A stretch of 64,000 nucleotides of DNA from Facklamia languida CCUG 37842. Its GTDB lineage: Bacteria; Bacillota; Bacilli; Lactobacillales; Aerococcaceae. The notes below the pieces were generated by a model, which saw nothing but the letters and a program-made list of their open reading frames with translations, ran no database searches and was not told the origin of the DNA. Below are positions 1 through 64,000 of the stretch, one piece after another. Every line of letters begins with the position of its first letter. The stretch's first letter is position 1. The stretch is taken from NCBI RefSeq assembly GCF_000245795.1, contig NZ_JH601133.1:1585411-1649410 (forward strand), in the 5' to 3' direction. Both the position numbers and the translations under genes were made by a program.

Positions 1-90
1 TCATTCTCCTTATATTTTTGTGTGGTAGCTAAAATATAACATGAATTTACATGGCTTTTTTATTTTTTATGGTGGCTAAGTTGATTATAA

Positions 91-660
91 AATCCGCCGG
101 ATAAAACATTATTATCAGTTTTAGTTCCGTTAGCTTTAAACAATGCTTTAGTAAATTGTTTATATCCTATTATATATATTATGTTGGATCAATCATTTAT
201 ATCTTCTAATTATTCATATAGTGTTAATTTAAGTATTTTGACTTCTATTGCGGTAGCAGGGATTGTTCTTGGTAATTATCTATCCGATAAAATTTTTAAA
301 AATAAAAATGTTCTTGAATTAATATCTTTATCTTATGTTATTATAATGCTTCAGTTATTCTTTATTTTTACAAGTCAAAGTATAATTCTGATCTATATGT
401 TTAGTTTAGTTATATACATATTCGAAGGAACGATTTCTCCGAAATTTACTTTATTCATCATGGATTATCAAGAGTATAAAGATTTAGGCATGTCAATTGG
501 GTTAATAAATACTTTTATTGCTAGTGTTTTACCGATTCAATTATCGTTTATAATGTTTGTTGTTAATGCTCAGGGAATTATGCATGGTTTGATTGTGATT
601 GCTTTAAGTTCAATTATCTATATGATTTTGAGTATTATTATGTTAAAGAGGAGGAAATAA
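91..660 (+). pseudogene. C-terminal fragment of an MFS-type membrane transporter
   Basis: An open frame runs from about 91 to 660, with an ATG at 181 giving 159 residues. It has about five hydrophobic segments and a short basic end (LKRRK), typical of the C-terminal half of a 12-TM major facilitator protein. The same frame is broken by stops near 37, 82 and 88, although the sequence before them (TWLFYFLWWLS) still reads like a membrane helix. A decayed or truncated gene is therefore more likely than a genuine 159-residue protein. Base composition is far more AT-rich than most of the window, and a truncated IS30 transposase lies directly downstream, which suggests an acquired and eroding segment. 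Substrate cannot be inferred. Confidence 0.55.
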
Positions 661-812
661 TATTAAGTTGAAAGATTATATAATTATATATAGATATCAT
701 GATTATATTTATATTGGGTGATAGGTTGTAAAATTAATTGCGACAAACAAGAAAACCCATAACAGGTTCGTGTAAAGTGTTAGTAACCACAAAAACATAC
801 GGAGGACCAGTT

Positions 813-1658
813 ATGAGGTACAAACATCTTACCATAGAAGACCGTTCAAAAATAGAAGTACTTTATCAGGAGGGCTATACTGAGTGTCAAATTGCCGAAG
901 CTATTGGGCGTCACCGTTCGACGATTTATCGAGAGCTCAAACGTGTTGAGTCAGCCAGTTACGATGCGCAATTGGCTCAAGCTAACGCCACTGAACATCA
1001 ATCTCTCAAAGGTCGTCGTTCTAAACATACGCCAGAGCTCATTCAAGATATTCAAACAAAGTTAGAATTGACTTGGTCTCCCGAACAAATCGTGGGATGC
1101 TGCTATCAAAATAGATTATCATTTAAAACAATCTATAACTGGATTTATCAAGGCGTCATTAAGGTCTCGCTAAACTGCCTGAGACAAAAAGGTAAACGAC
1201 GCAAACCTCAGGAAATCAGAGGAAAATTTAATATAGGAACATCGATTAAAGAATGTCCGAGCGTTGTTAAAAAACGTCAAGAATTTGGTCATTGGGAACT
1301 TGATACGGTACTATCTTCCAGAGGTAAAAGTAAAGGATGCCTCGCTATTTTTGCTGAGCGCAAAAGTCGCTTCTATATCGCTTTAAAGATGCCGAATCGA
1401 CCGAAGGAATCCATGCTTTCGACTGTAAATCGGTTGATTCAATCTTTCCCTAAAGAAGCTCTTAAAAGCTTCACCTCTGACCGTGGGAAAGAATTTGCTT
1501 GTTATTCAGATATCGAACAACAAGTTATCGCTATTTACTTTGCGGATGCTTACAGTGCCTGGCAAAGAGGGACTAACGAGAACTCCAACGGATTACTCAG
1601 AGATTTCTTACAGGAGGGTCCATTTAGTCTTGAAAACTATGATAAGAATCTAGATTAA
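813..1658 (+). pseudogene. IS30-family transposase, C-terminally truncated
   Basis: The product is a DDE transposase of the IS30 family. The ATG at 813 is chosen because GGAGG lies at 801-805; the frame extends upstream to a TTG at 738, which looks non-coding. The N-terminal helix-turn-helix (about residues 1-45, YKHLTIEDRSKIEVL) is intact. The catalytic triad is visible as D164 (HWELDTV), D223 (TSDRGKEF) and E256 (GTNENSNG). Full-length members continue about 40 residues past the NGLLR motif with a conserved NxRPRKxLGxxTP-type tail. Here the frame ends about 20 residues after NGLLR (ENYDKNLD), so the tail is missing. No matching inverted terminal repeat was recognised, so the element is probably immobile. 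Confidence 0.85.
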
Positions 1659-1671
1659 TCGCCATCAGTTG

Positions 1672-1699
1672 AAGAGTCTCTTACTAAGAGGCTCTTTTT
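1672..1699 (+). terminator. Rho-independent terminator after the IS30 remnant
   Basis: AAGAGTCTC (1672-1680) pairs with GAGGCTCTT (1688-1696), with one G-T wobble and a 7-nt loop, followed by a short T run. Confidence 0.7.
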
Positions 1700-1887
1700 G
1701 ATAGGTTAGCTAGCAGGATCAAATTTTTATTATTTCATGACCAAAGACTAGACCCACAATGATAAGCCAATCCTTCTTTTGATGTCAGGAATTCGCCCGT
1801 ACTGCTCATTTGATCAAAGTCAAAAGTTCCAAATTAAATAACGCAATAAAGGCCAAAGAGTGTATTTATGATAGTGGAGGTGTCCCT

Positions 1888-3570
1888 ATGATAAAAAAAT
1901 ACAAGCTGGCCTTTATTGTTTTTGCCTCAATGATCACGCCCTGGCAGTCAATTGTTTATGCCAGCCAACCACCCGTTGAACCTTACATCCTCAGCCGGCA
2001 AATTAATGCCCAACCGGTTGATTCATCGACTTGCTTGATTCTGATCAAGGGAGAGCGACCTAATGATGATTCTTCCGATTTGGCCCAGCAGTTGGCGGAT
2101 AATCAGGCCAGGCTTGCTGAGATGGCGACACGCTTTCAAGCGATTAACCAAGCCATCCAAGATTTGGAGACGGGGGATGCTAATGCTTTAGATGCCTTGC
2201 AAGCAGCATTGGATGACCGCATTGACCAGGTCTTCCAGGCTTATTTAGATGAGGTCGAAGACTTTGCTGGACTCAGCGAGGAGGACCAGATGGCTTGGAT
2301 CCTCCAGGACGACCAGGTAGTCGCTTACCAAGAGGCGGTTGACCAGGTTCAATCCGAGATTAACCAATGGGTCAATGAACGCTCAGGCCTGGAGAATGAC
2401 TACCAGACCTTACTCTACGAGAATGAACAAATCCAAGCAGATCTCGACAGGCAAGAAGAATCCTTGGCCCAACTGAACCAGTGCCAACTCTATCCCTATT
2501 CAACGAGGCCGATCAATCTAGATGAAGTGCTCTTGAATCCCAATCCCAAGGACTTGAACCAGCTCTTTGTCGACTTAGATTCCTACTTAGAGGCCATGGT
2601 GCCTTTGGCTTATCGCAAGGTATCCTATGAAGATATTTACCAACAATTTAAGCAGATATGGTCAGCGGATAAGATCGAAGCCCAATTACAAGGCAAAGCC
2701 CAAGTTGAAATCGATCCGGCAGCTCTTGAGACCTACCAATATGCCAAGGAATTGAGCCTGTTTGATGTACAAGTTCTGGCGGCCATGGCCATGAAGCGGT
2801 ATCAAAATGATGGGGACCTCACCGCTTACCATCAAGCCTACCAGCAGGTCGTGGACCTTAAAGGCAAGCAGTTTAATTACTTCTACCAGATTAATGATAC
2901 AGTCTTTGAAGCCTTCAAGGGGGTTTTAGCCGATTTCCTGAATACTCACCAATTGACGGATGCCCAAAGTCAAGAAGCCGTGGAGGCCTTTCACCAACGT
3001 TATCAAGTTCGCTTGGTGCAATTTGATGACCAGACGCAGACCTGGCAGGGTCTGGCTGGGCCCGTAGCCGGCTATCCAGACCTGTATGCCGACCGACTCC
3101 TCTTACAAGAAGAACCACCCACTGCTGCAGAAGACCCTCAGGTGACCAGTCAGGACCTCAATCAAACCAGTCAAGACCAAGGCACCACAACGACCGAACA
3201 AAACCCAGCTGAAGATGGGCAAGCCATCGAGGGTGAGGGGGAACCATCAGAGGACCAGGCAGATCGTTTAGCCAAGCTTAAGGCGCGCTTGAATCAAAAC
3301 CAACCCGGAACCAGTAAAGCCAACAAAGACTTGCCCCATGTCCCAGCCAAGGAACCTTCCAAACATAAAGGAATGAATCCCAAAGGCAAGCCAGGCAAAA
3401 ATCCAACCGACAAAAGTCCCTTACCATCGACCGGGGAACAACAATTCTACCTGATCTTGGCGACTGTCCTCTTAGTGGTGGGCTTAGTTCCCTTAACCAT
3501 CAAGATCTACCGACGTCACCAACACCGGCGAGCCCTGCAAGACCAGGAGGCAGAAGACCCCTGGATCTAA
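1888..3570 (+). CDS. LPXTG-anchored surface protein, coiled-coil rich, unknown function
   Basis: This is a 560-residue sortase-anchored wall protein. The ATG at 1888 (GGAGG at 1876-1880) begins directly with a signal peptide, a KK start then a hydrophobic stretch ending near VYAS. The frame extends 26 codons upstream but without secretion features. Residues about 55-200 are rich in heptad-like Gln/Leu/Asp, consistent with coiled coil. Two cysteines (SSTCLI and NQCQLY) bracket this region and could form a disulfide. Residues about 410-510 are a low-complexity Glu/Gln/Thr then Lys/Pro linker of wall-spanning type. The sorting signal LPSTGE begins near residue 512, followed by a hydrophobic helix and an RRHQHRR stop-transfer. 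The tail after the basic cluster is unusually long and acidic (DQEAEDPWI). I do not recognise the ectodomain. Confidence 0.9.
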   Translation: MIKKYKLAFIVFASMITPWQSIVYASQPPVEPYILSRQINAQPVDSSTCLILIKGERPNDDSSDLAQQLADNQARLAEMATRFQAINQAIQDLETGDANALDALQAALDDRIDQVFQAYLDEVEDFAGLSEEDQMAWILQDDQVVAYQEAVDQVQSEINQWVNERSGLENDYQTLLYENEQIQADLDRQEESLAQLNQCQLYPYSTRPINLDEVLLNPNPKDLNQLFVDLDSYLEAMVPLAYRKVSYEDIYQQFKQIWSADKIEAQLQGKAQVEIDPAALETYQYAKELSLFDVQVLAAMAMKRYQNDGDLTAYHQAYQQVVDLKGKQFNYFYQINDTVFEAFKGVLADFLNTHQLTDAQSQEAVEAFHQRYQVRLVQFDDQTQTWQGLAGPVAGYPDLYADRLLLQEEPPTAAEDPQVTSQDLNQTSQDQGTTTTEQNPAEDGQAIEGEGEPSEDQADRLAKLKARLNQNQPGTSKANKDLPHVPAKEPSKHKGMNPKGKPGKNPTDKSPLPSTGEQQFYLILATVLLVVGLVPLTIKIYRRHQHRRALQDQEAEDPWI

Positions 3571-3620
3571 ATCTTAATCAAAAGGATTATTTACCTGGCA
3601 ATGGAGGCTGCCACTCTAAA

Positions 3621-3718
3621 AACAGAAGGTAACGAATGGATCAAACCCCTGGGGCTCCCCTTAAAGCATAGCTTTGGAGGGGGGCTCCTTTAATAAGCAT
3701 TGGTGCTGCCTTCTTTTA
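3621..3718 (+). repeat. CR1, hybrid short cloverleaf repeat
   Basis: The left arm (AACGAATGGATCAAA) is of the class II type seen in CR3. The right arm (TAATAAGCATTGG..CTGCC) is of the class I type. The two arms cannot pair with each other, and P3 is missing. The centre is a single hairpin, GGGGCTCCCCTTAAAGC with GCTTTGGAGGGGGGCTCC. This looks like a recombinant between two element classes. Confidence 0.7.
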
Positions 3719-3910
3719 TTTATTTTTGGTCTTGTGATACCATTGCCAAGAATGAATCTTATCCAATATCTTTGAATGTAAATTTAGGTTGATAGTTAAA
3801 TCTTTGTAAATTTTCGATAAGAAACCAGTCATTTTATTGGCACAATCTAATCAATTATTTTCCATTTTGTCCAAGTAGAATCAATATCATAATTAAAAAC
3901 TAGAGGATGA
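3719..3910. other. AT-rich spacer between CR1 and CR2
   Basis: No gene is seen. A stretch near 3820-3836 (ATAAGAAACCAGTCATTTTA) resembles the reverse complement of sequence near 39900 in another island, so the spacers appear related. Confidence 0.5.
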
Positions 3911-4080
3911 GTCAATAAAAGGCAGGTTCCAAGGCTTATCATAGAAAGGAGGAAGGGCCACGTAGCGTGCAATGCCTTACGGTTTACCGTCTAGGCATTG
4001 CCTAGTGGGCCTAGCCCGGAAAAGCTCTCCTTTGAAGGGCGGTCCCCCATGATAAGCATTGGTCCTGCCTTATTGACGGT
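3911..4080 (+). repeat. CR2, complete cloverleaf repeat (orientation B)
   Basis: Outer stem P1 pairs GTCAATAAAAGGCAGG..GCTTATCAT with ATGATAAGC..CCTGCCTTATTGAC. P3 has GCAATGCC pairing with GGCATTGC around the tip ACGGTTTACCGT. The P3 base (GGGCCAC / GTGGGCC) carries one mismatch. The arms contain no convincing ORF. Confidence 0.8.
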
Positions 4081-4130
4081 ATTTTACCATTTAGTACTAA
4101 CTGGGACAGGAGATCCCTGGAGCTAAATAG

Positions 4131-4159
4131 TCGAAATGGGGCCAATTTTTAGGTATAAT
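4131..4159 (+). promoter_or_regulatory. Probable promoter of the thioredoxin-like gene
   Basis: TCGAAA (4131-4136), 17 nt, TATAAT (4154-4159), 33 nt upstream of the start codon. Confidence 0.55.
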
Positions 4160-4192
4160 GCTAGGTAAATCAAGAAAGTGAGTGTGATTTAA

Positions 4193-4555
4193 ATGGCAAG
4201 TCAAGAAGAATTCTTAGAATATGTAGCCGAGTTAGACAAAGTGAATGCGGAAGAAGCGGGGCAACTTTTACAAGCGCAAGCAGGAGATATCCTTTTCATT
4301 GCACGCGAAACCTGCCCTTATTGTCGCAAATTTATTAACCGTCTAATGAAAGTTGTGAAAGAAAAAGATTTAACGGTTCATTTCTTACACGCTCAACCAG
4401 CAGATGACCAAGAAGCCCAAGCGGTTCAAGCTTTACGTGACCAATATGGGGTGCCAACTGTTCCTGCCCTGCTATATGCGGGTCAAGATCGGGTGGATGT
4501 TGTTTGTGATTCCTCCCTTTCACCGGAAGCAATTATTGAATTTGTTCACGCCTAG
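4193..4555 (+). CDS. Thioredoxin-like protein with CPYC active site
   Basis: This 120-residue protein is predicted to be a cytoplasmic thiol-disulfide oxidoreductase with a thioredoxin fold; there is no signal peptide. The dithiol motif is C41-P-Y-C44 after the buried strand DILFIARET. The cis-proline loop is YGVPTVPALL near residue 90. CPYC is glutaredoxin-like, while the length and following strand are closer to the small thioredoxin-like proteins of Lactobacillales, including those called bacteriocin accessory proteins. No bacteriocin gene is adjacent, so that role is not supported. It is followed after 22 nt by a membrane-anchored protein, probably cotranscribed. Confidence 0.85.
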   Translation: MASQEEFLEYVAELDKVNAEEAGQLLQAQAGDILFIARETCPYCRKFINRLMKVVKEKDLTVHFLHAQPADDQEAQAVQALRDQYGVPTVPALLYAGQDRVDVVCDSSLSPEAIIEFVHA

Positions 4556-4577
4556 GTGACGATAAGGAGGAAATCGA

Positions 4578-5171
4578 TTGAATCAACCCCCACACCAACC
4601 CAACCAACGGTTTGTCTGGGTACTGGTCTTGCTGATGCTCTTTTCCGCCTTTATGCTAGTTTGGCTGAATAAGGATGCGATTCAAGAAAAGGGAGCGTCT
4701 TTAAGAGCAACCACACAGACCTCACTCGTTGAAGAAGAGGAAACCAGCCAAATTCAGACCACCACGCAAGCTACAACGGTCGAGGAAGCCATTGAGACGA
4801 CTGAGGCGGATGATGGAACTGAGACCTCGCAACAAACTGAGACGACTGAATTGGAAGTCACCACGACCACCCGTGAATTAACCCTCAAGGAAAAGTATGC
4901 CCAATTGCCAGAAGGGCAAGAATATTCAATCTACCAATATAATGAAGATCGGATTGACGACCTTCACGTTAAGCGCGGTTTCGAAGTGATGATCGAGCGG
5001 CTCAAGGAGGAGGGCAAGTTCTACTCAACCGTGGATTACCACTTGACCTTCTATCCAACCTTGGATGAGAATATCTACAATATTACCTTAGATGAATATT
5101 ATGCCGATAAGGTGATTCACCGAGGCCATTACCGCTTTGATTATCGGGCGAAGAAGGTAGCTAAATACTAA
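4578..5171 (+). CDS. Small membrane-anchored extracellular protein, unknown function
   Basis: The start is a TTG at 4578, 7 nt after AAGGAGG (4564-4570), giving 197 residues. One hydrophobic segment (about residues 12-30, FVWVLVLLMLFSAFMLVWL) is followed by a Thr/Glu-rich stretch (about 45-100, repeated TTQ/ETTE) that looks like an extracellular linker. The C-terminal globular part (about 105-197) is rich in Tyr and charged residues. There is no Cys lipobox, so it is probably an uncleaved N-terminal anchor with the domain outside. I do not recognise the family with confidence. Confidence 0.7.
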   Translation: MNQPPHQPNQRFVWVLVLLMLFSAFMLVWLNKDAIQEKGASLRATTQTSLVEEEETSQIQTTTQATTVEEAIETTEADDGTETSQQTETTELEVTTTTRELTLKEKYAQLPEGQEYSIYQYNEDRIDDLHVKRGFEVMIERLKEEGKFYSTVDYHLTFYPTLDENIYNITLDEYYADKVIHRGHYRFDYRAKKVAKY

Positions 5172-5193
5172 TCTAGCACCTAATTGTGGGTTA

Positions 5194-5236
5194 AAAGACC
5201 CCTGCAAGATCAAAGGATCAAGCAAAGGGGTCTTTC
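5194..5236. terminator. Bidirectional terminator between convergent genes
   Basis: AAAGACCCC (5194-5202) pairs with GGGGTCTTT (5227-5235). It sits between the membrane-anchored protein gene (+) and the GNAT gene (-). Confidence 0.75.
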
Positions 5237-5259
5237 CCTATCGATTATTAGATCGCGTC

Positions 5260-5739
5260 CTAAGAGAGGGACTTGGCTAGCCAGACCATTTCAACTTGAT
5301 GGTCCGTCGGATTGACTTGGGGCAATTGGCCAGCAATTCGATAGTCCATCTGCTGGAAGAAGTGGATCTGGGGGATTTGTTGGCTGGTTAAGGTCACAAG
5401 CAGGGTGCGGAGCCCTTGCGCGACCAAGTGGTCCTCCATGGCTTGATAGAGGGCTTGACAGTCTTCAAAGGTCCAGTCCTCCTCAGCCAGAACCATTTGG
5501 ACCTGATAGGTATAGCGATAAGCCTGACGAGGTGAGAAGGGGCGGGCTTCAATGTAGCCAATGATTTGGTCATCCTTCAAGGCCACCAAGATCATGCTAG
5601 GACCCGATTCACTTTGATCGGGTGAGACTTGGGGGACCTCCCTGAGGGCCAAGAGCGGTTGGGCTTGAATCGCCTCTTGGTAGAGGGCTTGAATGGTCGA
5701 ATTATCTGTGACTTGACCAGGTCGAATGGTAATAGACAT
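5260..5739 (-). CDS. GNAT-family N-acetyltransferase
   Basis: This 159-residue protein has the GNAT layout: an N-terminal ITIRPGQVTDNSTIQALY start, a central strand pair (ILVALKDDQIIGYIEARP), a helix (DCQALYQAMEDHLVAQG) and the final strand/helix (TLLVTLTSQQIPQIHFFQQMDYRIAGQ). The usual Q/RxxGxG/A acetyl-CoA loop is degenerate here, reading near VQMVLAEEDWTFED, so catalytic competence is uncertain. The start is preceded by GAAGGAGG. Substrate is unknown. Confidence 0.7.
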   Translation of the reverse strand: MSITIRPGQVTDNSTIQALYQEAIQAQPLLALREVPQVSPDQSESGPSMILVALKDDQIIGYIEARPFSPRQAYRYTYQVQMVLAEEDWTFEDCQALYQAMEDHLVAQGLRTLLVTLTSQQIPQIHFFQQMDYRIAGQLPQVNPTDHQVEMVWLAKSLS

Positions 5740-5874
5740 GGACGGACCTCCTTCTTAATTAATTCTATTATAAAGCATTTGCCACAAGCTGGGAATCAAA
5801 GTTCATTGAATCAATCAGACAAGGCTCGGATAGGCCAGCCGAGCCAAGCTAGCGATAGGAAAGGATGAGAATGA

Positions 5875-6315
5875 ATGAGTCAAACAGTGTATACCAATTA
5901 TTGGTTTAGCCGACGGGATAACGTCCGCAAGGAACATGGAAGCTTTGCCAGCGAGGAAGAGGCCATCCAGGCCATCAAAGCTTGGTGGGACCTGCAAGGT
6001 GATGAATATTCCAACGTCACTGAACGCCGGACCAATTCCGGTGAGTGGGAGGTCGCTTATGGCGATGGCAACTATTACTACCGGGTCGTTAAGCGTGAAG
6101 TAGATTTTGACCTGCCTTCGCAAAAGGTTAAGCTTCGTAAGCCTGGTGAGATTGAAAGTCTGCGTAAGAAGCTCAACCTGGATAAAGACCTCTACCTCTT
6201 TGATGAGTTAGCCGAGCCATACCGTGATCGCTTAGTTCAAGCCATGGGGGATGGTAAGAAGGTTCAGACTTATCTCTATGATGAATATGGACGCTTGGTG
6301 AAGCCAATTAATTGA
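5875..6315 (+). CDS. Hypothetical cytoplasmic protein
   Basis: This 146-residue soluble protein is not recognised. The ATG at 5875 is used because the overlapping ATG at 5871 reads into an early stop. Residues 1-80 are rich in Trp/Tyr and look like a small beta-rich domain (TNYWFSRRDNVRKEHGSF, then GEWEVAYGDGNYYYRVVKR). Residues 95-146 are predominantly helical and charged. There is no signal peptide or membrane segment. It is a single-gene transcript, bounded downstream by a clear terminator. Confidence 0.7.
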   Translation: MSQTVYTNYWFSRRDNVRKEHGSFASEEEAIQAIKAWWDLQGDEYSNVTERRTNSGEWEVAYGDGNYYYRVVKREVDFDLPSQKVKLRKPGEIESLRKKLNLDKDLYLFDELAEPYRDRLVQAMGDGKKVQTYLYDEYGRLVKPIN

Positions 6316-6323
6316 TTAGTCCC

Positions 6324-6355
6324 AAGACAAGCAGGACTTTCTGCTTGTCTTTCTT
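6324..6355 (+). terminator. Rho-independent terminator
   Basis: AAGACAAGCAG (6324-6334) pairs perfectly with CTGCTTGTCTT (6341-6351), 6-nt loop, then TCTTT. Confidence 0.85.
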
Positions 6356-6378
6356 TGATTTAGGAGGTGAATGACCCA

Positions 6379-6981
6379 ATGGAGGATTCCTTTCAAGCCA
6401 TTCGATCAGCCATTCAGGCTCATCCAGATAATAAGGTTTATACGGACCAAGGCTGGCAGCCAATCTATACAGCCGGACCCCAAGCCAAGCTAGCCATTAT
6501 TGGCCAAGCACCAGGGCGTAAGGCCCAGGAGAGTCAGATTGCTTGGCACGATGCATCAGGGGACCGGTTGCGCCAATGGCTGAGGATTGAGCCAGAAGCA
6601 TTCTACGATCCGAACCAGGTGGCCTTGTTGCCCATGGATTTCTATTATCCGGGTAAGGGCAAGACAGGGGATAAGCCCCCTCGCAAAGAATTTGCTGACA
6701 TATGGCACCCGCAACTATTGGAGCGGATGCCAGCGATTCGTCTGATAATCCTGGTCGGCCGGTATGCCCAAGAGGCTTACTTGACTAAGGACAACCGTTC
6801 TACTTTGACCGAACGGGTCCGACACTTTCAAGATTACCTGCCCGATTTCTTCCCCATCGTCCATCCCTCTCCCTTGAACGGTCGGTGGTTGAACCGGAAT
6901 CCCTGGTTCCAAGAAGAAGTCCTACCCGCCTTACAAGACCAAGTTCAACAAGTCTTAACCACACATTCCGAGGGTCAATGA
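6379..6981 (+). CDS. Uracil-DNA glycosylase family protein
   Basis: This 200-residue protein belongs to the uracil-DNA glycosylase superfamily (COG1573-like). Key stretches are KLAIIGQAPGRKAQES (residues about 39-54; the GQAPG motif holds the catalytic/water-binding region), the central strand RLIILVGRYAQEAYL, and the C-terminal VHPSPLNGRWLNRNPWF, equivalent to the HPSP DNA-intercalation loop. ATG 6379 is preferred over the in-frame GTG at 6367 because AGGAGG occupies 6362-6367. It probably removes deaminated or damaged bases. It lacks the four-cysteine iron-sulfur cluster of families 4/5. Confidence 0.85.
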   Translation: MEDSFQAIRSAIQAHPDNKVYTDQGWQPIYTAGPQAKLAIIGQAPGRKAQESQIAWHDASGDRLRQWLRIEPEAFYDPNQVALLPMDFYYPGKGKTGDKPPRKEFADIWHPQLLERMPAIRLIILVGRYAQEAYLTKDNRSTLTERVRHFQDYLPDFFPIVHPSPLNGRWLNRNPWFQEEVLPALQDQVQQVLTTHSEGQ

Positions 6982-7033
6982 TAGACACCCGCTAAGGCAA
7001 TTTACAAAACTAAATAACTAAAGAGGATTCGAA

Positions 7034-8008
7034 ATGAAGAAAGAACGTTTTACAAACTTTGACTATTTACGGGGGTGCGCCACCCTGGCTGTGATTATTA
7101 TCCATATCACGGCGCCGATGACCCAAGAGGGGGATGCCCTCGCCATTTCTCTCAACCAATTATCCCGCTTTGCGGTACCCAGCTTCTTAATGTTGTCAGG
7201 TTGGGGCTTGGATATGACCAACTCCTTGGAGCGAGCCGATAACTATTGGGAGTTCTTACGCCATCGGGTCCAGAAGATCCTGCCCCAATATCTGGTCTGG
7301 TCGGTCTTTTATGCCCTCTATAATTTTTGGTTGGCAGGGGAGGATCTCAGTCTTGCGATGTTTGGTCAACTCCTCATTCGGGGCAAGTTGTCCTACCATC
7401 TCTATTTTGTGCCTTTAATTATTGGCCTATATGCGATCTATCCCTTGTTAGACTGGATGGCCAAGCAGACCACCGTCTTTATCATCTTCAATGTTTTGTT
7501 TATCTTCCAACATATCAGTGATAACTACTTGGGTTACATTCCTTATGACAATCTTCAGAACTTCTATACCTATCTCTTTGTCTTTACTTATGGGATTTGG
7601 TTGAGTCAGGACTTTGAAGCCAAATTAACCATCTTCCGCAAGGAGCGGACTTGGATCTATGTCATTACCTTTGTCTTCACGCTCTTTACCATCTTTGAAA
7701 GTCTACAAACACAAGGGCAGACGGTGGCGACCACCCGTCCCTTTGTGACCTTCTACTCGATGGCGTTAATCATGACCTTTATGGTCTCGGACTTGCCGAG
7801 CAATCGGGGGATTATGTGGTTGAGCCAGCACTCTTACTTGATCTACCTCTCCCATGTCCTCCTCTTGAACCTACAAGAAGACCTGGTTGACCGGCTGAAT
7901 TGGCGCATTGCGCCCGTCATTTACATTCCGGCAACCCTGGCCCTCGTTCTGGTGGGTGAGAAGGTCTTGATTAGTCTAAGGAAGTATTTGCCCAAGCTGA
8001 TTGTTTAA
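7034..8008 (+). CDS. Acyltransferase-3 family membrane protein
   Basis: This 324-residue integral membrane protein of the acyltransferase-3 (OafA/WecH-like) family typically O-acylates cell-surface polysaccharides or teichoic acids. It starts with the characteristic FDYLRGCATLAVIIIHI segment, which holds the conserved Arg and the catalytic-type His of helix 1. About ten hydrophobic segments follow, including FAVPSFLMLSGWGL and SYLIYLSHVLLL. The gene lies 79 nt upstream of a UDP-glucose dehydrogenase, consistent with a surface-glycan role. The acceptor cannot be deduced. Confidence 0.85.
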   Translation: MKKERFTNFDYLRGCATLAVIIIHITAPMTQEGDALAISLNQLSRFAVPSFLMLSGWGLDMTNSLERADNYWEFLRHRVQKILPQYLVWSVFYALYNFWLAGEDLSLAMFGQLLIRGKLSYHLYFVPLIIGLYAIYPLLDWMAKQTTVFIIFNVLFIFQHISDNYLGYIPYDNLQNFYTYLFVFTYGIWLSQDFEAKLTIFRKERTWIYVITFVFTLFTIFESLQTQGQTVATTRPFVTFYSMALIMTFMVSDLPSNRGIMWLSQHSYLIYLSHVLLLNLQEDLVDRLNWRIAPVIYIPATLALVLVGEKVLISLRKYLPKLIV

Positions 8009-8086
8009 GGGGAAGTATTGTAATCGATAGGGATTAACAGTAAAATAAGCATGAAGCGATGTTAGGATGTAAGAAGGAGTGTTACG

Positions 8087-9259
8087 ATGAAGATTTCAGT
8101 GGCAGGTACGGGATATGTCGGCCTTTCGATAGCGGTTCTCTTGGCTCAGCACCATTCAGTGAAGGCTTTGGATATCATCCAAGAAAAAGTGGACCTCATT
8201 AATGCCAAGCGGTCACCAATTGAAGATCCAGAGATCTCTGATTTTCTCCAAAATCATGACCTTGACTTGGTCGCGACAACCGACCCGCAAGAAGCCCATC
8301 AAGAAGCGGATCTAGTGGTCATTGCCACTCCGACCAACTACGACGATGAGACCCATCATTTTGATACTTCTGCGGTAGAAGCCGTTATTGAAGATGTGTT
8401 GAAGATTAACCCTTCCGCTTTGATGGTCATTAAGTCCACGATTCCGGTTGGCTATACCCAATCCATCCGTGACCGATATGGGGTCGATACCATCCTCTTC
8501 TCACCTGAATTCTTACGTGAGGGTAAGGCCTTGTATGATAACCTTTATCCTTCACGGATCGTGGTTGGAGACCGGGGGGACCAGGGGCAATTGTTTGCGG
8601 ACCTATTAGTCGAAGGAGCAGCTTTGGCTAAGGAGGAGATCCCTGTTCTTTTAACGGATTCCACTGAAGCAGAAGCCATTAAGCTGTTTGCGAATACTTA
8701 TTTAGCCTTGAGAGTCTCCTATTTCAATGAACTCGATACCTATGCGGAAGTGCGCGGCTTGGATGCCCGCCAAATTATTGAGGGGGTCGGCTTGGATCCA
8801 CGGATTGGATCGCATTATAACAATCCTTCCTTTGGCTATGGGGGGTATTGCCTACCCAAGGATACCAAGCAGATGTTGGCCAACTATGGTGACATTCCAC
8901 AGAATATGATGAGTGCGGTGGTCGATTCCAATGCAACCCGTAAGCAGCATATCGCGACCATGATCCTCAAGAGAAACCCCCGTCAAGTCGGTGTTTACCG
9001 GTTGACCATGAAGTCAGGTTCGGACAATTTCCGGCAATCTGCCATCCAAGATATAATTAAGCTTTTGAAGTCAGAAGGGCTCGAGGTGGTTATCTATGAG
9101 CCAACCTTGGAAGAAGATTCCTTCTTTAACTGTCCCGTGATTCATGACCTCCAAGCTTTCAAAGACCAGTCCTCGATCATCTTGGCTAACCGCAATCATG
9201 CGGAATTGAAAGATGTTCAGGATAAGGTTTATACCCGTGACCTCTTCAATGAGAACTAA
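8087..9259 (+). CDS. ugd: UDP-glucose 6-dehydrogenase
   Basis: This 390-residue enzyme makes UDP-glucuronate from UDP-glucose with two NAD+ reductions. The N-terminal Rossmann motif GTGYVG lies at residues 7-12. STIPVGYT and [13 protein letters not shown] are family hallmarks. The catalytic cysteine is C255 in [10 protein letters not shown]. Length and sequence match the streptococcal HasB/ErwE-type short dehydrogenases. The two galU genes at 23-25 kb would supply UDP-glucose. It is a single-gene unit with its own terminator. Related nucleotide-sugar dehydrogenases (UDP-ManNAc) are less likely because of the short form. Confidence 0.9.
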
Positions 9260-9275
9260 ATGAAAACTAAAGGGA

Positions 9276-9310
9276 CCACCCAGGCAAACTCAAACTGGGT
9301 GGCTTTTTTT
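9276..9310 (+). terminator. Rho-independent terminator of ugd
   Basis: CCACCCAG (9276-9283) pairs with CTGGGTGG (9295-9302), followed by seven T. Confidence 0.9.
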
Positions 9311-9341
9311 ATGGTGTATGAGCAAAGGGGTGGATTAGGGA

Positions 9342-9514
9342 TCAAAAACCAGGTTTTAGCGAATGGATCAAATCACTGGGGACCGCCCTCCAAACCGCTG
9401 GTTTTCCGGGCTAGGCCCACTAGGCATTGCCTAAACGGTAAACCGTAAGGCAATGCACGCTACGTGGGCCTTCCGCTTTCCTGTGATTTATCATTCGCTA
9501 CGCCTGGTTTTTGA
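9342..9514 (-). repeat. CR3, complete cloverleaf repeat, class II outer stem (orientation A)
   Basis: Reference copy for the class II outer stem. P1 pairs TCAAAAACCAGG..TAGCGAATG..AAATCAC with GTGATTT..CATTCGCTA..CCTGGTTTTTGA. P2 is GCCC-TCC-AAACC / GGTTT-TCC-GGGC. P3 is CCCAC..GCATTGCC / GGCAATGC..GTGGG with tip ACGGTAAACCGT. P2 here is AAACC/GGTTT where most copies have AAAGC/GCTTT, a compensated pair change. Short reading frames across it are not credible genes. Confidence 0.85.
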
Positions 9515-9591
9515 CTATCAATCTTTATATGAATAGCTAGCTTTATTGATGGTTTCCTTCATCCATCTGGCTGCTTGAAAGTTAAAATTCA

Positions 9592-9753
9592 AGTGTGAAT
9601 TTTATATAAACGATACTCAAATTGATCATCTAGTGTGAACTTCTTTTAAATTTAGGCTGTAGGGGAGAACTAGGCAAAGATAACCTTTAATTATATTTTT
9701 TAGTGGATTTTGTTTTATAATTTGACACTAACCATCTACTTAAAATTTACACT
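9592..9753. promoter_or_regulatory. Four AGTGTnAA sites upstream of the ugp operon
   Basis: AGTGTGAA occurs at 9592-9599 and 9632-9639. The reverse orientation occurs at 9722-9729 (TTGACACT) and 9746-9753 (TTTACACT). All four lie in the otherwise gene-free AT-rich leader of the ABC operon, and could bind a regulator. This is pattern-based only. Confidence 0.35.
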
Positions 9754-9782
9754 AAATTTACAGTTATTTTACAATATACTGC

Positions 9783-9788
9783 TATAAT
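9783..9788 (+). promoter_or_regulatory. Candidate -10 box of the ugp operon
   Basis: TATAAT at 9783-9788 lies 57 nt before the ATP-binding gene. No good -35 hexamer is found at 16-18 nt, which would fit an activator-dependent promoter. Confidence 0.4.
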
Positions 9789-9845
9789 AAATTCATAAAT
9801 AATTTGTTAATACTGACTTTTGTTCTCGGAGTAGCAGGAGGCACT

Positions 9846-10982
9846 ATGGCGAATATTGAACTGATAAATTTGAAGAAATCCTATGATGGCGTCAATATGA
9901 TTCTTGACAATATCAACTTGGAAATCCACGAAGGTGAATTCTTCGTCTTAGTCGGGGCATCTGGATCAGGTAAATCGACACTTCTTCGTATGATTGCAGG
10001 ATTGGAAGAAATTAGTGGGGGCATCCTCAAAATTGGCGGTCGAGAAGTCAATCAAGTTCATCCTAAAGACCGCAATATTACGATGGTCTTTCAGAATTAT
10101 GCTCTCTATCCGAACATGACGGTAAAAGATAATATTCTTTTCGGTTTGGATGTAAAAGGGGTCTCTAAGAAAGAACAAGAAGAACGCTTGAAAGAAACCG
10201 CTGAAATGGTTGGTCTGACTGATTTCTTAGACCGTAAACCAGGGAATCTCTCAGGGGGTCAGCGGCAACGGGTAGCATTAGCTCGTTCAATCTGTTCTAA
10301 AGCTCCTATCTTCTTGATGGATGAGCCGCTCTCGAACTTAGATGCTAAGTTACGGAGTCAGATGCGGACTGAAATCCGCAATATTCAGCGAAACCTCGGT
10401 TTAACAATGGTTTATGTAACACACGACCAACTCGAAGCGATGACAATGGGAGACCGCATCATGGTCTTAAACAATGGAGATGTTTCTCAATTAGGAACAC
10501 CACAAGAATTGTATAATAATCCGCAAAACTTATATACTGCGACCTTCATCGGAAGTCCACAGATGAACAATTTGATAGGCCGTGTTCAAGAACAAGAATT
10601 GATTCTTGCCGATACTATTCATGTTCCACTCAACCAAGCCCAACTTGAGACAATGCCGAAGAAGGATAAGTTCTTTGTAGGGATTCGTCCTGAATATATT
10701 TTCCCAGGTAACCAGGGTGAAGTCAGTAATCCAATGAATGTTGTCAACGTTGAATTTCTGGGAAATGAAACGCAGATTATTTTTCGTGAAGAGAATTATC
10801 AGATAGTTGCGAAGTGGCCTGGCCAGTGGAATATCGAGCCGGGTGCCCCGATTAATGTGGCATTTAATAGTGATTACTTCCACTTCTTCGATTGTGACAC
10901 GCAGAACCTTCTTCGAGGTCAGGTAAAATTGGCAGACGAATCGCAACCGAAAGTCGTAGGTGATCATGTTGGAGCGCTTTAG
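9846..10982 (+). CDS. ugpC: Sugar/glycerol-phosphate ABC importer, ATP-binding subunit
   Basis: This 378-residue ATPase is of the MalK/UgpC (CUT1) type. ATG 9846 follows AGGAG at 9836-9840; an upstream extension to 9804 is unlikely. Walker A is GASGSGKST (residues 37-45), the signature LSGGQRQR is in the middle, and Walker B is IFLMDEPLSNLDAK. The C-terminal third is the TOBE/OB regulatory domain typical of importers of sugars or glycerol phosphates. It energises the two permeases encoded next, with which it overlaps. Its base composition is AT-richer than flanking housekeeping genes, as is the whole operon. Confidence 0.9.
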   Translation: MANIELINLKKSYDGVNMILDNINLEIHEGEFFVLVGASGSGKSTLLRMIAGLEEISGGILKIGGREVNQVHPKDRNITMVFQNYALYPNMTVKDNILFGLDVKGVSKKEQEERLKETAEMVGLTDFLDRKPGNLSGGQRQRVALARSICSKAPIFLMDEPLSNLDAKLRSQMRTEIRNIQRNLGLTMVYVTHDQLEAMTMGDRIMVLNNGDVSQLGTPQELYNNPQNLYTATFIGSPQMNNLIGRVQEQELILADTIHVPLNQAQLETMPKKDKFFVGIRPEYIFPGNQGEVSNPMNVVNVEFLGNETQIIFREENYQIVAKWPGQWNIEPGAPINVAFNSDYFHFFDCDTQNLLRGQVKLADESQPKVVGDHVGAL

Positions 10983-11847
10983 AACTAACGTTGGAAAGAT
11001 TATCTACATTCTTCCGGCGCTTATACTGTTTATAATTTTTGTATTCTATCCGCTGATCATGACTTTCGTCCAGTCGTTCTTTGTTTCGAACAACCTGGGG
11101 CAGATGCTACGGTTCAACGGAATACAGAACTACATTAATTTGTTCAAGAACCCCATTTATAAGCAATCGATTCGTAATACCTTATTGTATGTCGCAATTA
11201 CTGTGCCATTCACTGTAGGCATTGCGCTATTGATGGCGATTCTAGTTTATGAGAAGCAAGGCAAGAGCTCGAAATTTTTCTCGACTATTTTCTCCTCAAC
11301 GATGGGAATATCTGTCGCATCGGCTGCTTTGTTCTGGTCCGTAATTTTTCACCCCTCGATGGGATTCTTGAATAAAGTCATTACGAGCTTGGGTGGGAGC
11401 TCAGTGGGTTGGTTGACTGACACGAATTGGGCATTAATTTCCGTATCGATGGTTACCATCTGGATGAGCATCGGATTCTCATTTATTATCTTACTTGGTG
11501 GAATTCGAAATATTGATCGTTCTTACTATGAGAGTGCGTATATTACTGGCGCAGGATTCTGGTATCGAACCCGCAAAATAACGATTCCACTCTTGTCGCC
11601 GTCGATCTTCTTTGTTATAACGACATCTATCATTGGAGGATTTCAATCCTTTGGAATAATCGATATGCTGACGCGTGGTGGCCCAATCAATGCAACTAAC
11701 GTCATGGTGTATAACATATATAAGGACGCGTTCGTTAACTTCCAATACGGATATGCTACGGCTGAAGGGGTTATCTTATTCTTAATTATTCTCGTGATTT
11801 CTCGCGTTCAATCACGTTTAACAGAAAGATGGGTGACCTATCAATGA
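10966..11847 (+). CDS. ugpA: ABC importer permease, UgpA/MalF type
   Basis: This permease of about 293 residues has six hydrophobic segments. The coupling motif near residues 195-220 (YYESAYITGAGFWYRTRKITIPLLSP) is the EAA loop that contacts the ATPase. The start overlaps the end of the ATPase gene by about 17 nt. The ribosome-binding stretch AGGTGATC lies immediately before ATG 10966; a GTG at 10960 is the alternative. It would form the membrane channel with the next gene product. Confidence 0.88.
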   Translation: MLERFRTNVGKIIYILPALILFIIFVFYPLIMTFVQSFFVSNNLGQMLRFNGIQNYINLFKNPIYKQSIRNTLLYVAITVPFTVGIALLMAILVYEKQGKSSKFFSTIFSSTMGISVASAALFWSVIFHPSMGFLNKVITSLGGSSVGWLTDTNWALISVSMVTIWMSIGFSFIILLGGIRNIDRSYYESAYITGAGFWYRTRKITIPLLSPSIFFVITTSIIGGFQSFGIIDMLTRGGPINATNVMVYNIYKDAFVNFQYGYATAEGVILFLIILVISRVQSRLTERWVTYQ

Positions 11848-12662
11848 TAGTGAATAAGAAAGAACAACGTATCATTACATTCTTACTGATTTTCTTAATG
11901 ATTATAACAGCCTTCCCCGTTCTATTCTCAATCATAGTATCATTCGGTGAAGCGACAGAGCTAGTGAAGGGAAATTACATTCCGAATGGGATTTCATTCC
12001 ATAACTACCAAGATGTGTTTAACAAGATCCCACTCATGAGCTACATCGTGAATTCACTGATTGTATCGTTGTCTACGATGGTGCTTCAAATCGTGATATC
12101 ACTTTTAGCGGCCTATTTCTTCGTCTTTATCGACTTTAAGCACAAAAATATTTTATTCATCATCTTCATGATGACAATGATGGTTCCTGTGGAAGTGCTG
12201 ATTGTGCGGAATTTCCAGACCATTCGCTCGATGGGTCTGCTCAACTCATACTCAGGCTTAATTCTGCCGAATATTGCCACGACATTTGGTATCTTCTTGT
12301 TACGGCAGAACATGATGCAAGTACCATATGAACTTAAGGAAGCCGCTGATATTTCGGGTGTGAGTGACTTCTACTTCTTACGTAAGGTTGTAACCCCCAT
12401 GGTAAAAAATAGCATCTTTACTCTGGGAATTTATAGTTTCTTATCGAGTTGGAATGCTTATTTATGGCCATTGGTTTCTACAACAAAAAGCAACATGTGG
12501 ACTGCTCAACTCGGACTGAGAAGTCTGAAAGCTGCTGATATTCTTACCAACTATGGAATGATTTCAGCTGCTTCACTAATTGTGGCAATCCCAACGTTGA
12601 TTATGATTTTTGTCGGCCAAGGAAGATTAGAAGAGGGTCTCTCTAAAGGATCTATTAAATAG
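11844..12662 (+). CDS. ugpE: ABC importer permease, UgpE/MalG type
   Basis: This 272-residue permease starts at ATG 11844, overlapping the upstream stop as ATGA, a sign of translational coupling. Six membrane segments are visible. The EAA-type loop is YELKEAADISGVSDFYFLRKVVTPMVK (about residues 163-190). The C-terminus GLSKGSIKG-like end (EEGLSKGSIK) is the hallmark of MalG/UgpE-type subunits. The binding protein gene follows after 9 nt. Confidence 0.9.
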   Translation: MIVNKKEQRIITFLLIFLMIITAFPVLFSIIVSFGEATELVKGNYIPNGISFHNYQDVFNKIPLMSYIVNSLIVSLSTMVLQIVISLLAAYFFVFIDFKHKNILFIIFMMTMMVPVEVLIVRNFQTIRSMGLLNSYSGLILPNIATTFGIFLLRQNMMQVPYELKEAADISGVSDFYFLRKVVTPMVKNSIFTLGIYSFLSSWNAYLWPLVSTTKSNMWTAQLGLRSLKAADILTNYGMISAASLIVAIPTLIMIFVGQGRLEEGLSKGSIK

Positions 12663-12671
12663 GAGGAACAT

Positions 12672-13982
12672 ATGAAAAAAATGATTTCAAAACTTGCAAA
12701 AGGTGCATTCGCTTTAGCTATATCAGCATCTACTCTTTTCAGTGTGACAGCTGTATCGGCTCAAGAACAAATCTTATTGTGGCACTCTATGGGAGCTCAA
12801 ATCGGCGAGCAATTCCAAGATGTGGTGAATAAATTTAACGAATCTCAATCAGAATATCAAGTTGTTGCTGAATTTCAAGGGACGTATGATGAATCAACTG
12901 CATCATTTTTCCAATTACAGAACAGTTCAGGTCGTCCAGCAATCATCCAAATCGGTGAGCAGAACTTGCAATCTATCTACGATTCAGGATTGGCAACACC
13001 CTTGAAGGATTTGATGGCTAAATACAACTTCCCATCCGAAGATTTATACGAAGGAATTGTCAATTTCTACTCTATCAATGATGATTTATATGCAATGCCA
13101 TTCAATGCATCTTCGCCAGTGTTATTTTACAACAAGGAAGCGCTAGAGAAAGCTGGCTTTACTGAAGCGCCTCAAACATATGAAGAAATCTTAGCAATGG
13201 CTGATGCTATTGCTGAGCATAACGACGGAATGAAAGCTTTTGCAATGCACCCATATGGTTATGCTTTAGAGCAAATGGTTACAAACGTTGGTGGTTTTGT
13301 TGTCAATAATGACAATGGTCGTACGAGCCGCGCAACAGAAGTTGCATATGAGCCAGAGATGACCCGTATTTTTGAATTCTTTGCTGAGTTAGTATCGAAA
13401 GGTCAATTCGGTTACTATGGAACTAACTTTGACGATATCTTAACAGCAGTCAACAACAACGAAGTAGCAATGTTCATCCACACATCCGCATTAGCGCGTC
13501 CAATTATTGATAGCTTTGGGAAAGATATGGGTGTAGCTTACCTTCCTGTCTTTGAAGATACTGAGCGTCTGGGTGTTTACGCAGCCGGTGGAGCATTTGT
13601 TGTAGCAAACAACTTATCTGAAGCGGAAGAAGCAGGAGTGATGGCATTCTTAGAATTTGCAACATCGCCTGACATTCAAGCATCCTTTGCCGGCGGAACA
13701 GGTTACTTTGCAGTCAATACCAAAGCGTACGAGACTGAAACAATGCAAAGCATCTTCGAAGAATATCCACAATTGAAAGTGGCATCAGATCAATTCTTAG
13801 AATCAAAGCAAACGCCTCAAACGGCAGGACCATTATTACAGATCTTGCCACAATTACGTTCTGACTTGAACACAGCAGTTGAAATGGTGTTCTCAGGTGG
13901 CGATGTACAGCAAGCGATAGACTTTGCTTCACAGACAACAAACGTACACATTCAGAACGCCAACTCATCAGTAACTGAATAG
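12672..13982 (+). CDS. ugpB: Extracellular solute-binding protein, UgpB type
   Basis: This 436-residue binding protein follows a strong AGGAGG. Family landmarks are LWHSMGAQIGEQF, FNESQSEYQVVAEFQGTYDES, the NFYSINDDLYAMPFNASSPVLFYNKEAL stretch and TWEDI-like QTYEEIL. These match UgpB, which captures sn-glycerol-3-phosphate or glycerophosphodiesters. The signal peptide ends at TAVSAQEQ and lacks the Cys lipobox expected of a Gram-positive membrane-tethered binding protein, so it would be released or retained in another way. Substrate specificity beyond the UgpB family is an inference. Confidence 0.85.
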   Translation: MKKMISKLAKGAFALAISASTLFSVTAVSAQEQILLWHSMGAQIGEQFQDVVNKFNESQSEYQVVAEFQGTYDESTASFFQLQNSSGRPAIIQIGEQNLQSIYDSGLATPLKDLMAKYNFPSEDLYEGIVNFYSINDDLYAMPFNASSPVLFYNKEALEKAGFTEAPQTYEEILAMADAIAEHNDGMKAFAMHPYGYALEQMVTNVGGFVVNNDNGRTSRATEVAYEPEMTRIFEFFAELVSKGQFGYYGTNFDDILTAVNNNEVAMFIHTSALARPIIDSFGKDMGVAYLPVFEDTERLGVYAAGGAFVVANNLSEAEEAGVMAFLEFATSPDIQASFAGGTGYFAVNTKAYETETMQSIFEEYPQLKVASDQFLESKQTPQTAGPLLQILPQLRSDLNTAVEMVFSGGDVQQAIDFASQTTNVHIQNANSSVTE

Positions 13983-13994
13983 TTGAGGCTACAT

Positions 13995-15170
13995 ATGACT
14001 TACGATTTTGATACATTCATTGATCGATTGAAGTCATATTCAAGCAAGTGGAAATTAATGGAAGCAGGCAAGCCCAATATTCCAAGTGGTGTGGTACCCA
14101 TGTCAACGGCTGAAATGGAATTTGCCACTGCACCTGAAATCTTGCAAGGCCTTCAAGCTTACCTTGAGAATCCAGGATTTTTAGGATATAACGTTCCTAC
14201 TTCAGAATATGCTGAAAGTGTATTGGATTGGCATAAGAAGTACCATCAATTATCCTTAAACCAAGAGTGGCTTGTGCCAACACCTGGTGTTTTGCCTGGC
14301 TTGAGTATGGCGATGCAATTATTGACAGAAGCGGGTGAGGGTGTCATAATTTTCAATCCGGTTTACCATGCATTCAATGGAATTACTCGTAATTACGGAC
14401 GTAAGATTGTGAATATCCCTCTCAAAGAGAAAGACTTGAATTATTCCATCGACTGGGAGTTCTTCGAGCAGGCGGCGCAGAGTGAACAAAATAAGCTCCT
14501 GTTGTTGTGCAATCCTCATAATCCGATTGGGAGGGTATGGAAGGTTGAGGAATTGGATCGTGTGGTAGAGATTTGTCAGAAGCATCATCTTGCGATTATA
14601 TCTGATGAAATGTGGCAAGACTGGTATTATGGAGATCGGTCGCACCATTCTATGCTACGGTATGTGGATCAGATAGAGCATCTGGTTGTTTGTACGTCAC
14701 CATCGAAGACATTTAACTTCGGTGGTTTGAAAGTGGCATCCACCTGGATTGCCAACTTAGGCCTTCGCCAGGAATTCATTAAGATGTTGATGCAGCGCTA
14801 TTATTTTGTCAACATTATTGGATTAGAGGCGACCAGAATAGCCTATCAGCAGGCTCAACCGTGGTTTGAAGCGGCCAAAAGCTATGTATGGCAGAACCTT
14901 GAATTGGTAGTCTCATTCCTCAATGAATTACCAAGAATCAAGACCCAGCTGCCAGAATTCGGTTATTCTGTCTGGGTTGATTTCCGTGAACTGGAAATGA
15001 CTCCTGATGAATTAACATCTTTTTTGATTGACAATGCTCAGATAGTTGGAACCCATGGCAGTTCTATTAATGAAGATGGGAATGGCTTTGTCAGACTGAA
15101 CATAGCGATGCCGCGCCACAAGTTGCAAGAATCTCTCGAACGACTCAAATCATCCTTGGATTTATTGTAA
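13995..15170 (+). CDS. PLP-dependent aminotransferase/C-S lyase, MalY/PatB type
   Basis: This 391-residue fold-type I PLP enzyme starts at ATG 13995, 12 nt after ugpB, with GAGG at 13985-13988. Landmarks are CNPHNPIGRVW (residues 172-182), ISDEMWQDW (about 202-210) and the PLP lysine K238 in SPSKTFNFGGLK. MalY/PatB proteins cleave cystathionine or related C-S bonds, and MalY also acts as a regulator of maltose genes in enterics. The usual ADMDF start motif reads AEMEF here. Its position at the end of an importer operon suggests it acts on a cotransported compound or simply shares regulation. Confidence 0.85.
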   Translation: MTYDFDTFIDRLKSYSSKWKLMEAGKPNIPSGVVPMSTAEMEFATAPEILQGLQAYLENPGFLGYNVPTSEYAESVLDWHKKYHQLSLNQEWLVPTPGVLPGLSMAMQLLTEAGEGVIIFNPVYHAFNGITRNYGRKIVNIPLKEKDLNYSIDWEFFEQAAQSEQNKLLLLCNPHNPIGRVWKVEELDRVVEICQKHHLAIISDEMWQDWYYGDRSHHSMLRYVDQIEHLVVCTSPSKTFNFGGLKVASTWIANLGLRQEFIKMLMQRYYFVNIIGLEATRIAYQQAQPWFEAAKSYVWQNLELVVSFLNELPRIKTQLPEFGYSVWVDFRELEMTPDELTSFLIDNAQIVGTHGSSINEDGNGFVRLNIAMPRHKLQESLERLKSSLDLL

Positions 15171-15277
15171 AAAACGACACCTTACCGTGATATGTACCCT
15201 CTATTCTGGACAAACCTGGGTGGCTTTTTATAGAGACTATCAAGCAAAAGGCTGAATAAAGATCAAATCTAGGTCTG

Positions 15278-15367
15278 AGTGAATAATAAATCACGGGGGA
15301 CCGTCCTCCAAACTAGCGGTTTGGAGGGCGGTCCCCTTTAATTAAGCATTGGACACTGTCGTCTTTT
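15278..15367. repeat. CR4, hybrid short cloverleaf repeat
   Basis: The left flank (AGTGAATAATAAATCAC) is class II and the right flank (TTTAATTAAGCATTGG) is class I, so P1 cannot form. The core is a near-perfect hairpin: GGGGACCGTCCTCCAAA pairs with TTTGGAGGGCGGTCCCC around CTAGCGG. P3 is absent. It ends in CTTTTT and could terminate transcription of the upstream operon. Confidence 0.75.
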
Positions 15368-15421
15368 TAATTAGCTTAATTTTATATCTCAACGATAATG
15401 TATCAGGACTGGCTTTTTGGA

Positions 15422-15450
15422 TTGTGTAAGCGTCTTATTTTATCTATAAT
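15422..15450 (+). promoter_or_regulatory. Promoter of the glucokinase gene
   Basis: TTGTGT (15422-15427), 17 nt, TATAAT (15445-15450), 40 nt before the start codon. Confidence 0.6.
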
Positions 15451-15489
15451 AAGATTAGAAACTATTAATTTAGCTAAAGGAGACAGACT

Positions 15490-16473
15490 ATGAGCGGGCA
15501 ATATATTATCGCCATTGATTTAGGTGGCCAATCCGCCAAGATTGCCATTGTCGACCTCGATGGCCAAATTCGACAAAAGTGGTCGATCCATACCAATATT
15601 TTAGACAAGGGGCAACATATCGTGCCAGATATCATTGCGTCCATTAAGGATCACTTAGACCTTTACCAACTGGAAGAAAAGAACCTTTTGGGAATTGGGA
15701 TGGGGAGTCCAGGCAGTGTTAACCAACAAGCTGGAACCGTCCATGGGGCCTTCAATTTGAATTGGGAAGACCAACAGGACTTGGCCTCTGCTTTCCACCA
15801 GGCCTTTGACTTACCTTTTTATTTGGAAAATGATGCTAATATTGCGGCCTTAGGCGAACAACGGCAAGGGGCTGGCCACAACCAGGCCCATGTGGTCTTG
15901 ATTACACTTGGAACAGGGATTGGCGGTGGCATCATTATCGACGACCAGATCTATCACGGTCAGCAGGGGTCTGCTGGTGAAGTGGGCCACATGATTCTCA
16001 ATAAGGACAGTCATATCCAGTGTACCTGTGGTCGGTATGGGTGCTTTGAAGCCCTCGCTTCCGCTACGGGGCTGAATAACCTGGCCCGGGAGTATTCTCA
16101 GCGGTTTTCAGGCCAGTCTGCCATTAAGGAAGCCATTGATTCAGGCCAGGAAGTCACCGCTAAGGAGATTATCCAGGCTTCCCAGGATAACGACCTCTTT
16201 GCCCAGAAGATCTTTGATGAATATACCAGCTATTTGGGGCAGGGCTGTGCGAATCTGATCGATATCTTGACGCCTGCCTGCATTATCCTGGGTGGAGGCA
16301 TTTCAAAAGCTGGCGACTACCTGCTCAAGGCAGTTCGAGCCAAGTGTGAACAATATGTCTTCAAGGCACTGGAAGGGCAAACCGAGATTGTTCTGGCCGA
16401 ATTAGGTAATGATGCTGCCTTGATTGGAGCGGCCGAATTAGTCAAGACCCATGAAAGATTAACCAAGGCCTAG
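15490..16473 (+). CDS. glcK: ROK-family glucokinase
   Basis: This 327-residue sugar kinase phosphorylates glucose with ATP in the cytoplasm. The phosphate-1 motif is IDLGGQSAKIAI (residues 9-20). The catalytic aspartate is D115 in LENDANIAA. GTGIGGGI is at 141-148. The ROK zinc site is C178-T-C180-GRYG-C185. It lacks the N-terminal helix-turn-helix of ROK repressors, so it is an enzyme rather than a regulator. It is transcribed alone, with a strong terminator shared with the convergent atp operon. Confidence 0.9.
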   Translation: MSGQYIIAIDLGGQSAKIAIVDLDGQIRQKWSIHTNILDKGQHIVPDIIASIKDHLDLYQLEEKNLLGIGMGSPGSVNQQAGTVHGAFNLNWEDQQDLASAFHQAFDLPFYLENDANIAALGEQRQGAGHNQAHVVLITLGTGIGGGIIIDDQIYHGQQGSAGEVGHMILNKDSHIQCTCGRYGCFEALASATGLNNLAREYSQRFSGQSAIKEAIDSGQEVTAKEIIQASQDNDLFAQKIFDEYTSYLGQGCANLIDILTPACIILGGGISKAGDYLLKAVRAKCEQYVFKALEGQTEIVLAELGNDAALIGAAELVKTHERLTKA

Positions 16474-16556
16474 CTGGCTGCTTGCTTTTCGATTTGGTCA
16501 GGGCTTCAACCAAAAGACTTGCCAGGACTCGCTGCCCCTTATGCAACTCGACAAAA

Positions 16557-16603
16557 AACCGAAGCGACGCCTCGTTTATGAGGACCGCTTCGGTTGTTTT
16601 TTT
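16557..16603. terminator. Bidirectional terminator between glcK and atpC
   Basis: AACCGAAGCG (16557-16566) pairs perfectly with CGCTTCGGTT (16586-16595). It has T7 on the plus side and A6 on the other, serving both convergent units. Confidence 0.9.
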
Positions 16604-16636
16604 GTCTGCTAGGAGGGGTATCGATGAGTCTCCCCC

Positions 16637-19449
<2,813 letters not shown>

Positions 19450-19450
<1 letters not shown>

Positions 19451-20991
19451 TATTGATCACTTCCCGGTGCAATCTCGAGTTCATGGGTTAATTTAAAACT
19501 GTTCTTGACCGTATCGAGAATGTTATGTAAGTCCAGTTCATTCGGTAGAGGTTGATTGTTCTCTAAGTCTTCTAGGAGGGGCGTATGGTTGATGGTTAAA
19601 TGGTCTTCCAACTCAGTCTCAAAGGCGGTAAAGTCCTTGAGCTTGATATCATCGTAATAGCCATTTGACAAGGCAAAAAAGTTGATGATCTGAACACCTG
19701 CCCGAATTGGCCGGTGGAGCGGTTGCTTCAAGACCTCGACAATCCGTTCACCCCGGTGTAATTGTCTGGCCGTCATGGTATCAATATCGGACCCGAAGGA
19801 GGTGAAGGCTTCTAATTCCCGGTAGGAAGCTAAATCCAACCGCAAGGTTCCGGAAACCTGCTTCATGGCCTTCAGTTGAGCCGATCCACCCACCCGGGAG
19901 ACTGAAAGTCCCGCATTGATGGCTGGGCGAATTCCTGAGAAGAAGAGGTCACTTTGGAGGAAGATCTGACCGTCCGTAATGGAAATAACATTGGTTGGAA
20001 TATAGGCTGAAATATCGCCGGCTTGGGTCTCCACAATCGGAAGCGAGGTGATGGATCCGGCTCCTAGTTGATCGGACAATTTAGCCGACCGCTCGAGGAG
20101 GCGGGAATGGAGGTAGAAGATATCGCCAGGATAGGCTTCCCGTCCAGGTGGCCGTTTCAAGAGTAGAGACATTTCCCGGTAGGCAGCCGCTTGCTTTGAT
20201 AAGTCATCATAGATGATTAAGACGTGTTGGCCCTTGTACATGAATTCTTCCGCCATGGCAGTCGCCGCATAAGGCGCAATATAAAGCATGGGGGCTGGCT
20301 TGGAAGCGGAGGCCGTCATGACAATGGTGTAGGGCATGGCCTCATGCTTGGTCAAGGTTTGGACAATATTTCGGACGGTGGATTCTTTCTGACCGATAGC
20401 GACATAGATACAGATGACATCCTTGCCTTTCTGGTTGAGGATGGTATCGATTGCCAAGGAAGTCTTCCCCGTCTTACGGTCCCCGATAATTAATTCCCGT
20501 TGGCCACGTCCGATTGGGACTAAAGCATCAATCGCCTTGATCCCTGTTTGGAGGGGCTTCTTAACTGATTGCCGTTCCATGATGCCAGGCGCTGGAGCTT
20601 CAACGGGGCGAAACTTGGTGGTCAGGAGCTGACCCTTTTCATCGATTGGGCGACCAAGTGAATCGACGACCCGGCCCAGCAGTTGGTCACCAACTGGGAC
20701 TTCCATGGTCCGGTTCAAGCGCCGGATGAGATCTCCTTCATGAATATGGTCATAGGAGCCAAAGATAATGACCCCGACTTGGTCAGCTTCTAAGTTCTGG
20801 ACCATTCCGATCGTCCCATCGTTAAACTCGACCATTTCACCATACATGGCCTTGTCTAAACCGTCACAAAAGGCAATCCCGTCTCCAACATAAGAGACTG
20901 TTCCGACTTCTTCAATCCGGTCTGAATGGCGGTAGGTGTTAATCTGGTCCAGGATTTCTTGGGTAATCTTGTTATTCTTATCAAAAGACAT
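19450..20991 (-). CDS. atpA: ATP synthase alpha subunit
   Basis: This 513-residue non-catalytic nucleotide-binding subunit of F1 has Walker [10 protein letters not shown] and the signature [17 protein letters not shown]. It shares its terminal base pair with both atpH upstream and atpG downstream, a tightly coupled operon. Residue composition and length are typical. Confidence 0.96.
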
Positions 20992-21401
20992 TATGACGAC
21001 ACCTCTTCACTATTTGACAGCTTAATTTGTTCATTCATTGAACGGAGGGTATGTTGGCCAGATAATTCATAGTAGAAACGCTCGCTTTGAATGCGGACAC
21101 CAATTATCAAAGAGGGATCAACAATGGTGATGAAGGACCGGACTTCTTGGTTGGTAATCCGCATAAATTGGCGCAGGATCCTTAACTTTTGGTCCTTGGT
21201 TAAGGGGATGGCAGAAGAGAGGAAGACCCGATCGCCTTCTAATTCTTCCGTAATTTCCATTCCCTCTTCATCATATTTGCGTTCAATCCCTAGAAATTGA
21301 TAGAGGAGCTCTTCTTCATAGGTGATTTGGCGGCCAGATTGGTGGGCCGCTGATTCTAAGGTTCTCAAATTATCGAGACCAGGGCGGTTAGAATTGTTCA
21401 T
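20991..21401 (-). CDS. atpH: ATP synthase delta subunit, unusually short
   Basis: At 136 residues this is about 40 shorter than the usual 175-180-residue delta/OSCP subunit. The C-terminal half is recognisable: [20 protein letters not shown] matches the family VTSAxPLTxEQ strand/helix, and [11 protein letters not shown] matches VDPSLIGGxxV. The N-terminal part (about 55 residues) is too short for the six-helix domain that binds the alpha subunits, and lacks the YAKALF start motif. It overlaps atpF by 14 nt, so no hidden upstream portion is available without overlapping atpF extensively. Position in the operon makes the identity secure. Confidence 0.85.
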
Positions 21402-21903
21402 CGAGGCCCTCCAATCGCTTGATAAATTCTTCGATCATCTTTTGATGATCGTCAGGATTCACTTCGCGGGCTAAGACCTTGCTGGCCATGGCTGTCGCCA
21501 TGTGAACGAGGGATTCTTGCATATCCAATGCGAATTGGTCCCGTTGCTTCTTAAGGTCTTCTTGGGTGGCTTGGATCATCTTGGCTTGCTCGTCCCGAGT
21601 CTTAGCCAGCATATTGTCATGGGTATGGCTGGCTTCAATGGTCGCTTGACGGATAATTTTATCGGCTTCAACATGGGCAGATTTAAGTTGCTGGTCGATT
21701 TGGCTTTGGACTTCTTGGTTGGCTTTCTTAGCTTGTTCGGCTTGGTCCCAATCGTCTTGAATCTTGGCTTGACGGGCTTCAATCGTAGCGTTAAAAGGTT
21801 TCCAAGCAAACTTATAAATCACATACAGTAAGATTAAGAAGGCCAGAAGGGTTAATAAGGCTTCACCGACTAATAAATGTAGGTCTAAATCCAATGTGGA
21901 CAC
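21388..21903 (-). CDS. atpF: ATP synthase b subunit
   Basis: This 171-residue peripheral stalk subunit has one membrane helix (residues about 9-32, LLVGEALLTLLAFLILLYVIYKFAW) followed by KPFNATIEARQAKIQDDWDQAEQAK and a long coiled coil to the C-terminus. Length and organisation are normal. Confidence 0.95.
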   Translation of the reverse strand: MSTLDLDLHLLVGEALLTLLAFLILLYVIYKFAWKPFNATIEARQAKIQDDWDQAEQAKKANQEVQSQIDQQLKSAHVEADKIIRQATIEASHTHDNMLAKTRDEQAKMIQATQEDLKKQRDQFALDMQESLVHMATAMASKVLAREVNPDDHQKMIEEFIKRLEGLDEQF

Positions 21904-21924
21904 TCCTTTATGCTGGACTGGGGA

Positions 21925-22868
<944 letters not shown>

Positions 22869-22969
22869 TGTCATTCCTTCTTTCAATCAATCAGTCAGGT
22901 TCTTACATACTTTTTCTTATAATGAATTTTTTTGAAAATTAATTATGAAGCAAAAAGCACCCAACTACT

Positions 22970-22997
22970 ATTATAATGCGAATTAGGTCAAAATCAA
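22970..22997 (-). promoter_or_regulatory. Promoter of the atp operon
   Basis: On the minus strand: TTGATT (22997-22992), 16 nt, TATAAT (22975-22970), about 100 nt before atpB. The gap 23000-23120 holds a small palindrome, GTAACCGTTAC, at 23043-23053, of unknown meaning. Confidence 0.6.
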
Positions 22998-23125
22998 ATA
23001 ACTTTTAATAGGTCAATTAATTACAAAAAAACTTCAAAATATGTAACCGTTACCTATAAAGAATAGGCGCAATTCTTTCAACAAACTAGAAAGATATTTA
23101 CTCACCGTTATCATTCATGGTGACG

Positions 23126-23157
23126 AAAAGACCCGGACGGAAGGTGTCCAGGGTCTT
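23126..23157 (-). terminator. Terminator of the galU pair
   Basis: AAGACCC-GGAC (23128-23138) pairs perfectly with GTCC-AGGGTCTT (23146-23157). The minus strand then reads CTTTTC. Confidence 0.8.
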
Positions 23158-23173
23158 CTTGTGAGGATGCGTC

Positions 23174-24049
23174 TTAGAGCTGGTCGGCTAATTCTAGCAG
23201 ATAGTCTTTAAATTCAGCTTGGATCTGGGGATGGTCGAGGCCGAGACGGATCGAAGCCTTTAAGAGTCCCAGAGGATCACCCACTTCATACCATTCGCCT
23301 TGATAGTCGTAGGCTAATAGATCATGGTTCTTCTTATAGTGAATGAGGGCATCCGTGAGTTCAACCTCACCTGTGGCACCTGCTTGCTGGTCCGTCAAAA
23401 GGTCAAAGATCTCAGGCTGAAGGATGTAGCGGCCAGCCGCTGCTAAGTTCGATGGGCTGGTGTCTTGCGGCTTTTCAACTAGGTCTTGGATTTGGTAGAT
23501 CAGATCCTGGTCAGTGGGCACGATATCCAGCATCCCATACCGCTTAGTGTGGGCTTGGTCCACGCGGACACCCGCAATGACTGTCTGCCCCTTGGCTTCA
23601 TAGAGGTCCATGATCGACCGGGACAGGTTCTCTCCTCGGGTAATGTCATCACCCAAGAGGAGTAAGAAGGGCTCTTGGCCCACAAAGGTCTTGGCGTGCA
23701 GGACCGCATCGCCCAAGCCTTTTGGCGCTTGTTGGCGGGTATAGTGGATATTCAAGTTGCTCGTTTCAGTTGCAAGTTGCAACAATTGGTCCTTGCCCTT
23801 GGCCCTCAAGTTCTGTTCTAAGCCAAAATTCGCATCAAAGTGGTCTTCAATTTCTTGCTTCCCCTTACCAGTAATGATGAGGATATCTTGAATCCCGGCT
23901 TCCAGAGCTTCTTCGACGATGAATTGGATGGCAGGCTTGTCAATGATCGGTAGGATCTCCTTGGCAATGGCCTTGGTAGCTGGGAGGAAGCGGGTTCCAA
24001 GCCCTGCAGCTGGGATGACGGCCTTGGTTACTTTGGGGTACTGGGACAT
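23174..24049 (-). CDS. GalU-like nucleotidyltransferase, divergent second copy
   Basis: This 291-residue sugar-phosphate nucleotidyltransferase is paralogous to the gene immediately upstream. The start AAGGAGG lies inside the 3' end of that gene. The signature [14 protein letters not shown] is intact. However, the next positions read IAKEILPI instead of [16 protein letters not shown] replaces PKGLGHAV, and EWYEVGDPLGLLKA replaces the usual YDVGxKLGYLxA. These are positions around the nucleotide and sugar-phosphate pocket, so the copy may use a different sugar or be less active. UTP:glucose-1-phosphate activity is the default expectation but not assured. Confidence 0.8.
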   Translation of the reverse strand: MSQYPKVTKAVIPAAGLGTRFLPATKAIAKEILPIIDKPAIQFIVEEALEAGIQDILIITGKGKQEIEDHFDANFGLEQNLRAKGKDQLLQLATETSNLNIHYTRQQAPKGLGDAVLHAKTFVGQEPFLLLLGDDITRGENLSRSIMDLYEAKGQTVIAGVRVDQAHTKRYGMLDIVPTDQDLIYQIQDLVEKPQDTSPSNLAAAGRYILQPEIFDLLTDQQAGATGEVELTDALIHYKKNHDLLAYDYQGEWYEVGDPLGLLKASIRLGLDHPQIQAEFKDYLLELADQL

Positions 24050-24050
24050 C

Positions 24051-24932
24051 TTATTTCGCCTCCTTGAGTGTTAGGGCTATCTCTTTGATATAATCACGGA
24101 TCGGTTCACGGTAGTCCTCCAAGGAGAGGGCATAATCGATCATGGTCTGGAGATAGCCTAATTTATTGCCGACATCATAGCGTTTGCCCGTGAATTCTAA
24201 GGCAAAAACCCGCTGGATCCGGTTGAGTCGGTCGATGGCATCGGTTAATTGGATCTCATTGCCTGCCCCAGCTGTCTGGGTCTCCAATAGGGTAAAGATC
24301 TCAGGGTTGAGTAAGTAGCGACCAATAATGGCCAGGTTGGAAGGGGCATGTTCGGGTTGAGGCTTCTCGACAAAGCGGCGGACGTTATAGACCCCCTTCT
24401 TATATTCCCGCTCGGGGTCAATCACCCCATAGCTCGCCGTATCTTGAGGAGGGACCGGCATAACGGCTAAAGTTGAAGCGTGGGTCTCATTATAATGGTC
24501 AATCAGCTGTTTGGTGAGTGGCACTTGGTCGTCCATCAAGTCATCGCCAAGCATGACGATAAAGGGCTCATCGCCAACAAAGTTTTTCGCTTGCAGAACT
24601 GCATGGCCAAGCCCTTTGGGATAAGGTTGCCGGGTATAGAAGAGGCGGATGTCATTCAAGCCTTGGACTGTCTTGAGAGCATCTAACTGGTCCTTGTTAG
24701 CTAAGACATATTCTAATTCTTCATTGGCATCGAAATGGTTCTCAATGGGTCGCTTGGACCGTCCGGTCACGATCAGGATCTCTTCAATGCCGGATTCAAT
24801 CGCTTCTTCTACAATAAATTGGATCGTTGGCTTGTTAACGATCGGTAGCATTTCTTTGGGCATGGCCTTAGTAGCGGGGAGGAAGCGAGTTCCTAAGCCA
24901 GCTGCTGGAATGACCGCTTTTCTAACTTTCAT
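24051..24932 (-). CDS. galU: UTP-glucose-1-phosphate uridylyltransferase
   Basis: This 293-residue canonical GalU makes UDP-glucose for surface glycans and glycolipids. The signature [22 protein letters not shown] starts near residue 9. Also present are [11 protein letters not shown], the VEKP motif and [14 protein letters not shown]. The start has AAGGAG 7 nt upstream. It is the first gene of a two-gene unit with the divergent paralogue 1 nt downstream. UDP-glucose would feed the ugd gene at 8-9 kb. Confidence 0.92.
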
Positions 24933-25044
24933 GAAAGCACTCCTTATCGTATGATACTTTCATTCTAAGTCATTGCTTATTTGATAGCAAGCAGGGCGGT
25001 AGGGGTTCGGTCTACTAGGATTAAGGATAAAAAGGTTAGATAAT

Positions 25045-25125
25045 CGTCAATCAGGCAGGTACAATGCTTATCATAGGGGATCGCCCTCCAAAGCTTTGCT
25101 TTTTCAGGCTAGGACCACTAGGCAT
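25045..25125 (-). repeat. CR5, 5' half of a cloverleaf repeat (orientation A)
   Basis: It begins CGTCAATCAGGCAGGT and runs through P2 (CCAAAGC TTT GCTTTTTC) to CACTAGGC, then breaks off. P3 and the return arm of P1 are missing. Confidence 0.7.
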
Positions 25126-25157
25126 AAGGGATACAAAAAGTTAAAAAGAAAAGATAG

Positions 25158-25332
25158 CCGTCAATAAGTCAGGTTCCACTGCTTAATCATAGGGGACCGC
25201 CTTCCAAAGCTTTGCTTTTCCAGGCTCGATCCACTAGGCAATGCCTAAACGGTAAACCGTAAGGCATTGCACGCTACGTTGATCGTCCTCCTTCCTATGA
25301 TTAAGCATTGAACCCTGCCTTGTATTGACGGA
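25158..25332 (-). repeat. CR6, complete cloverleaf repeat (orientation A)
   Basis: P1 runs CCGTCAATA..CAGG..GCTTAATCATAGG to CCTATGATTAAGC..CCTGCC..TATTGACGG. The P3 base is CGATCCAC / GTTGATCG and the upper stem is GCAATGCC / GGCATTGC, the opposite A/T choice from CR3. Confidence 0.85.
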
Positions 25333-26037
25333 TTTTTTTGTCTTGTTTTATTTAAGCCATTTACTTTAATTTAGTCAGAAAAATAAGACCAATTTGATAG
25401 GATGCTGCCAATAAAAATGTTAAATCTTAATTCGAAGAAAGCAAAATATTTTTCCTAGCAAACCTGGTCTAACTTTCAAAAAGAAGGGATAAATATCAAC
25501 TATTAATCTAAGCCCAGCAAGTATAAAAGAAAACCTTGTCTTCATAGGTTGACATAACAGCTAACAATCGGAGGTTAGTTTACTTGTTTTCTCATAATAA
25601 GTAGCGGAAGATTTATTGAAAACCACAATCGTTAATGCTTGCTTTTGTTCATTGATAGGCAATTATAGATAAATTTATGAAATATTAGCATTCCTTCAGT
25701 AATAATGGCTGTCATACTTAACTTTTTCGGAAATCAAATATTAAATGGCACTTTTAATCTATTGATACAAGCTAATTGATGAAGCCAATACATAAGCAGC
25801 TAGTGTGATTTTAGCCATTCACTGCAACCTGTTTTAATATCACCCTTTCAAAAGCATCTGTTAGTCTCCATTAAAAATTAATCTTTATCCATTATCTTTG
25901 TGAAGGTAAGGCTTAAGTTAGGAACCTAAAATGGTTTAATTTGATCGAATAAGGTGTCACTATTAGATTGGAAGTCTATATTTGTTTTTTCTTATTTCGG
26001 CAACTGGATGAATTTACAAGTTATGAATATAAAAAAT
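25333..26037. other. AT-rich gene-free spacer of island 1
   Basis: About 700 nt lie between oppositely oriented CR6 and CR7, with no ORF of note. GGCAACTGGATGAATTTAC (25999-26017) is the exact reverse complement of 39854-39872. CTTTATCCATTATCTTTG (25883-25900) is the exact reverse complement of 43739-43756. The spacer therefore shares ancestry with the spacers of the two other islands, in the opposite direction. Confidence 0.6.
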
Positions 26038-26223
26038 AGATAATCAGTCAATAAAAGGCAGGTCTTACTACTTAATCATAGGAAGAAGGACGATCCACGC
26101 AGCTTGCAATGCCTTACGGTTTTACCGTCTAGGCATTGCCTAGTGGATCGAGCCTGGAAAAGCTTTGCTTTGAAGGGCAGTCCCCTATGATTAAGTAGTG
26201 GACCTGCCTTATTGACGATTATC
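26038..26223 (+). repeat. CR7, complete cloverleaf repeat (orientation B), best P1
   Basis: The outer stem is almost perfect over about 40 bp: AGATAATC..GTCAATAA..GGCAGGTC..ACTACTTAATCATAGG with its reverse complement at 26180-26223. The segment ACTACTT/AAGTAGT differs from other copies on both arms at once. P3 is CGATCCAC..GCAATGCC / GGCATTGC..GTGGATCG; its tip has one extra T. Confidence 0.88.
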
Positions 26224-26282
26224 TCACTTATAATATTTTTATTTCCTCTTTCATGCTTTTTGGATGTTTTTCTGAATTTCCT

Positions 26283-26311
26283 TTGCTTTCATAAACAAAA
26301 GCGACTAAAAT
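26283..26311 (+). promoter_or_regulatory. Probable promoter of the LCP gene
   Basis: TTGCTT (26283-26288), 17 nt, TAAAAT (26306-26311). Confidence 0.45.
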
Positions 26312-26347
26312 AGCCATGATTCATACCATGAAGGAGAAGATTTAATT

Positions 26348-27181
26348 ATGAAGAAAAGAACGTGCCATTTACTACTCGGCTTGGTCCTCTTAGTCAGTCT
26401 CATTGCGCCGACAACCACTGGCCAGGCCCGCAATCTCAAAGACCCCTTTGCGGTGCTCTTGATGGGAGTTGATACTGGAAAGGGGCGGGAGGATAAGGGA
26501 CGGTCGGATGTCATGATCTTGGCCACCGTCAATTTAGAAGCCAACCAGATTGATCTCTTCTCCATCCCACGCGATTCTTATGTCGCCATTCCTGGCCGGG
26601 GGCAGGATAAGATCAATCACGCCTATGCCTTTGGCGGTCCAGACTTGGCTCGCGAGACGGTGGCGGATTGGTTGGGCATCAAAGTCCCATATCACGCCTA
26701 TGTCGACATGGACGGTCTCCAAGCCATTGTTCAAGCAGTAGGGGGGATTGACCTAACGTCTACCACCAGCTTTGAGATGAGTGGTTATCAATTTGAAGCT
26801 GGCCAATCCTACCATATGGATGGTGATATGGCGGTCGCTTATGCGCGAGACCGGTCTGGGTCGGGTGGCGATTATGACCGGCAAGACCGGCAAAGACAGA
26901 TGATTCTTGCCATCTATCAGGCAATTAGCCAGCATTTGACGGGGGTCAAGGAAGCCATGGACATGGCATTCACCCTACGCAAATCGGTCAACACCAACCT
27001 TTCTCTAGTTGAAATGGGGCGCCTAGCCATGGCTTATCCCAAGGCTAACCCGCAGATTAACTTTCACCAGTTTGAAGGTGAGGGCATGATGAAGGATGAC
27101 ATCTACTATGAGCAGATCGCAGAAGAATCCTTGGTCAGCAATCTGGCCTTAATCAAGGACCAACTAAAAGGGCAGGACTAA
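26348..27181 (+). CDS. LytR-CpsA-Psr (LCP) family protein
   Basis: LCP enzymes transfer undecaprenyl-linked polymers (teichoic acid, capsule) onto peptidoglycan at the outer face of the membrane. This 277-residue form begins with a signal or anchor segment (residues 1-26) directly followed by the catalytic domain. Hallmarks are VLLMGVDT, GRSDVMILATVN, SIPRDSYVAIPG, KINHAYAFGG and YARDRSGSGGDYDRQDRQRQ. The conserved Asp/Arg residues for pyrophosphate binding are all present. It lacks the cytoplasmic N-terminal extension and accessory domain of longer LCPs. It is probably a sugar-polymer ligase working downstream of the galU/ugd pathway. Confidence 0.9.
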   Translation: MKKRTCHLLLGLVLLVSLIAPTTTGQARNLKDPFAVLLMGVDTGKGREDKGRSDVMILATVNLEANQIDLFSIPRDSYVAIPGRGQDKINHAYAFGGPDLARETVADWLGIKVPYHAYVDMDGLQAIVQAVGGIDLTSTTSFEMSGYQFEAGQSYHMDGDMAVAYARDRSGSGGDYDRQDRQRQMILAIYQAISQHLTGVKEAMDMAFTLRKSVNTNLSLVEMGRLAMAYPKANPQINFHQFEGEGMMKDDIYYEQIAEESLVSNLALIKDQLKGQD

Positions 27182-27187
27182 GCTTAA

Positions 27188-27574
27188 TCAGGGCGCTGAC
27201 TGATCGGTTGCTTCCGGGGCCAGGTGCATTTGTAGAACCTGACTCAGTTTCAGGTAGCGGGTCTCTTGCCCCTGCAAGGCCTTAAGCAGGATGAAGTCAC
27301 TGGTCAGATCGGTCACGACCCCGGTAAAGCTTTGGTGGGGTTTAGTCGGAGCGACTTGATAGGTGACCTGGATGGCCACCCCTTGGCTCAAGGCTTGGCT
27401 GGCCCAGAGGTAGACAGTAGGCTGGGGGAGACGGACGGAGTCTGTTGGGTCAAGGCGTTCTTGGGTCAAGGCTGCTTGGTGTTCTGACAAGAAGAAGCCC
27501 ATCCACTTGGCCATCTTGCGGTCTTGGTAGTTACGAGCAGCCGCTGAACGCAGGTAAGAGCGATCGACCATCAC
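27188..27574 (-). CDS. YolD-like protein
   Basis: This 128-residue protein starts with DRSYLRSAAARNYQDRKMAKWMGFFLSEH, the YolD-type helix (DRGxxKWxxFFxxPEH family pattern). A small beta domain (about 60-115) follows. YolD-like genes regularly sit with Y-family polymerases in Firmicutes, and here it overlaps the polymerase stop by 4 nt. Its biochemical role in the family is not settled. It would be induced with the polymerase from the LexA-controlled promoter. Confidence 0.8.
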   Translation of the reverse strand: MMVDRSYLRSAAARNYQDRKMAKWMGFFLSEHQAALTQERLDPTDSVRLPQPTVYLWASQALSQGVAIQVTYQVAPTKPHQSFTGVVTDLTSDFILLKALQGQETRYLKLSQVLQMHLAPEATDQSAP

Positions 27575-28998
27575 TCAAGACCTGCCAATCCACCGGCACC
27601 ACCTGCTGCATGGCCCCCAATTAGCTGGCTGCGGGCAATCGACCGGGACCCCTCCATCAAAGCCGAGGCAGGCAAGATCGAGGTGTAGCCAAATCGCTGG
27701 CGGATCTGGTCCAGGGTCTGATCCAAGGTCTCTTCTCGGATCACTTGGTCCGGTTCATCAAAGAGGGAGTAATAGTGGATACCCTCATCGACTAGACCGC
27801 TATAGCGGACGCCAATATTTCGCACGGGTAGGGGGTCTAGATAGTGGTCGCGAAAGAGCTGGCGGACCGTCTGGACCAAGACCTTGGTCTGGTGGGTGGG
27901 GTCAATGGTGACTTGGAGGTTTAAGCCCCGCTGGTCGACCTGGCGGGAATAGCCCACCCAGATATGGACCCGGGTGGCCTTCTTGTGCCGCCGCCTTAAG
28001 CGAATGGCGACTTGTTCGGCCATCTCGGTGAGGACCAGTTCAATCTCTTCAACCTGGTAGTAGTCGCGCGGTAGGACCTGTGAATTGCCTAGCCCTTGAG
28101 CCTTAGGGCGGTAAGGTTCTTGTACCTTGCTCTCATCGACGCCATGGGCATGGAAGAAGAGCTGGAGCCCCATGGTCCCTAGCTCTTGGTAGATCAAGTC
28201 GGGATCCGCATGGGCCAGGTCATAGATCGAATGGATCCCCAAGCGGTTGAGCCGCTTCTCGGTGCGATGCCCAATGCCCCAGAAGTCAGTCATCGGTTCG
28301 ATCGCCCACACCTTATCTGGGACATCTTCATAGGACCAATTGGCCCGCATGGTGGGGTTTTGCTTGGCTTCATTATCCAGGGCCAACTTGGCTAAGAGGG
28401 GGTTGGCATTGGACAGGCCAATGGTAGCCGCAATTCCGACCTTCTGCCAGATATCGCATTGAATGCTTTTGGCTAGAATCTCTAGCTTATTCTTGCGGGA
28501 CAGGCTGGGGTCTGGAATAAAATAGTTGAGCACATGGGTCAAGTCAATGAAGCCCTCGTCAATGGAATAGGGCAGAATATCTTCTTGAGGGGCATAGTGG
28601 CCAAGAATGGCGAGTATTTCTTGGTTCTTCTGGATATACCGCCCCATGCGGGGTGGCACAAAGAGGGACCGCTTAGCCCAGGATTCGATATAGTGGACAT
28701 AGGCGGGGTCTGTACGGAGCCCTTGTTGACGGGCTTTTTGGTAGTTAAAGCGCCGGTTATGGACATAAAAGGGCAAGTCATAGGTGCGTCCAACATTCTG
28801 CCTGCCAAAGACTTGCTTGAAGACGGGCGAAGAGGCCAGGATCAGGCCCTGACTGGTGTCGGTTTGACTCATGACGCACAGGCTCGTGCGCAAGGGGTGC
28901 AGGCCGCGATCCACGCATTCCACACTGGCATAGAAGGACTTCATATCAATGAAGGCAATATCAGAATGCGGTTCGCGCTGGTAATCAATGAGGGGCAT
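27571..28998 (-). CDS. uvrX: Y-family DNA polymerase, UvrX/UmuC type
   Basis: This 475-residue translesion polymerase starts at the ATG beginning 28998, because AAAGGAGG is 8 nt upstream; the longer frame to 29055 covers the promoter. The catalytic motifs are FIDMKSFYASVEC (first Asp/Glu set) and LPYSIDEGFIDLT (second Asp-Glu pair). The thumb helix-hairpin-helix (FWGIGHRTEKRLNRLGIHS) and little-finger domain follow. The C-terminus ALMEGSRSIARSQLIGGHAAGG is typical of UvrX. Expression is predicted to be SOS-induced. Confidence 0.9.
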   Translation of the reverse strand: MPLIDYQREPHSDIAFIDMKSFYASVECVDRGLHPLRTSLCVMSQTDTSQGLILASSPVFKQVFGRQNVGRTYDLPFYVHNRRFNYQKARQQGLRTDPAYVHYIESWAKRSLFVPPRMGRYIQKNQEILAILGHYAPQEDILPYSIDEGFIDLTHVLNYFIPDPSLSRKNKLEILAKSIQCDIWQKVGIAATIGLSNANPLLAKLALDNEAKQNPTMRANWSYEDVPDKVWAIEPMTDFWGIGHRTEKRLNRLGIHSIYDLAHADPDLIYQELGTMGLQLFFHAHGVDESKVQEPYRPKAQGLGNSQVLPRDYYQVEEIELVLTEMAEQVAIRLRRRHKKATRVHIWVGYSRQVDQRGLNLQVTIDPTHQTKVLVQTVRQLFRDHYLDPLPVRNIGVRYSGLVDEGIHYYSLFDEPDQVIREETLDQTLDQIRQRFGYTSILPASALMEGSRSIARSQLIGGHAAGGAGGLAGLE

Positions 28999-29022
28999 CC
29001 CCACCGCCTCCTTTCTGCAGTT

Positions 29023-29051
29023 AGTATATATCGAACAAATGTTCGTGTCAA
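29023..29051 (-). promoter_or_regulatory. SOS promoter with LexA box in the spacer
   Basis: On the minus strand: TTGACA (29051-29046), 17-nt spacer, TATACT (29028-29023). The spacer contains CGAACATTTGTTCG (29045-29032), a perfect match to the Firmicute LexA/DinR consensus CGAAC-N4-GTTCG. LexA bound there would block RNA polymerase directly. This is the clearest regulatory site in the window. Confidence 0.9.
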
Positions 29052-29119
29052 TCATTTGTTAGGGCCGACTGGGGACCGAATTGGCGCGCGAATTAGTGAA
29101 TCTATAAAGGAGTGAGTGC

Positions 29120-29608
29120 ATGGTTTTGGGACCTTTTCATTTGGGAATGCGGACCGTGAAGACGGGGATAGCCGTTTTTATTTGTATTTTATTATCTTTT
29201 TTTATTTTTCATGATAGCCCAATGTTGTCCTCTCTGGCCGCGATCTTTACCATTCGTGAGAACCTATCGACTTCCTATATCTTTGGTAAGGCGCGGTTGT
29301 TAGGCATTCTAGTGGCAGGATTGGTGGCGGGGGTCTTTATCCTCCTGGTTCCGATTCGCTCAGGGCAAGACCCACACTTAATCTGGTTGGTGCCCCTGGC
29401 CATTATGGCCTTTATCACGCTAGCCAATGGTCTAAAGGTCAATAAGGGTCTGATCTCTGGCAGTGCCACCCTCCTCGTGATCTTCTTCAATATTCCTCTG
29501 GATCATCAACTCAGCTATGCGGCGACGCGGGTCTTAGAGACAGCGATCGGGGTGGTAGTGGCTTTAGTTGTGAATTACCTCCTGCCCCATCACCACCAGG
29601 CAAAATAA
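29120..29608 (+). CDS. Aromatic-acid exporter (ArAE/FUSC)-like membrane protein, short
   Basis: This 162-residue protein has four to five hydrophobic segments and begins with the family-typical LGMRTVKTGIAVFICILLSFFIF. A loop IRENLSTSYIFGKARLLGIL follows. This matches the N-terminal membrane half of the DUF939/ArAE_1 proteins, which normally carry a cytosolic C-terminal helical domain of about 150 further residues. Here the frame ends after the membrane half, with no continuation visible downstream, so it is a short variant. Function is inferred only from family. Confidence 0.7.
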   Translation: MVLGPFHLGMRTVKTGIAVFICILLSFFIFHDSPMLSSLAAIFTIRENLSTSYIFGKARLLGILVAGLVAGVFILLVPIRSGQDPHLIWLVPLAIMAFITLANGLKVNKGLISGSATLLVIFFNIPLDHQLSYAATRVLETAIGVVVALVVNYLLPHHHQAK

Positions 29609-29627
29609 GATAATAAAGTAGAAACTT

Positions 29628-29636
29628 TGTTATAAT
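29628..29636 (+). promoter_or_regulatory. Extended -10 promoter of the flavin oxidoreductase gene
   Basis: TGTTATAAT (TGn extended -10) at 29628-29636; no good -35. Confidence 0.5.
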
Positions 29637-29661
29637 AACAAGAAATGAAGGAGGAATAATC

Positions 29662-30651
29662 ATGAAATTAGGGATTCACGACTTATTACCCTTAAGTGAT
29701 GGCGAAACGACCCAGGAACGCTATCAACGAACCATTGAAATGGTGCAAGCCCTAGAAACGATTGGCTATGACCGTTATTGGGCTTCGGAACATCATGGGG
29801 CGCGTCACTTAGCCAGTTCTGCTCCTGAAATCTTTCTGGCCTATCTAGCCAGCCGGACGAATAAGATTCGCTTAGGGACCGGTGGGACAATGATTGTCAA
29901 TTATTCGCCGTTGCGGGTGGCAGAGATCTTTAAGACCTTGACCCTCTTGGCACCAGACCGGATTGACCTGGGCATTGGCCGAGCCCCTGGAACGGACCAC
30001 CATGGCATGCTGGCCTTATCACAGGGGAATCCGGTTAACTTCGACTACCTCTTCGACAAGGCGCAAGTGATTCTAGACTACCTACGCGACCAAGAGCCTG
30101 CTGGCTTCTATTCCTTGGTCAAGGCCATTCCAGCGGAGACAGAGACCCTGGCCCAGCCTTGGATGCTCGGTTCAACAGGTAATTCAGCCTTGAAGGCGGG
30201 GGAGATGGGCTTGGGCTATTCTTTTGCCAAGTTCTTTGGGATTGAGATAGGCCCTGAAGTCTTCCAAACCTACCGCGACCACTTCAAGCCCAGTCCTTTC
30301 TTTGACCAGCCACAGGTGATGGCTTCCTATCTGATCATCCTAGCGGATACACCAGAAGAAGCCGACCGTCTGGCTCGTCCCATGGAAATCTCCAGTATTT
30401 CCGATCACAAGCAGGCGCTTAGGACCTTGGACCAGGCACAAGACTACACCTTCTCTCCCGAGGAAGAAGCCTTGTTAAAAGAGAAATATGACCGCCGATT
30501 TCTGATTAAAGGAACGCCAGAGACGGTTAAGCCGATTCTTAGAGATGAGATTGACCGGTATGGGATCGATGAATTGATGGCTTATATGCCGATCCCAGAC
30601 CAAGAAGCCCGGATCCATTCCTACGACTTGCTTTATCAGATCTTTCATTAA
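29662..30651 (+). CDS. Luciferase-like (LLM) flavin-dependent oxidoreductase
   Basis: This 329-residue bacterial-luciferase-fold protein is of the MsnO8-type LLM class. It shows LGIHDLLPLSDG, YDRYWASEHHGARHLASSAPEIFLAYLASRT and RLGTGGTMIVNYSPLRVAEIFKTL, then GRAPGTD. These build the TIM barrel and the FMN pocket. The natural substrate is unknown; family members oxidise small organic compounds or act as FMN reductase partners. It stands alone with its own promoter. Confidence 0.88.
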   Translation: MKLGIHDLLPLSDGETTQERYQRTIEMVQALETIGYDRYWASEHHGARHLASSAPEIFLAYLASRTNKIRLGTGGTMIVNYSPLRVAEIFKTLTLLAPDRIDLGIGRAPGTDHHGMLALSQGNPVNFDYLFDKAQVILDYLRDQEPAGFYSLVKAIPAETETLAQPWMLGSTGNSALKAGEMGLGYSFAKFFGIEIGPEVFQTYRDHFKPSPFFDQPQVMASYLIILADTPEEADRLARPMEISSISDHKQALRTLDQAQDYTFSPEEEALLKEKYDRRFLIKGTPETVKPILRDEIDRYGIDELMAYMPIPDQEARIHSYDLLYQIFH

Positions 30652-30778
30652 AGCCGATCCTTAAGGAGAACGTCTTAAAAAGCCCAAGACAACAGGAAGC
30701 AGAGGACCAGCTAAAGCTTATGGGGTCAGCGAGGGGCTGAAATCCGCCTTAAGGAGGAGGACATACCCCTTGCGATGC

Positions 30779-30811
30779 CTTATACTCAATTTGTCGATCG
30801 AAAAGTATAAG
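30779..30811. promoter_or_regulatory. 8-bp inverted repeat upstream of the DUF1232 gene
   Basis: CTTATACT (30779-30786) and AGTATAAG (30804-30811) form a perfect inverted repeat with a 17-nt spacer, 23 nt before the start codon. It could be an operator or a leader hairpin. The 180-nt gap 30652-30833 holds nothing else recognised. Confidence 0.4.
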
Positions 30812-30833
30812 ACATTAAAGGACGTGATGATTC

Positions 30834-31097
30834 ATGAAGATCAGACAAATAAGACGTTTTTTTGGTAATAAATTCCCACTCTTTATCCGGTCTCTCTTTA
30901 ATCGTCAGACCCCCTGGGGTGTACGCTTATTAATCCTCGCCACCCTGGCTTATGTCATTCTACCGGCTGATTTGCTGCCAGCCTTTCTGGTTGGACCGCT
31001 GGGCTGGATCGATGACGCCATCTTGCTTCCCCTAATGGTAGAATGGACCGTGTCGCTCTTACCGCAAGAGATGAAGCAAAAAGCCCTGACAGCATAG
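30834..31097 (+). CDS. DUF1232 (YkvA-like) small membrane protein
   Basis: This 87-residue protein carries the DUF1232 signature LLILATLAYVILPADLLPAFLVGPLGWIDDAILL, a membrane hairpin with the conserved P-D/A-DLxPxFxxxxGxxDD pattern. Family function is unknown. Confidence 0.8.
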   Translation: MKIRQIRRFFGNKFPLFIRSLFNRQTPWGVRLLILATLAYVILPADLLPAFLVGPLGWIDDAILLPLMVEWTVSLLPQEMKQKALTA

Positions 31098-31161
31098 GCA
31101 GGGTTCAGACCTAAAGATCCTTTCCCAAGATGGAAGAGCTGGTCTTAAAATCCATAGAATT

Positions 31162-31241
31162 AAAAACAGGCGTTGCGACCATGCATCGCAGAGAACCTTT
31201 CCATTTCCTGTGACTTCACCGTCGCTGCGGTCTGTTTTTTT
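31162..31241 (+). terminator. Long imperfect hairpin, likely terminator
   Basis: AAAAACAG-GC-G..GCGACC (from 31162) pairs with CGTCGC..C..CTGTTTTTTT (to 31241). The T run marks it as a probable terminator of the DUF1232 gene. Confidence 0.5.
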
Positions 31242-31363
31242 ATTGGGCTTAAATGGTAATAGAATAAGGGGCATTTTGATCGCTCTTTAACCTAATCGTT
31301 TGTTTAGGTTTTTGGACTTTATCCCACAGCCATAATTCGGTATAATGGGCGTCAGGTGATGAC

Positions 31364-32158
31364 ATGTATAAATTATTAATTTCAGATTTAGATGATACGT
31401 TATTGGACCCGCAGAAGCGGTTGAGTCCTGAATTTGAGGCCTTTGTCGAAGAACTCAAACAAAAGGAGGTCGGCTGGACCATTGCGACGGGCCGGTCTTA
31501 CCAGGCTTTTAAACCCTTCCTGGACCAACTCGACTTGGACTTGCCCTATGCGACCTCTAATGGGGCGACGATTCGCTATAAAGACCAAATCCTGCATTCC
31601 TTCCAGATGCCAATCGGTCCCCTAAGACCTGTGATTGAGGTGGCGATGGGGATGGGAATCAGTGTCCTCTATGTGATTGATGGTCAGGAATATGCGACCC
31701 AAGCGACTCCTTTTACCCAACATCAGACGAAGGATAATTTCTCCGACCAGGTCATCCGGCCCTTTGAAGATGCAGATTGGCCAAGCCTGAAGGTGGATAA
31801 GATCCTACTGGTGGATGATGCTGAGGAGACGGGGCTTGAGCGACTGATTGCCCTAGCGAACAAGTTGGGCCCCAACTATGATTATGTGACCTTCTCGGAT
31901 TGGGCCATGGATATTGTGGCCAAAGGAGTCAATAAGGGCAAGGCCTTAGAATGGATCTGTGACCATCTCGGCTTGACCTGCGACCAATGTCTGGCGGCAG
32001 GTGACAATCATAATGATACGGCTCTCCTGAAGGCAGCTGGCCATGGAATTGCGGTCTACAATGCTGAACGAGAAGTTAAATTGGCTGCGGATAGTATTGC
32101 TCCAGCGGCTTATGGCGATGGGGTCATCTATGAAGTCCGTCGTCTCCTCAACCGATAA
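31364..32158 (+). CDS. HAD-superfamily Cof-type phosphatase
   Basis: This 264-residue HAD hydrolase has motif I ISDLDDTLLDP (nucleophile Asp), motif II (WTIATGRSYQA), the Cof-type cap domain, a conserved Lys (AKGVNKGKAL) and motif IV AAGDNHNDTALLKAAGHGIAV. It dephosphorylates small phosphometabolites; the exact substrate cannot be read from sequence. A TATAAT lies at 31341-31346 without a clear -35. Confidence 0.88.
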   Translation: MYKLLISDLDDTLLDPQKRLSPEFEAFVEELKQKEVGWTIATGRSYQAFKPFLDQLDLDLPYATSNGATIRYKDQILHSFQMPIGPLRPVIEVAMGMGISVLYVIDGQEYATQATPFTQHQTKDNFSDQVIRPFEDADWPSLKVDKILLVDDAEETGLERLIALANKLGPNYDYVTFSDWAMDIVAKGVNKGKALEWICDHLGLTCDQCLAAGDNHNDTALLKAAGHGIAVYNAEREVKLAADSIAPAAYGDGVIYEVRRLLNR

Positions 32159-32165
32159 TCAAATA

Positions 32166-32201
32166 AGCCTGACCCCTGCTGAACAAGGGTCAGGCTCTTA
32201 T
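32166..32201. terminator. Bidirectional terminator
   Basis: AGCCTGACCC (32166-32175) pairs with GGGTCAGGCT (32187-32196) between convergent HAD and bioY genes. Confidence 0.85.
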
Positions 32202-32212
32202 TTATGGCTGGA

Positions 32213-32746
32213 TTAGGGAGTCTGTGACTCAAGGAGAGGTCTTAGCCGGCGACTGATCAAGACGGCCAAGACGGCCTTTAAGAGGTCACCGATCAGAAAG
32301 GGGAACATTCCCAGGCTGAGAATTTGACCCAGGGAAAGACCATGCCCTAAATACCCATTCAAGACCCAGGCCATATAAGGAATCCCGATCAGGTAAATTG
32401 TCAAGCTGGCCAGCAGGGCCATTAGCCAGAGTGGGTAGTGACGCTTTTTCATGCCTTCTACCACCAGGCAGACGACTAAGAAGCTGAGAATAAACCCAAA
32501 GCTAGGCTTCAAGACAGCGGCCCAGCCCCCGGTGAAGTTGGCAAAGACGGGTAGCCCGATGAGGCCCAAGACCAGATAGAGGGCATGGAGGGTCAAGGCT
32601 TCCTTGAGAGGTAGGGATAGGGCCAAAATTAAGACAACTAGGCTCTGTAAGGTGATGGGAACGGGACCGATCGGCAGACTTAATTGGGAAGCCACAATTA
32701 AGAGGGCGAGACCGATCGCGATCCGGGTGATTTGTTTGGTGATCAT
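32213..32746 (-). CDS. bioY: BioY biotin transporter S component
   Basis: This 177-residue, six-helix substrate-binding component of an ECF-type vitamin importer has the N-terminal stretch QLSLPIGPVPITLQSLVVLILALSLPLKEAL and the later LYLVLGLIGLPVFANFTGGWAAVLKPSFGF, both diagnostic of BioY. No ECF energy-coupling genes are in the window, so it probably shares a module encoded elsewhere. Biotin uptake would serve the pyruvate carboxylase at the end of the window. Confidence 0.92.
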   Translation of the reverse strand: MITKQITRIAIGLALLIVASQLSLPIGPVPITLQSLVVLILALSLPLKEALTLHALYLVLGLIGLPVFANFTGGWAAVLKPSFGFILSFLVVCLVVEGMKKRHYPLWLMALLASLTIYLIGIPYMAWVLNGYLGHGLSLGQILSLGMFPFLIGDLLKAVLAVLISRRLRPLLESQTP

Positions 32747-32909
32747 GGTTAGCCTCCTTGTGCAATGCCTTTAAGTATAGGCTTTTCCTTGAACCTGTCA
32801 AGACGGGTCCACTGCTTGAAGCTTGAATCTCGTTATTTAATCAATTTAGTCTAGGTTGTGGGCGGTTTTTTTGATAGAATAGAGCGTATGTTAAGAAAGG
32901 AGCTTTGAG

Positions 32910-34403
32910 ATGCAAGCAATTGGCTTTGATAATGAGAAATACCTGCAAGAACAGTCGAAACATATCTATGAGCGCTTAGAGGGAATCGACAAGCTCTACT
33001 TAGAATTTGGGGGTAAGCTGATCGGCGACAAGCATGCCAAGCGGGTCCTGCCAGGCTATGATGAAGATGCCAAGCTAACCCTCCTGTGCAAGTTGAAGGA
33101 CCAGGCGGAGATAATTATTTGTATCTATGCGGAAGATATTGAACACAACAAGATCCGGGGCGATTATGGTATTACCTATGATCAGGATGTCCTACGTCTG
33201 ATCCAGGAATACCGAGCGTTGGATATTCCGGTCAACAGTGTGCTTTTAACCCGGTATAAGGGACAAAAGAATGCCAGTGTCTTTAAGGCCAACTTGGAAA
33301 ATCGTGGCATTCGCGTCTTCACCCATGAAGAGATTGCGGGCTATCCAACCGATATCGAGACCCTCTTCTCGGAAGCAGGCTTTGCCAAGAACACCTATAT
33401 TCCAACCACCAAGCCCTTAGTGATTGTCACAGGACCCGGTGCGGGATCCGGTAAACTTGCCACTTGCCTGAACCAACTCTATCATGAACATAAGCAGGGC
33501 GTGAATGCCTCTTACGCTAAGTTTGAGACCTTCCCGGTCTGGAACTTGCCCTTGAAGCACCCGGTTAATGTGGCTTATGAAGCCGCAACGGTCGACTTGA
33601 ATGATATTAATATGCTGGATTCTTATCATATTGATGCATACGGTGAAATGGCGGTCAATTATAACCGCGACATGCAGATGTTCCCAGTCATTCGCCGGAT
33701 CTTAGCCAATACCTCGTCTTCGACCTTCCACTATCAATCACCGACCGACATGGGCGTCAATATGATCAAGCAGGGGATTATTGATGAGGCTGTTGTTGAA
33801 GAAGCAGCCCGGCAGGAGATTATTCGCCGCTATTTCCATGTAGAGCATGACTTCAAGGTCGGGCAGGTCGATGAAGACATCCGAGCCAAGATGCAGCTTA
33901 TTATGGAGGAATCCAATCTTAAGCCGGAAGACCGCATTCCGGTTGTGAGAGCCCATGAATATGCCCAAGAAGTGAAAGACCGGACCGGCCAAGAAGGCCC
34001 CTGCCCCGTGATTGCCCTCCAACTCCATAACGGCAAGCTGATTACGGGGCGTACCTCCCAACTGATGGATGCGCCAGGAGCAGCGATCATGAATGCCTTG
34101 AAGGAATTGGCAGGCATTTCGGACCAGATCGACTTGTTGGCCCCGATGGTGTTGGAGACCATTCAAGGACTCAAGCGGGACAACCTGGCCCATAAGAATC
34201 CAACCTTGACGCTCAATGAGCTCTTAATTGCCTTGGCCATCTCAGCGGTAACTAATCCAACGGCTCAATTAGCCTACCAACAGCTCCATCAATTGCGCGA
34301 TACCCAGGCCCATTCGAGCGTGATTCTCAGCCAGGATACCCGCAGTCAATTGGCAGACTTAGGCATTCAGACGACCTCAGACCCCGTCTATGCCAGTCAA
34401 TAG
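32910..34403 (+). CDS. DUF1846 family protein
   Basis: This 497-residue cytoplasmic protein spans the full DUF1846 family length. Landmarks are the start GFDNEKYLQEQSKHIYERL, KLYLEFGGKL and the P-loop-like VTGPGAGSGKLATCLNQLYHE near residue 175. NVAYEAATVDLNDINMLDSYHIDAYG and CPVIALQLHNGKLITGR are also highly conserved in the family. Family members are widespread in Firmicutes without an established reaction; a nucleotide- or phosphate-binding role is inferred from the loop only. Confidence 0.88.
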   Translation: MQAIGFDNEKYLQEQSKHIYERLEGIDKLYLEFGGKLIGDKHAKRVLPGYDEDAKLTLLCKLKDQAEIIICIYAEDIEHNKIRGDYGITYDQDVLRLIQEYRALDIPVNSVLLTRYKGQKNASVFKANLENRGIRVFTHEEIAGYPTDIETLFSEAGFAKNTYIPTTKPLVIVTGPGAGSGKLATCLNQLYHEHKQGVNASYAKFETFPVWNLPLKHPVNVAYEAATVDLNDINMLDSYHIDAYGEMAVNYNRDMQMFPVIRRILANTSSSTFHYQSPTDMGVNMIKQGIIDEAVVEEAARQEIIRRYFHVEHDFKVGQVDEDIRAKMQLIMEESNLKPEDRIPVVRAHEYAQEVKDRTGQEGPCPVIALQLHNGKLITGRTSQLMDAPGAAIMNALKELAGISDQIDLLAPMVLETIQGLKRDNLAHKNPTLTLNELLIALAISAVTNPTAQLAYQQLHQLRDTQAHSSVILSQDTRSQLADLGIQTTSDPVYASQ

Positions 34404-34417
34404 CAGTCAAATCAAAG

Positions 34418-34450
34418 AAAGACAGCCCCCGATTTTAGGGCTGTCTTTTT
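34418..34450. terminator. Bidirectional terminator
   Basis: AAAGACAGCCC (34418-34428) pairs with GGGCTGTCTTT (34438-34448), followed by more T. It overlaps the last codons of the minus-strand regulator. Confidence 0.88.
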
Positions 34451-35097
34451 TGTGCATAGATGTGTTGAACCAGGGTCAAGGAGAGGATCAAAGGAGTGGC
34501 TTGGTCCGATCCTCGCAGGTGGAAGGGGCCGTCGAAGGGTTCGATGGTCTCAATGGTATACCGGTCCCCTAATTGAACGCCCTTGTCCTTGAGGTAGTTG
34601 AGGATAGCTGGCTCGTCCTTAAACTCGACGACTTCCACTGTCTCGCCAACTTGAAAGTCGGATAGTAATTGGCGGCCATCACTGGCTGGGAGAGACCCAT
34701 CTTCCTTAGGAATGGGGCTACCGTGCGGGTCTTGGCTAGGATAACCGAGAAAGGCATCTAGCCGGTCGACTAACCGGTCTGATGCAAAGTGTTCCAAGCG
34801 CTCGGCTTCTTCGTGGACTTCATGCCACTCATAGCCTAACTTCTCTTGAAGGAAGACTTCCCAGATTCGGTGCTTGCGCAATAACTGCCGGGCGGTAAGC
34901 CGTCCCTTGTCCGTTAATTGAACGCCCTTGTAGGGGATAGAGGTTAGGTAGCCATCTGCCACTAACCGGCTATTCATCTCTGTAACGGAGGCGGCGGATA
35001 CCGACATGGCCTGACTGATTTGCTTGTTGGAGACAATCTCTGCTTGGTCACTCAATAGCAGAATCGCTTTGAGATAATCTTCTTTATTGGGGGACAT
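34435..35097 (-). CDS. DtxR/MntR-family metal-dependent regulator
   Basis: This 220-residue iron/manganese-dependent repressor has a winged helix-turn-helix at residues 1-60 (NKEDYLKAILLL..NKQISQAMSVSAASVTEMNSRLVADGYL). A dimerisation/metal domain follows (about 65-140) with HEVHEEAERLEHFASD providing metal ligands. A C-terminal FeoA/SH3-like domain (about 145-215, FQVGETVEVVEF) completes it. The layout matches ScaR/MntR/TroR of lactic acid bacteria. No metal transporter is adjacent. Confidence 0.88.
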   Translation of the reverse strand: MSPNKEDYLKAILLLSDQAEIVSNKQISQAMSVSAASVTEMNSRLVADGYLTSIPYKGVQLTDKGRLTARQLLRKHRIWEVFLQEKLGYEWHEVHEEAERLEHFASDRLVDRLDAFLGYPSQDPHGSPIPKEDGSLPASDGRQLLSDFQVGETVEVVEFKDEPAILNYLKDKGVQLGDRYTIETIEPFDGPFHLRGSDQATPLILSLTLVQHIYAQKRQP

Positions 35098-35496
35098 CTT
35101 CTCGCTCTTTTCTATTGAATTATTTTCCTAATTATATCAAAAAAACAATCAGAGAACGATCATCCTTAATTAGGATAACGATCTAATTAATTAAGACAAG
35201 GATAGAACACCCAACCAAAAAGGATAAGTTATAATCTTCTCATTTAATAAGCTGGATTTTAGTTGAACAGGGAGTGGGGGCCTACCTACTTATTAGGCGG
35301 TGGTTCAGCAAAAGGGTCCAGGCTTTAAGGCTATCTAATCGCCTTTAAACCAGGGTTTTGAGTATTTCGCGATGAATGTATGGCGAATTTATGAATAATA
35401 TCGACTCTTTTTAGGTTATTAACGGCTTTCATTTGTAAGTCTACACTGGTCATTGTAAAATTAAATTGTAATTAAGAAAGAAGGGGTGTGTAACGT
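35098..35496. other. Gene-free region between divergent regulator and secreted protein genes
   Basis: AT-rich for the first 100 nt, with near-palindromic TCCTTAATTAGGA and a related TTCCTAATTA nearer the regulator gene. These could be metal-regulator sites but are not clear matches. No ORF or RNA was recognised. Confidence 0.3.
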
Positions 35497-38118
35497 ATGC
35501 GTAAAAGAGAAAAACTATTGTTAGTTGGAGCATTAACTGTCCTAGCGAGTGCTCCGGTCATGACTTTGTCAACTGATGTATTATCACAAGTCGCAGCGCA
35601 GCAACAATTACAGAATCAGAAGGTATCCCTTGGTGCTTCCTTAACCGATCAACAAGTTCAAGAGACCTTGAAGTTATTGAACATTGATAAGGTAGCCAGC
35701 AATGACTTAATTAAGATTGATGGGGCCAAGATTAACCAGTATCTCAACCTGGGAACACCGAATGATGTTGGGGTTTATTCTTCAGCCATTATCGAACCGC
35801 GTGAACCTGGCTATGGGGTGCAAGTTCAAATTGTGACCCCTCAAACAATCAATCAAGTGACCGCCCAGACCTACCAAAATGCGGCCATTACTTCTGGGGC
35901 TAAGGACGTCTTAATCAAGATCGGTTCCTTAAAGCCAGTAACAGGTGAAGGGGCGCTGGCGGGTGTCTATGCGATCTACGAAGCCAACGGCAATAAGTTG
36001 AACATTCAAAATATTAAAGTTGCGCAAAAAGAAGTGACTTTACCAACTGAGATTAAGGAAAAGTCTCAATTAACCGACGCTCAAATCAACGAATTAACGG
36101 CTAACATTAAGGCGATTATTGCCCAACGTGTCAAGGAGAAGAAAGAAATCTCCGATGACGAAATTCTCCAAATCATCAATGAACAATCCGACGCAATTGC
36201 CAAGAAATATAATGTTGAGATCTCCGATTCCGTTAAGAAAGTGATTTTCAATGTCATGAAGGAATTTGCTAAGATCCAAATTGATAGTGAAACAATTGAT
36301 GACTCCAACCAAGAGTCTTGGACTGCTGAACAAGCCATTGATATTTATGAAGCAGCCATGCATAATGGCCAGAATGTAGCCTTAACCGACTTCCCAAATA
36401 ACTATGACCGTAGTCTCTGGAAGGAAGTAAGTCGGAAGGGTAACCGGACGATTATGCAATACGATGATCGCTTCTACAGTTTCGATAAGCAAGTCGATTA
36501 TTCGATCACCCAGATTACAGTTGCTTATAGTCAAGAAGAACTGGATAACAACTTCCTTACCCGCTATGATGTGGACTTCAATACCCGCCTGATCATCCAT
36601 CAAGTTGATGAACGACTCTTGGATAACCAACCCGATGGTAAGATCATTGCTCTTGAAGAAGGCCAAACACTTGATTACCTGGTGAAAGCACTCTTCCCAA
36701 CCGACAATAATATTAAGGCGATATATGGCGAGTATGATTCCCCAAGTGATGCTTACTACTATCGTCTAGTGACCTTGGATAGTCAAGGTCAAGAGCAGAT
36801 CTTAGGCGACTACCGGGTTCACTTAGATGGCACTATCGATCATGTGGACCACCTGATTCTTTCAGATTATCCGATTAAGCGACCCGATCAATTATTAGCG
36901 GACCCACTCTTTAATGCGGATAAGGACCAAGTCCTTCAGAACTTCATGGCTGAATGGGGCCAAGGCATGAACCAGATCTACCAACGCTTTACTCCAGAAG
37001 CGCCAGGTGAGATGTACGGACCAAGCTTCCCTAATGAGATTATTGACTTGTTAGCGGTGGATAACCAAGCGGTCAATGCCAAGTGGTCAACCGATGGCTT
37101 CTCAAGTGAGAAGGGTGAATATGCCATTGTCGCGGCCTATAATGACACAGACGACTTCCGAGCTAAACATCCAGATGAACCTGCCGGCGACCACTATTAC
37201 CTCTTCGCCATCGTCAATGGTGAGCCAGTCGTTCTTCATAGTCAACAAAATCAAGGGGCAGAAGATGGACGTGTCCACTTCGCACCAACAGAGAATGCAG
37301 CCCTCCAAGCTGGCTTTAAGCAGATCGTGGAAGAAGGAACCTATAACCAGGACCTCATTCCGGTCGCACCAGAACCAGAGGAAACAACGACAGAACCAGA
37401 AGAAACAACAGCTGAACCTGAGGAGACAACAAAAGAAGAGGAAACCATGGATCCGGTCTATAATCCAGACAAAGACCAAACCCTTAAGACCTTTATGGAC
37501 AAATGGGGGACTGGTATGGATCAAGTCTATGAACGCTTTACACCCGATGAACCCGGTGAAATGTATGGACCAAAATTCCCTAATGAGATCCTGCCACTCT
37601 TAGCAGTTAATGATCAAGCCGTTGAAGCCGTATGGTCTGAGGACGGTATTAGTCAAACACCTGGTCAATATGCGGTAGTAGCCGCCTATAATGACACCAA
37701 AGATTTCCGGGCTAAGCATCCAGATGAACCTGCTGGTGATCACTATTACCTCTTTGCGATCGTGGATGGTCAACCAGTGGTCCTTCACAGTCAGCAGAAT
37801 GAAGGACAACCTTCTGGTCTGGTCCACTTCGTACCAACCGAGAATACGGCTCTGCAGGCAGCCTTTGAACAAATTATCGCCAATGGTTATTTCGATGAAA
37901 GCTTAGTACCAGATGCACCGGCTGAAGCGGTTGTTGATTCACCCGAAAAAGCTCAATCAGTGATCATGGACCTCCAATTGGACGATGAAACGATTGATTA
38001 TGATCAGCCCGTCTACCGGGAAAGCCTAGGCGCTTATGAATTTGTTGGTTCACAAGGTTCCTATTATGTCTATCAAGATGGTCATGTCGAAGATGAATTT
38101 GGTAACACCTTAAACTAG
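35497..38118 (+). CDS. Secreted DUF1002 protein with two DUF4767-like repeats
   Basis: This 873-residue exported protein has a signal peptide (residues 1-34, ending near QVAAQ). DUF1002 spans about 40-275 (VSLGASLTDQQVQETLKLL..GALAGVYAIYEANG). A middle domain follows at about 280-465. Two DUF4767-like repeats lie at about 473-612 and 654-800. They are strongly alike (GEMYGP.FPNEI, YNDT.DFRAKHPDEPAGDHYYLFAIV.G.PVVLHSQQN) and are joined by an acidic EETTTEPEETTAEPEE linker. A 70-residue C-terminal domain ends the protein. There is no LPXTG and no second membrane helix, so it is secreted or non-covalently cell-associated. The pronounced internal duplication suggests recent expansion. Function is unknown. 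Confidence 0.85.
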   Translation: MRKREKLLLVGALTVLASAPVMTLSTDVLSQVAAQQQLQNQKVSLGASLTDQQVQETLKLLNIDKVASNDLIKIDGAKINQYLNLGTPNDVGVYSSAIIEPREPGYGVQVQIVTPQTINQVTAQTYQNAAITSGAKDVLIKIGSLKPVTGEGALAGVYAIYEANGNKLNIQNIKVAQKEVTLPTEIKEKSQLTDAQINELTANIKAIIAQRVKEKKEISDDEILQIINEQSDAIAKKYNVEISDSVKKVIFNVMKEFAKIQIDSETIDDSNQESWTAEQAIDIYEAAMHNGQNVALTDFPNNYDRSLWKEVSRKGNRTIMQYDDRFYSFDKQVDYSITQITVAYSQEELDNNFLTRYDVDFNTRLIIHQVDERLLDNQPDGKIIALEEGQTLDYLVKALFPTDNNIKAIYGEYDSPSDAYYYRLVTLDSQGQEQILGDYRVHLDGTIDHVDHLILSDYPIKRPDQLLADPLFNADKDQVLQNFMAEWGQGMNQIYQRFTPEAPGEMYGPSFPNEIIDLLAVDNQAVNAKWSTDGFSSEKGEYAIVAAYNDTDDFRAKHPDEPAGDHYYLFAIVNGEPVVLHSQQNQGAEDGRVHFAPTENAALQAGFKQIVEEGTYNQDLIPVAPEPEETTTEPEETTAEPEETTKEEETMDPVYNPDKDQTLKTFMDKWGTGMDQVYERFTPDEPGEMYGPKFPNEILPLLAVNDQAVEAVWSEDGISQTPGQYAVVAAYNDTKDFRAKHPDEPAGDHYYLFAIVDGQPVVLHSQQNEGQPSGLVHFVPTENTALQAAFEQIIANGYFDESLVPDAPAEAVVDSPEKAQSVIMDLQLDDETIDYDQPVYRESLGAYEFVGSQGSYYVYQDGHVEDEFGNTLN

Positions 38119-38146
38119 ATAAATTTCCCTGAACCTTCTCTCACTG

Positions 38147-38173
38147 CCCCCTCCCTGCGGAGGGGGTTTTTTT
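38147..38173 (+). terminator. Rho-independent terminator
   Basis: CCCCCTCC (38147-38154) pairs perfectly with GGAGGGGG (38159-38166), 4-nt loop, seven T. Confidence 0.95.
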
Positions 38174-38225
38174 ATATCGGCAGGGGAAGGGTTTGTGATA
38201 GAATGAATAAAAGGGGGCAGGTCAG

Positions 38226-39131
38226 ATGTTAAAACTCCAGGATTTCTACCAGGGTGGCTACTACACCCCCATGCCGGAGATGCATAATTTAGGGATTCCG
38301 GTGACGGCCGGCTGTGATTATAACCAGTGCCGGTTTTGTGATTTGAATCACCTCCAACCCTTTCAGCACTTCCCCTTGGATAAAATTAAACACTATATCA
38401 CCGACCAGGCAGCTTTCTACCAGAACCAGCGGCGGAAGCCAAGCAAGTTTACCCTCTTAGAAGGGAATGCTTTATGCCGCGATACGGAAGACTTATTGAT
38501 CATCTTGGGCTATCTGCAAAGTGCCTTTCAAGTGGACTATGTCTCCACCTTTGCGCGCAGTTACGATATCTTGCGCAAATCACCGCAAGATCTTATCCGC
38601 CTCCACCAAGCTGGTTTGGACCGAATTTCAATCGGGATTGAGACGGGATCCGATACGGTATTACGCTACCAACAAAAGGGCGTTTCTGCTAAACACCAAC
38701 TAGTGGCCCTGCAAAAATTAGAAGAAGCTGGAATTCGTTATACCTGCTATATCATGCTGGGGCTGGGTGGGCGCCAGTGGAGCCAGGACCATGCCCAAAA
38801 GACAGCGGCCTTCTTAAACCAGGTCCACCCAGAAGAATTAACCCTTGTCACCATGGTCCTCTTCAAGGGAGCCGACCTAGTCCGGTCCGTCCGATCAGGT
38901 GAATTTCAGCGATTGACCGCCCGTGAGAGTTTGTTAGAAATGCGCCAACTCCTGGAGGGGCTGGAATTAACTACGGTCTTTAATGCGACCCATCCAACCA
39001 ATGCCTTGTCGCTAAAAGGGCGCTTACCTGAACATAAAGCACTTCTACTGGCCAAATTAAATACCTACTTAGACCAACATGATAGCCACCAAATTGAAGA
39101 GGACGTCCGCCTCAAATGGCAGACCCTCTAG
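38226..39131 (+). CDS. Radical SAM protein
   Basis: This 301-residue radical SAM enzyme has cluster cysteines C30, C35 and C38 in GCDYNQCRFC, a CX4CX2C spacing rather than the classical CX3CX2C. The barrel continues with KFTLLEGNALC, YVSTFARSYDIL, RISIGIETGSDTVLRYQQKG and YTCYIMLGLGG. These are elements shared with the YgiQ/HemN-like radical SAM families. No accessory cluster motif or B12 domain is visible. Substrate is unknown. A small membrane protein follows 33 nt later. Confidence 0.87.
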   Translation: MLKLQDFYQGGYYTPMPEMHNLGIPVTAGCDYNQCRFCDLNHLQPFQHFPLDKIKHYITDQAAFYQNQRRKPSKFTLLEGNALCRDTEDLLIILGYLQSAFQVDYVSTFARSYDILRKSPQDLIRLHQAGLDRISIGIETGSDTVLRYQQKGVSAKHQLVALQKLEEAGIRYTCYIMLGLGGRQWSQDHAQKTAAFLNQVHPEELTLVTMVLFKGADLVRSVRSGEFQRLTARESLLEMRQLLEGLELTTVFNATHPTNALSLKGRLPEHKALLLAKLNTYLDQHDSHQIEEDVRLKWQTL

Positions 39132-39164
39132 CAGAAGGAATCATATTAAGAAAGGACGATCCGC

Positions 39165-39494
39165 ATGCATCCTATTTATCAAAAATACTTACTCTTAGCC
39201 CTGGGGAGTGGGGCGGTAGTGGTCTTATTATCTCTTTTGAGTCACTATTTGGTCGGTGCTTTGGGAGTGGTGGTCTTCTTATTACTTATGGCTTGGCAGG
39301 AAAAGCGGGACTATGACCGGTTGGCCCAATTATCTCAGTGGATTCAAGCGCAAGACATGGACCTATACCAGGTCATGCAAACAACCGGCCTGCGTGAAGA
39401 CCAGGTCAAATTCCTTCAAAATCCACCTGTTCGTCCCATCTTTCGGTCACCGGATATTACTAGGGCGCTAAAGAAGATCAAGCAAGTGGACTAG
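39165..39494 (+). CDS. Small two-helix membrane protein, hypothetical
   Basis: This 109-residue protein has two adjacent hydrophobic segments (residues about 8-26 and 28-43) and a soluble C-terminal half containing a possible helix-turn-helix-like stretch (LYQVMQTTGLREDQVKFL). The start AAGGACG-like site is modest. Probably cotranscribed with the radical SAM gene. Not recognised. Confidence 0.6.
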   Translation: MHPIYQKYLLLALGSGAVVVLLSLLSHYLVGALGVVVFLLLMAWQEKRDYDRLAQLSQWIQAQDMDLYQVMQTTGLREDQVKFLQNPPVRPIFRSPDITRALKKIKQVD

Positions 39495-39502
39495 GGGAAA
39501 GA

Positions 39503-39612
39503 CCGTCAATCAGTCAAGTTCCAATGCTTATCATAGAGGACCGCCTTTCAAAGCAAAGATTTTCAGGGCTAGGCCCACTAGGCAATGCCTAAACGGTAAA
39601 CCGTAAGGCAAT
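39503..39612 (-). repeat. CR8, 3'-truncated cloverleaf repeat (orientation A)
   Basis: It starts ACCGTCAATCAGTCAAG and runs through P2 and most of P3 (GCAATGCC..GGCAATT, with the return arm damaged), then breaks into GATACTGGATTAAATAAG. The break point and the next 115 nt recur at 43256-43373. Confidence 0.75.
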
Positions 39613-39653
39613 TCAGATACTGGATTAAATAAGAAAAAATAAAAAGAGAGAGA

Positions 39654-39828
39654 ACCGTCAATAATGCAGGTCCACTGCTTAATCATAGGGGACCGCCCTT
39701 CAAAGCGGAGCTTTTCCGGGCTCAATCCACTAGGCATTGCCTAGACGGTGAACCGTAAGGCAATGCATGCTACGTGGATTGTCCCTCATTCCTATGATTA
39801 ATTAGTGAGACCTGCCTTTTATTGACGG
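39654..39828 (-). repeat. CR9, complete cloverleaf repeat (orientation A)
   Basis: P1 is CCGTCAATAA..GCAGGTC.CACT..TTAATCATAGG / CCTATGATTAA..AGTG.GACCTGC..TTATTGACGG. The P3 base is CAATCCAC / GTGGATTG, a fully compensated variant not seen elsewhere in the window. The upper stem is GCATTGCC / GGCAATGC. Confidence 0.87.
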
Positions 39829-40271
39829 ATTTTATGTTTTATGTTCATGTTTTGTAAATTCATCCAGTTGCCAAACAATAAAAAATGAATAAAGACTGCC
39901 GATATAATGACTGGTTCTTATGATTTATCGACCCTTACATTTGAAGATAAAAGGGTTAGCGTTCTTTTTTTAAAATAAGCAAATATAAAAGAGGGCTTGT
40001 TCTTATCGCTTCACATCAAGAATAGGGATTATAAATAGGGTTAGAAATAAATCTTACCAACTATTTTATTATTTAAAGTTATAAAGCCTTGCTGATGATC
40101 CAACAATAAGTGCCTTCCATATGCTTATGATCTTATATTCAAAATGCTCTGTTCATTTATTTTGTTTGCCTTTTATCGCTCAAGGAAGGCCATATGAAGG
40201 TTAGGCAAATAATCCTTTTATTTGCTAGATTAGTAAATATGTTTACCAATATTTGAGCAAGACCAAGAATA
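39829..40271. other. AT-rich spacer of island 2
   Basis: No gene. It shares inverted matches with island 1 (see 25999-26017). In direct orientation, AAAATGCTCTG and the final AATAAATAAAAGAAGG match island 3. Confidence 0.55.
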
Positions 40272-40443
40272 AATAAAAGAAGGATGTCTCAATGCTTAAT
40301 CAAAGAACAGTGGACGATCGACGCAGCTTGCAAGGCCTTACGGGTTACCGTTTAGGCCTTGCCTAGTGGATCGAGCCTGGAAAAGCAAGGCTTTGGAGGG
40401 CGGTCCCCTTTAATTAAGCATTGAGACTGCCTTCTTTTTTATT
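40272..40443 (+). repeat. CR10, complete cloverleaf repeat (orientation B)
   Basis: P1 is AATAAA..AGAAGG..GTCTCAATGCTTAATCAAAG paired with CTTTAATTAAGCATTGAGAC..CCTTCT..TTTATT. The upper P3 stem is GCAAGGCC / GGCCTTGC, the third compensated form (T-A changed to G-C). One base-stem mismatch is present (CGATCGAC / GTGGATCG). It ends in a T-rich CCTTCTTTTTTATT. Confidence 0.85.
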
Positions 40444-40477
40444 TGCTTCTTTTCACTATCCTTAAATTATGATGGAC

Positions 40478-40563
40478 TGAGGCCTTGCCTAGTTGACCAG
40501 GCCCGAAAAGCATAGCTTTGAAGGGCGGTCCCCTTTAATTAAGCATTGAGGATGGCCATCTTT
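40478..40563 (+). repeat. CR11, 3' half of a cloverleaf repeat (orientation B)
   Basis: It begins inside P3 (GGCCTTGCCTAG), keeps P2 and the return arm of P1 (TTTAATTAAGCATTGAGGATGG), and lacks the 5' arm. It follows a full B copy just as CR15 follows CR14. Confidence 0.7.
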
Positions 40564-40630
40564 TTGTTTACTTTTCGCATTTATCATTAATTAGGCTGGA
40601 CAGACTGTGCTATTGAATCCAGAATTATCC

Positions 40631-40659
40631 TTGACAAAGAATCTTTACTTTGTTAAGCT
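40631..40659 (+). promoter_or_regulatory. Promoter of the T-box operon
   Basis: TTGACA (40631-40636), 17 nt, TAAGCT (40654-40659), preceded by TGT giving an extended -10 feature. Confidence 0.6.
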
Positions 40660-40663
40660 CTCA

Positions 40664-40924
40664 CCAAGTTAATAAAAGTCAAGGCGTAAGAGAGTATGAT
40701 TCGGTGAATGACAGCGAGGTGAGATAGAGTGGAAGCTCACTCTGCAGCCGATTCAGAAACGCACTTACGGGACAAAATGGGTGAATCAATTAGCTCATTT
40801 CGCTGTCTGAGCGTTATCAAACTGAGTAAATCGGGAAGCAATTCCCCGTTTAGAATAAGAGTGGTACCACGGGCAGGACTCGTCTCTATCTTTCCAAGCG
40901 GAAAGAGGAGACGGGTCTTTTTTT
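40664..40924 (+). ncRNA. T-box riboswitch leader of the amino-acid transporter operon
   Basis: The T-box proper, AGAGTGGTACCACGGG, begins at about 40856. It is followed by a terminator, GACTCGTCTC (40877-40886) / GAGACGGGTC (40908-40917) with an inner CTTTCC/GGAAAG, and a T run. Stem I begins with CGTAAG pairing with CTTACG. The internal loop holds AGTA opposite GAA, the usual loop-E pair of specifier loops, followed by ACGCAC. Depending on register the specifier could be ACG (Thr), CGC (Arg) or CAC (His). Uncharged cognate tRNA would prevent termination. A short ORF crossing the leader is not a gene. Confidence 0.92.
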
Positions 40925-40956
40925 ATTAACATTGAAATGAAAGGAAGCGGTAAAAA

Positions 40957-41667
40957 ATGTGTGCAACCATCCAAATTGACTTTACGAAGATGATTCCATG
41001 GCTACCAACCTTCTTAGAGGGTACTCTGGTGACCATTATCTTGTCCTTGATTACGGTCATTTTAGGAACTATGGTGGGTCTCTTGGTCTTAGCCTCTAAA
41101 CAATCCGACTGGCGTATCCTGAAGGGGGTGGCTGGTCTTTATACGACAGTCATTCGAGGAACCCCCATGCTCTTGCAGCTGTTTATGTGGCTCTATGCCT
41201 TCCCATTGATTGGTTTGGTGATTCCACCCTTGCCGTTTCTAGGCAGTCTCTTCGGGTCGCGGGAATTTTTAACTGCTGTCTTGGCCCTGGCCATTAATTC
41301 TGGCGCTTATGTCGCCGAAATCCTGAGAGGGGGACTCGAATCGATTCCCAAAGGCCAGTGGGAGGCTGGACGATCTTTAGGTCTAAGTCAAGGGCAGACC
41401 TATCGTTATATCTTGATGCCCCAGGCCTTTAAGGTGGCGCTACCCGGTCTAGGGAATGAATTTATCACCATGATCAAGGAATCTTCCATCGTATCCGTGG
41501 TAGGGGTCTTTGACTTGATGTATACCCAGAATATTGTCAAGTCGGCGACCTATTCCTTGTTTGAACCCCTCATCCTGGTCGGGCTCATCTACTTGATTTT
41601 GACAACTACTTTAACCGGTTTAATGAAAGGATTGGAGGCGAAGTTAAATGTCCATTCTCAATATTAA
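40957..41667 (+). CDS. Polar amino-acid ABC transporter permease
   Basis: This 236-residue permease of the HisM/GlnP (PAAT) type has five hydrophobic segments and the EAA loop EAGRSLGLSQGQTYRYILMPQAFKVALPGLGNEF. TVIRGTPMLLQLF is the N-terminal family mark. As a single permease gene it would act as a homodimer. It is the first gene after the T-box leader and overlaps the ATPase gene by 20 nt. Confidence 0.92.
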   Translation: MCATIQIDFTKMIPWLPTFLEGTLVTIILSLITVILGTMVGLLVLASKQSDWRILKGVAGLYTTVIRGTPMLLQLFMWLYAFPLIGLVIPPLPFLGSLFGSREFLTAVLALAINSGAYVAEILRGGLESIPKGQWEAGRSLGLSQGQTYRYILMPQAFKVALPGLGNEFITMIKESSIVSVVGVFDLMYTQNIVKSATYSLFEPLILVGLIYLILTTTLTGLMKGLEAKLNVHSQY

Positions 41668-42388
41668 AGACTTAACCAAGTCTTACGGTGACTTACAGGT
41701 CCTAAAGGGGGTCTCCCTAGAGGTCGAAAAAGGGGAAGTGATTGCCCTAATCGGTCCTTCTGGTTCAGGCAAATCAACCTTGTTGCGGTGTATCAATCGA
41801 ATGGAGACACCGACATCTGGCGCGGTCTACTTTGATGACCAAGTCTTTGCGGGCGATAAAATTGACCAGAAGACCCTTAATCGATTACGGTCCAAGATCG
41901 GTATGGTCTTTCAGCACTTTAACCTCTTTCCGCATTTGACGGTCTTAGAAAATATCACCCTAGCCCCGATCAAGCTTCATTATCAGGATGAACAAACCGC
42001 TAATAACCAAGCCCAATCCCTCTTAGATAAGGTCGGATTAGAGGATAAGGGGCAGGCCTATCCCCACCAATTATCAGGTGGTCAAAAACAGCGGGTAGCG
42101 ATCGCAAGGGCCCTAGCGCTTAAACCAGAGATCTTGCTCTTTGATGAACCCACCTCGGCCCTCGATCCTGAACGGGTCAAGGAAGTCCTGAATGTGATTC
42201 AAGACCTGGCCTTAGAGGGCATGACCTTAATCATCGTGACCCATGAGATGTCCTTTGCCCAAAAAGTGGCCTCCCGGGTTGCCTTTATGGACCAGGGCCA
42301 GATCCTAGAAATCGGGTCAGCTGACCAGGTCTTTAACCATCCACAGTCCGACCGCCTACAAACATTTCTCAGACAAGTTGACTTCTAG
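41648..42388 (+). CDS. Polar amino-acid ABC transporter ATPase
   Basis: This 246-residue ATPase of the GlnQ/HisP type has Walker A GPSGSGKST, the signature LSGGQKQR, Walker B LLFDEPTSALD and the switch His (VTHEMSFAQ). Its length, without a C-terminal regulatory domain, is typical for amino-acid importers. Confidence 0.93.
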   Translation: MSILNIKDLTKSYGDLQVLKGVSLEVEKGEVIALIGPSGSGKSTLLRCINRMETPTSGAVYFDDQVFAGDKIDQKTLNRLRSKIGMVFQHFNLFPHLTVLENITLAPIKLHYQDEQTANNQAQSLLDKVGLEDKGQAYPHQLSGGQKQRVAIARALALKPEILLFDEPTSALDPERVKEVLNVIQDLALEGMTLIIVTHEMSFAQKVASRVAFMDQGQILEIGSADQVFNHPQSDRLQTFLRQVDF

Positions 42389-42409
42389 TGACGAATCAGG
42401 AGGAATCTT

Positions 42410-43258
42410 ATGAAACACCTTATCAAACTAACAAGCTTCTGCCTCATGTTGGTTCTATGTATCCTACCACCAAGCATTCAAGCGGCAGACCAATTAGCAG
42501 AAATCAAGGAAAGAGGCCGGCTCTTAGTTGGAACCTCGCCAGACTTTCCACCCATGGAATTCTACCACCTTAATGAAGAGGGCGGTAAGGAAATTGTCGG
42601 CAGTGACATTGCTTTAGCCCAAGCCATAGCGGATGAAATTGGCGTAGAATTGTACCTAGTGACGACAGATTTTAATGGCGTTTTAGCAAATCTACAAGCG
42701 GGCACCATTGATTTAGGGATTACCGGCCTCTCCAAAAGCAAGGAACGTGAAGCCGCTATGTACTTTTCTAAGCCCTACCAGCAGGAACAATCGGATGAAG
42801 GCTATCAGGGGATTGTGATGCATAAGGACTTGGCCGCCACTTTCCAAAACTTAGACCAGATCCAAGCGGCCCAATTAGTGGTCGGGGTCCAAGGGGGCTC
42901 GATCCAATATGAAACCGCCCAAACCTTGACGGAGAAGGGCCAGATCAAACAATTTGCGACCACTGATTCGGCGGTAATGGCCTTGAATGCGGGCGATGTT
43001 CAAGCGGTCGCGGTTTCTTCTTCGTCGTTTCTTCCCATGCTCGAGCGTTTTCCTGACTTGAGGCTCTTAGACCAAGCCGGTTATGACTTGGATCCAACGG
43101 GTTATTATGGTCAGAATGTTATCGGCTTTCCGCGCAGCCATGACAACCAGTCCTTGATTGATTTATGTAATCAAGTCATCGACCGTGCCATTGAATCGGG
43201 TCAGATGAAGGAATGGAGTCAATCTGCCAGAGAATTAGCCAAACAAGGGGCAGAGTAA
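42410..43258 (+). CDS. Amino-acid-binding protein of the ABC transporter
   Basis: This 282-residue family 3 solute-binding protein has a signal peptide (residues 1-25) ending at SIQAADQ without a lipobox Cys, so tethering differs from most Gram-positive binding proteins. The ligand-binding start GRLLVGTSPDFPPMEFY and GSDIALAQAIADEIGVEL fit cationic or polar amino acids. TIDLGITGLSKSKEREAAMYFSKPY is a family hallmark. With the T-box leader this suggests uptake of His, Arg or Thr; the sequence alone does not decide. The stop codon runs directly into repeat-derived sequence that recurs at 39605. Confidence 0.88.
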   Translation: MKHLIKLTSFCLMLVLCILPPSIQAADQLAEIKERGRLLVGTSPDFPPMEFYHLNEEGGKEIVGSDIALAQAIADEIGVELYLVTTDFNGVLANLQAGTIDLGITGLSKSKEREAAMYFSKPYQQEQSDEGYQGIVMHKDLAATFQNLDQIQAAQLVVGVQGGSIQYETAQTLTEKGQIKQFATTDSAVMALNAGDVQAVAVSSSSFLPMLERFPDLRLLDQAGYDLDPTGYYGQNVIGFPRSHDNQSLIDLCNQVIDRAIESGQMKEWSQSARELAKQGAE

Positions 43259-43373
43259 GGCATTGCAGATACTGGATTAAATAAGAAAAAATAAAAAGAG
43301 AGAACCGTCAATAATGCAGGTTCACTGCTTAATCATAGGGGACCGCCCTTCAAAGCGGAGCTTTTCCGGGCTA
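43256..43373 (+). repeat. Near-identical direct repeat of 39605-39720
   Basis: From AAGGCA through AGATACTGGATTAAATAAG to CTTTTCCGGGCT, the segment matches 39605-39720 almost base for base, differing in a few positions and one AG dinucleotide. The copies flank the T-box transporter operon in the same orientation. Confidence 0.85.
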
Positions 43374-43382
43374 GGACTACTG
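43304..43382 (-). repeat. CR12, 5' half of a cloverleaf repeat (orientation A)
   Basis: It holds the P1 left arm and P2 (CAAAGC GGA GCTTTT) and stops at GGACTACTGG. Its first part is within the direct repeat shared with island 2. Confidence 0.7.
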
Positions 43383-43423
43383 GAATTAAGTGATGCAAAA
43401 AACTATAAAAATAAAAGGTAGGA

Positions 43424-43601
43424 TACCGTCAATCAGGCAGCACCAATGCTTATCATAGGGGACCGCCCTCCAAAACAGAGTTTTTCCGGGCTAGGGCCAC
43501 TAGGCAATGCCTAGACGGTAAACCGTAAGGCATTGCACGCTACGTGGCCCTTCCTCTTTTCCTATGATTAAGACTTGGTACCTACCTTTTATTGACGGAT
43601 T
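43424..43601 (-). repeat. CR13, complete cloverleaf repeat (orientation A)
   Basis: The P3 base is GGGCCAC / GTGGCCC (compensated) and the upper stem is GCAATGCC / GGCATTGC. P2 is AAAAC / GTTTT, another compensated change from AAAGC / GCTTT. P1 is CCGTCAAT..TTATCATAGG / CCTATGATTAA..ATTGACGG. Confidence 0.87.
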
Positions 43602-43969
43602 CGATATTCTATTAATTTAAGATATTGATCCTTATTCCACTGGACAAAAAGGAAAAGAATGGATTCAAGGAGCGCCTATAAAATAAAGGAGGTCTGACTA
43701 TTTAATTAGACTAGCTACCTTTTTATCTCAAAGATAATGGATAAAGTAAAGCGGCTAAGCTAATAAAAATGAGACCATCCACGTACTTGTGAATTGATAT
43801 TTAAAATGCTCTGATTTTTATTTGATTTACATCTTGAAGGCTAAGTAAAACTAGGTTCATTCGACCAGCTTTCTTATAAAAGTAAAGTCGGGATGATTAG
43901 TCAAGTCCTTCCTTAATTGAGTCAAAAATATTTTTTTCATATTGGGCAAGGATTCAACAAGATCGACAA
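43602..43969. other. AT-rich spacer of island 3
   Basis: No gene. CAAAGATAATGGATAAAG (43739-43756) is the exact reverse complement of 25883-25900. Confidence 0.55.
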
Positions 43970-44140
43970 TAAATAAAAGAAGGCAGTCTCAATGCTTAAT
44001 CAAAGGACAGTGGACGATCCACGCAGATTACAAGGCCTTACGGTTTACCGTTTAGGCCTTGCCTAGTGGATCGAGCCTGGAAAAGCAAGGCTTTGGAGGG
44101 CGGTCCCCTTTAATTAAGCATTGAGGATGGCCTTCTTTTT
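43970..44140 (+). repeat. CR14, complete cloverleaf repeat (orientation B)
   Basis: Close relative of CR10 in position and sequence. P3 is CGATCCAC..CAAGGCC / GGCCTTG..GTGGATCG. P1 is GTCTCAATGCTTAATCAAAG / TTTAATTAAGCATTGAGGATGG, the right arm being slightly changed. Confidence 0.85.
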
Positions 44141-44175
44141 TATTTGCTTCCTCTTAACCATCATTAAATAATAAT

Positions 44176-44264
44176 GGACCGAGGCTTTGCCTAGTGGATC
44201 AATCCCGGAAAAGCAGAGCTTTGAAGGGCGGTCCTTTTTAATTAAGCATTGGGGAGCCTTTTTT
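44176..44264 (+). repeat. CR15, 3' half of a cloverleaf repeat (orientation B)
   Basis: Same truncation as CR11: starts in P3 (GGCTTTGCCTAGTGGATC), keeps P2 and the return arm (TTTTTAATTAAGCATTGG). Confidence 0.7.
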
Positions 44265-44294
44265 AGATGTTCATTTCTCATTTTTTCCTTTAGC

Positions 44295-44322
44295 TTGCAA
44301 AAAAATCCAAAACCGTTATACT
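44295..44322 (+). promoter_or_regulatory. Promoter of guaC
   Basis: TTGCAA (44295-44300), 16 nt, TATACT (44317-44322). No purine riboswitch core was recognised in the 60-nt leader. Confidence 0.6.
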
Positions 44323-44379
44323 ATTTAAGGTTCGCAAAGCGAGCATTTATTATCGATTGAAGAAGGAGACTACTGATTA

Positions 44380-45348
44380 ATGCAAACTTTTGATTATGAA
44401 CAGGTCCAGTTGATTCCCAATAAGTGTATTGTGAAGAGCCGTAAAGAGTGTGATGCAAGTGTGACCTTGGGAGAGCGCACTTTCAAGATCCCCGTTGTAC
44501 CCGCGAATATGCAGACTGTTATTAATGAGGAATTAGCTCAAAAGTTAGCACAAGCAGGTTACTTCTATATTATGCACCGCTTTGAGCCAGAGAAACGTTT
44601 AGACTTTGTTAAGAAGATGAACCAACTTGGCCTCTATGCTTCTATTTCAGTGGGGGTTAAGGAAGAGGAATACACCTTTATTGATGAATTAAAGGCTTCT
44701 GGAGAACCTGTGGCTTATATGACGATTGACATAGCTCATGGCCATTCAGACACGGTCATCCAAATGATTAAGTATATTAAGAAGCAATTACCGAACACCT
44801 TTGTGATTGCCGGCAATATTGCGACACCTGAAGCAGTCCGTGACCTGGAAAATGCTGGAGCGGACGCAACCAAAGTCGGTGTGGGTCCAGGTCGGGTGTG
44901 TATTACAAAAATTAAGACCGGTTTTGGGACAGCTGGCTGGCAACTTTCAGCTGTGCGCTTGTGTGCGAAATCAGCCCGTAAGCCGATTATTGCCGATGGT
45001 GGGATTCGTACTCACGGGGATATTGCCAAGTCTTACCGGTTTGGTGCCGATATGGTGATGATTGGGTCCTTGTTAGCGGCTCACGAAGAATCACCAGGGG
45101 AAACCGTGGTGGAAGATGGCGTGACTTACCAAGAATACTTCGGGTCTGCCTCACAATTCCAAAAGGGTGAATATAAGAACGTCGAAGGGAAGAAGATCCT
45201 CCTCGAAAGCCGGGGGTCCATCTTCTCAACCCTGACTGAAATGGAAGAGGACTTACAATCTTCAATCTCTTATGCAGGTGGTAAGGACCTTGGTGCCATT
45301 CGGACAGTGGATTATATGATCGTTCCTACGATCTATAATGGTGACTAA
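44380..45348 (+). CDS. guaC: GMP reductase
   Basis: This 322-residue enzyme converts GMP to IMP and ammonia with NADPH, recycling guanine nucleotides. It has the TIM barrel of the IMPDH/GMPR family without CBS domains. The catalytic cysteine is C174 in [37 protein letters not shown] and [12 protein letters not shown] follow. Short length and the YFYIMHRF motif distinguish it from IMP dehydrogenase. Transcribed alone with a strong terminator. Confidence 0.95.
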
Positions 45349-45368
45349 ACTCTAAAATCATAAAAACA

Positions 45369-45408
45369 CAAAAAGCCGAGGACCTCAAAGGAGGTCACCG
45401 GCTTTTTT
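45369..45408. terminator. Bidirectional terminator after guaC
   Basis: AAAAAGCCG..GACCTC pairs with GAGGTC..CGGCTTTTTT around AAAG, shared with the convergent CofE-like gene. Confidence 0.9.
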
Positions 45409-45414
45409 GCTTGG

Positions 45415-46608
45415 TTATTGGTCAGAATATTTGTCAAAGTAGCCCTTAATATAGATGAAAGGCGTGCCCTTATCGCCAGAACCAGAGGTAAGGTCAGATA
45501 ATGAACCAAGTAGGTCGGTTAATTGACGCGGAGTGGTGCCAATCCGTTCGGATTCATCTTGTCCTTGAGAGGTATGGCTGCCAATATAGTCTCGAATGGC
45601 CGCCACCAGGTCGTCACCTTTCAAGTCATTGAACTTCTCATCTGCCAGGTATTTTAGTTTGACTTCATCTGGAGTGCCTTCTAAGCCAGCTGTATAAGCA
45701 GGGGAGACCACAGGGTCAGCTAATTCCCAGATAGCTGATTGGGGATCTTTGAAGGCGCCATCGCCGTAGATCATGACTTCAACAGTCTTGCCGGTTGCTT
45801 CCTTCAAGAGGGCTTGAACCTTGGCCACAAACTTGTCACCATCGACAGGGAAGAGCTTAATGGTCTCTTGGTTGGAAAGGTTGGCACCTAAGAGGCCATA
45901 ATCTGGGTTATAGCCGGATCCATCAATCGATTCAGTCATAATTTCATCCAGGGTCAGAACCTTCTTGGCACCCGCTTCAAGCAAGCGTTTCTTAGTCCGG
46001 CGCCGGGTATGGATATCGCAAGCTAAGACATGGTCGGTGTAATCAAGGATGGCCTTGGGTTGGTTAGCCAGGATAATCGTACATTTAGCGCCTTCGTCCT
46101 CAACGGTTTTGCGGTAGAGGTCTAGATAGTCAACGCCTGTGAAGGGGTGCTTCAAGTCACCAAAGAGCTCTTTAATCTTGGCTTCATCTAAGACATCGGA
46201 CGAGGGGTTAATGCCGGCGTCATCTAATTGTTCGATTAACATGAGGGGGTTGCCAACTTCATCGGAAGGGTAAGCCAATTGAATGACAACTTCTTTAGCT
46301 GCCCGCGCAATAGCCTTCAATGTTGACTGGAAACGATTGCGAGAGGTGATGGGGTGGATGACACCAATCGTCTCGCTAGCCAATTTGGTTTTGATGTCTT
46401 TCGCGATGGTATCTAAGGTGACATAATTGCCTTGCGCACGTGCCACGATCGATTCAGTGACCGTAACGATATCGCGATCATCAATGGTAAAGGGCGCTTC
46501 TTGACTGGAAGCTAAGACCGTATCTAAGACGATTTGTGCTAAGTCATCGCCTTCATTAATAATCGGAGCTCGTAAACCACGTGTAACAGTCCCAACAGTT
46601 CTTTTCAT
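45415..46608 (-). CDS. CofE-like (F420-0:glutamate ligase family) protein
   Basis: This 397-residue protein starts at the ATG beginning 46608 (AAAGGAAA upstream); the frame extends ten codons further. It matches the Firmicute branch of the coenzyme F420-0:gamma-glutamyl ligase family (COG1478). Landmarks are TRGLRAPIINEGDDLAQIVLD, DRDIVTVTESIVARAQGN, HPITSRNRF and YGDGAFKDPQSAIWELADPVVSPAYT. Lactobacillales do not make F420, so the enzyme presumably conjugates a different acceptor. The first and last 40 residues are charged and may be regulatory. Confidence 0.82.
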   Translation of the reverse strand: MKRTVGTVTRGLRAPIINEGDDLAQIVLDTVLASSQEAPFTIDDRDIVTVTESIVARAQGNYVTLDTIAKDIKTKLASETIGVIHPITSRNRFQSTLKAIARAAKEVVIQLAYPSDEVGNPLMLIEQLDDAGINPSSDVLDEAKIKELFGDLKHPFTGVDYLDLYRKTVEDEGAKCTIILANQPKAILDYTDHVLACDIHTRRRTKKRLLEAGAKKVLTLDEIMTESIDGSGYNPDYGLLGANLSNQETIKLFPVDGDKFVAKVQALLKEATGKTVEVMIYGDGAFKDPQSAIWELADPVVSPAYTAGLEGTPDEVKLKYLADEKFNDLKGDDLVAAIRDYIGSHTSQGQDESERIGTTPRQLTDLLGSLSDLTSGSGDKGTPFIYIKGYFDKYSDQ

Positions 46609-46757
46609 AGTGATTTTCCTTTCAATCTTTGACCTCAAGCAATCATAAAGGCTGACTGGTTCATGACCAGCAAGTCTTTAACGACTTTGCTATTCTACCA
46701 CATTTTAGGGCAATGGTTAAACTTTTTTTGAAGGAAGGGAAGGTATAAATCAGGTAT

Positions 46758-47474
46758 TTACTCCTGCATTTCTGGTGGAGTTGGAAGTTTAGATAGGTAG
46801 AGACAATAGAGGATGGCCACAATTATAGTGACCAGAGGGTAGACTAGGGTGGTGAGGGTCTTGTCGACAGTAAAAAGGGCTGCCATATCGACTAGGCTGT
46901 GGACTAGGATACATGGAATTAGACTGCCGCTCTTGTAATAGACCATCGTAAGAATAAAGCCCCAAGCAACCGCAAAAGCAATTTGAATGAATGTATCCAG
47001 ACTGGCTTGCCCCGATAAGAGATTCACAATATGGCCGAGGCCAAAGGTCACCGAGGATAGGCTGATCGCAAGGACTGGACCGTCTCGCTTAAGCAGAGTG
47101 CGAAAGAGAAATCCCCTGAAGAGAACCTCTTCAATAAAGCCAATTAAGCCCATGGTTACAAGAGCAAAGGCTAAATGCCTGCCATGATAATGAACCTGTA
47201 AGCCTGACCAGAGATTGCCTGTAGCTAGAAAGACCATGGGAATAAAATAGATAAAGGTTTTAGGATTCTCAGGAAGTTGATTCAATTTATAGTAACTATC
47301 TAACCCAAGAGCCATCAGGAAATAAGCAATCACCAGGGACAACATCAAATGACCGGCCATTAATTGAACACTTCCATCCCCATATTGAGCTCTTAGAGGG
47401 GTTGACATCAAGACATATAGAATAATCCAGCCAAGAGAGAAGGCTAGAGGGTGGTGGTCATGTAGTTTAATCAT
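46758..47474 (-). CDS. CPBP-family intramembrane metalloprotease
   Basis: This 238-residue CAAX-prenyl-protease/ABI-type membrane protease has about seven hydrophobic segments. Motif 1 is E115-E116-VLFR (R120), motif 2 is FGLGH with H148, and motif 3 is LVHSLVDM near residue 192, together the metal site. In Lactobacillales such proteins are linked to bacteriocin self-immunity or peptide processing; no bacteriocin gene is seen nearby. It lies 11 nt downstream of a TetR regulator gene and is probably controlled by it. Confidence 0.88.
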   Translation of the reverse strand: MIKLHDHHPLAFSLGWIILYVLMSTPLRAQYGDGSVQLMAGHLMLSLVIAYFLMALGLDSYYKLNQLPENPKTFIYFIPMVFLATGNLWSGLQVHYHGRHLAFALVTMGLIGFIEEVLFRGFLFRTLLKRDGPVLAISLSSVTFGLGHIVNLLSGQASLDTFIQIAFAVAWGFILTMVYYKSGSLIPCILVHSLVDMAALFTVDKTLTTLVYPLVTIIVAILYCLYLSKLPTPPEMQE

Positions 47475-47485
47475 AAGATCGTCTC

Positions 47486-48040
47486 CTATTCTTTGATAAG
47501 TTGTTGGTAAAAATCCTTTAGAATCGTCTCGAGTTCAGCCAGATTTGGCTTCATGGCATTATTCGCGAGTAGACTGGCGACGCCATGCACTAGAAAGAAA
47601 AAACTAGCAAAGCTTTGTTGCGTACGATCTAAATCCCAGTTAAGACTCTGGCCCATCACTTCTAGGATTTGATTGAGATTGGGATCCTCTAAAATATCCT
47701 GTAGGCTAGATTGACTGAAATGATTGGTTTGGAAGAGAAAGATAAAAAAGTGCTGTTCTTCTAAGGAAAATTGTAGGTAATTGAGTCCTAATGTGAGTAA
47801 TGGATTGGCCGATGAGGGTGGAATGTCAAGTAGGTAGCGGGTATGATAATCATTCACCAGCTGATAAGTTGCTTCCTTAATGGCCTCCATGGTCGCAAAA
47901 TGATACAAGACTGGTTGGGTGGAACAAGCCAATCCCTGGGCAATGGACCGAGCAGAAAGTGCATGGTATCCCTTGTCCTGTACGATTTTGAAGGCTTGGT
48001 TGAGGATCATCTCTCGAGTAATTTTAGTCTTAGCTGCCAT
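47486..48040 (-). CDS. TetR/AcrR-family transcriptional regulator
   Basis: This 184-residue repressor has an N-terminal helix-turn-helix at residues about 5-50 (KITREMILNQAFKIVQDKGYHALSARSIAQGLACSTQPVLYHFATMEAI) and a helical ligand-binding domain. The second of two adjacent ATGs is preferred because it sits 5 nt after AAGGAGG. It is the first gene of a two-gene unit with the CPBP protease. A perfect palindrome just upstream is its likely operator. Confidence 0.9.
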   Translation of the reverse strand: MAAKTKITREMILNQAFKIVQDKGYHALSARSIAQGLACSTQPVLYHFATMEAIKEATYQLVNDYHTRYLLDIPPSSANPLLTLGLNYLQFSLEEQHFFIFLFQTNHFSQSSLQDILEDPNLNQILEVMGQSLNWDLDRTQQSFASFFFLVHGVASLLANNAMKPNLAELETILKDFYQQLIKE

Positions 48041-48055
48041 CATTACCTCCTTAAA

Positions 48056-48069
48056 ATAACACGTGTTAT
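48056..48069. promoter_or_regulatory. Palindromic operator of the TetR unit
   Basis: ATAACACGTGTTAT is a perfect 14-bp palindrome, 16 nt upstream of the tetR start codon, in the position of an autoregulatory operator. The form fits TetR-type sites. Confidence 0.7.
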
Positions 48070-48198
48070 ATATGGTCTTATATTACTTTTCTAAGGAAGA
48101 AATGTCAATTATAAAAGGAGATAATAAGGTCATCATTTTAATGAAAGAAAGGTTGCAAGTCCTGAAAACAACTATCAATACAAACCACGGTTCAATGG

Positions 48199-48244
48199 AT
48201 TAGAATGAATCTAATTTAGAATTAAAATTTTCTAGTTAAACTAG
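48199..48244. promoter_or_regulatory. Two palindromes upstream of the YdjY-like gene
   Basis: ATTAGA-N5-TCTAAT (48199-48215) and CTAGTT-A-AACTAG (48232-48244) precede the secreted protein gene by 80-130 nt. Possible operators; no regulator can be named. Confidence 0.35.
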
Positions 48245-48325
48245 TCATATATTAGTAATAATAATGGTGACGAGGGATAAAATTTAGCCAAGTAGGCGTA
48301 TAATAATTATGAAAGGATGATGAAA

Positions 48326-49018
48326 ATGTTCAAAAAAATGTGTTTAACAGCTCTAGCAAGTCTGAGTTTAGCAAGCATCGCCTTAAATGTCCCTGATCAT
48401 GTCACACAACTTGATTCAATCACTGCAGCTGAGGAAACGACTCAAGCGATCGTCTCAAAAGACCATCCAATAGAAGTTGACAAGGAAGCTAAAGTGGTCT
48501 ATCTTGCAGTTCAAATGAATAAGAAGGCTATGGAAGAGGGCTCTCAACATGCGGTAGTCGATCAAGAAGGTGGCAATGGCGATGTGGCCTTATTGCAATC
48601 CTTCGTTAATCCTAAAGACTTTTATCAAGCCTTAACTGATTTAGGTGCGGAGCCAGGAGATAATCTTACCTTAGATGACCTAAAAGAAGACAAAACTGTC
48701 GAAGGAAGTCCTCTGGAAATTACCATCTCATGGGAAGGCCAAGAAGAAGTTGCCTTAACCGATTTATTCACATCTGACAATGAAGGCATAGCTAAAAGTG
48801 ATTTTCGGTTTGGCGGTAATCTTGAAACCAATCAAGAGCTAGATACAGGCTGCACAATCTGCCTATACTCCTGTCCAGTTGGTATCGTATCCAATGCGGC
48901 GGTTTCAACTAAAGATCTGGATAGCTTAAAAGTTTATGCAGACCCTGAAGAATTTCCAGAAGATGGAACAATTATGACCTTGAAAGTTCAAATTAAGGAT
49001 TCATCAGAGAGTAAATAA
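48326..49018 (+). CDS. YdjY-like secreted protein
   Basis: This exported protein of about 230 residues has a signal peptide (MFKKMCLTALASLSLASIAL). Of three close ATGs (48317, 48320, 48326) the last has the best spacing to GAAAGG. The body matches the YdjY-type domain: IEVDKEAKVVYLAVQMNKKAMEEGSQHAVVDQEGGN, LTDLGAEPGDN and TISWEGQEEVALTDLF. It ends with the conserved cysteine segment GCTICLYSCPVGIVSNAA. Three cysteines in this segment suggest metal or disulfide chemistry. Function of the family is not established. Confidence 0.8.
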   Translation: MFKKMCLTALASLSLASIALNVPDHVTQLDSITAAEETTQAIVSKDHPIEVDKEAKVVYLAVQMNKKAMEEGSQHAVVDQEGGNGDVALLQSFVNPKDFYQALTDLGAEPGDNLTLDDLKEDKTVEGSPLEITISWEGQEEVALTDLFTSDNEGIAKSDFRFGGNLETNQELDTGCTICLYSCPVGIVSNAAVSTKDLDSLKVYADPEEFPEDGTIMTLKVQIKDSSESK

Positions 49019-49082
49019 AGGGATCCTGAAGATTATAGCGACTCGAATCAGAGAATTGTAAAACTTATTTATCATGAATTGG

Positions 49083-49118
49083 ATCGGCATAAAGGATCAA
49101 TCTTTGTGCCGATTTTTT
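49083..49118 (+). terminator. Rho-independent terminator
   Basis: ATCGGCATAAAG (49083-49094) pairs with CTTTGTGCCGAT (49102-49113), one wobble, then a T run. Confidence 0.85.
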
Positions 49119-49794
49119 ATGTGCTCATACTGATAGTTAAGATCTTCACGTTGAATTTGATGTACTGCAGGAGTCATTTAACTAATTCTGACAGCATGAT
49201 AAATAGTATTCAGGTTCAAAAATAGCTCATGATCCTACTTTTATGGAAATTAGTCGAAAAGAGGGGGCTGATTAGATATAAAAATAGGTAAAGGTAGAAT
49301 AATTTATTTGAGTTTACATAATATACATTATCTTATTTTAGTGGAAGAAGTGGATTAAGATTTATTCTGATCAACAGTTCTTTAAGTTAATTTTACCTTT
49401 AATTAAGTGTCTAGTGTTTTATCTGATAATCCTCTTGTTTATTTAATGACGGTATCTACTAATCATCTAATTTTTTTATGATATAACCATCATGTTATCT
49501 CACAGGTAAATTCAATTCACTTTACCTACAATAGGATTTTTATTTTTAGTCTAGAATTCTGCTTATCTATTTTTTAATGAAACATATAACGAGTTAATCT
49601 TGTCTTATGATACTCGATTATAAAAACAGCATTTAATTCTTTCAGATTCGATATTGGTCGTCAATTAAATTTAACCTTATAAATGATTGTACTTTAAAAT
49701 TTTTTATCGGCTTAAGCTATTTTAAATCAGAAAATTTGATATCGCTTTCATTGTATGGCATGATCAACGTATCATTAAATAAGGAGGAACTACA
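49119..49794. other. AT-rich gene-free region upstream of the amidase gene
   Basis: About 675 nt of AT-rich sequence with no ORF of note and no CR element. The inverted repeat AGGTAAA-N10-TTTACCT (49504-49510 / 49521-49527) could be an operator. No promoter is convincing. Confidence 0.4.
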
Positions 49795-51090
49795 ATGGAT
49801 TTCAAACAAACAGTCTTTGTTAATAATTTTACAAATGCAATACTCGACCCAGAACTTCCTTTTGATTACCATGTTAAAGACGGTGGACATATTATCGCTA
49901 ATACAGCTCCTGGCTGTTGGGGACCTATGATAACGCCTGCACTTAAAGGTGGCCACGAGGTAACTCAACCTGTCTACGTGGAAGGCGCGGAGATTGGCGA
50001 TGCCATTGCAATTCATATCGAAAATATAACTGTAACTTCCCGTGCAACGGCTTCCGGAAATGATCGGCCTAATCCTGATAATTTTATTAATGATCCATTC
50101 GTTGATCCTAAATGTCCAAAGTGTGGTGCACTTAATCCAGCTACTGACATTGAAGGAATTGGCTATGAAGCAATTCATTGTCATGAATGTGGCGAGAGTT
50201 TTCTTCCATTTGATATAACAAATGGCTATACGATGGTTTTTAACTCTGATTTAGGTCTAGGTCTAACCCTTGATAAAGATCATGCTGAGGAAATTGCTAA
50301 GAACAGTCTTGAATGGATGGAAACACCAGAGAACTCCATCCAAAATCCAATCACAACCCTTGCTCCTAATGATATTGTAGGATTAGTTGCTAGAATGCGC
50401 CCCTTTTTAGGACAATTAGGGACTGTTCCCTCACAAGCCTTTCCGGATTCACACAATGCAGGTGATTTTGGGCAAGCTTTATTAGGTGCCAGTCACGAAT
50501 ACGGCAAAACTGAGGAGGACTTAATTCATAGGACGGATGGTCACATGGATGTGAATAGAGTTCGTCAAGGTGCAGTTCTAATTGCTCCTGTTAAGGTCCC
50601 TGGCGGTGGTGTTTATATTGGTGATATGCATGCTATGCAAGGTAACGGGGAGATTGCCGGTCACACGACGGATGTGGCAGGTGTGGTACAACTTAGAGTA
50701 GAGGTAATTAAAAATCTTAACAACCAAGGTCCTATTTTGTTACCTGTTGCAGAAGACCTCCCCTACTTAGCCCAGCCATTTACTGAAAAAGAATATCAAC
50801 AAGCTCAAGATTTTGCTAAACAATGGGATGGAATTAAACTTGAAGAGTCTCTCCCAATATCTTTCATTGGCACTGGAGCAAGTCTAAATGAAGCAACAAG
50901 TAATGGACTCGAGCGAGCTGCCGATTTTCTTGGCATAACAGTCCCTGAAGTCATGAATCGTGCAACCGTAACAGGTGCAATTGAAATCGGACGGCTTCCT
51001 GGAGTTGTTACTGTCACCTTTTTAGCACCACTTGAAATCATTCAAAACGAAAAACTATTAGAAGTGATAAAACGTCAATACGATCGTTAA
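49795..51090 (+). CDS. Acetamidase/formamidase family protein with zinc-ribbon insert
   Basis: This 431-residue hydrolase is of the FmdA/AmdA family, which releases ammonia from short amides. Family landmarks are GHEVTQPVYVEGAEIGDAIAIHI, SHNAGDFG, KVPGGGVYIGDMHAMQGNGEIAGHTTDV and PGVVTVTFL. Between residues 104 and 135 there is an insert with C107-x2-C110 and C129-x2-C132 that looks like a small zinc ribbon. The gene is AT-richer than most neighbours and sits alone after a long AT-rich leader, hinting at transfer. Substrate is an inference from family. Its last few codons are copied at about 53796. Confidence 0.85.
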   Translation: MDFKQTVFVNNFTNAILDPELPFDYHVKDGGHIIANTAPGCWGPMITPALKGGHEVTQPVYVEGAEIGDAIAIHIENITVTSRATASGNDRPNPDNFINDPFVDPKCPKCGALNPATDIEGIGYEAIHCHECGESFLPFDITNGYTMVFNSDLGLGLTLDKDHAEEIAKNSLEWMETPENSIQNPITTLAPNDIVGLVARMRPFLGQLGTVPSQAFPDSHNAGDFGQALLGASHEYGKTEEDLIHRTDGHMDVNRVRQGAVLIAPVKVPGGGVYIGDMHAMQGNGEIAGHTTDVAGVVQLRVEVIKNLNNQGPILLPVAEDLPYLAQPFTEKEYQQAQDFAKQWDGIKLEESLPISFIGTGASLNEATSNGLERAADFLGITVPEVMNRATVTGAIEIGRLPGVVTVTFLAPLEIIQNEKLLEVIKRQYDR

Positions 51091-51098
51091 ATATAAAG

Positions 51099-51141
51099 AA
51101 ATACCTGCTTTTGCTCCAAACATGGTCATAAGCAGGTATTT
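51099..51141 (+). terminator. Terminator of the amidase gene
   Basis: AAATACCTGCTT (51099-51110) pairs perfectly with AAGCAGGTATTT (51130-51141), followed by GTTT. A mutated copy lies at about 53812-53854. Confidence 0.8.
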
Positions 51142-51224
51142 GTTTATTCAGATCAATCATATCACTATCCCCCTAATTTCCCCTTCCGCTATAATAAAAA
51201 AAACGACATGAAGGAGTGAAGCCT

Positions 51225-52121
51225 ATGAAGAAATGCTTGCTGACAGTGTTCTGCCTCCTCTTGATGCCCCTGTCCTTGGTGAAGGCCCAGGAAGGCCAAT
51301 ACCGGCCTGAGGACTTTGATGGGGATTATGGCATTATCACTTTTCTAACGGGTCAAACAGACGAAGAAAATCGGATTCCAACGGACTCTGGGGATATGAA
51401 GGCGATTATGGACCAGATCCTGGTCTATCTTGCTAATACTCGGGTCAGTGATGTGCAAGGTCTCCAATTCCAGAGTGGGATTAGTCGATTGAAGAATAGT
51501 TTCGAAGCTACCACTCGAATTGAAGAGGGTGTGATTAAGTCCTTGACACCGGGAGCCGAGAGCTTGCAGGATCCTATTATTTCAGAAGGACCTTCGCCCT
51601 ATCCTATTTTTGAAGTGGATGTTGAATTTACCACAGATGATTACACTTATATTGTTTTTGACCGCAAGGAAGCTTACTTAGTAGGTATTAGTGGGTCTCC
51701 TGATAGTTCACAGTTTCTAACCATCGAAGTTATGGGGCAAGCCGATCATGTGGTCTTAAATGATCAGATTGACCAGCCTCTTTATACGGAATTTCTGCCG
51801 GATGGTTATGTCACGAATGAGAATGGTTATCAGACCGTTCCTTATGATGAGCTCTTACAGATGCCCGAGAATACGACGGTAAATGTCTTTGTGACAGGCC
51901 GCGTGAAAAAGATCTTATCGAGTTCAGCTAACCATTACAAGTTTGTCTTAGAAGACGACGAAGAGGGTAATCTCTATGTGATTGACTGGACCTTCGATCA
52001 ACTCGAAGACCTTAAGGTTGGCGACCAGGTGACGGTTGAAGGTGCCTATGGTGGTCCAACAGAATTGGGGGTTCCTTATATCGGCAGCGGCCAATACGAT
52101 AGTGTCACGATCGACAAGTAA
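51225..52121 (+). CDS. Secreted protein A1, unknown family with C-terminal OB-like fold
   Basis: This 298-residue exported protein starts at ATG 51225, 8 nt after AAGGAG; a GTG at 51216 is in frame. The signal peptide ends near LVKAQE. The N-terminal domain (about 25-180) begins YRPEDFDGDYGIITFL and holds an RIPTDSGD motif. The C-terminal part (about 215-298: NVFVTGRVKKILSSSANHYKFVLEDDEEGNLYVIDW..GDQVTVEGAYGGPTELG) resembles a small OB-fold. It is followed by paralogue B1, and the pair is repeated at 53.9-55.9 kb. A TATAAT is at 51190-51195. No lipobox or LPXTG. Confidence 0.75.
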   Translation: MKKCLLTVFCLLLMPLSLVKAQEGQYRPEDFDGDYGIITFLTGQTDEENRIPTDSGDMKAIMDQILVYLANTRVSDVQGLQFQSGISRLKNSFEATTRIEEGVIKSLTPGAESLQDPIISEGPSPYPIFEVDVEFTTDDYTYIVFDRKEAYLVGISGSPDSSQFLTIEVMGQADHVVLNDQIDQPLYTEFLPDGYVTNENGYQTVPYDELLQMPENTTVNVFVTGRVKKILSSSANHYKFVLEDDEEGNLYVIDWTFDQLEDLKVGDQVTVEGAYGGPTELGVPYIGSGQYDSVTIDK

Positions 52122-52262
52122 GCGTTGCGTTTGAGCAATCATTGATGATTTGCGTGTGAATGATAATTAGTCGCTTCGTTTACCGCAAAAGACACAATTT
52201 GTTTAGAAAGCTTGATTGGATCGTGTTGCTGATTAGAACCACATAATAAAGGAGGAAACTCT

Positions 52263-53186
52263 ATGAAGAAACGTTTGCTCAAAATAATCACCCTGGTCCT
52301 CTTAACTTGGCCCACTGCCTTACTTCATGCCCAAGAAACCTCCTATACCATCCAGGATTTCGAGGGTGAATATGGCTTGACGATGATTACCATGGAAATG
52401 GTTGACGCGGACAAACGAATCCCCATTGATTCTGAAGATCCGCAAGCGATTATAGATCAAATTCTTAGAACCATTAATGATCTACGCCTGGATTCTGTCC
52501 ATCGATCCAGTTTTGTGGATGGTTATCAGCGATTGAAAGAAGATTTTGAGTCTTCATTTGAAGTAGACGGTGGTAAATTTATCGAAGAAACCACAAACCA
52601 CGGCTTACAGAAAGAGAAAATTATCGACGCCAATCAGCCCACCCCGCTGCCTATCTTCGAGACCAAGGCAAATTCCCCCCTCTATGATGTCGGTTATTTG
52701 GTCTTTGATAAGCACGACCTCTATCACATCGACATTGCGGACTACAAGGAGGAAGGCCAGACCCTCTATATCGATGTCTTAGGCAAAAAAGACCATGCCA
52801 TTATAAATAATCAAATTGATCAACCCCTCTTTGCCGCCCTGCTACCTGAAGGCATTGTCTTTGATGAATATGGCTATCAAGATGCTTCCTACGACGACCT
52901 CCTTGCCATGCCCGATTGGACGTCCTTGGAAGTAACATTCACAGGCAAGATCGTTAAGATCCTCGAGCTAGAAAGCTATGCTTATGAGTTTATCGTTGAG
53001 GATAATAAAGACTCGAATCAATATTATGTCAAGTGGAATTCTGAACCCAATCTAGACATCGCCGAAGGTGACACCGTCTACATCAGAGGTCAGTACATGG
53101 AAATGAGAATGGACTATGAAACCAATCAGGAATATCCTTACATCATAGTGACCAAAGAAACAGATACGGTTGAGAAGGTGGACTAG
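52263..53186 (+). CDS. Secreted protein B1, paralogue of A1
   Basis: This 307-residue exported protein has a signal peptide ending at LLHAQE. It shares with A1 the order Y(T/R)..DF.G.YG, RIPIDSEDPQAIIDQIL, RLKEDFE and LPIFE, then NNQIDQPLF and an OB-like C-terminal part (LEVTFTGKIVKILELESYAYEFIVEDNKDSNQYYVKWNSEPNLDIAEGDTVYIRG). A1 and B1 are distant paralogues; B1 is much closer to B2. The AAGGAGG start is strong. The 140-nt gap from A1 has no terminator, so the pair may be cotranscribed. Confidence 0.75.
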   Translation: MKKRLLKIITLVLLTWPTALLHAQETSYTIQDFEGEYGLTMITMEMVDADKRIPIDSEDPQAIIDQILRTINDLRLDSVHRSSFVDGYQRLKEDFESSFEVDGGKFIEETTNHGLQKEKIIDANQPTPLPIFETKANSPLYDVGYLVFDKHDLYHIDIADYKEEGQTLYIDVLGKKDHAIINNQIDQPLFAALLPEGIVFDEYGYQDASYDDLLAMPDWTSLEVTFTGKIVKILELESYAYEFIVEDNKDSNQYYVKWNSEPNLDIAEGDTVYIRGQYMEMRMDYETNQEYPYIIVTKETDTVEKVD

Positions 53187-53356
53187 AAGCGATCTCAAAT
53201 ATGAGGACGGGATTTCCTAAGTGGGCGTGAAGGTAAAGGGTCACTGATTGAATGGGGCTGTGCATCACGCTATAAGGATGACCAGCAACTGCATGAACCC
53301 ACGTAAGTTCACCAAATTTTATGACAATAGTATCAAAAAGTCGTTCGTTTCTCTCA

Positions 53357-53387
53357 CAAGAACTGCCTTCAAGTGAAGGCGGTTCTT
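53357..53387 (+). terminator. Hairpin downstream of B1
   Basis: CAAGAAC-GCCTTCA (53357-53371) pairs with TGAAGGC-GTTCTTG (53374-53387), with one mismatch. The following T tract is weak. Confidence 0.55.
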
Positions 53388-53453
53388 GATTCTATCTACC
53401 CTCCCTACTCAGCGTTTCATCGCTAGCTAGGCATACACTGGAGGTAGTTATCC

Positions 53454-53483
53454 GCTGTCCGAGAGATCAAGCGGCTTTTTTGT
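53454..53483 (+). terminator. Short hairpin with T run
   Basis: CCGCT (53454-53458) pairs with AGCGG (53472-53476), followed by CTTTTTT. Confidence 0.5.
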
Positions 53484-53571
53484 TTTGTGAAGAATGAGGT
53501 GCTAGATAATTTAGGAGAGGTCCATTGAAGCGGTCTATCGCCTAACAAGTTTCAGGAATGGCGTGGGTCGG

Positions 53572-53683
53572 TTCGTTTTATTGGTCAGGATAAAACGAAG
53601 ATGGTGGGCGAATTCGTTTTATTTTATGTAATAAAGCGAACTTTATCTTGAGATTCACTTTATTTTTCAAAATAAAACGAATC
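53572..53683. repeat. Three consecutive inverted repeats of the TTCGTTTTATT type
   Basis: Pair 1: TTCGTTTTAT (53572-53581) with ATAAAACGAA (53590-53599). Pair 2: TTCGTTTTATT (53613-53623) with AATAAAGCGAA (53630-53640). Pair 3: GATTCACTTTATT (53652-53664) with AATAAAACGAATC (53671-53683). The same motif is thus repeated six times in alternating direction in a gene-free gap. It could be an operator array or hairpin cluster. Confidence 0.75.
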
Positions 53684-53795
53684 TGTTCCCAACACAGCTT
53701 TATTTCTAAAACTAAAATTGACCCACTTCCCAAATTAAGATGATTTACAATTATAAACTGATCTCCTCCCCCTTCACAAAACTCTCATCCATACC

Positions 53796-53860
53796 GATCG
53801 TTAAACATCAAGAATTACCTGCTTTTGCTCCAAACATGGTCATAAGCAGTTAATTGTTTA
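53796..53860 (+). repeat. Duplication junction: copy of the amidase 3' end and terminator
   Basis: CGATCGTTAAA, then ACCTGCTTTTGCTCCAAACATGG and TCATAAGCAG, reproduce 51081-51138. The hairpin arms are partly decayed. This fixes the left edge of the tandem duplication that created A2-B2, at the last codons of the amidase gene. Confidence 0.8.
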
Positions 53861-53938
53861 TTCAGATCAAGCATATCACTATCCCTCTAATTTCCCCTTC
53901 CGCTATAATTAAAAAAACGACATGAAGGAGTGAAGCCT

Positions 53939-54838
53939 ATGAAGAAATGCTTGCTGACAGTGTTTTGCCTCTTCTTGATGCCCTGGTCGATCGCCCATGC
54001 CCAAGAAGGTTCTTTCACCCCTGAGGACCTAAATGGGGAATATGGAACGATTACCTATCTTATGGGTCAAATAGTGGTGGATGAACCGATTCCGATAGAT
54101 TCTAAGGATAAGGGGGCCATCTTAGACCCGATTATGGTGGAGATTGCGAAGGCTCGCATCGATTGGATTCAAAGTCTTCAATTCCAGGAAGGCATTAACC
54201 GCTTAAAGATGGACTACGAAGCCTCCAGGCAGATTAAGGACGGCGTCATTTCCATGCTATCCCCTGGTGCTGAGAGCTTAACTCAGACCATTGTGGCTGA
54301 TGGGCCTTCAGACGTTCCCATCTTTCCAGTTGAATCAGATTTTATGACACTTGATAATGCCACTTATATTATTTTGGACCAGTATGATGTCTATCTGGTA
54401 GGCGTTCAAGGCACACCGGATGGCCAACAGACCTTAACCGTTGAAGTGCTGGGGCAAAAGGACCATGTCCTCTTGAATGATCAAATCGATGAACCCCTTT
54501 ATACCCCATTTCTGCCAGACGATCGCCAAGTCAATGAGAATGGTTATCAGACCGTTCCCTACGAAGAACTCTTAAGTTTGCCTCAGGGCCAAACCTTAAA
54601 TGTTTTGGTCAAGGGCCGGGTCAAAGAAATCATCGATCAATCCGATAAATCTTGTCGATTTATCCTCCAGTCGAACCAAGACGACAATCTCTATTTCATC
54701 TATTGGTTCGGTGACCAGGTCCAGCCACTATCGGTGGATGATAAAGTCACCGTTGAAGGCGGCTATGGTGGCCCGACCGAAGATAATCTACCCTTTATTA
54801 ACAGTGGTAATTTCAATCAAGTCATCATTGAAGAGTAA
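53939..54838 (+). CDS. Secreted protein A2, tandem copy of A1
   Basis: This 299-residue exported protein starts at ATG 53939, with the same leader and AAGGAG site as A1. Signal peptide and first residues (MKKCLLTVFCL) are nearly identical to A1, while the mature region has diverged substantially (YTEFLPDGYVTNENGYQTVPYDELL against YTPFLPDDRQVNENGYQTVPYEELL). The OB-like C-terminus is kept (LNVLVKGRVKEIIDQSDKSCRFILQ..VDDKVTVEGGYGGPTEDNLPFI). Faster change of the exposed part than of the signal peptide suggests selection on the mature protein. Confidence 0.75.
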   Translation: MKKCLLTVFCLFLMPWSIAHAQEGSFTPEDLNGEYGTITYLMGQIVVDEPIPIDSKDKGAILDPIMVEIAKARIDWIQSLQFQEGINRLKMDYEASRQIKDGVISMLSPGAESLTQTIVADGPSDVPIFPVESDFMTLDNATYIILDQYDVYLVGVQGTPDGQQTLTVEVLGQKDHVLLNDQIDEPLYTPFLPDDRQVNENGYQTVPYEELLSLPQGQTLNVLVKGRVKEIIDQSDKSCRFILQSNQDDNLYFIYWFGDQVQPLSVDDKVTVEGGYGGPTEDNLPFINSGNFNQVIIEE

Positions 54839-54921
54839 GCTGTCTCCCCTGCTTTCGACAAATTATCGTAACAATCACTCACACTCGATTCAATTCAAGC
54901 TTTAACTAAGGAGGTTATCCC

Positions 54922-55851
54922 ATGAAAAATCACATGATTCGCCTTGTACTCACCCTCTTCCTTCTTTGGCCCAGTCACTTGATTCAGGCTGAAGAGCCCT
55001 CTTATACTATTCAAGACTTGGAGGGAGAATATGACTATGCCCTTCTTGCTTCAGGATCTTTGGAGGCTGACCAACGGATACCAGTTGAATCTAAGGACCC
55101 GCAAGAACTTTTGGACCATATTCTCAAGGCCATCTACGACCTGAAGACCGACCCCCTTTATGGTAGAGGTCTAGCGAGTGGTCTATATCGTTTAAAGGAA
55201 GACTTTGAGGCCAGTTACCTGGTCAAAGATAAAAAATTCATCTGGGTCAGCATGATGGAAGGTGAGGACGATATTACCCAAGATTTTATCAAGCCAGACC
55301 AAGCAAGAACGGTCCCCCTCTTCGAACTCAAACCGGCCTCCGGATTGAAAGATTATGAATATTTAGTCCTTGACCACCAAGAGCTCTACTACTTCACCCT
55401 TTCAGACTATAAAGCCGATGGACAAATGATTGACTTGAAGGTCCTCGGCAAAAAAGATCATCCGATCCTTAACAACCAGATTTCTGAATCCCTGCTCAAA
55501 CCCTTCATGCCAGAAGGTTATGACATTGATGCATCGGGTTATCGCATAATTCCTTATTCAGATCTCCTGTCACAGGAAGAATTTGAACACGAAGCCATCA
55601 TGGTTGAAGGAGAGATTACTCAGATGATCATGGCTGAAGAGTACGGTTATCGATTCACGATCGCGGCTGGTGATGGGTCTGAAGAGTACTCTGTCAATTG
55701 GAACTACGAACCGGACTTGGACTTGACCGAAGGTGACCACGTGATCATCCGAGGAAGTTATTTAGGTGTTGAAGAACAAGTTGAAACCGGTGAGACCCTC
55801 CCCCACCTTTTAGTCAGCGGTCCGGATCAATCAGTCGAAAAGGTCGAGTAA
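54922..55851 (+). CDS. Secreted protein B2, tandem copy of B1
   Basis: This 309-residue exported protein has a signal peptide ending at LIQAEE. It parallels B1 across its length: SYTIQDLEGEYDYALL, RIPVESKDPQELLDHIL, YRLKEDFEASY, LKVLGKKDHPILNNQIS and the end VEKVE. It starts 83 nt after A2 behind AAGGAGG. The C-terminal OB-like part is MVEGEITQMIMAEEYGYRFTIAAGDGSEEYSVNW..EGDHVIIRGSYLG. Unknown function. Confidence 0.75.
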   Translation: MKNHMIRLVLTLFLLWPSHLIQAEEPSYTIQDLEGEYDYALLASGSLEADQRIPVESKDPQELLDHILKAIYDLKTDPLYGRGLASGLYRLKEDFEASYLVKDKKFIWVSMMEGEDDITQDFIKPDQARTVPLFELKPASGLKDYEYLVLDHQELYYFTLSDYKADGQMIDLKVLGKKDHPILNNQISESLLKPFMPEGYDIDASGYRIIPYSDLLSQEEFEHEAIMVEGEITQMIMAEEYGYRFTIAAGDGSEEYSVNWNYEPDLDLTEGDHVIIRGSYLGVEEQVETGETLPHLLVSGPDQSVEKVE

Positions 55852-55938
55852 GTAGTGCAAGTGAGCACTGGTAATGGAGCCAAGTGAAAGTTGATAGATG
55901 ATTGAGGCATCGCATGATCCTTTATGAGACTTTTTAAG

Positions 55939-56056
55939 CAAACACCGATTCTAAAAATCATAGAAAGCTTAGGCAGGCTATCATGCGTCCTAGTTAGACA
56001 TTTCCGTAGGACCGTTTGAGTTTATCTTCCTATGATTAAAGAATCGGTGTTTTTTC
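55939..56056. repeat. Divergent palindromic element related to the CR family
   Basis: AAACACCGATTCT (55939-55951) pairs with AGAATCGGTGTTT (56040-56052). The inner arms AATCATAG / CTATGATT are also shared with CR outer stems. The interior lacks the CR P2 and P3 sequences. The T run after the right arm makes it a probable terminator of the B2 unit. Confidence 0.6.
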
Positions 56057-56131
56057 GCTTATAGAATGTTGTTTTTACAAAAGATCTATATAATCAAAAA
56101 CTATAAAGAAAGAAACCTTGGTATTCTCTCC

Positions 56132-56476
56132 TTATTTATCCGCAAAGTAGTAAATCGCGGTCACCACCAAGGGAATGGCACTGACCAGGATCATGATCAA
56201 TGCCAGTCTGGCCTTCTTCTTGAGGACTTGGTAATCAGATTCTTCCTGAGAGGTCAATGGCCGGCGTGGATGTTTACGACGGACGATCAGATACAAGGGC
56301 AAGACACCAGAACCGTCACTATTCTGTAGGCTGAGGAGGGCCCAGAGGCCTGGACGTTTCATCCCTCTCGCTTCGGCATCGATTTTAACCAGGTGATAGA
56401 TATTATAATTGAAGAAGATACCCGCCATGATTAAGCAAGCGCCAGTGATGACCATGATGACAAGATAGATATTCAT
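56132..56476 (-). CDS. Small membrane protein partnered with an XRE regulator
   Basis: This 114-residue protein has two hydrophobic segments at its ends (residues about 3-24 and 90-108) and a charged middle (IVRRKHPRRPLTSQEESDYQVLKKKAR). The start at 56476 has AAGGAGG upstream. It lies 13 nt after the XRE/membrane regulator gene, so the two form a unit. Not recognised beyond this. Confidence 0.65.
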   Translation of the reverse strand: MNIYLVIMVITGACLIMAGIFFNYNIYHLVKIDAEARGMKRPGLWALLSLQNSDGSGVLPLYLIVRRKHPRRPLTSQEESDYQVLKKKARLALIMILVSAIPLVVTAIYYFADK

Positions 56477-56489
56477 ATGTTTTTCCTCC

Positions 56490-56894
56490 TTAGAAGCGGC
56501 GGATAATCTCAAAGTAGATCATACTCGCCAGGGTTAAGCTAACAATAAATAGTGCAACCAGCGTCACTTGGAAGGGAATCCATTGACTGATCAAGAGAAT
56601 AAAGAGGATGGCCAAGACACCCAATACGATGGACCGGATGAGGGCCTTATTACTCTTTACAATATCGGTACTTTCGTCCAAATGTTTCATATAATCTTTA
56701 CTTCCTTTCAATAGATAGTCGAGGCTGACTTGGTAAAGTTCACTTAAGGCGATGACATTTATTACATCCGGATAGGTCTTATCATTCTCCCAATTCGAGA
56801 TGGACTGCCTGGATACGCCAATTGCTTCTGCGACTTTCTCCTGGGTCATCCCAGCTTGGAGACGCGCCTCCTTCAATAATTCGCCAATTGTCAT
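56490..56894 (-). CDS. XRE-family regulator with membrane helices
   Basis: This 134-residue protein has an N-terminal Cro/C1-type helix-turn-helix (residues about 3-63: GELLKEARLQAGMTQEKVAEAIGVSRQSISNWENDKTYPDVINVIALSELYQVSLDYLLKG). A linker follows, then two membrane helices (about 84-130). Such membrane-tethered XRE proteins may act as sensors or as repressors that release on membrane stress. AAAGGAG precedes the start. Confidence 0.85.
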   Translation of the reverse strand: MTIGELLKEARLQAGMTQEKVAEAIGVSRQSISNWENDKTYPDVINVIALSELYQVSLDYLLKGSKDYMKHLDESTDIVKSNKALIRSIVLGVLAILFILLISQWIPFQVTLVALFIVSLTLASMIYFEIIRRF

Positions 56895-57086
56895 ATGCTG
56901 TTCTCCTTTCTGACTTGAACTTACCCCTTCTGACTAGGAAGGTCTATCGAAGATCTTGGACTTTGAACCTATTTTTTGACAAAACAACTTGCATCTTGGA
57001 ATCATCCCCCTGTCAAACACCTTTGACATGGCTTAGGAATAGGCTTTGTAGCATATGAATACCAAGCACAGGTGAACCGCGATCAT

Positions 57087-57123
57087 GGGGACTAACGGAT
57101 CGACTTAACTTTATTTAGTCCCC
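57087..57123. promoter_or_regulatory. 9-bp inverted repeat upstream of the XRE gene
   Basis: GGGGACTAA (57087-57095) pairs with TTAGTCCCC (57115-57123). It stands alone in the 390-nt gap 56895-57285, nearly 200 nt from the XRE start. Role unknown. Nothing else is recognised in this gap. Confidence 0.4.
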
Positions 57124-57285
57124 TGATTTCGTTTGGCTCCTTGAAATTATATCAAAAAGAGACCGGGTTGAGAGCGATTATCAAGTGATGGCTGGGAAAA
57201 AATATTCATTATAAATCATGAAAGGTGGGAAGACAGAAGCCTTGGCTGCCCTCTTCTGTTATCATTCCGGTCGACCAAAGACAAA

Positions 57286-57311
57286 AAGCCCAACACCACA
57301 GTGTCAGGCTT
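57286..57311 (-). terminator. Terminator of the membrane-anchored repeat protein gene
   Basis: AAGCC.AACAC (57286-57296) pairs with GTGT..GGCTT (57301-57311). On the minus strand it is followed by TTTTTGT. Confidence 0.65.
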
Positions 57312-57340
57312 CTTTTACATTATTTGTATTTATTCTTTGC

Positions 57341-58102
57341 TTAGGCTTTGACGTATGAATCAACGGTGATAGCAGGTACTTGCACTTGGTCTGCGTCCTT
57401 GATGCCATCTAAGTGGCCATGAAGGGTAACAGTATCACCCGTTTGTAAGTCTTCATTAACAGGGTTGATGAATTTAAGTGCGACTACTTGGTTGTCACCC
57501 ATGCTTAGGGATCCAAGGGCTGTTGCACCTGGCACTTCAAGGTCTTCACGATAGAGAGAAGCGATCTGCCCCTTCAAGCTCACCGCTTGGCCAGCATTAG
57601 CTAGCTTCAACTCTTCATAGTTTAATTCCTTTAAGTCATGATCCGCATTTGCATCAACGGTACTGTGATCAGCATTTTCATCAACGGTACTGTGATCAAC
57701 ATTTGCATCACCTGTACGATGATCAGCATCTGCTTCGACTGCATGTGGATCTCTGGATGGCACAGAAGGACTTGGTGTAACCGCGTCTTCATGGTGAACG
57801 GGTTCTTCAGTCACTGGTTCAGTGCGAACAGATTCATTCGCTTGATGACGTTCATCGCGTTGGCGCTTTTGTGCGGTCTGCCCTTCTTGCATGATGCGCG
57901 ATTCTTCATCTTCTTCATGGTTGAAACGATTGGTTGAAGAAGCTGTTGACGCATTGACATGGCGGGTACCGAGTTGGTCTTGCATCCCTTCATCGGTGAC
58001 TTGCCGTGTGACATTATCGGTTGGTTTTTGTTTCTTAATGAAGTAAATGACGATGAGCGCTAAGACGACAATTCCAATTAAAATCCATGTTACGTTGTCC
58101 AT
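57341..58102 (-). CDS. Membrane-anchored protein with nonapeptide repeats and C-terminal OB-like domain
   Basis: This 253-residue protein is anchored by one N-terminal helix (WILIGIVVLALIVIYFIKK). The second of two close ATGs (58102) is preferred from its 8-nt spacing to AAAGGAG. Residues 30-130 are polar and probably unfolded. They include four imperfect copies of a 9-residue unit (DHSTVDANA type) encoded by 27-nt DNA repeats at about 57640-57740. The last 85 residues (LANAGQAVSLKGQIASLYRED..GDTVTLHGHLDGI) resemble the OB-like ends of the A/B secreted proteins. Topology outside or inside is not certain. Function unknown. Confidence 0.7.
   Translation of the reverse strand: MDNVTWILIGIVVLALIVIYFIKKQKPTDNVTRQVTDEGMQDQLGTRHVNASTASSTNRFNHEEDEESRIMQEGQTAQKRQRDERHQANESVRTEPVTEEPVHHEDAVTPSPSVPSRDPHAVEADADHRTGDANVDHSTVDENADHSTVDANADHDLKELNYEELKLANAGQAVSLKGQIASLYREDLEVPGATALGSLSMGDNQVVALKFINPVNEDLQTGDTVTLHGHLDGIKDADQVQVPAITVDSYVKA
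57640..57745 (-). repeat. 27-nt tandem repeats in the anchored protein gene
   Basis: About four imperfect 27-nt units sharing GTGATCAGCATTT.CATCA and CGGTACT (plus-strand reading). The multiple of three preserves the frame. Copy number may vary between strains. Confidence 0.7.
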
Positions 58103-58197
58103 ATTCATTGCTCCTTTACATTGATATTGCTTTCATTATACCCCAATTTCTTACTCAGCAAAAATGATTTGCCTTGCTCGGCTACCCGGTCGACCAA

Positions 58198-58686
58198 TTA
58201 ATCTTGGCGGATAACCTTATGTAAGATGGGATAGAGTATACCAGCAACAAGCGCTCCGAAGAGACCTTGGCCGATATTCATTGGCAAGGAAGCAATGGCT
58301 GCAGGGTATTGGTAGAGCACCCAGTCCGTTAGGAAGTAGCCAAGAGCCATAGCTAATCCCGCAATAATAAGACCTGGCCAACGATTCGAGAACTTACGTA
58401 AGAGATAAGCCGCAAGGAAACCTTCTAGCCCCTTCACGACCAGGGTAAAGGGAGCATAAGCAGCATAGCCAGATAAGAGGTCCGCAATCGCCGAACCAAT
58501 TCCACCCACACAAGCTCCAACCCAGGGTCCAAAGAGAAGCCCCGATACCATCAGCACCCCGTCACCCAGATTCAAGTAGCCCGCCCCATTCGGGATTGGG
58601 ATCTTAATAACCATGGTGACCAGAGCCGTCAAGGCAGCAAAGATCGCAGCCAACACTAAACGATAGTTCTTCGAATTTTTGTCCAT
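58198..58686 (-). CDS. ECF transporter S component
   Basis: This 162-residue, six-helix membrane protein has the hallmarks of ECF vitamin-importer S components: KIPIPNGAGYLNLGDGVLMVSGLLFGPWVGACVGGIGSAIADLLSGY, with the polar stretch between helices near the ligand site. The start at 58686 has TAGGAG 8 nt upstream. Ligand is not clear; relatives transport B vitamins or related compounds. It would share an ECF module encoded elsewhere with BioY. Confidence 0.85.
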   Translation of the reverse strand: MDKNSKNYRLVLAAIFAALTALVTMVIKIPIPNGAGYLNLGDGVLMVSGLLFGPWVGACVGGIGSAIADLLSGYAAYAPFTLVVKGLEGFLAAYLLRKFSNRWPGLIIAGLAMALGYFLTDWVLYQYPAAIASLPMNIGQGLFGALVAGILYPILHKVIRQD

Positions 58687-58807
58687 TTGCAACACTCCTA
58701 TAATTATTTTACTGGACCTACTATACTACAATATTAGAGCGAATGAAAGGGCTTTTATAATAATTCATCGTATTATAATTAATGAATAATCTTCTAAAGA
58801 CTAACGA

Positions 58808-58980
58808 TAAATAAGCAATCACCAATGAATGATCAATCAAAGGAATAAGGAAGCCCCACCTAGCGTGCATTGCCTTACGGTTTACCGTCTAGTCAAGGTC
58901 GAGTGGGACTAGCCCGGAAAAACTTGCTTTGGAGGGCGGTCCTCACTGATTTTATTCATTCGCAACTGCTGCTTCTTAGA
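58808..58980 (+). repeat. CR16, complete but decayed cloverleaf repeat, class II (orientation B)
   Basis: P1 is AAGCA..AATGAAT..AATCA / TGATT..ATTCATT..TGCTT. The P3 upper stem is damaged on one side (GCATTGCC against GTCAAGGTC). P2 is GCCC-GGA-AAA / TTT-GGA-GGGC. Confidence 0.75.
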
Positions 58981-59347
58981 TGGATAAGTTCTTTGTTAGA
59001 TTAAGTAAAGAGCCATTTACCAGGACTTTTATTAAGAATATCTCTTGCCAACTAGAACAATTGACAAAGACTCTGGCTCGGTCAATTCGAAGCATCGATC
59101 CTATTAAAGTAACTGAAATGGTCTTTTACCCTTAATTAAGACGCTATACCTTCTAAGCAATCCATGAAAGTAGCGAACAAAAGTTACACCTATCAGGAGA
59201 TCATCATAAATGGTAAGGTCCTAAGTTATAAGTCATTCAATTTACTTTTTTACTTTAATAGAGCATCTACTCTGCTTATCAAATAAATAATGATCATCGA
59301 ACTTTATTTTTCAAGATGAGAGTATAAAATAAATAATCTTATAAAGA
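58981..59347. other. AT-rich spacer of island 4
   Basis: No gene is seen between CR16 and CR17, which here point the same way, unlike islands 1-3. Confidence 0.5.
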
Positions 59348-59530
59348 CTATCAACAAAAAGCAAGCAGTTGCGAATGAAAAATCACAGGCAAGCGGAAGG
59401 CCCACGTAGCGTGCATTGCCTTACGGTTTACCGTCTAGGCAATGCCTAGTGGGACTAGCCCGGAAAAGCGTGCTTTGGAGGGCGGTCCCCAGTGATTTTA
59501 TTCATTCGTAAATGCTGGTTTATGGTTGAT
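59348..59530 (+). repeat. CR17, complete cloverleaf repeat, class II (orientation B)
   Basis: P1 is ATCAAC..GCGAATGAA..AATCAC / GTGATT..TTCATTCGT..GTTGAT. P3 is GCATTGCC / GGCAATGCC with the base GCCCAC / GTGGGA. P2 is GCCC-GGA-AAAGC / GCTTT-GGA-GGGC. Confidence 0.85.
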
Positions 59531-59657
59531 AACGCTTTTATCAGATAAATTAAAGGGTTATCTATCTAACATTTATCAAGGCTTTTATTAATCGCTTTCC
59601 TCTATTTTATTTGCTTATGATACAATATGAGGCAGCAACTTTGTTAAGGAGGATTCG

Positions 59658-59939
59658 ATGTCACAAATTGGCTTAATCATCATTCTATTACTCATCCTCT
59701 GGAATTCATTCGTCTTCCTACTCTTTGGCTATGACAAGTGGCAGGCGGTTCGCCAGGGCTGGCGGATCCGTGAACGCACCCTGCTCTTGGCAACCTTCTG
59801 CCTTGGCGGTTGGGGCGCCCTCCTAGCCATTCCCTTCTTCCACCACAAGACTTTAAAGCCTTACTTCCTGATGACCGCCCTCTTCTCTTCCCTGGTCCTA
59901 GTCTTTCTGATAGGCTGGTATTTCACTTATTTTCAATAA
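59658..59939 (+). CDS. DUF1294 small membrane protein
   Basis: This 93-residue protein has three hydrophobic segments and the DUF1294 signature YDKWQAVRQGWRIRERTLLLATFCLGGWGALLAIPFFHHKTLKPYF. Family function is unknown. AAGGAGG precedes the ATG. Confidence 0.85.
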   Translation: MSQIGLIIILLLILWNSFVFLLFGYDKWQAVRQGWRIRERTLLLATFCLGGWGALLAIPFFHHKTLKPYFLMTALFSSLVLVFLIGWYFTYFQ

Positions 59940-59951
59940 AAGTACGACAAA

Positions 59952-59990
59952 ATCCACCGCCTGGCTCACACTTGAGCTGGTGCGGTGGAT
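59952..59990. terminator. Bidirectional hairpin between DUF1294 and pyc
   Basis: ATCCACCGC..TGGCTCA pairs with TGAGCTG..GCGGTGGAT. The minus-strand side is followed by TTTTGT. Confidence 0.7.
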
Positions 59991-59995
59991 GATTC

Positions 59996-62900
59996 TTATT
60001 CGACGGGATCCCCTATTTCCATCAAGAGGTCGCCGGCTGCTACTTGGTTCCCGACTTGGCCATGGATTTTTTGAATCTCGCCGGCTGCCGGGGCCTTAAT
60101 TGAGTTCTCCATCTTCATGGCTTCGGTAATCATCAAGACCTGGTTGGCCTTGACCGGGTCTCCTTCCTTGACCAAGACATGACTAATCGTTCCGGGCATG
60201 GGGGCTGGAATATGATGGGGGTTGGTCCGGTCGGCCTTGATACTGGTCTTAACCGTCCCCGTAAAGGACTGGTCCCGGATCTCGCAAGGATAACTGAGGC
60301 CATTCAACTCAAAGTGAACGGTCTTGTAGCCATTGGCTTTAGTTGGGCCAATGGCCATTAATTCAATGACCAAGGTCTTGCCCTCGTCCAATTCATAGAC
60401 TAAGCGTTCATTCAGTTTAAGCCCATAGAAGAAGGTCGGCGTATCCAGCTTCCAGACTTGACCATTTTCAGCTTGGAAGTCCAGGTATTGACTGACCACC
60501 TTGGGATAAAGGGCATAGGCGATGGCTAAGGATTCATCAATTGGCTGGTCGGTCAGGCTCGCAAGCATGGCTTCCTGCCCTTTGAAATCATAAGCAGCTA
60601 ACCGTTGGCCGGGTCGGTCCGTATAAGCCGTTTGCCCTTTGAGGACAATCGCTTGCAGATCCTTGTTCATGCCCGCTGGTGGTTGGCCAATATCCCCTTG
60701 CATGAAGGCCACCACCGAAGCTGGGAAATTCAAATCCTTCCCCTTTGTAAGCAGGTTGTATTCATTCAGGTCATTCTGGACCATGAAGAGGGCCAAGTCG
60801 CCAACAACTTTAGAAGATGGGGTAACCTTGGTGATGTCGCCCAAGAGCCGATTGGCGGCTTGGTAGGCATCTAAGACTTGGTCAAACCGGTCGCCCAAGC
60901 CGAGAGCTTGAGCCTGGAATTGGAAGTTGGTATATTGGCCGCCTGGCATCTCATAGTCATAGACACCGGGCCAAGGGGCTTTCAGCTGGCTTTCAAAGGC
61001 CTGGTAATAAGACCGGGTGACCTGCCAATACCGGGTCAGATCCTCATCGCCTGATCGAAGGCTGGAAGCTTGCTGGTCCCGACCCTGGCGGATAGCAGCT
61101 AAAGAAGCCGCATTGGGCTGACTGGTTAAGCCTGACAAAGCCGGATTGGCCACATCCAGGATATCCACTCCCGCATCGATGGCCCGTGAATAGAGGGCTA
61201 GGCCATTGCCAGAGGTATCGTGGCTGTGGAGGTGGATAGGAATTTTGACCGTTTCCTTCAAGGCCCTAATCAACTGATAACCGGCTTCGGGCTTCAAGAT
61301 CCCAGCCATATCCTTAATGGCGAGAGAATGAACCCCCAGACCTTCAATAGCTTGGGCTAGGTTGACGTAATAGTCCAGATCATAGACCTTGGACCGGTTG
61401 GGGTCGAGCAGGTCACCGGTATAACAGATCGTCCCTTCAACGAATTTACCCGTCTCTAAGGCAGCCTCAATGGAGACCTTGAGCGATTCCAACCAGTTCA
61501 AGGAATCAAAGATCCGGAAGACATCAATGCCCTCGTAAGCTGCCAGCTTGATAAACCGGTCGACCACATTATCAGGATAATTGGTATAGCCGACCGCATT
61601 CGACGCCCGCAACAGCATCTGCAACATCACATCGGGCATGGTCTGGCGTAATTGCCGCAACCGATCCCAGGGGTCCTCTCTTAAGAAGTTATAAGCCACA
61701 TCAAAGGTCGCCCCACCCCACATTTCAAAGGAGAAATAATCGGATAAGGTTTGGTTCATATAGGCCGCTGCCCCCAGCAGGTCCTTAGTCCGCATCCGGG
61801 TCGATAAGAGAGATTGGTGGGCATCCCGCAAGCTGGTATCCGTCAAGAGGACCTCCTCCTTCTGGAGCACCATTTGGGCCACCTTGTCCGGTCCAGCCTG
61901 GTCTAAGATATGTTTTAGGGTCATGGGACTCTTGACCTGGTGATCAAGTGTCAAGTGGACGGGCTTGGCAAAGTCCGGCTTGGCACCGGGCCCAATGCCT
62001 GGAAAGCCATTGACCGTCACATTGCCGATATAATTCAAGAGCTTGGCGCCCCGGTCCCGCGGTGGAGTAATCTGGAAGAGGTCAGGCTTATCATCAATGA
62101 ACCGGGTTGTATAGTGGCCCTGGATGAAGTCCTTGTCGGCCATAATATTCTGCAGAAAGCGGATATTGGTCTTTAAACCACGGACCCTAATTTCTTTGAG
62201 GGCGCGCCGCATCTTATCAATGGTCTCCTGCAGGGTATTGGAATAAGTGGAAATCTTGACCAACAAGGAATCATAATAAGGTGAAATGATGGCTCCCGCA
62301 AAGGCGTCTCCAGCATCCAAACGGACTCCAAAGCCACCTGGTGATTGATAGGCGGTAATCTTGCCGGAATCAGGGGCAAAGTGATTCAAAGGGTCTTCGG
62401 TTGTAATCCGGCATTGGATCGCGTAACCCTTGGCTTGAATCTGGTCTTGGGGAGGAATCTGAAGGATCGGACCATGTAAGTCGGCCCCATCCGCAATCAA
62501 GATCTGGGACTTCACAATATCGATCCCGGTCACCAATTCGCTGATGGTATGTTCGACTTGGACCCGGGGATTCACTTCAATAAAATAATAAGCCTGGTCG
62601 GTCACCAAGAATTCAACCGTGCCCGCATTGACATAGCCAATATGGTTCATTAATTGCAGGGAAGCTTGCGTTAAGGCTTGGCGGATTGAGTCATCCAAGC
62701 TGAAGGAAGGCGCAACCTCCACGACCTTTTGATGGCGGCGTTGGATCGAACAATCCCGTTCAAAGAGGTGGACGCAGTTGCCATGTTGGTCGGCCAAGAT
62801 CTGTACTTCAATATGCTTGGGATTGGCAATGTACTTTTCGACATAGAGGTCAGAATTGCCGAAGGACTTGAGGGCCTCCGACTTGACCCGGTCATAGGCA

Positions 62901-63445
62901 TCTTGGATCTCATCCAAAGTCTGAACCACCCGCATGCCCTTTCCCCCACCGCCTGAAACGGCCTTGAGCATAATCGGAAAGCCATGTTCTTGGGCAAAGG
63001 CTTGGACCTGGTCCACGGATTCGACCAAGCCCTGTGAACCTGGGATGACCGGAATGCCTGCCGCTTGAGCGGTCTGGCGGGCAGAGGTCTTATCACCAAA
63101 CATCCGCAAGTGGCGGACTTCCGGCCCAATAAAGAGGATCCCTTCTTCTTGACACCGCTGGGCAAAGGTCTGGTTCTCACTCAAGAAGCCATAACCCGGG
63201 TGGATGGCGTCGACCCCCTTGGCCTTGGCTAGGCTGAGAATGCCTTCGATATCTAGGTAGGCTTGAGTCGGATCCAGGTCCTCACCAATCAGGTAGGACT
63301 CGTTCGCTTTGAGCCGGTGAAGGGTGCCAATATCTTCCTTGGAATAGATTGCGACTGTCTGGATGTCTAATTCTTTACAAGCACGAATAATGCGAATGGC
63401 AATTTCACCCCGGTTGGCAATTAATACCTTGTGAATCCTTTGCAT
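59996..63445 (-). CDS. pyc: Pyruvate carboxylase
   Basis: This 1149-residue biotin enzyme carboxylates pyruvate to oxaloacetate. The start at 63445 is chosen because AAAGGAG is 8 nt upstream; the frame extends seven codons further. The biotin carboxylase domain (about 1-450) begins IHKVLIANRGEIAIR and has SGGGGKGMRVV and VNPRVQVEHT. The carboxyltransferase domain (about 530-830) has TDTSLRDAHQSLLSTRMRTKD and HLHSHDTSGNG. The biotin carrier at the C-terminus carries EAMKMENS with the modified lysine at about residue 1111. It supplies oxaloacetate for aspartate synthesis; the bioY transporter at 32 kb could provide biotin. Confidence 0.97.
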   Translation of the reverse strand: MQRIHKVLIANRGEIAIRIIRACKELDIQTVAIYSKEDIGTLHRLKANESYLIGEDLDPTQAYLDIEGILSLAKAKGVDAIHPGYGFLSENQTFAQRCQEEGILFIGPEVRHLRMFGDKTSARQTAQAAGIPVIPGSQGLVESVDQVQAFAQEHGFPIMLKAVSGGGGKGMRVVQTLDEIQDAYDRVKSEALKSFGNSDLYVEKYIANPKHIEVQILADQHGNCVHLFERDCSIQRRHQKVVEVAPSFSLDDSIRQALTQASLQLMNHIGYVNAGTVEFLVTDQAYYFIEVNPRVQVEHTISELVTGIDIVKSQILIADGADLHGPILQIPPQDQIQAKGYAIQCRITTEDPLNHFAPDSGKITAYQSPGGFGVRLDAGDAFAGAIISPYYDSLLVKISTYSNTLQETIDKMRRALKEIRVRGLKTNIRFLQNIMADKDFIQGHYTTRFIDDKPDLFQITPPRDRGAKLLNYIGNVTVNGFPGIGPGAKPDFAKPVHLTLDHQVKSPMTLKHILDQAGPDKVAQMVLQKEEVLLTDTSLRDAHQSLLSTRMRTKDLLGAAAYMNQTLSDYFSFEMWGGATFDVAYNFLREDPWDRLRQLRQTMPDVMLQMLLRASNAVGYTNYPDNVVDRFIKLAAYEGIDVFRIFDSLNWLESLKVSIEAALETGKFVEGTICYTGDLLDPNRSKVYDLDYYVNLAQAIEGLGVHSLAIKDMAGILKPEAGYQLIRALKETVKIPIHLHSHDTSGNGLALYSRAIDAGVDILDVANPALSGLTSQPNAASLAAIRQGRDQQASSLRSGDEDLTRYWQVTRSYYQAFESQLKAPWPGVYDYEMPGGQYTNFQFQAQALGLGDRFDQVLDAYQAANRLLGDITKVTPSSKVVGDLALFMVQNDLNEYNLLTKGKDLNFPASVVAFMQGDIGQPPAGMNKDLQAIVLKGQTAYTDRPGQRLAAYDFKGQEAMLASLTDQPIDESLAIAYALYPKVVSQYLDFQAENGQVWKLDTPTFFYGLKLNERLVYELDEGKTLVIELMAIGPTKANGYKTVHFELNGLSYPCEIRDQSFTGTVKTSIKADRTNPHHIPAPMPGTISHVLVKEGDPVKANQVLMITEAMKMENSIKAPAAGEIQKIHGQVGNQVAAGDLLMEIGDPVE

Positions 63446-63632
63446 TCGATCTGCTCCTTTCTTCAAATCAAGCCTCGCCTTTTAACAAAAAAGGAGGCGA
63501 CTACCGCCCCATTATAGCCTAGTTGGATCCTACTGTATAGAGCGTGGTACTAGGGTCTGCTTGCCTTTGCCCAGGAAATCCCTTACACTGAGGACACTTA
63601 TTATTCACTACAACCTCTTGAAAGGAGTTCCC

Positions 63633-64000
63633 ATGTTAACCAAGGAATGTGCCCGCCAAGTCCTCGAAGCCATCATCTCCATCTACCCCGATGCCAAACC
63701 GGAGTTAGACTTTACCAACCACTACCAGCTCCTCCTGGCCGTCATCTTAAGTGCCCAGACCACCGATGTGGCTGTCAACCAAGTCACCCCCGCCCTCTTT
63801 GACCGCTTCCCGGACCCTCAGACCCTCAGCCAAGCCTCACCCCAAGAAATTGAACCCTATCTCAAGACCATTGGCCTCTATCGCAACAAAGCCAAGTACC
63901 TCCTCCAATGTGCCCAACAACTGGTCAAGGACTTCAAGGGTCAAGTTCCTGATAACCGCAAGGATTTGATGTCACTGGCAGGAGTAGGCCGTAAGACAAC
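63633..64000 (+). CDS. nth: Endonuclease III, 5' part (cut by window end)
   Basis: The first 122 codons are present. The ATG at 63633 follows AAAGGAG. The translated start includes PELDFTNHYQLLLAVILSAQTTD, GLYRNKAKYL and the helix-hairpin-helix beginning LAGVGRKT, all diagnostic of the Nth DNA glycosylase/AP lyase. The catalytic Lys-Asp and iron-sulfur cysteines lie beyond the window. It is divergent from pyc. Confidence 0.93.
   Translation, partial: MLTKECARQVLEAIISIYPDAKPELDFTNHYQLLLAVILSAQTTDVAVNQVTPALFDRFPDPQTLSQASPQEIEPYLKTIGLYRNKAKYLLQCAQQLVKDFKGQVPDNRKDLMSLAGVGRKT

What the first reader, a model, noticed from the sequence alone, without database searches (positions are those of the whole stretch)
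25045..44264. Mirror-symmetric islands: half A, full A, AT-rich spacer, full B, half B
Three islands (25045-26223, 39503-40563, 43304-44264) share an order: truncated copy, then full copy in orientation A, then a 370-700 nt AT-rich gene-free spacer, then a full copy in orientation B, in two cases followed by a copy truncated the other way. Spacers share exact inverted matches (25999-26017 with 39854-39872; 25883-25900 with 43739-43756). The whole unit therefore looks like one composite element with structured inverted ends. It might be a non-autonomous mobile element, or a locus for a non-coding RNA.
Basis: partly seen in the sequence, partly recalled or inferred. Interest (0 to 1): 0.75.

Follow-up and report, generated by a model that had tools for sequence, protein, structure and literature searches.

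The report
Mirrored structured repeats near chromosome terminus
Around the replication end of a Facklamia chromosome lie sixteen apparently gene-free islands, each bounded by two inward-facing copies of a strongly conserved folding sequence so far seen only in this bacterial family, most likely an undescribed non-coding mobile element whose mover is unknown.

Summary
The three islands are among 16 in this 1.72 Mb Facklamia genome, all within 211 kb of the inferred terminus. Spacers are homologous end to end within three sets (435-769 columns, 77-82%); whole islands align over up to 1.2 kb. A full copy's nearest relative is its opposed partner in only 1 of 34 cases, so islands spread as units, not by local inverted duplication.

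Each full copy folds as a three-way junction (z −12.4 for one). A covariance model finds the fold in 25 of 76 genomes of the family; in an order sample all 24 of 395 hits are in this family. 37 of 42 pairs show two-sided changes. Opposed neighbours face inward: 16 own, 9 in relatives, none outward. Rfam gives nothing, plasmids nothing; Y1 transposase is absent here.

Best reading: a composite, non-coding, long-inverted-repeat mobile element with a structured, family-specific repeat as its ends, moved in trans by an unidentified enzyme. Not shown: empty sites, target duplications, transcription, the enzyme.

The parts
25043..25125 (+). Island 1, truncated ('half') copy: 5' arm plus first hairpin
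   Evidence: nhmmer profile hit, model 2-85
25158..25343 (+). Island 1, full structured copy, left end
   Evidence: nhmmer E 1e-61 (a seed of the profile); covariance model 131 bits
25344..26032 (.). Island 1 AT-rich spacer, 689 bp, homologous (inverted) to spacers at 1559 and 1710 kb, in blocks to 1689 kb
26033..26219 (-). Island 1, full structured copy, right end
   Evidence: nhmmer E 3e-63 (a seed of the profile)
39502..39615 (+). Island 2, truncated copy
   Evidence: nhmmer model 2-115
39654..39841 (+). Island 2, full structured copy, left end
   Evidence: nhmmer E 2e-63 (a seed of the profile)
39842..40269 (.). Island 2 AT-rich spacer, 428 bp, homologous to the spacer at 1545 kb (77% over 435 columns)
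40270..40436 (-). Island 2, full structured copy, right end (different outer stem class)
   Evidence: nhmmer E 4e-42; outer stems read
40480..40550 (-). Island 2, truncated copy
   Evidence: nhmmer model 19-90
43304..43382 (+). Island 3, truncated copy
   Evidence: nhmmer model 2-80
43425..43611 (+). Island 3, full structured copy, left end
   Evidence: nhmmer E 1e-61 (a seed of the profile)
43612..43971 (.). Island 3 AT-rich spacer, 360 bp; only short matches to other spacers
43972..44128 (-). Island 3, full structured copy, right end
   Evidence: nhmmer E 5e-41
44181..44253 (-). Island 3, truncated copy
   Evidence: nhmmer model 19-91
3896..4080 (-). Solitary full copy (fragment 3662-3714 beside it)
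   Evidence: nhmmer E 8e-62 (a seed of the profile)
9371..9499 (+). Solitary copy
   Evidence: nhmmer E 2e-35
15282..15358 (.). Short palindromic remnant (arm plus hairpin on both strands)
   Evidence: nhmmer, two weak hits
58828..58951 (-). Copy in a direct pair
   Evidence: nhmmer E 2e-29
59348..59497 (-). Copy in a direct pair
   Evidence: nhmmer E 7e-36

Best explanation
Each island is one copy of a composite, non-coding, non-autonomous mobile element of about 0.7-1.7 kb. Its long terminal inverted repeats consist of a structured unit of about 180 nt: an outer stem, a side hairpin with a conserved internal loop, and a long second hairpin, meeting in a three-way junction. A truncated copy often lies outside it and roughly 65 bp of partly shared sequence inside it. 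The interior is AT-rich and without evident genes. The unit belongs to a structured repeat family of Aerococcaceae that in relatives also occurs as single or tandem copies, mostly on the strand of the gene upstream and within about 360 bp of its stop codon. Shown: homology of whole islands, ends that are not each other's closest kin, fixed inward polarity, conserved fold, restriction to one family in the samples searched, concentration around the replication terminus in this genome. Inferred: that the fold (as single-stranded DNA or RNA) is what an unidentified recombinase or transposase recognises in trans, that two inward copies define a mobile unit, and that the terminus bias reflects insertion preference or tolerance there.
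For: 81 blastn hits in the own genome (including short arm matches); 72 covariance hits (a few on both strands of one place). Whole-island alignments of up to 1232 columns at 79-82%, either orientation; spacer homology. Opposed partner nearest in 1 of 34 comparisons. Inward polarity 16:0 own, 9:0 relatives. Fold z −12.4 for one copy. Covariation: 20 of 47 pairs in 46 own copies; 18 of 46 pairs in 4 relatives' copies aligned without a model; 37 of 42 pairs in 52 distinct sequences, 93.5% of cells paired against 29-43% when slid; 37 of 42 in a partly overlapping set of 46. Family: 25 of 76 genomes, 14 of 21 genera; order: 24 of 395, all in this family. Genes shared as neighbours between genera are few, about what I estimate for chance, so sites look independent. 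Terminus: 16 of 16 islands, 24 of 29 loci.
Against: No target-site duplication was recognised in the printed flanks (by eye); no empty orthologous site was found. The one congeneric site compared carries an island in both species, i.e. stable inheritance. No protein family recurs beside 40 copies except one that looks like ABC ATPases and short frames overlapping the repeat. Y1 transposase is absent. In the pair table the nearest copies are only 76-92% identical, so recent movement in this species is not evident. The sense bias in relatives (47 of 58) would also fit an RNA function; the own solitary copies examined do not show it (3 of 11). Terminus clustering is not seen in F. hominis.
Confidence: 0.6

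Rival explanations
1. The structured unit is a cellular RNA element at mRNA 3' ends (a complex terminator, stability element or 3'-derived small RNA). Its copies are duplicated by ordinary means and kept for function; islands are two such elements facing each other.
For: Upstream gene on the unit's own strand: 16 of 20 in I. ruoffiae, 19 of 20 in G020, 12 of 18 in other relatives. A- and T-rich outer ends; conserved unpaired residues.
Against: Own islands lie between convergent genes once in 16. Own solitary copies examined: 3 of 11 sense. Spacers and ends travel together. In G020 a separate hairpin with a T run precedes 16 of the 17 printed copies (by eye).
Confidence: 0.22
2. The islands are chromosome-organisation sites of the terminus region, like matS in function, kept by selection and bound by a protein that reads the palindromic units.
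For: 16 of 16 islands within 211 kb of the terminus, mean 90 kb against 429 kb expected, p 2e-10 with a cut-off chosen after seeing the data.
Against: In F. hominis the two mirror pairs (695 and 1635 kb; dnaA 1237 kb of 1898 kb) are not near the terminus. Five of 51 own full copies lie elsewhere, four of them within about 130 kb of dnaA. A short binding site would not need a three-way fold or spacer homology.
Confidence: 0.08
3. Mirror symmetry arose at each site separately by template switching or inverted duplication at a palindrome near converging forks; the compensatory changes are hairpin-templated correction.
For: Palindromic units, inverted copies, terminus location.
Against: The opposed copies are nearest relatives in 1 of 34 comparisons. 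Spacers are homologous between islands. Conserved asymmetric internal loops across genera are not explained by arm correction.
Confidence: 0.05

Closest known systems
EFAR repeats of Enterococcus (named as MITEs in PMC3733652, passages seen; size, two stem-loops and stem-loop targets are recalled)
   Same: Lactobacillales; as recalled about 170 nt, multi-stem fold, intergenic, variable length, association with hairpins
   Different: Sequence homology could not be tested. No match outside this family in the order sample, which may not include E. faecalis. Mirror composite islands and terminus bias are not known to me for EFAR.
BOX / SPRITE repeats of pneumococcus (PMC3049150, passages seen)
   Same: Structured repeats of one lineage, BOX modular; SPRITE enriched near 3' ends of genes; no empty site found for SPRITE
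   Different: Described as boxA and boxC around boxB arrays, or an 18-bp duplex with a U-rich tract, not a three-way junction at both ends of an AT-rich spacer. No direct sequence comparison was made.
REPINs with RAYT transposases (PMC3116915, abstract and passages seen)
   Same: Inverted pair of palindromic units as the mobile entity; singlets as possible remnants; structure in single strands
   Different: Unit is about 180 nt with a three-way junction, spacer 266-841 bp, and Y1_Tnp is absent from this genome and 13 of the other 24 carriers.
Classical bacterial MITEs (PMC2229807, passages seen)
   Same: Non-coding, terminal inverted repeats, AT-rich interior
   Different: Inverted repeats of hundreds of bases, total about 0.7-1.7 kb rather than under 200 bp, no recognised target duplication, no cognate IS found.

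Membership tests
REPIN/RAYT system | Two REP units in inverted orientation form the unit | tested here: met
   16 own and 9 relatives' inward pairs, 0 outward; the units are far longer than REPs
REPIN/RAYT system | RAYT (Y1_Tnp, PF01797) encoded in the genome | tested here: not met
   Absent from own genome; comparing, absent from 14 of 25 carriers, present in 11 of 25 carriers and 25 of 51 non-carriers
MITE | Non-coding unit with terminal inverted repeats, multicopy, whole-unit homology | tested here: met
MITE | Target-site duplication / empty sites | tested here: inconclusive
   Flanks read by eye, element ends blurred by outer half copies; one congeneric site occupied in both species
MITE | Cognate transposase with matching ends | tested here: inconclusive
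   No candidate recurs among frames beside 40 copies in two relatives, but these frames were not all annotated and the own genome was not scanned for all transposases
Rfam RNA families | Match at or above a family's gathering score | tested here: not met
   0 matches in the window; in four loci with copies, 8 matches at E 0.06 to 9.8, all below gathering score
EFAR | Sequence homology to E. faecalis EFAR | not testable with these tools
   No EFAR sequence at hand; order search gave no match outside this family
matS/MatP-like terminus system | Sites concentrated in the terminus region | tested here: met
   16 of 16 islands within 211 kb, 46 of 51 full copies within 215 kb; not so for mirror pairs of F. 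hominis
matS/MatP-like terminus system | Dedicated DNA-binding protein | not tested
   MatP not searched

The most novel reading that the evidence does not exclude
A new kind of mobile DNA whose ends are recognised by a conserved three-way-junction fold rather than by sequence, moved as single strands by an enzyme unrelated to Y1/RAYT, with insertion coupled to converging replication forks so that copies collect around the terminus. This would be an Aerococcaceae counterpart of integron attC or REPIN logic with its own recombinase.
Probability: 0.2. Interest if true: 0.85.

Novelty: new variant of a known kind. Interest (0 to 1): 0.62.

Why it matters
It adds an apparently undescribed, strongly covarying structured repeat family (25 of 76 genomes of the family; the listings of seven paper searches, showed no description of it in the open-access library searched). 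It shows such a unit serving as the two ends of a larger, apparently protein-free island that spreads as a whole. If the mover is found it would give another example of structure-guided DNA mobility. The terminus clustering makes a link between replication and insertion testable in a small genome. It also warns against annotating such conserved folds as riboswitches or small RNAs without further evidence.

Tried and rejected
Origin-clustered or parS-like role: rejected, dnaA and two parS-like sites lie at 753-763 kb, opposite the islands. RAYT/REPIN: rejected for lack of Y1_Tnp. Phage or plasmid origin: no match in plasmids; in phages none for the G020 unit and one piece of 4% of the query, E 0.009, in a Pelagibacter phage for an own island. 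A loose pattern in viral contigs gave 80 stretches (possibly the listing limit), none of which matched the covariance model. Known Rfam RNA: none. Idea that the element splits host terminators at their apex (in my notes): dropped, because in I. ruoffiae the outermost stem shows shared motifs and within-copy pairing exceeds cross-copy pairing only in part (22 copies, mean −14.5 against −8.4 kcal/mol; 45 of 462 cross pairs as good as the median). Spacer as structured RNA: 13 of 106 pairs with two-sided changes in four own spacers, z −2.6 for one of them on 20 shuffles; one relative's spacer gave z −4.2; left open for that genus. Half copies as a folding unit: z −0.5 to 0.6 for four. Positional conservation between genera: few shared neighbours, about my rough estimate of chance. 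A Bacillus-type dif site in the window: none. The half-full order as a record of sequential insertions: considered, not tested.
Full report
WHAT WAS CHECKED. The three islands exist as described. The window is 1585411-1649410 of a single-contig genome of 1,717,767 bp. One 'same genus' genome, G004, has a contig of 1,897,623 bp, the length of the Facklamia hominis CCUG 36813 contig found by protein search, so the genus is taken to be Facklamia, family Aerococcaceae, order Lactobacillales. G009 likewise matches Ignavigranum ruoffiae by a contig of 168,603 bp.

HOW MANY. A blastn query with one copy gave 81 places. In the 18 sequences then held (17 stretches plus the window) a profile gave, after removing opposite-strand shadows, 77 copies: 46 long ones, called full, and 31 truncated. 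A covariance model over the genome gave 72 hits. I treat the 51 of 78 bits or more as full copies; they form 29 loci more than 3 kb apart. Sixteen islands have the order '+ copy, spacer, − copy'.

WHERE. dnaA lies at 763 kb and two perfect parS-like sites at 753-754 kb. The antipode is 1.62 Mb, and GC skew changes sign near window position 52 kb, i.e. 1.637 Mb (the skew was seen in the window only). All 16 islands lie within 211 kb of 1.637 Mb (mean 90 kb, 429 kb expected), and 24 of 29 loci within 215 kb (p about 1e-10; the cut-off was chosen after seeing the data). Of the five loci outside, four lie at 637-789 kb, near dnaA, and one at 1228 kb. In F. hominis the two mirror pairs are at 695 and 1635 kb with dnaA at 1237 kb of 1898 kb, so terminus clustering is not general.

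ISLAND ANATOMY. Spacers are 266-841 bp, GC 0.27-0.32, longest open stop-to-stop segment 79 aa. One 243-bp candidate frame in the 1689 kb island is the only one of at least 80 codons inside an island, in a greedy script. Spacers fall into homologous sets. The set 1559/1610 (inverted)/1710 matches at 77-82% over about 700 bp, and 1689 joins it in two blocks. The pair 1461/1696 matches at 78% over 769 columns, and 1545/1625 at 77% over 435. The set 1426/1524/1572 and the pair 10/14 match in part; the 86, 1518 and 1628 kb spacers show only short matches. Including ends, 1559 and 1610 align over 1232 columns at 81%. From these alignments I take the inverted repeat to reach roughly 350-420 bp: half copy, full copy and a shared inner stretch. 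Flanking frames are divergent in 6 islands, tandem in 9 and convergent in 1.

UNITS, NOT LOCAL DUPLICATIONS. For 34 full copies with an opposed copy within 1.5 kb, that partner is the most similar of the other 45 copies in 1 case; its median rank is 18. The nearest copy is usually an end of another island, sometimes a solitary copy. Within the sets with homologous spacers it is often the corresponding end (for instance the right ends at 1545, 1625 and 1629 kb). Opposed neighbours within 1.5 kb face inward in 16 of 16 own cases and 9 of 9 in relatives; same-strand neighbours number 6 and 19. Positions for this count were copied from the outputs, and the list was cut, so the relatives' total is a part only. 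Two of the nine lie at orthologous sites.

THE FOLD. One full copy folds at −89.7 kcal/mol against −41.7 for shuffles, z −12.4; with DNA parameters z −12.6. Among 46 own copies 20 of 47 predicted pairs show two-sided changes. Diverged copies were found in I. ruoffiae and another genus. Four of them, aligned by MAFFT without a covariance model, give 46 predicted pairs, 18 with two-sided changes. A 63-match alignment (52 distinct rows) has 37 of 42 pairs with two-sided changes and 93.5% of cells paired, against 29-43% when the partner is slid. A set of 46 copies from I. ruoffiae and G020, partly the same copies, gives 37 of 42 and 90.1%, against 29-41% slid. Both of these alignments were fitted to the model and lean towards it; one search was not. 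Unpaired positions are conserved, including a junction strand, a pyrimidine-rich internal loop and a bulged C (read). Such asymmetry points to recognition as a single strand, RNA or DNA; this is inference.

DISTRIBUTION. R2 matched 24 of 395 sampled genomes of the order, all 24 in this family (only nine candidates per genome were scored, so weak matches elsewhere could be lost). Copy number per carrier ranges from 1 to at least 48. Plasmids gave no match; phages gave none or one chance-level piece. A plain DNA query found 3 of 60 genomes, one of them the own.

CONTEXT IN RELATIVES. For 20 copies each of I. ruoffiae and G020 (of 25 and 29 then known) the frame upstream of the unit is on the unit's own strand in 16 and 19 cases. 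In 18 further copies of four genomes it is 12 (opposed pairs and second members of tandem pairs were left out). Together 47 of 58, p 2e-6, taking copies as independent. Genes here are open frames of at least 80 codons called by script, not annotated genes. In G020 the repeat is about 320 nt, and by eye 16 of 17 printed copies follow a hairpin with a T run. Of 11 own solitary or partial copies examined, 3 are sense; the own solitary copies of the window and a few others were not examined. One orthologous site in two species of a second genus carries a mirror island in both, so islands persist between congeneric species. Mirror pairs in relatives lie between tandem frames in 5 and convergent frames in 3 of the 8 examined.

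MOVER. Among 212 open frames around 40 copies the only families recurring at three or more loci are one that looks like ABC ATPases (one member is 43% identical to the window's ABC transporter ATPase; that name is my reading) and short frames overlapping the repeat itself. Y1_Tnp (PF01797) is absent from the own genome and present in 36 of 76. Set, it is present in 11 of 25 carriers and 25 of 51 non-carriers, so there is no association. Other recombinase families were not profiled.

LITERATURE. Seven searches were answered (the last listed nothing); their listings named no such family in Aerococcaceae. Passages were seen in PMC3733652, PMC2267715, PMC2229807, PMC3116915 (abstract and passages) and PMC3049150. 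Details of EFAR structure and targets are recalled, not read.

CONCLUSION. The islands are best read as copies of a composite, apparently protein-free, long-inverted-repeat mobile element built from a family-specific structured repeat. Composite nature, unit spread, polarity and fold are shown; mobility in trans, the recognised form and the cause of terminus clustering are inferred.

Noticed in passing
window 40630-40930: T-box-like leader (GGTACCACGGG motif and a terminator-like end, by eye) before an ABC transporter operon; not reported by Rfam at gathering score.
   Followed up: no
L237 6687-6804, L238 922-1039, L239 9926-10042, L249 2913-3030: In I. ruoffiae a second subfamily of the unit lies about 200 bp upstream, same strand, of the main one, giving ordered direct pairs.
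   Followed up: partly
L236 4886-4990; spacers in L244 and L318: In genus g4 the spacer between opposed units holds a run of three short hairpins shared by different islands (by eye; fold).
   Followed up: partly
L200 1501-1642, L211 1501-1642: In a congeneric genome (G002) the first hairpin carries an extra inserted stem-loop of about 25 nt.
   Followed up: no
L242, L266-L285: G020 copies are much alike over about 320 nt, end in a terminator-like hairpin and sometimes occur head to tail (by eye), suggesting fairly recent spread.
   Followed up: partly
L020 2068-6333; L236 1531-5627: A PNPase gene (Pfam) and the small gene next to it (rpsO by recall) are bracketed by these units both in the own genome and in G007.
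   Followed up: partly
own genome 613-789 kb: Solitary and partial copies near dnaA are all found on the minus strand; one palindromic remnant at 698 kb is hit on both strands.
   Followed up: no
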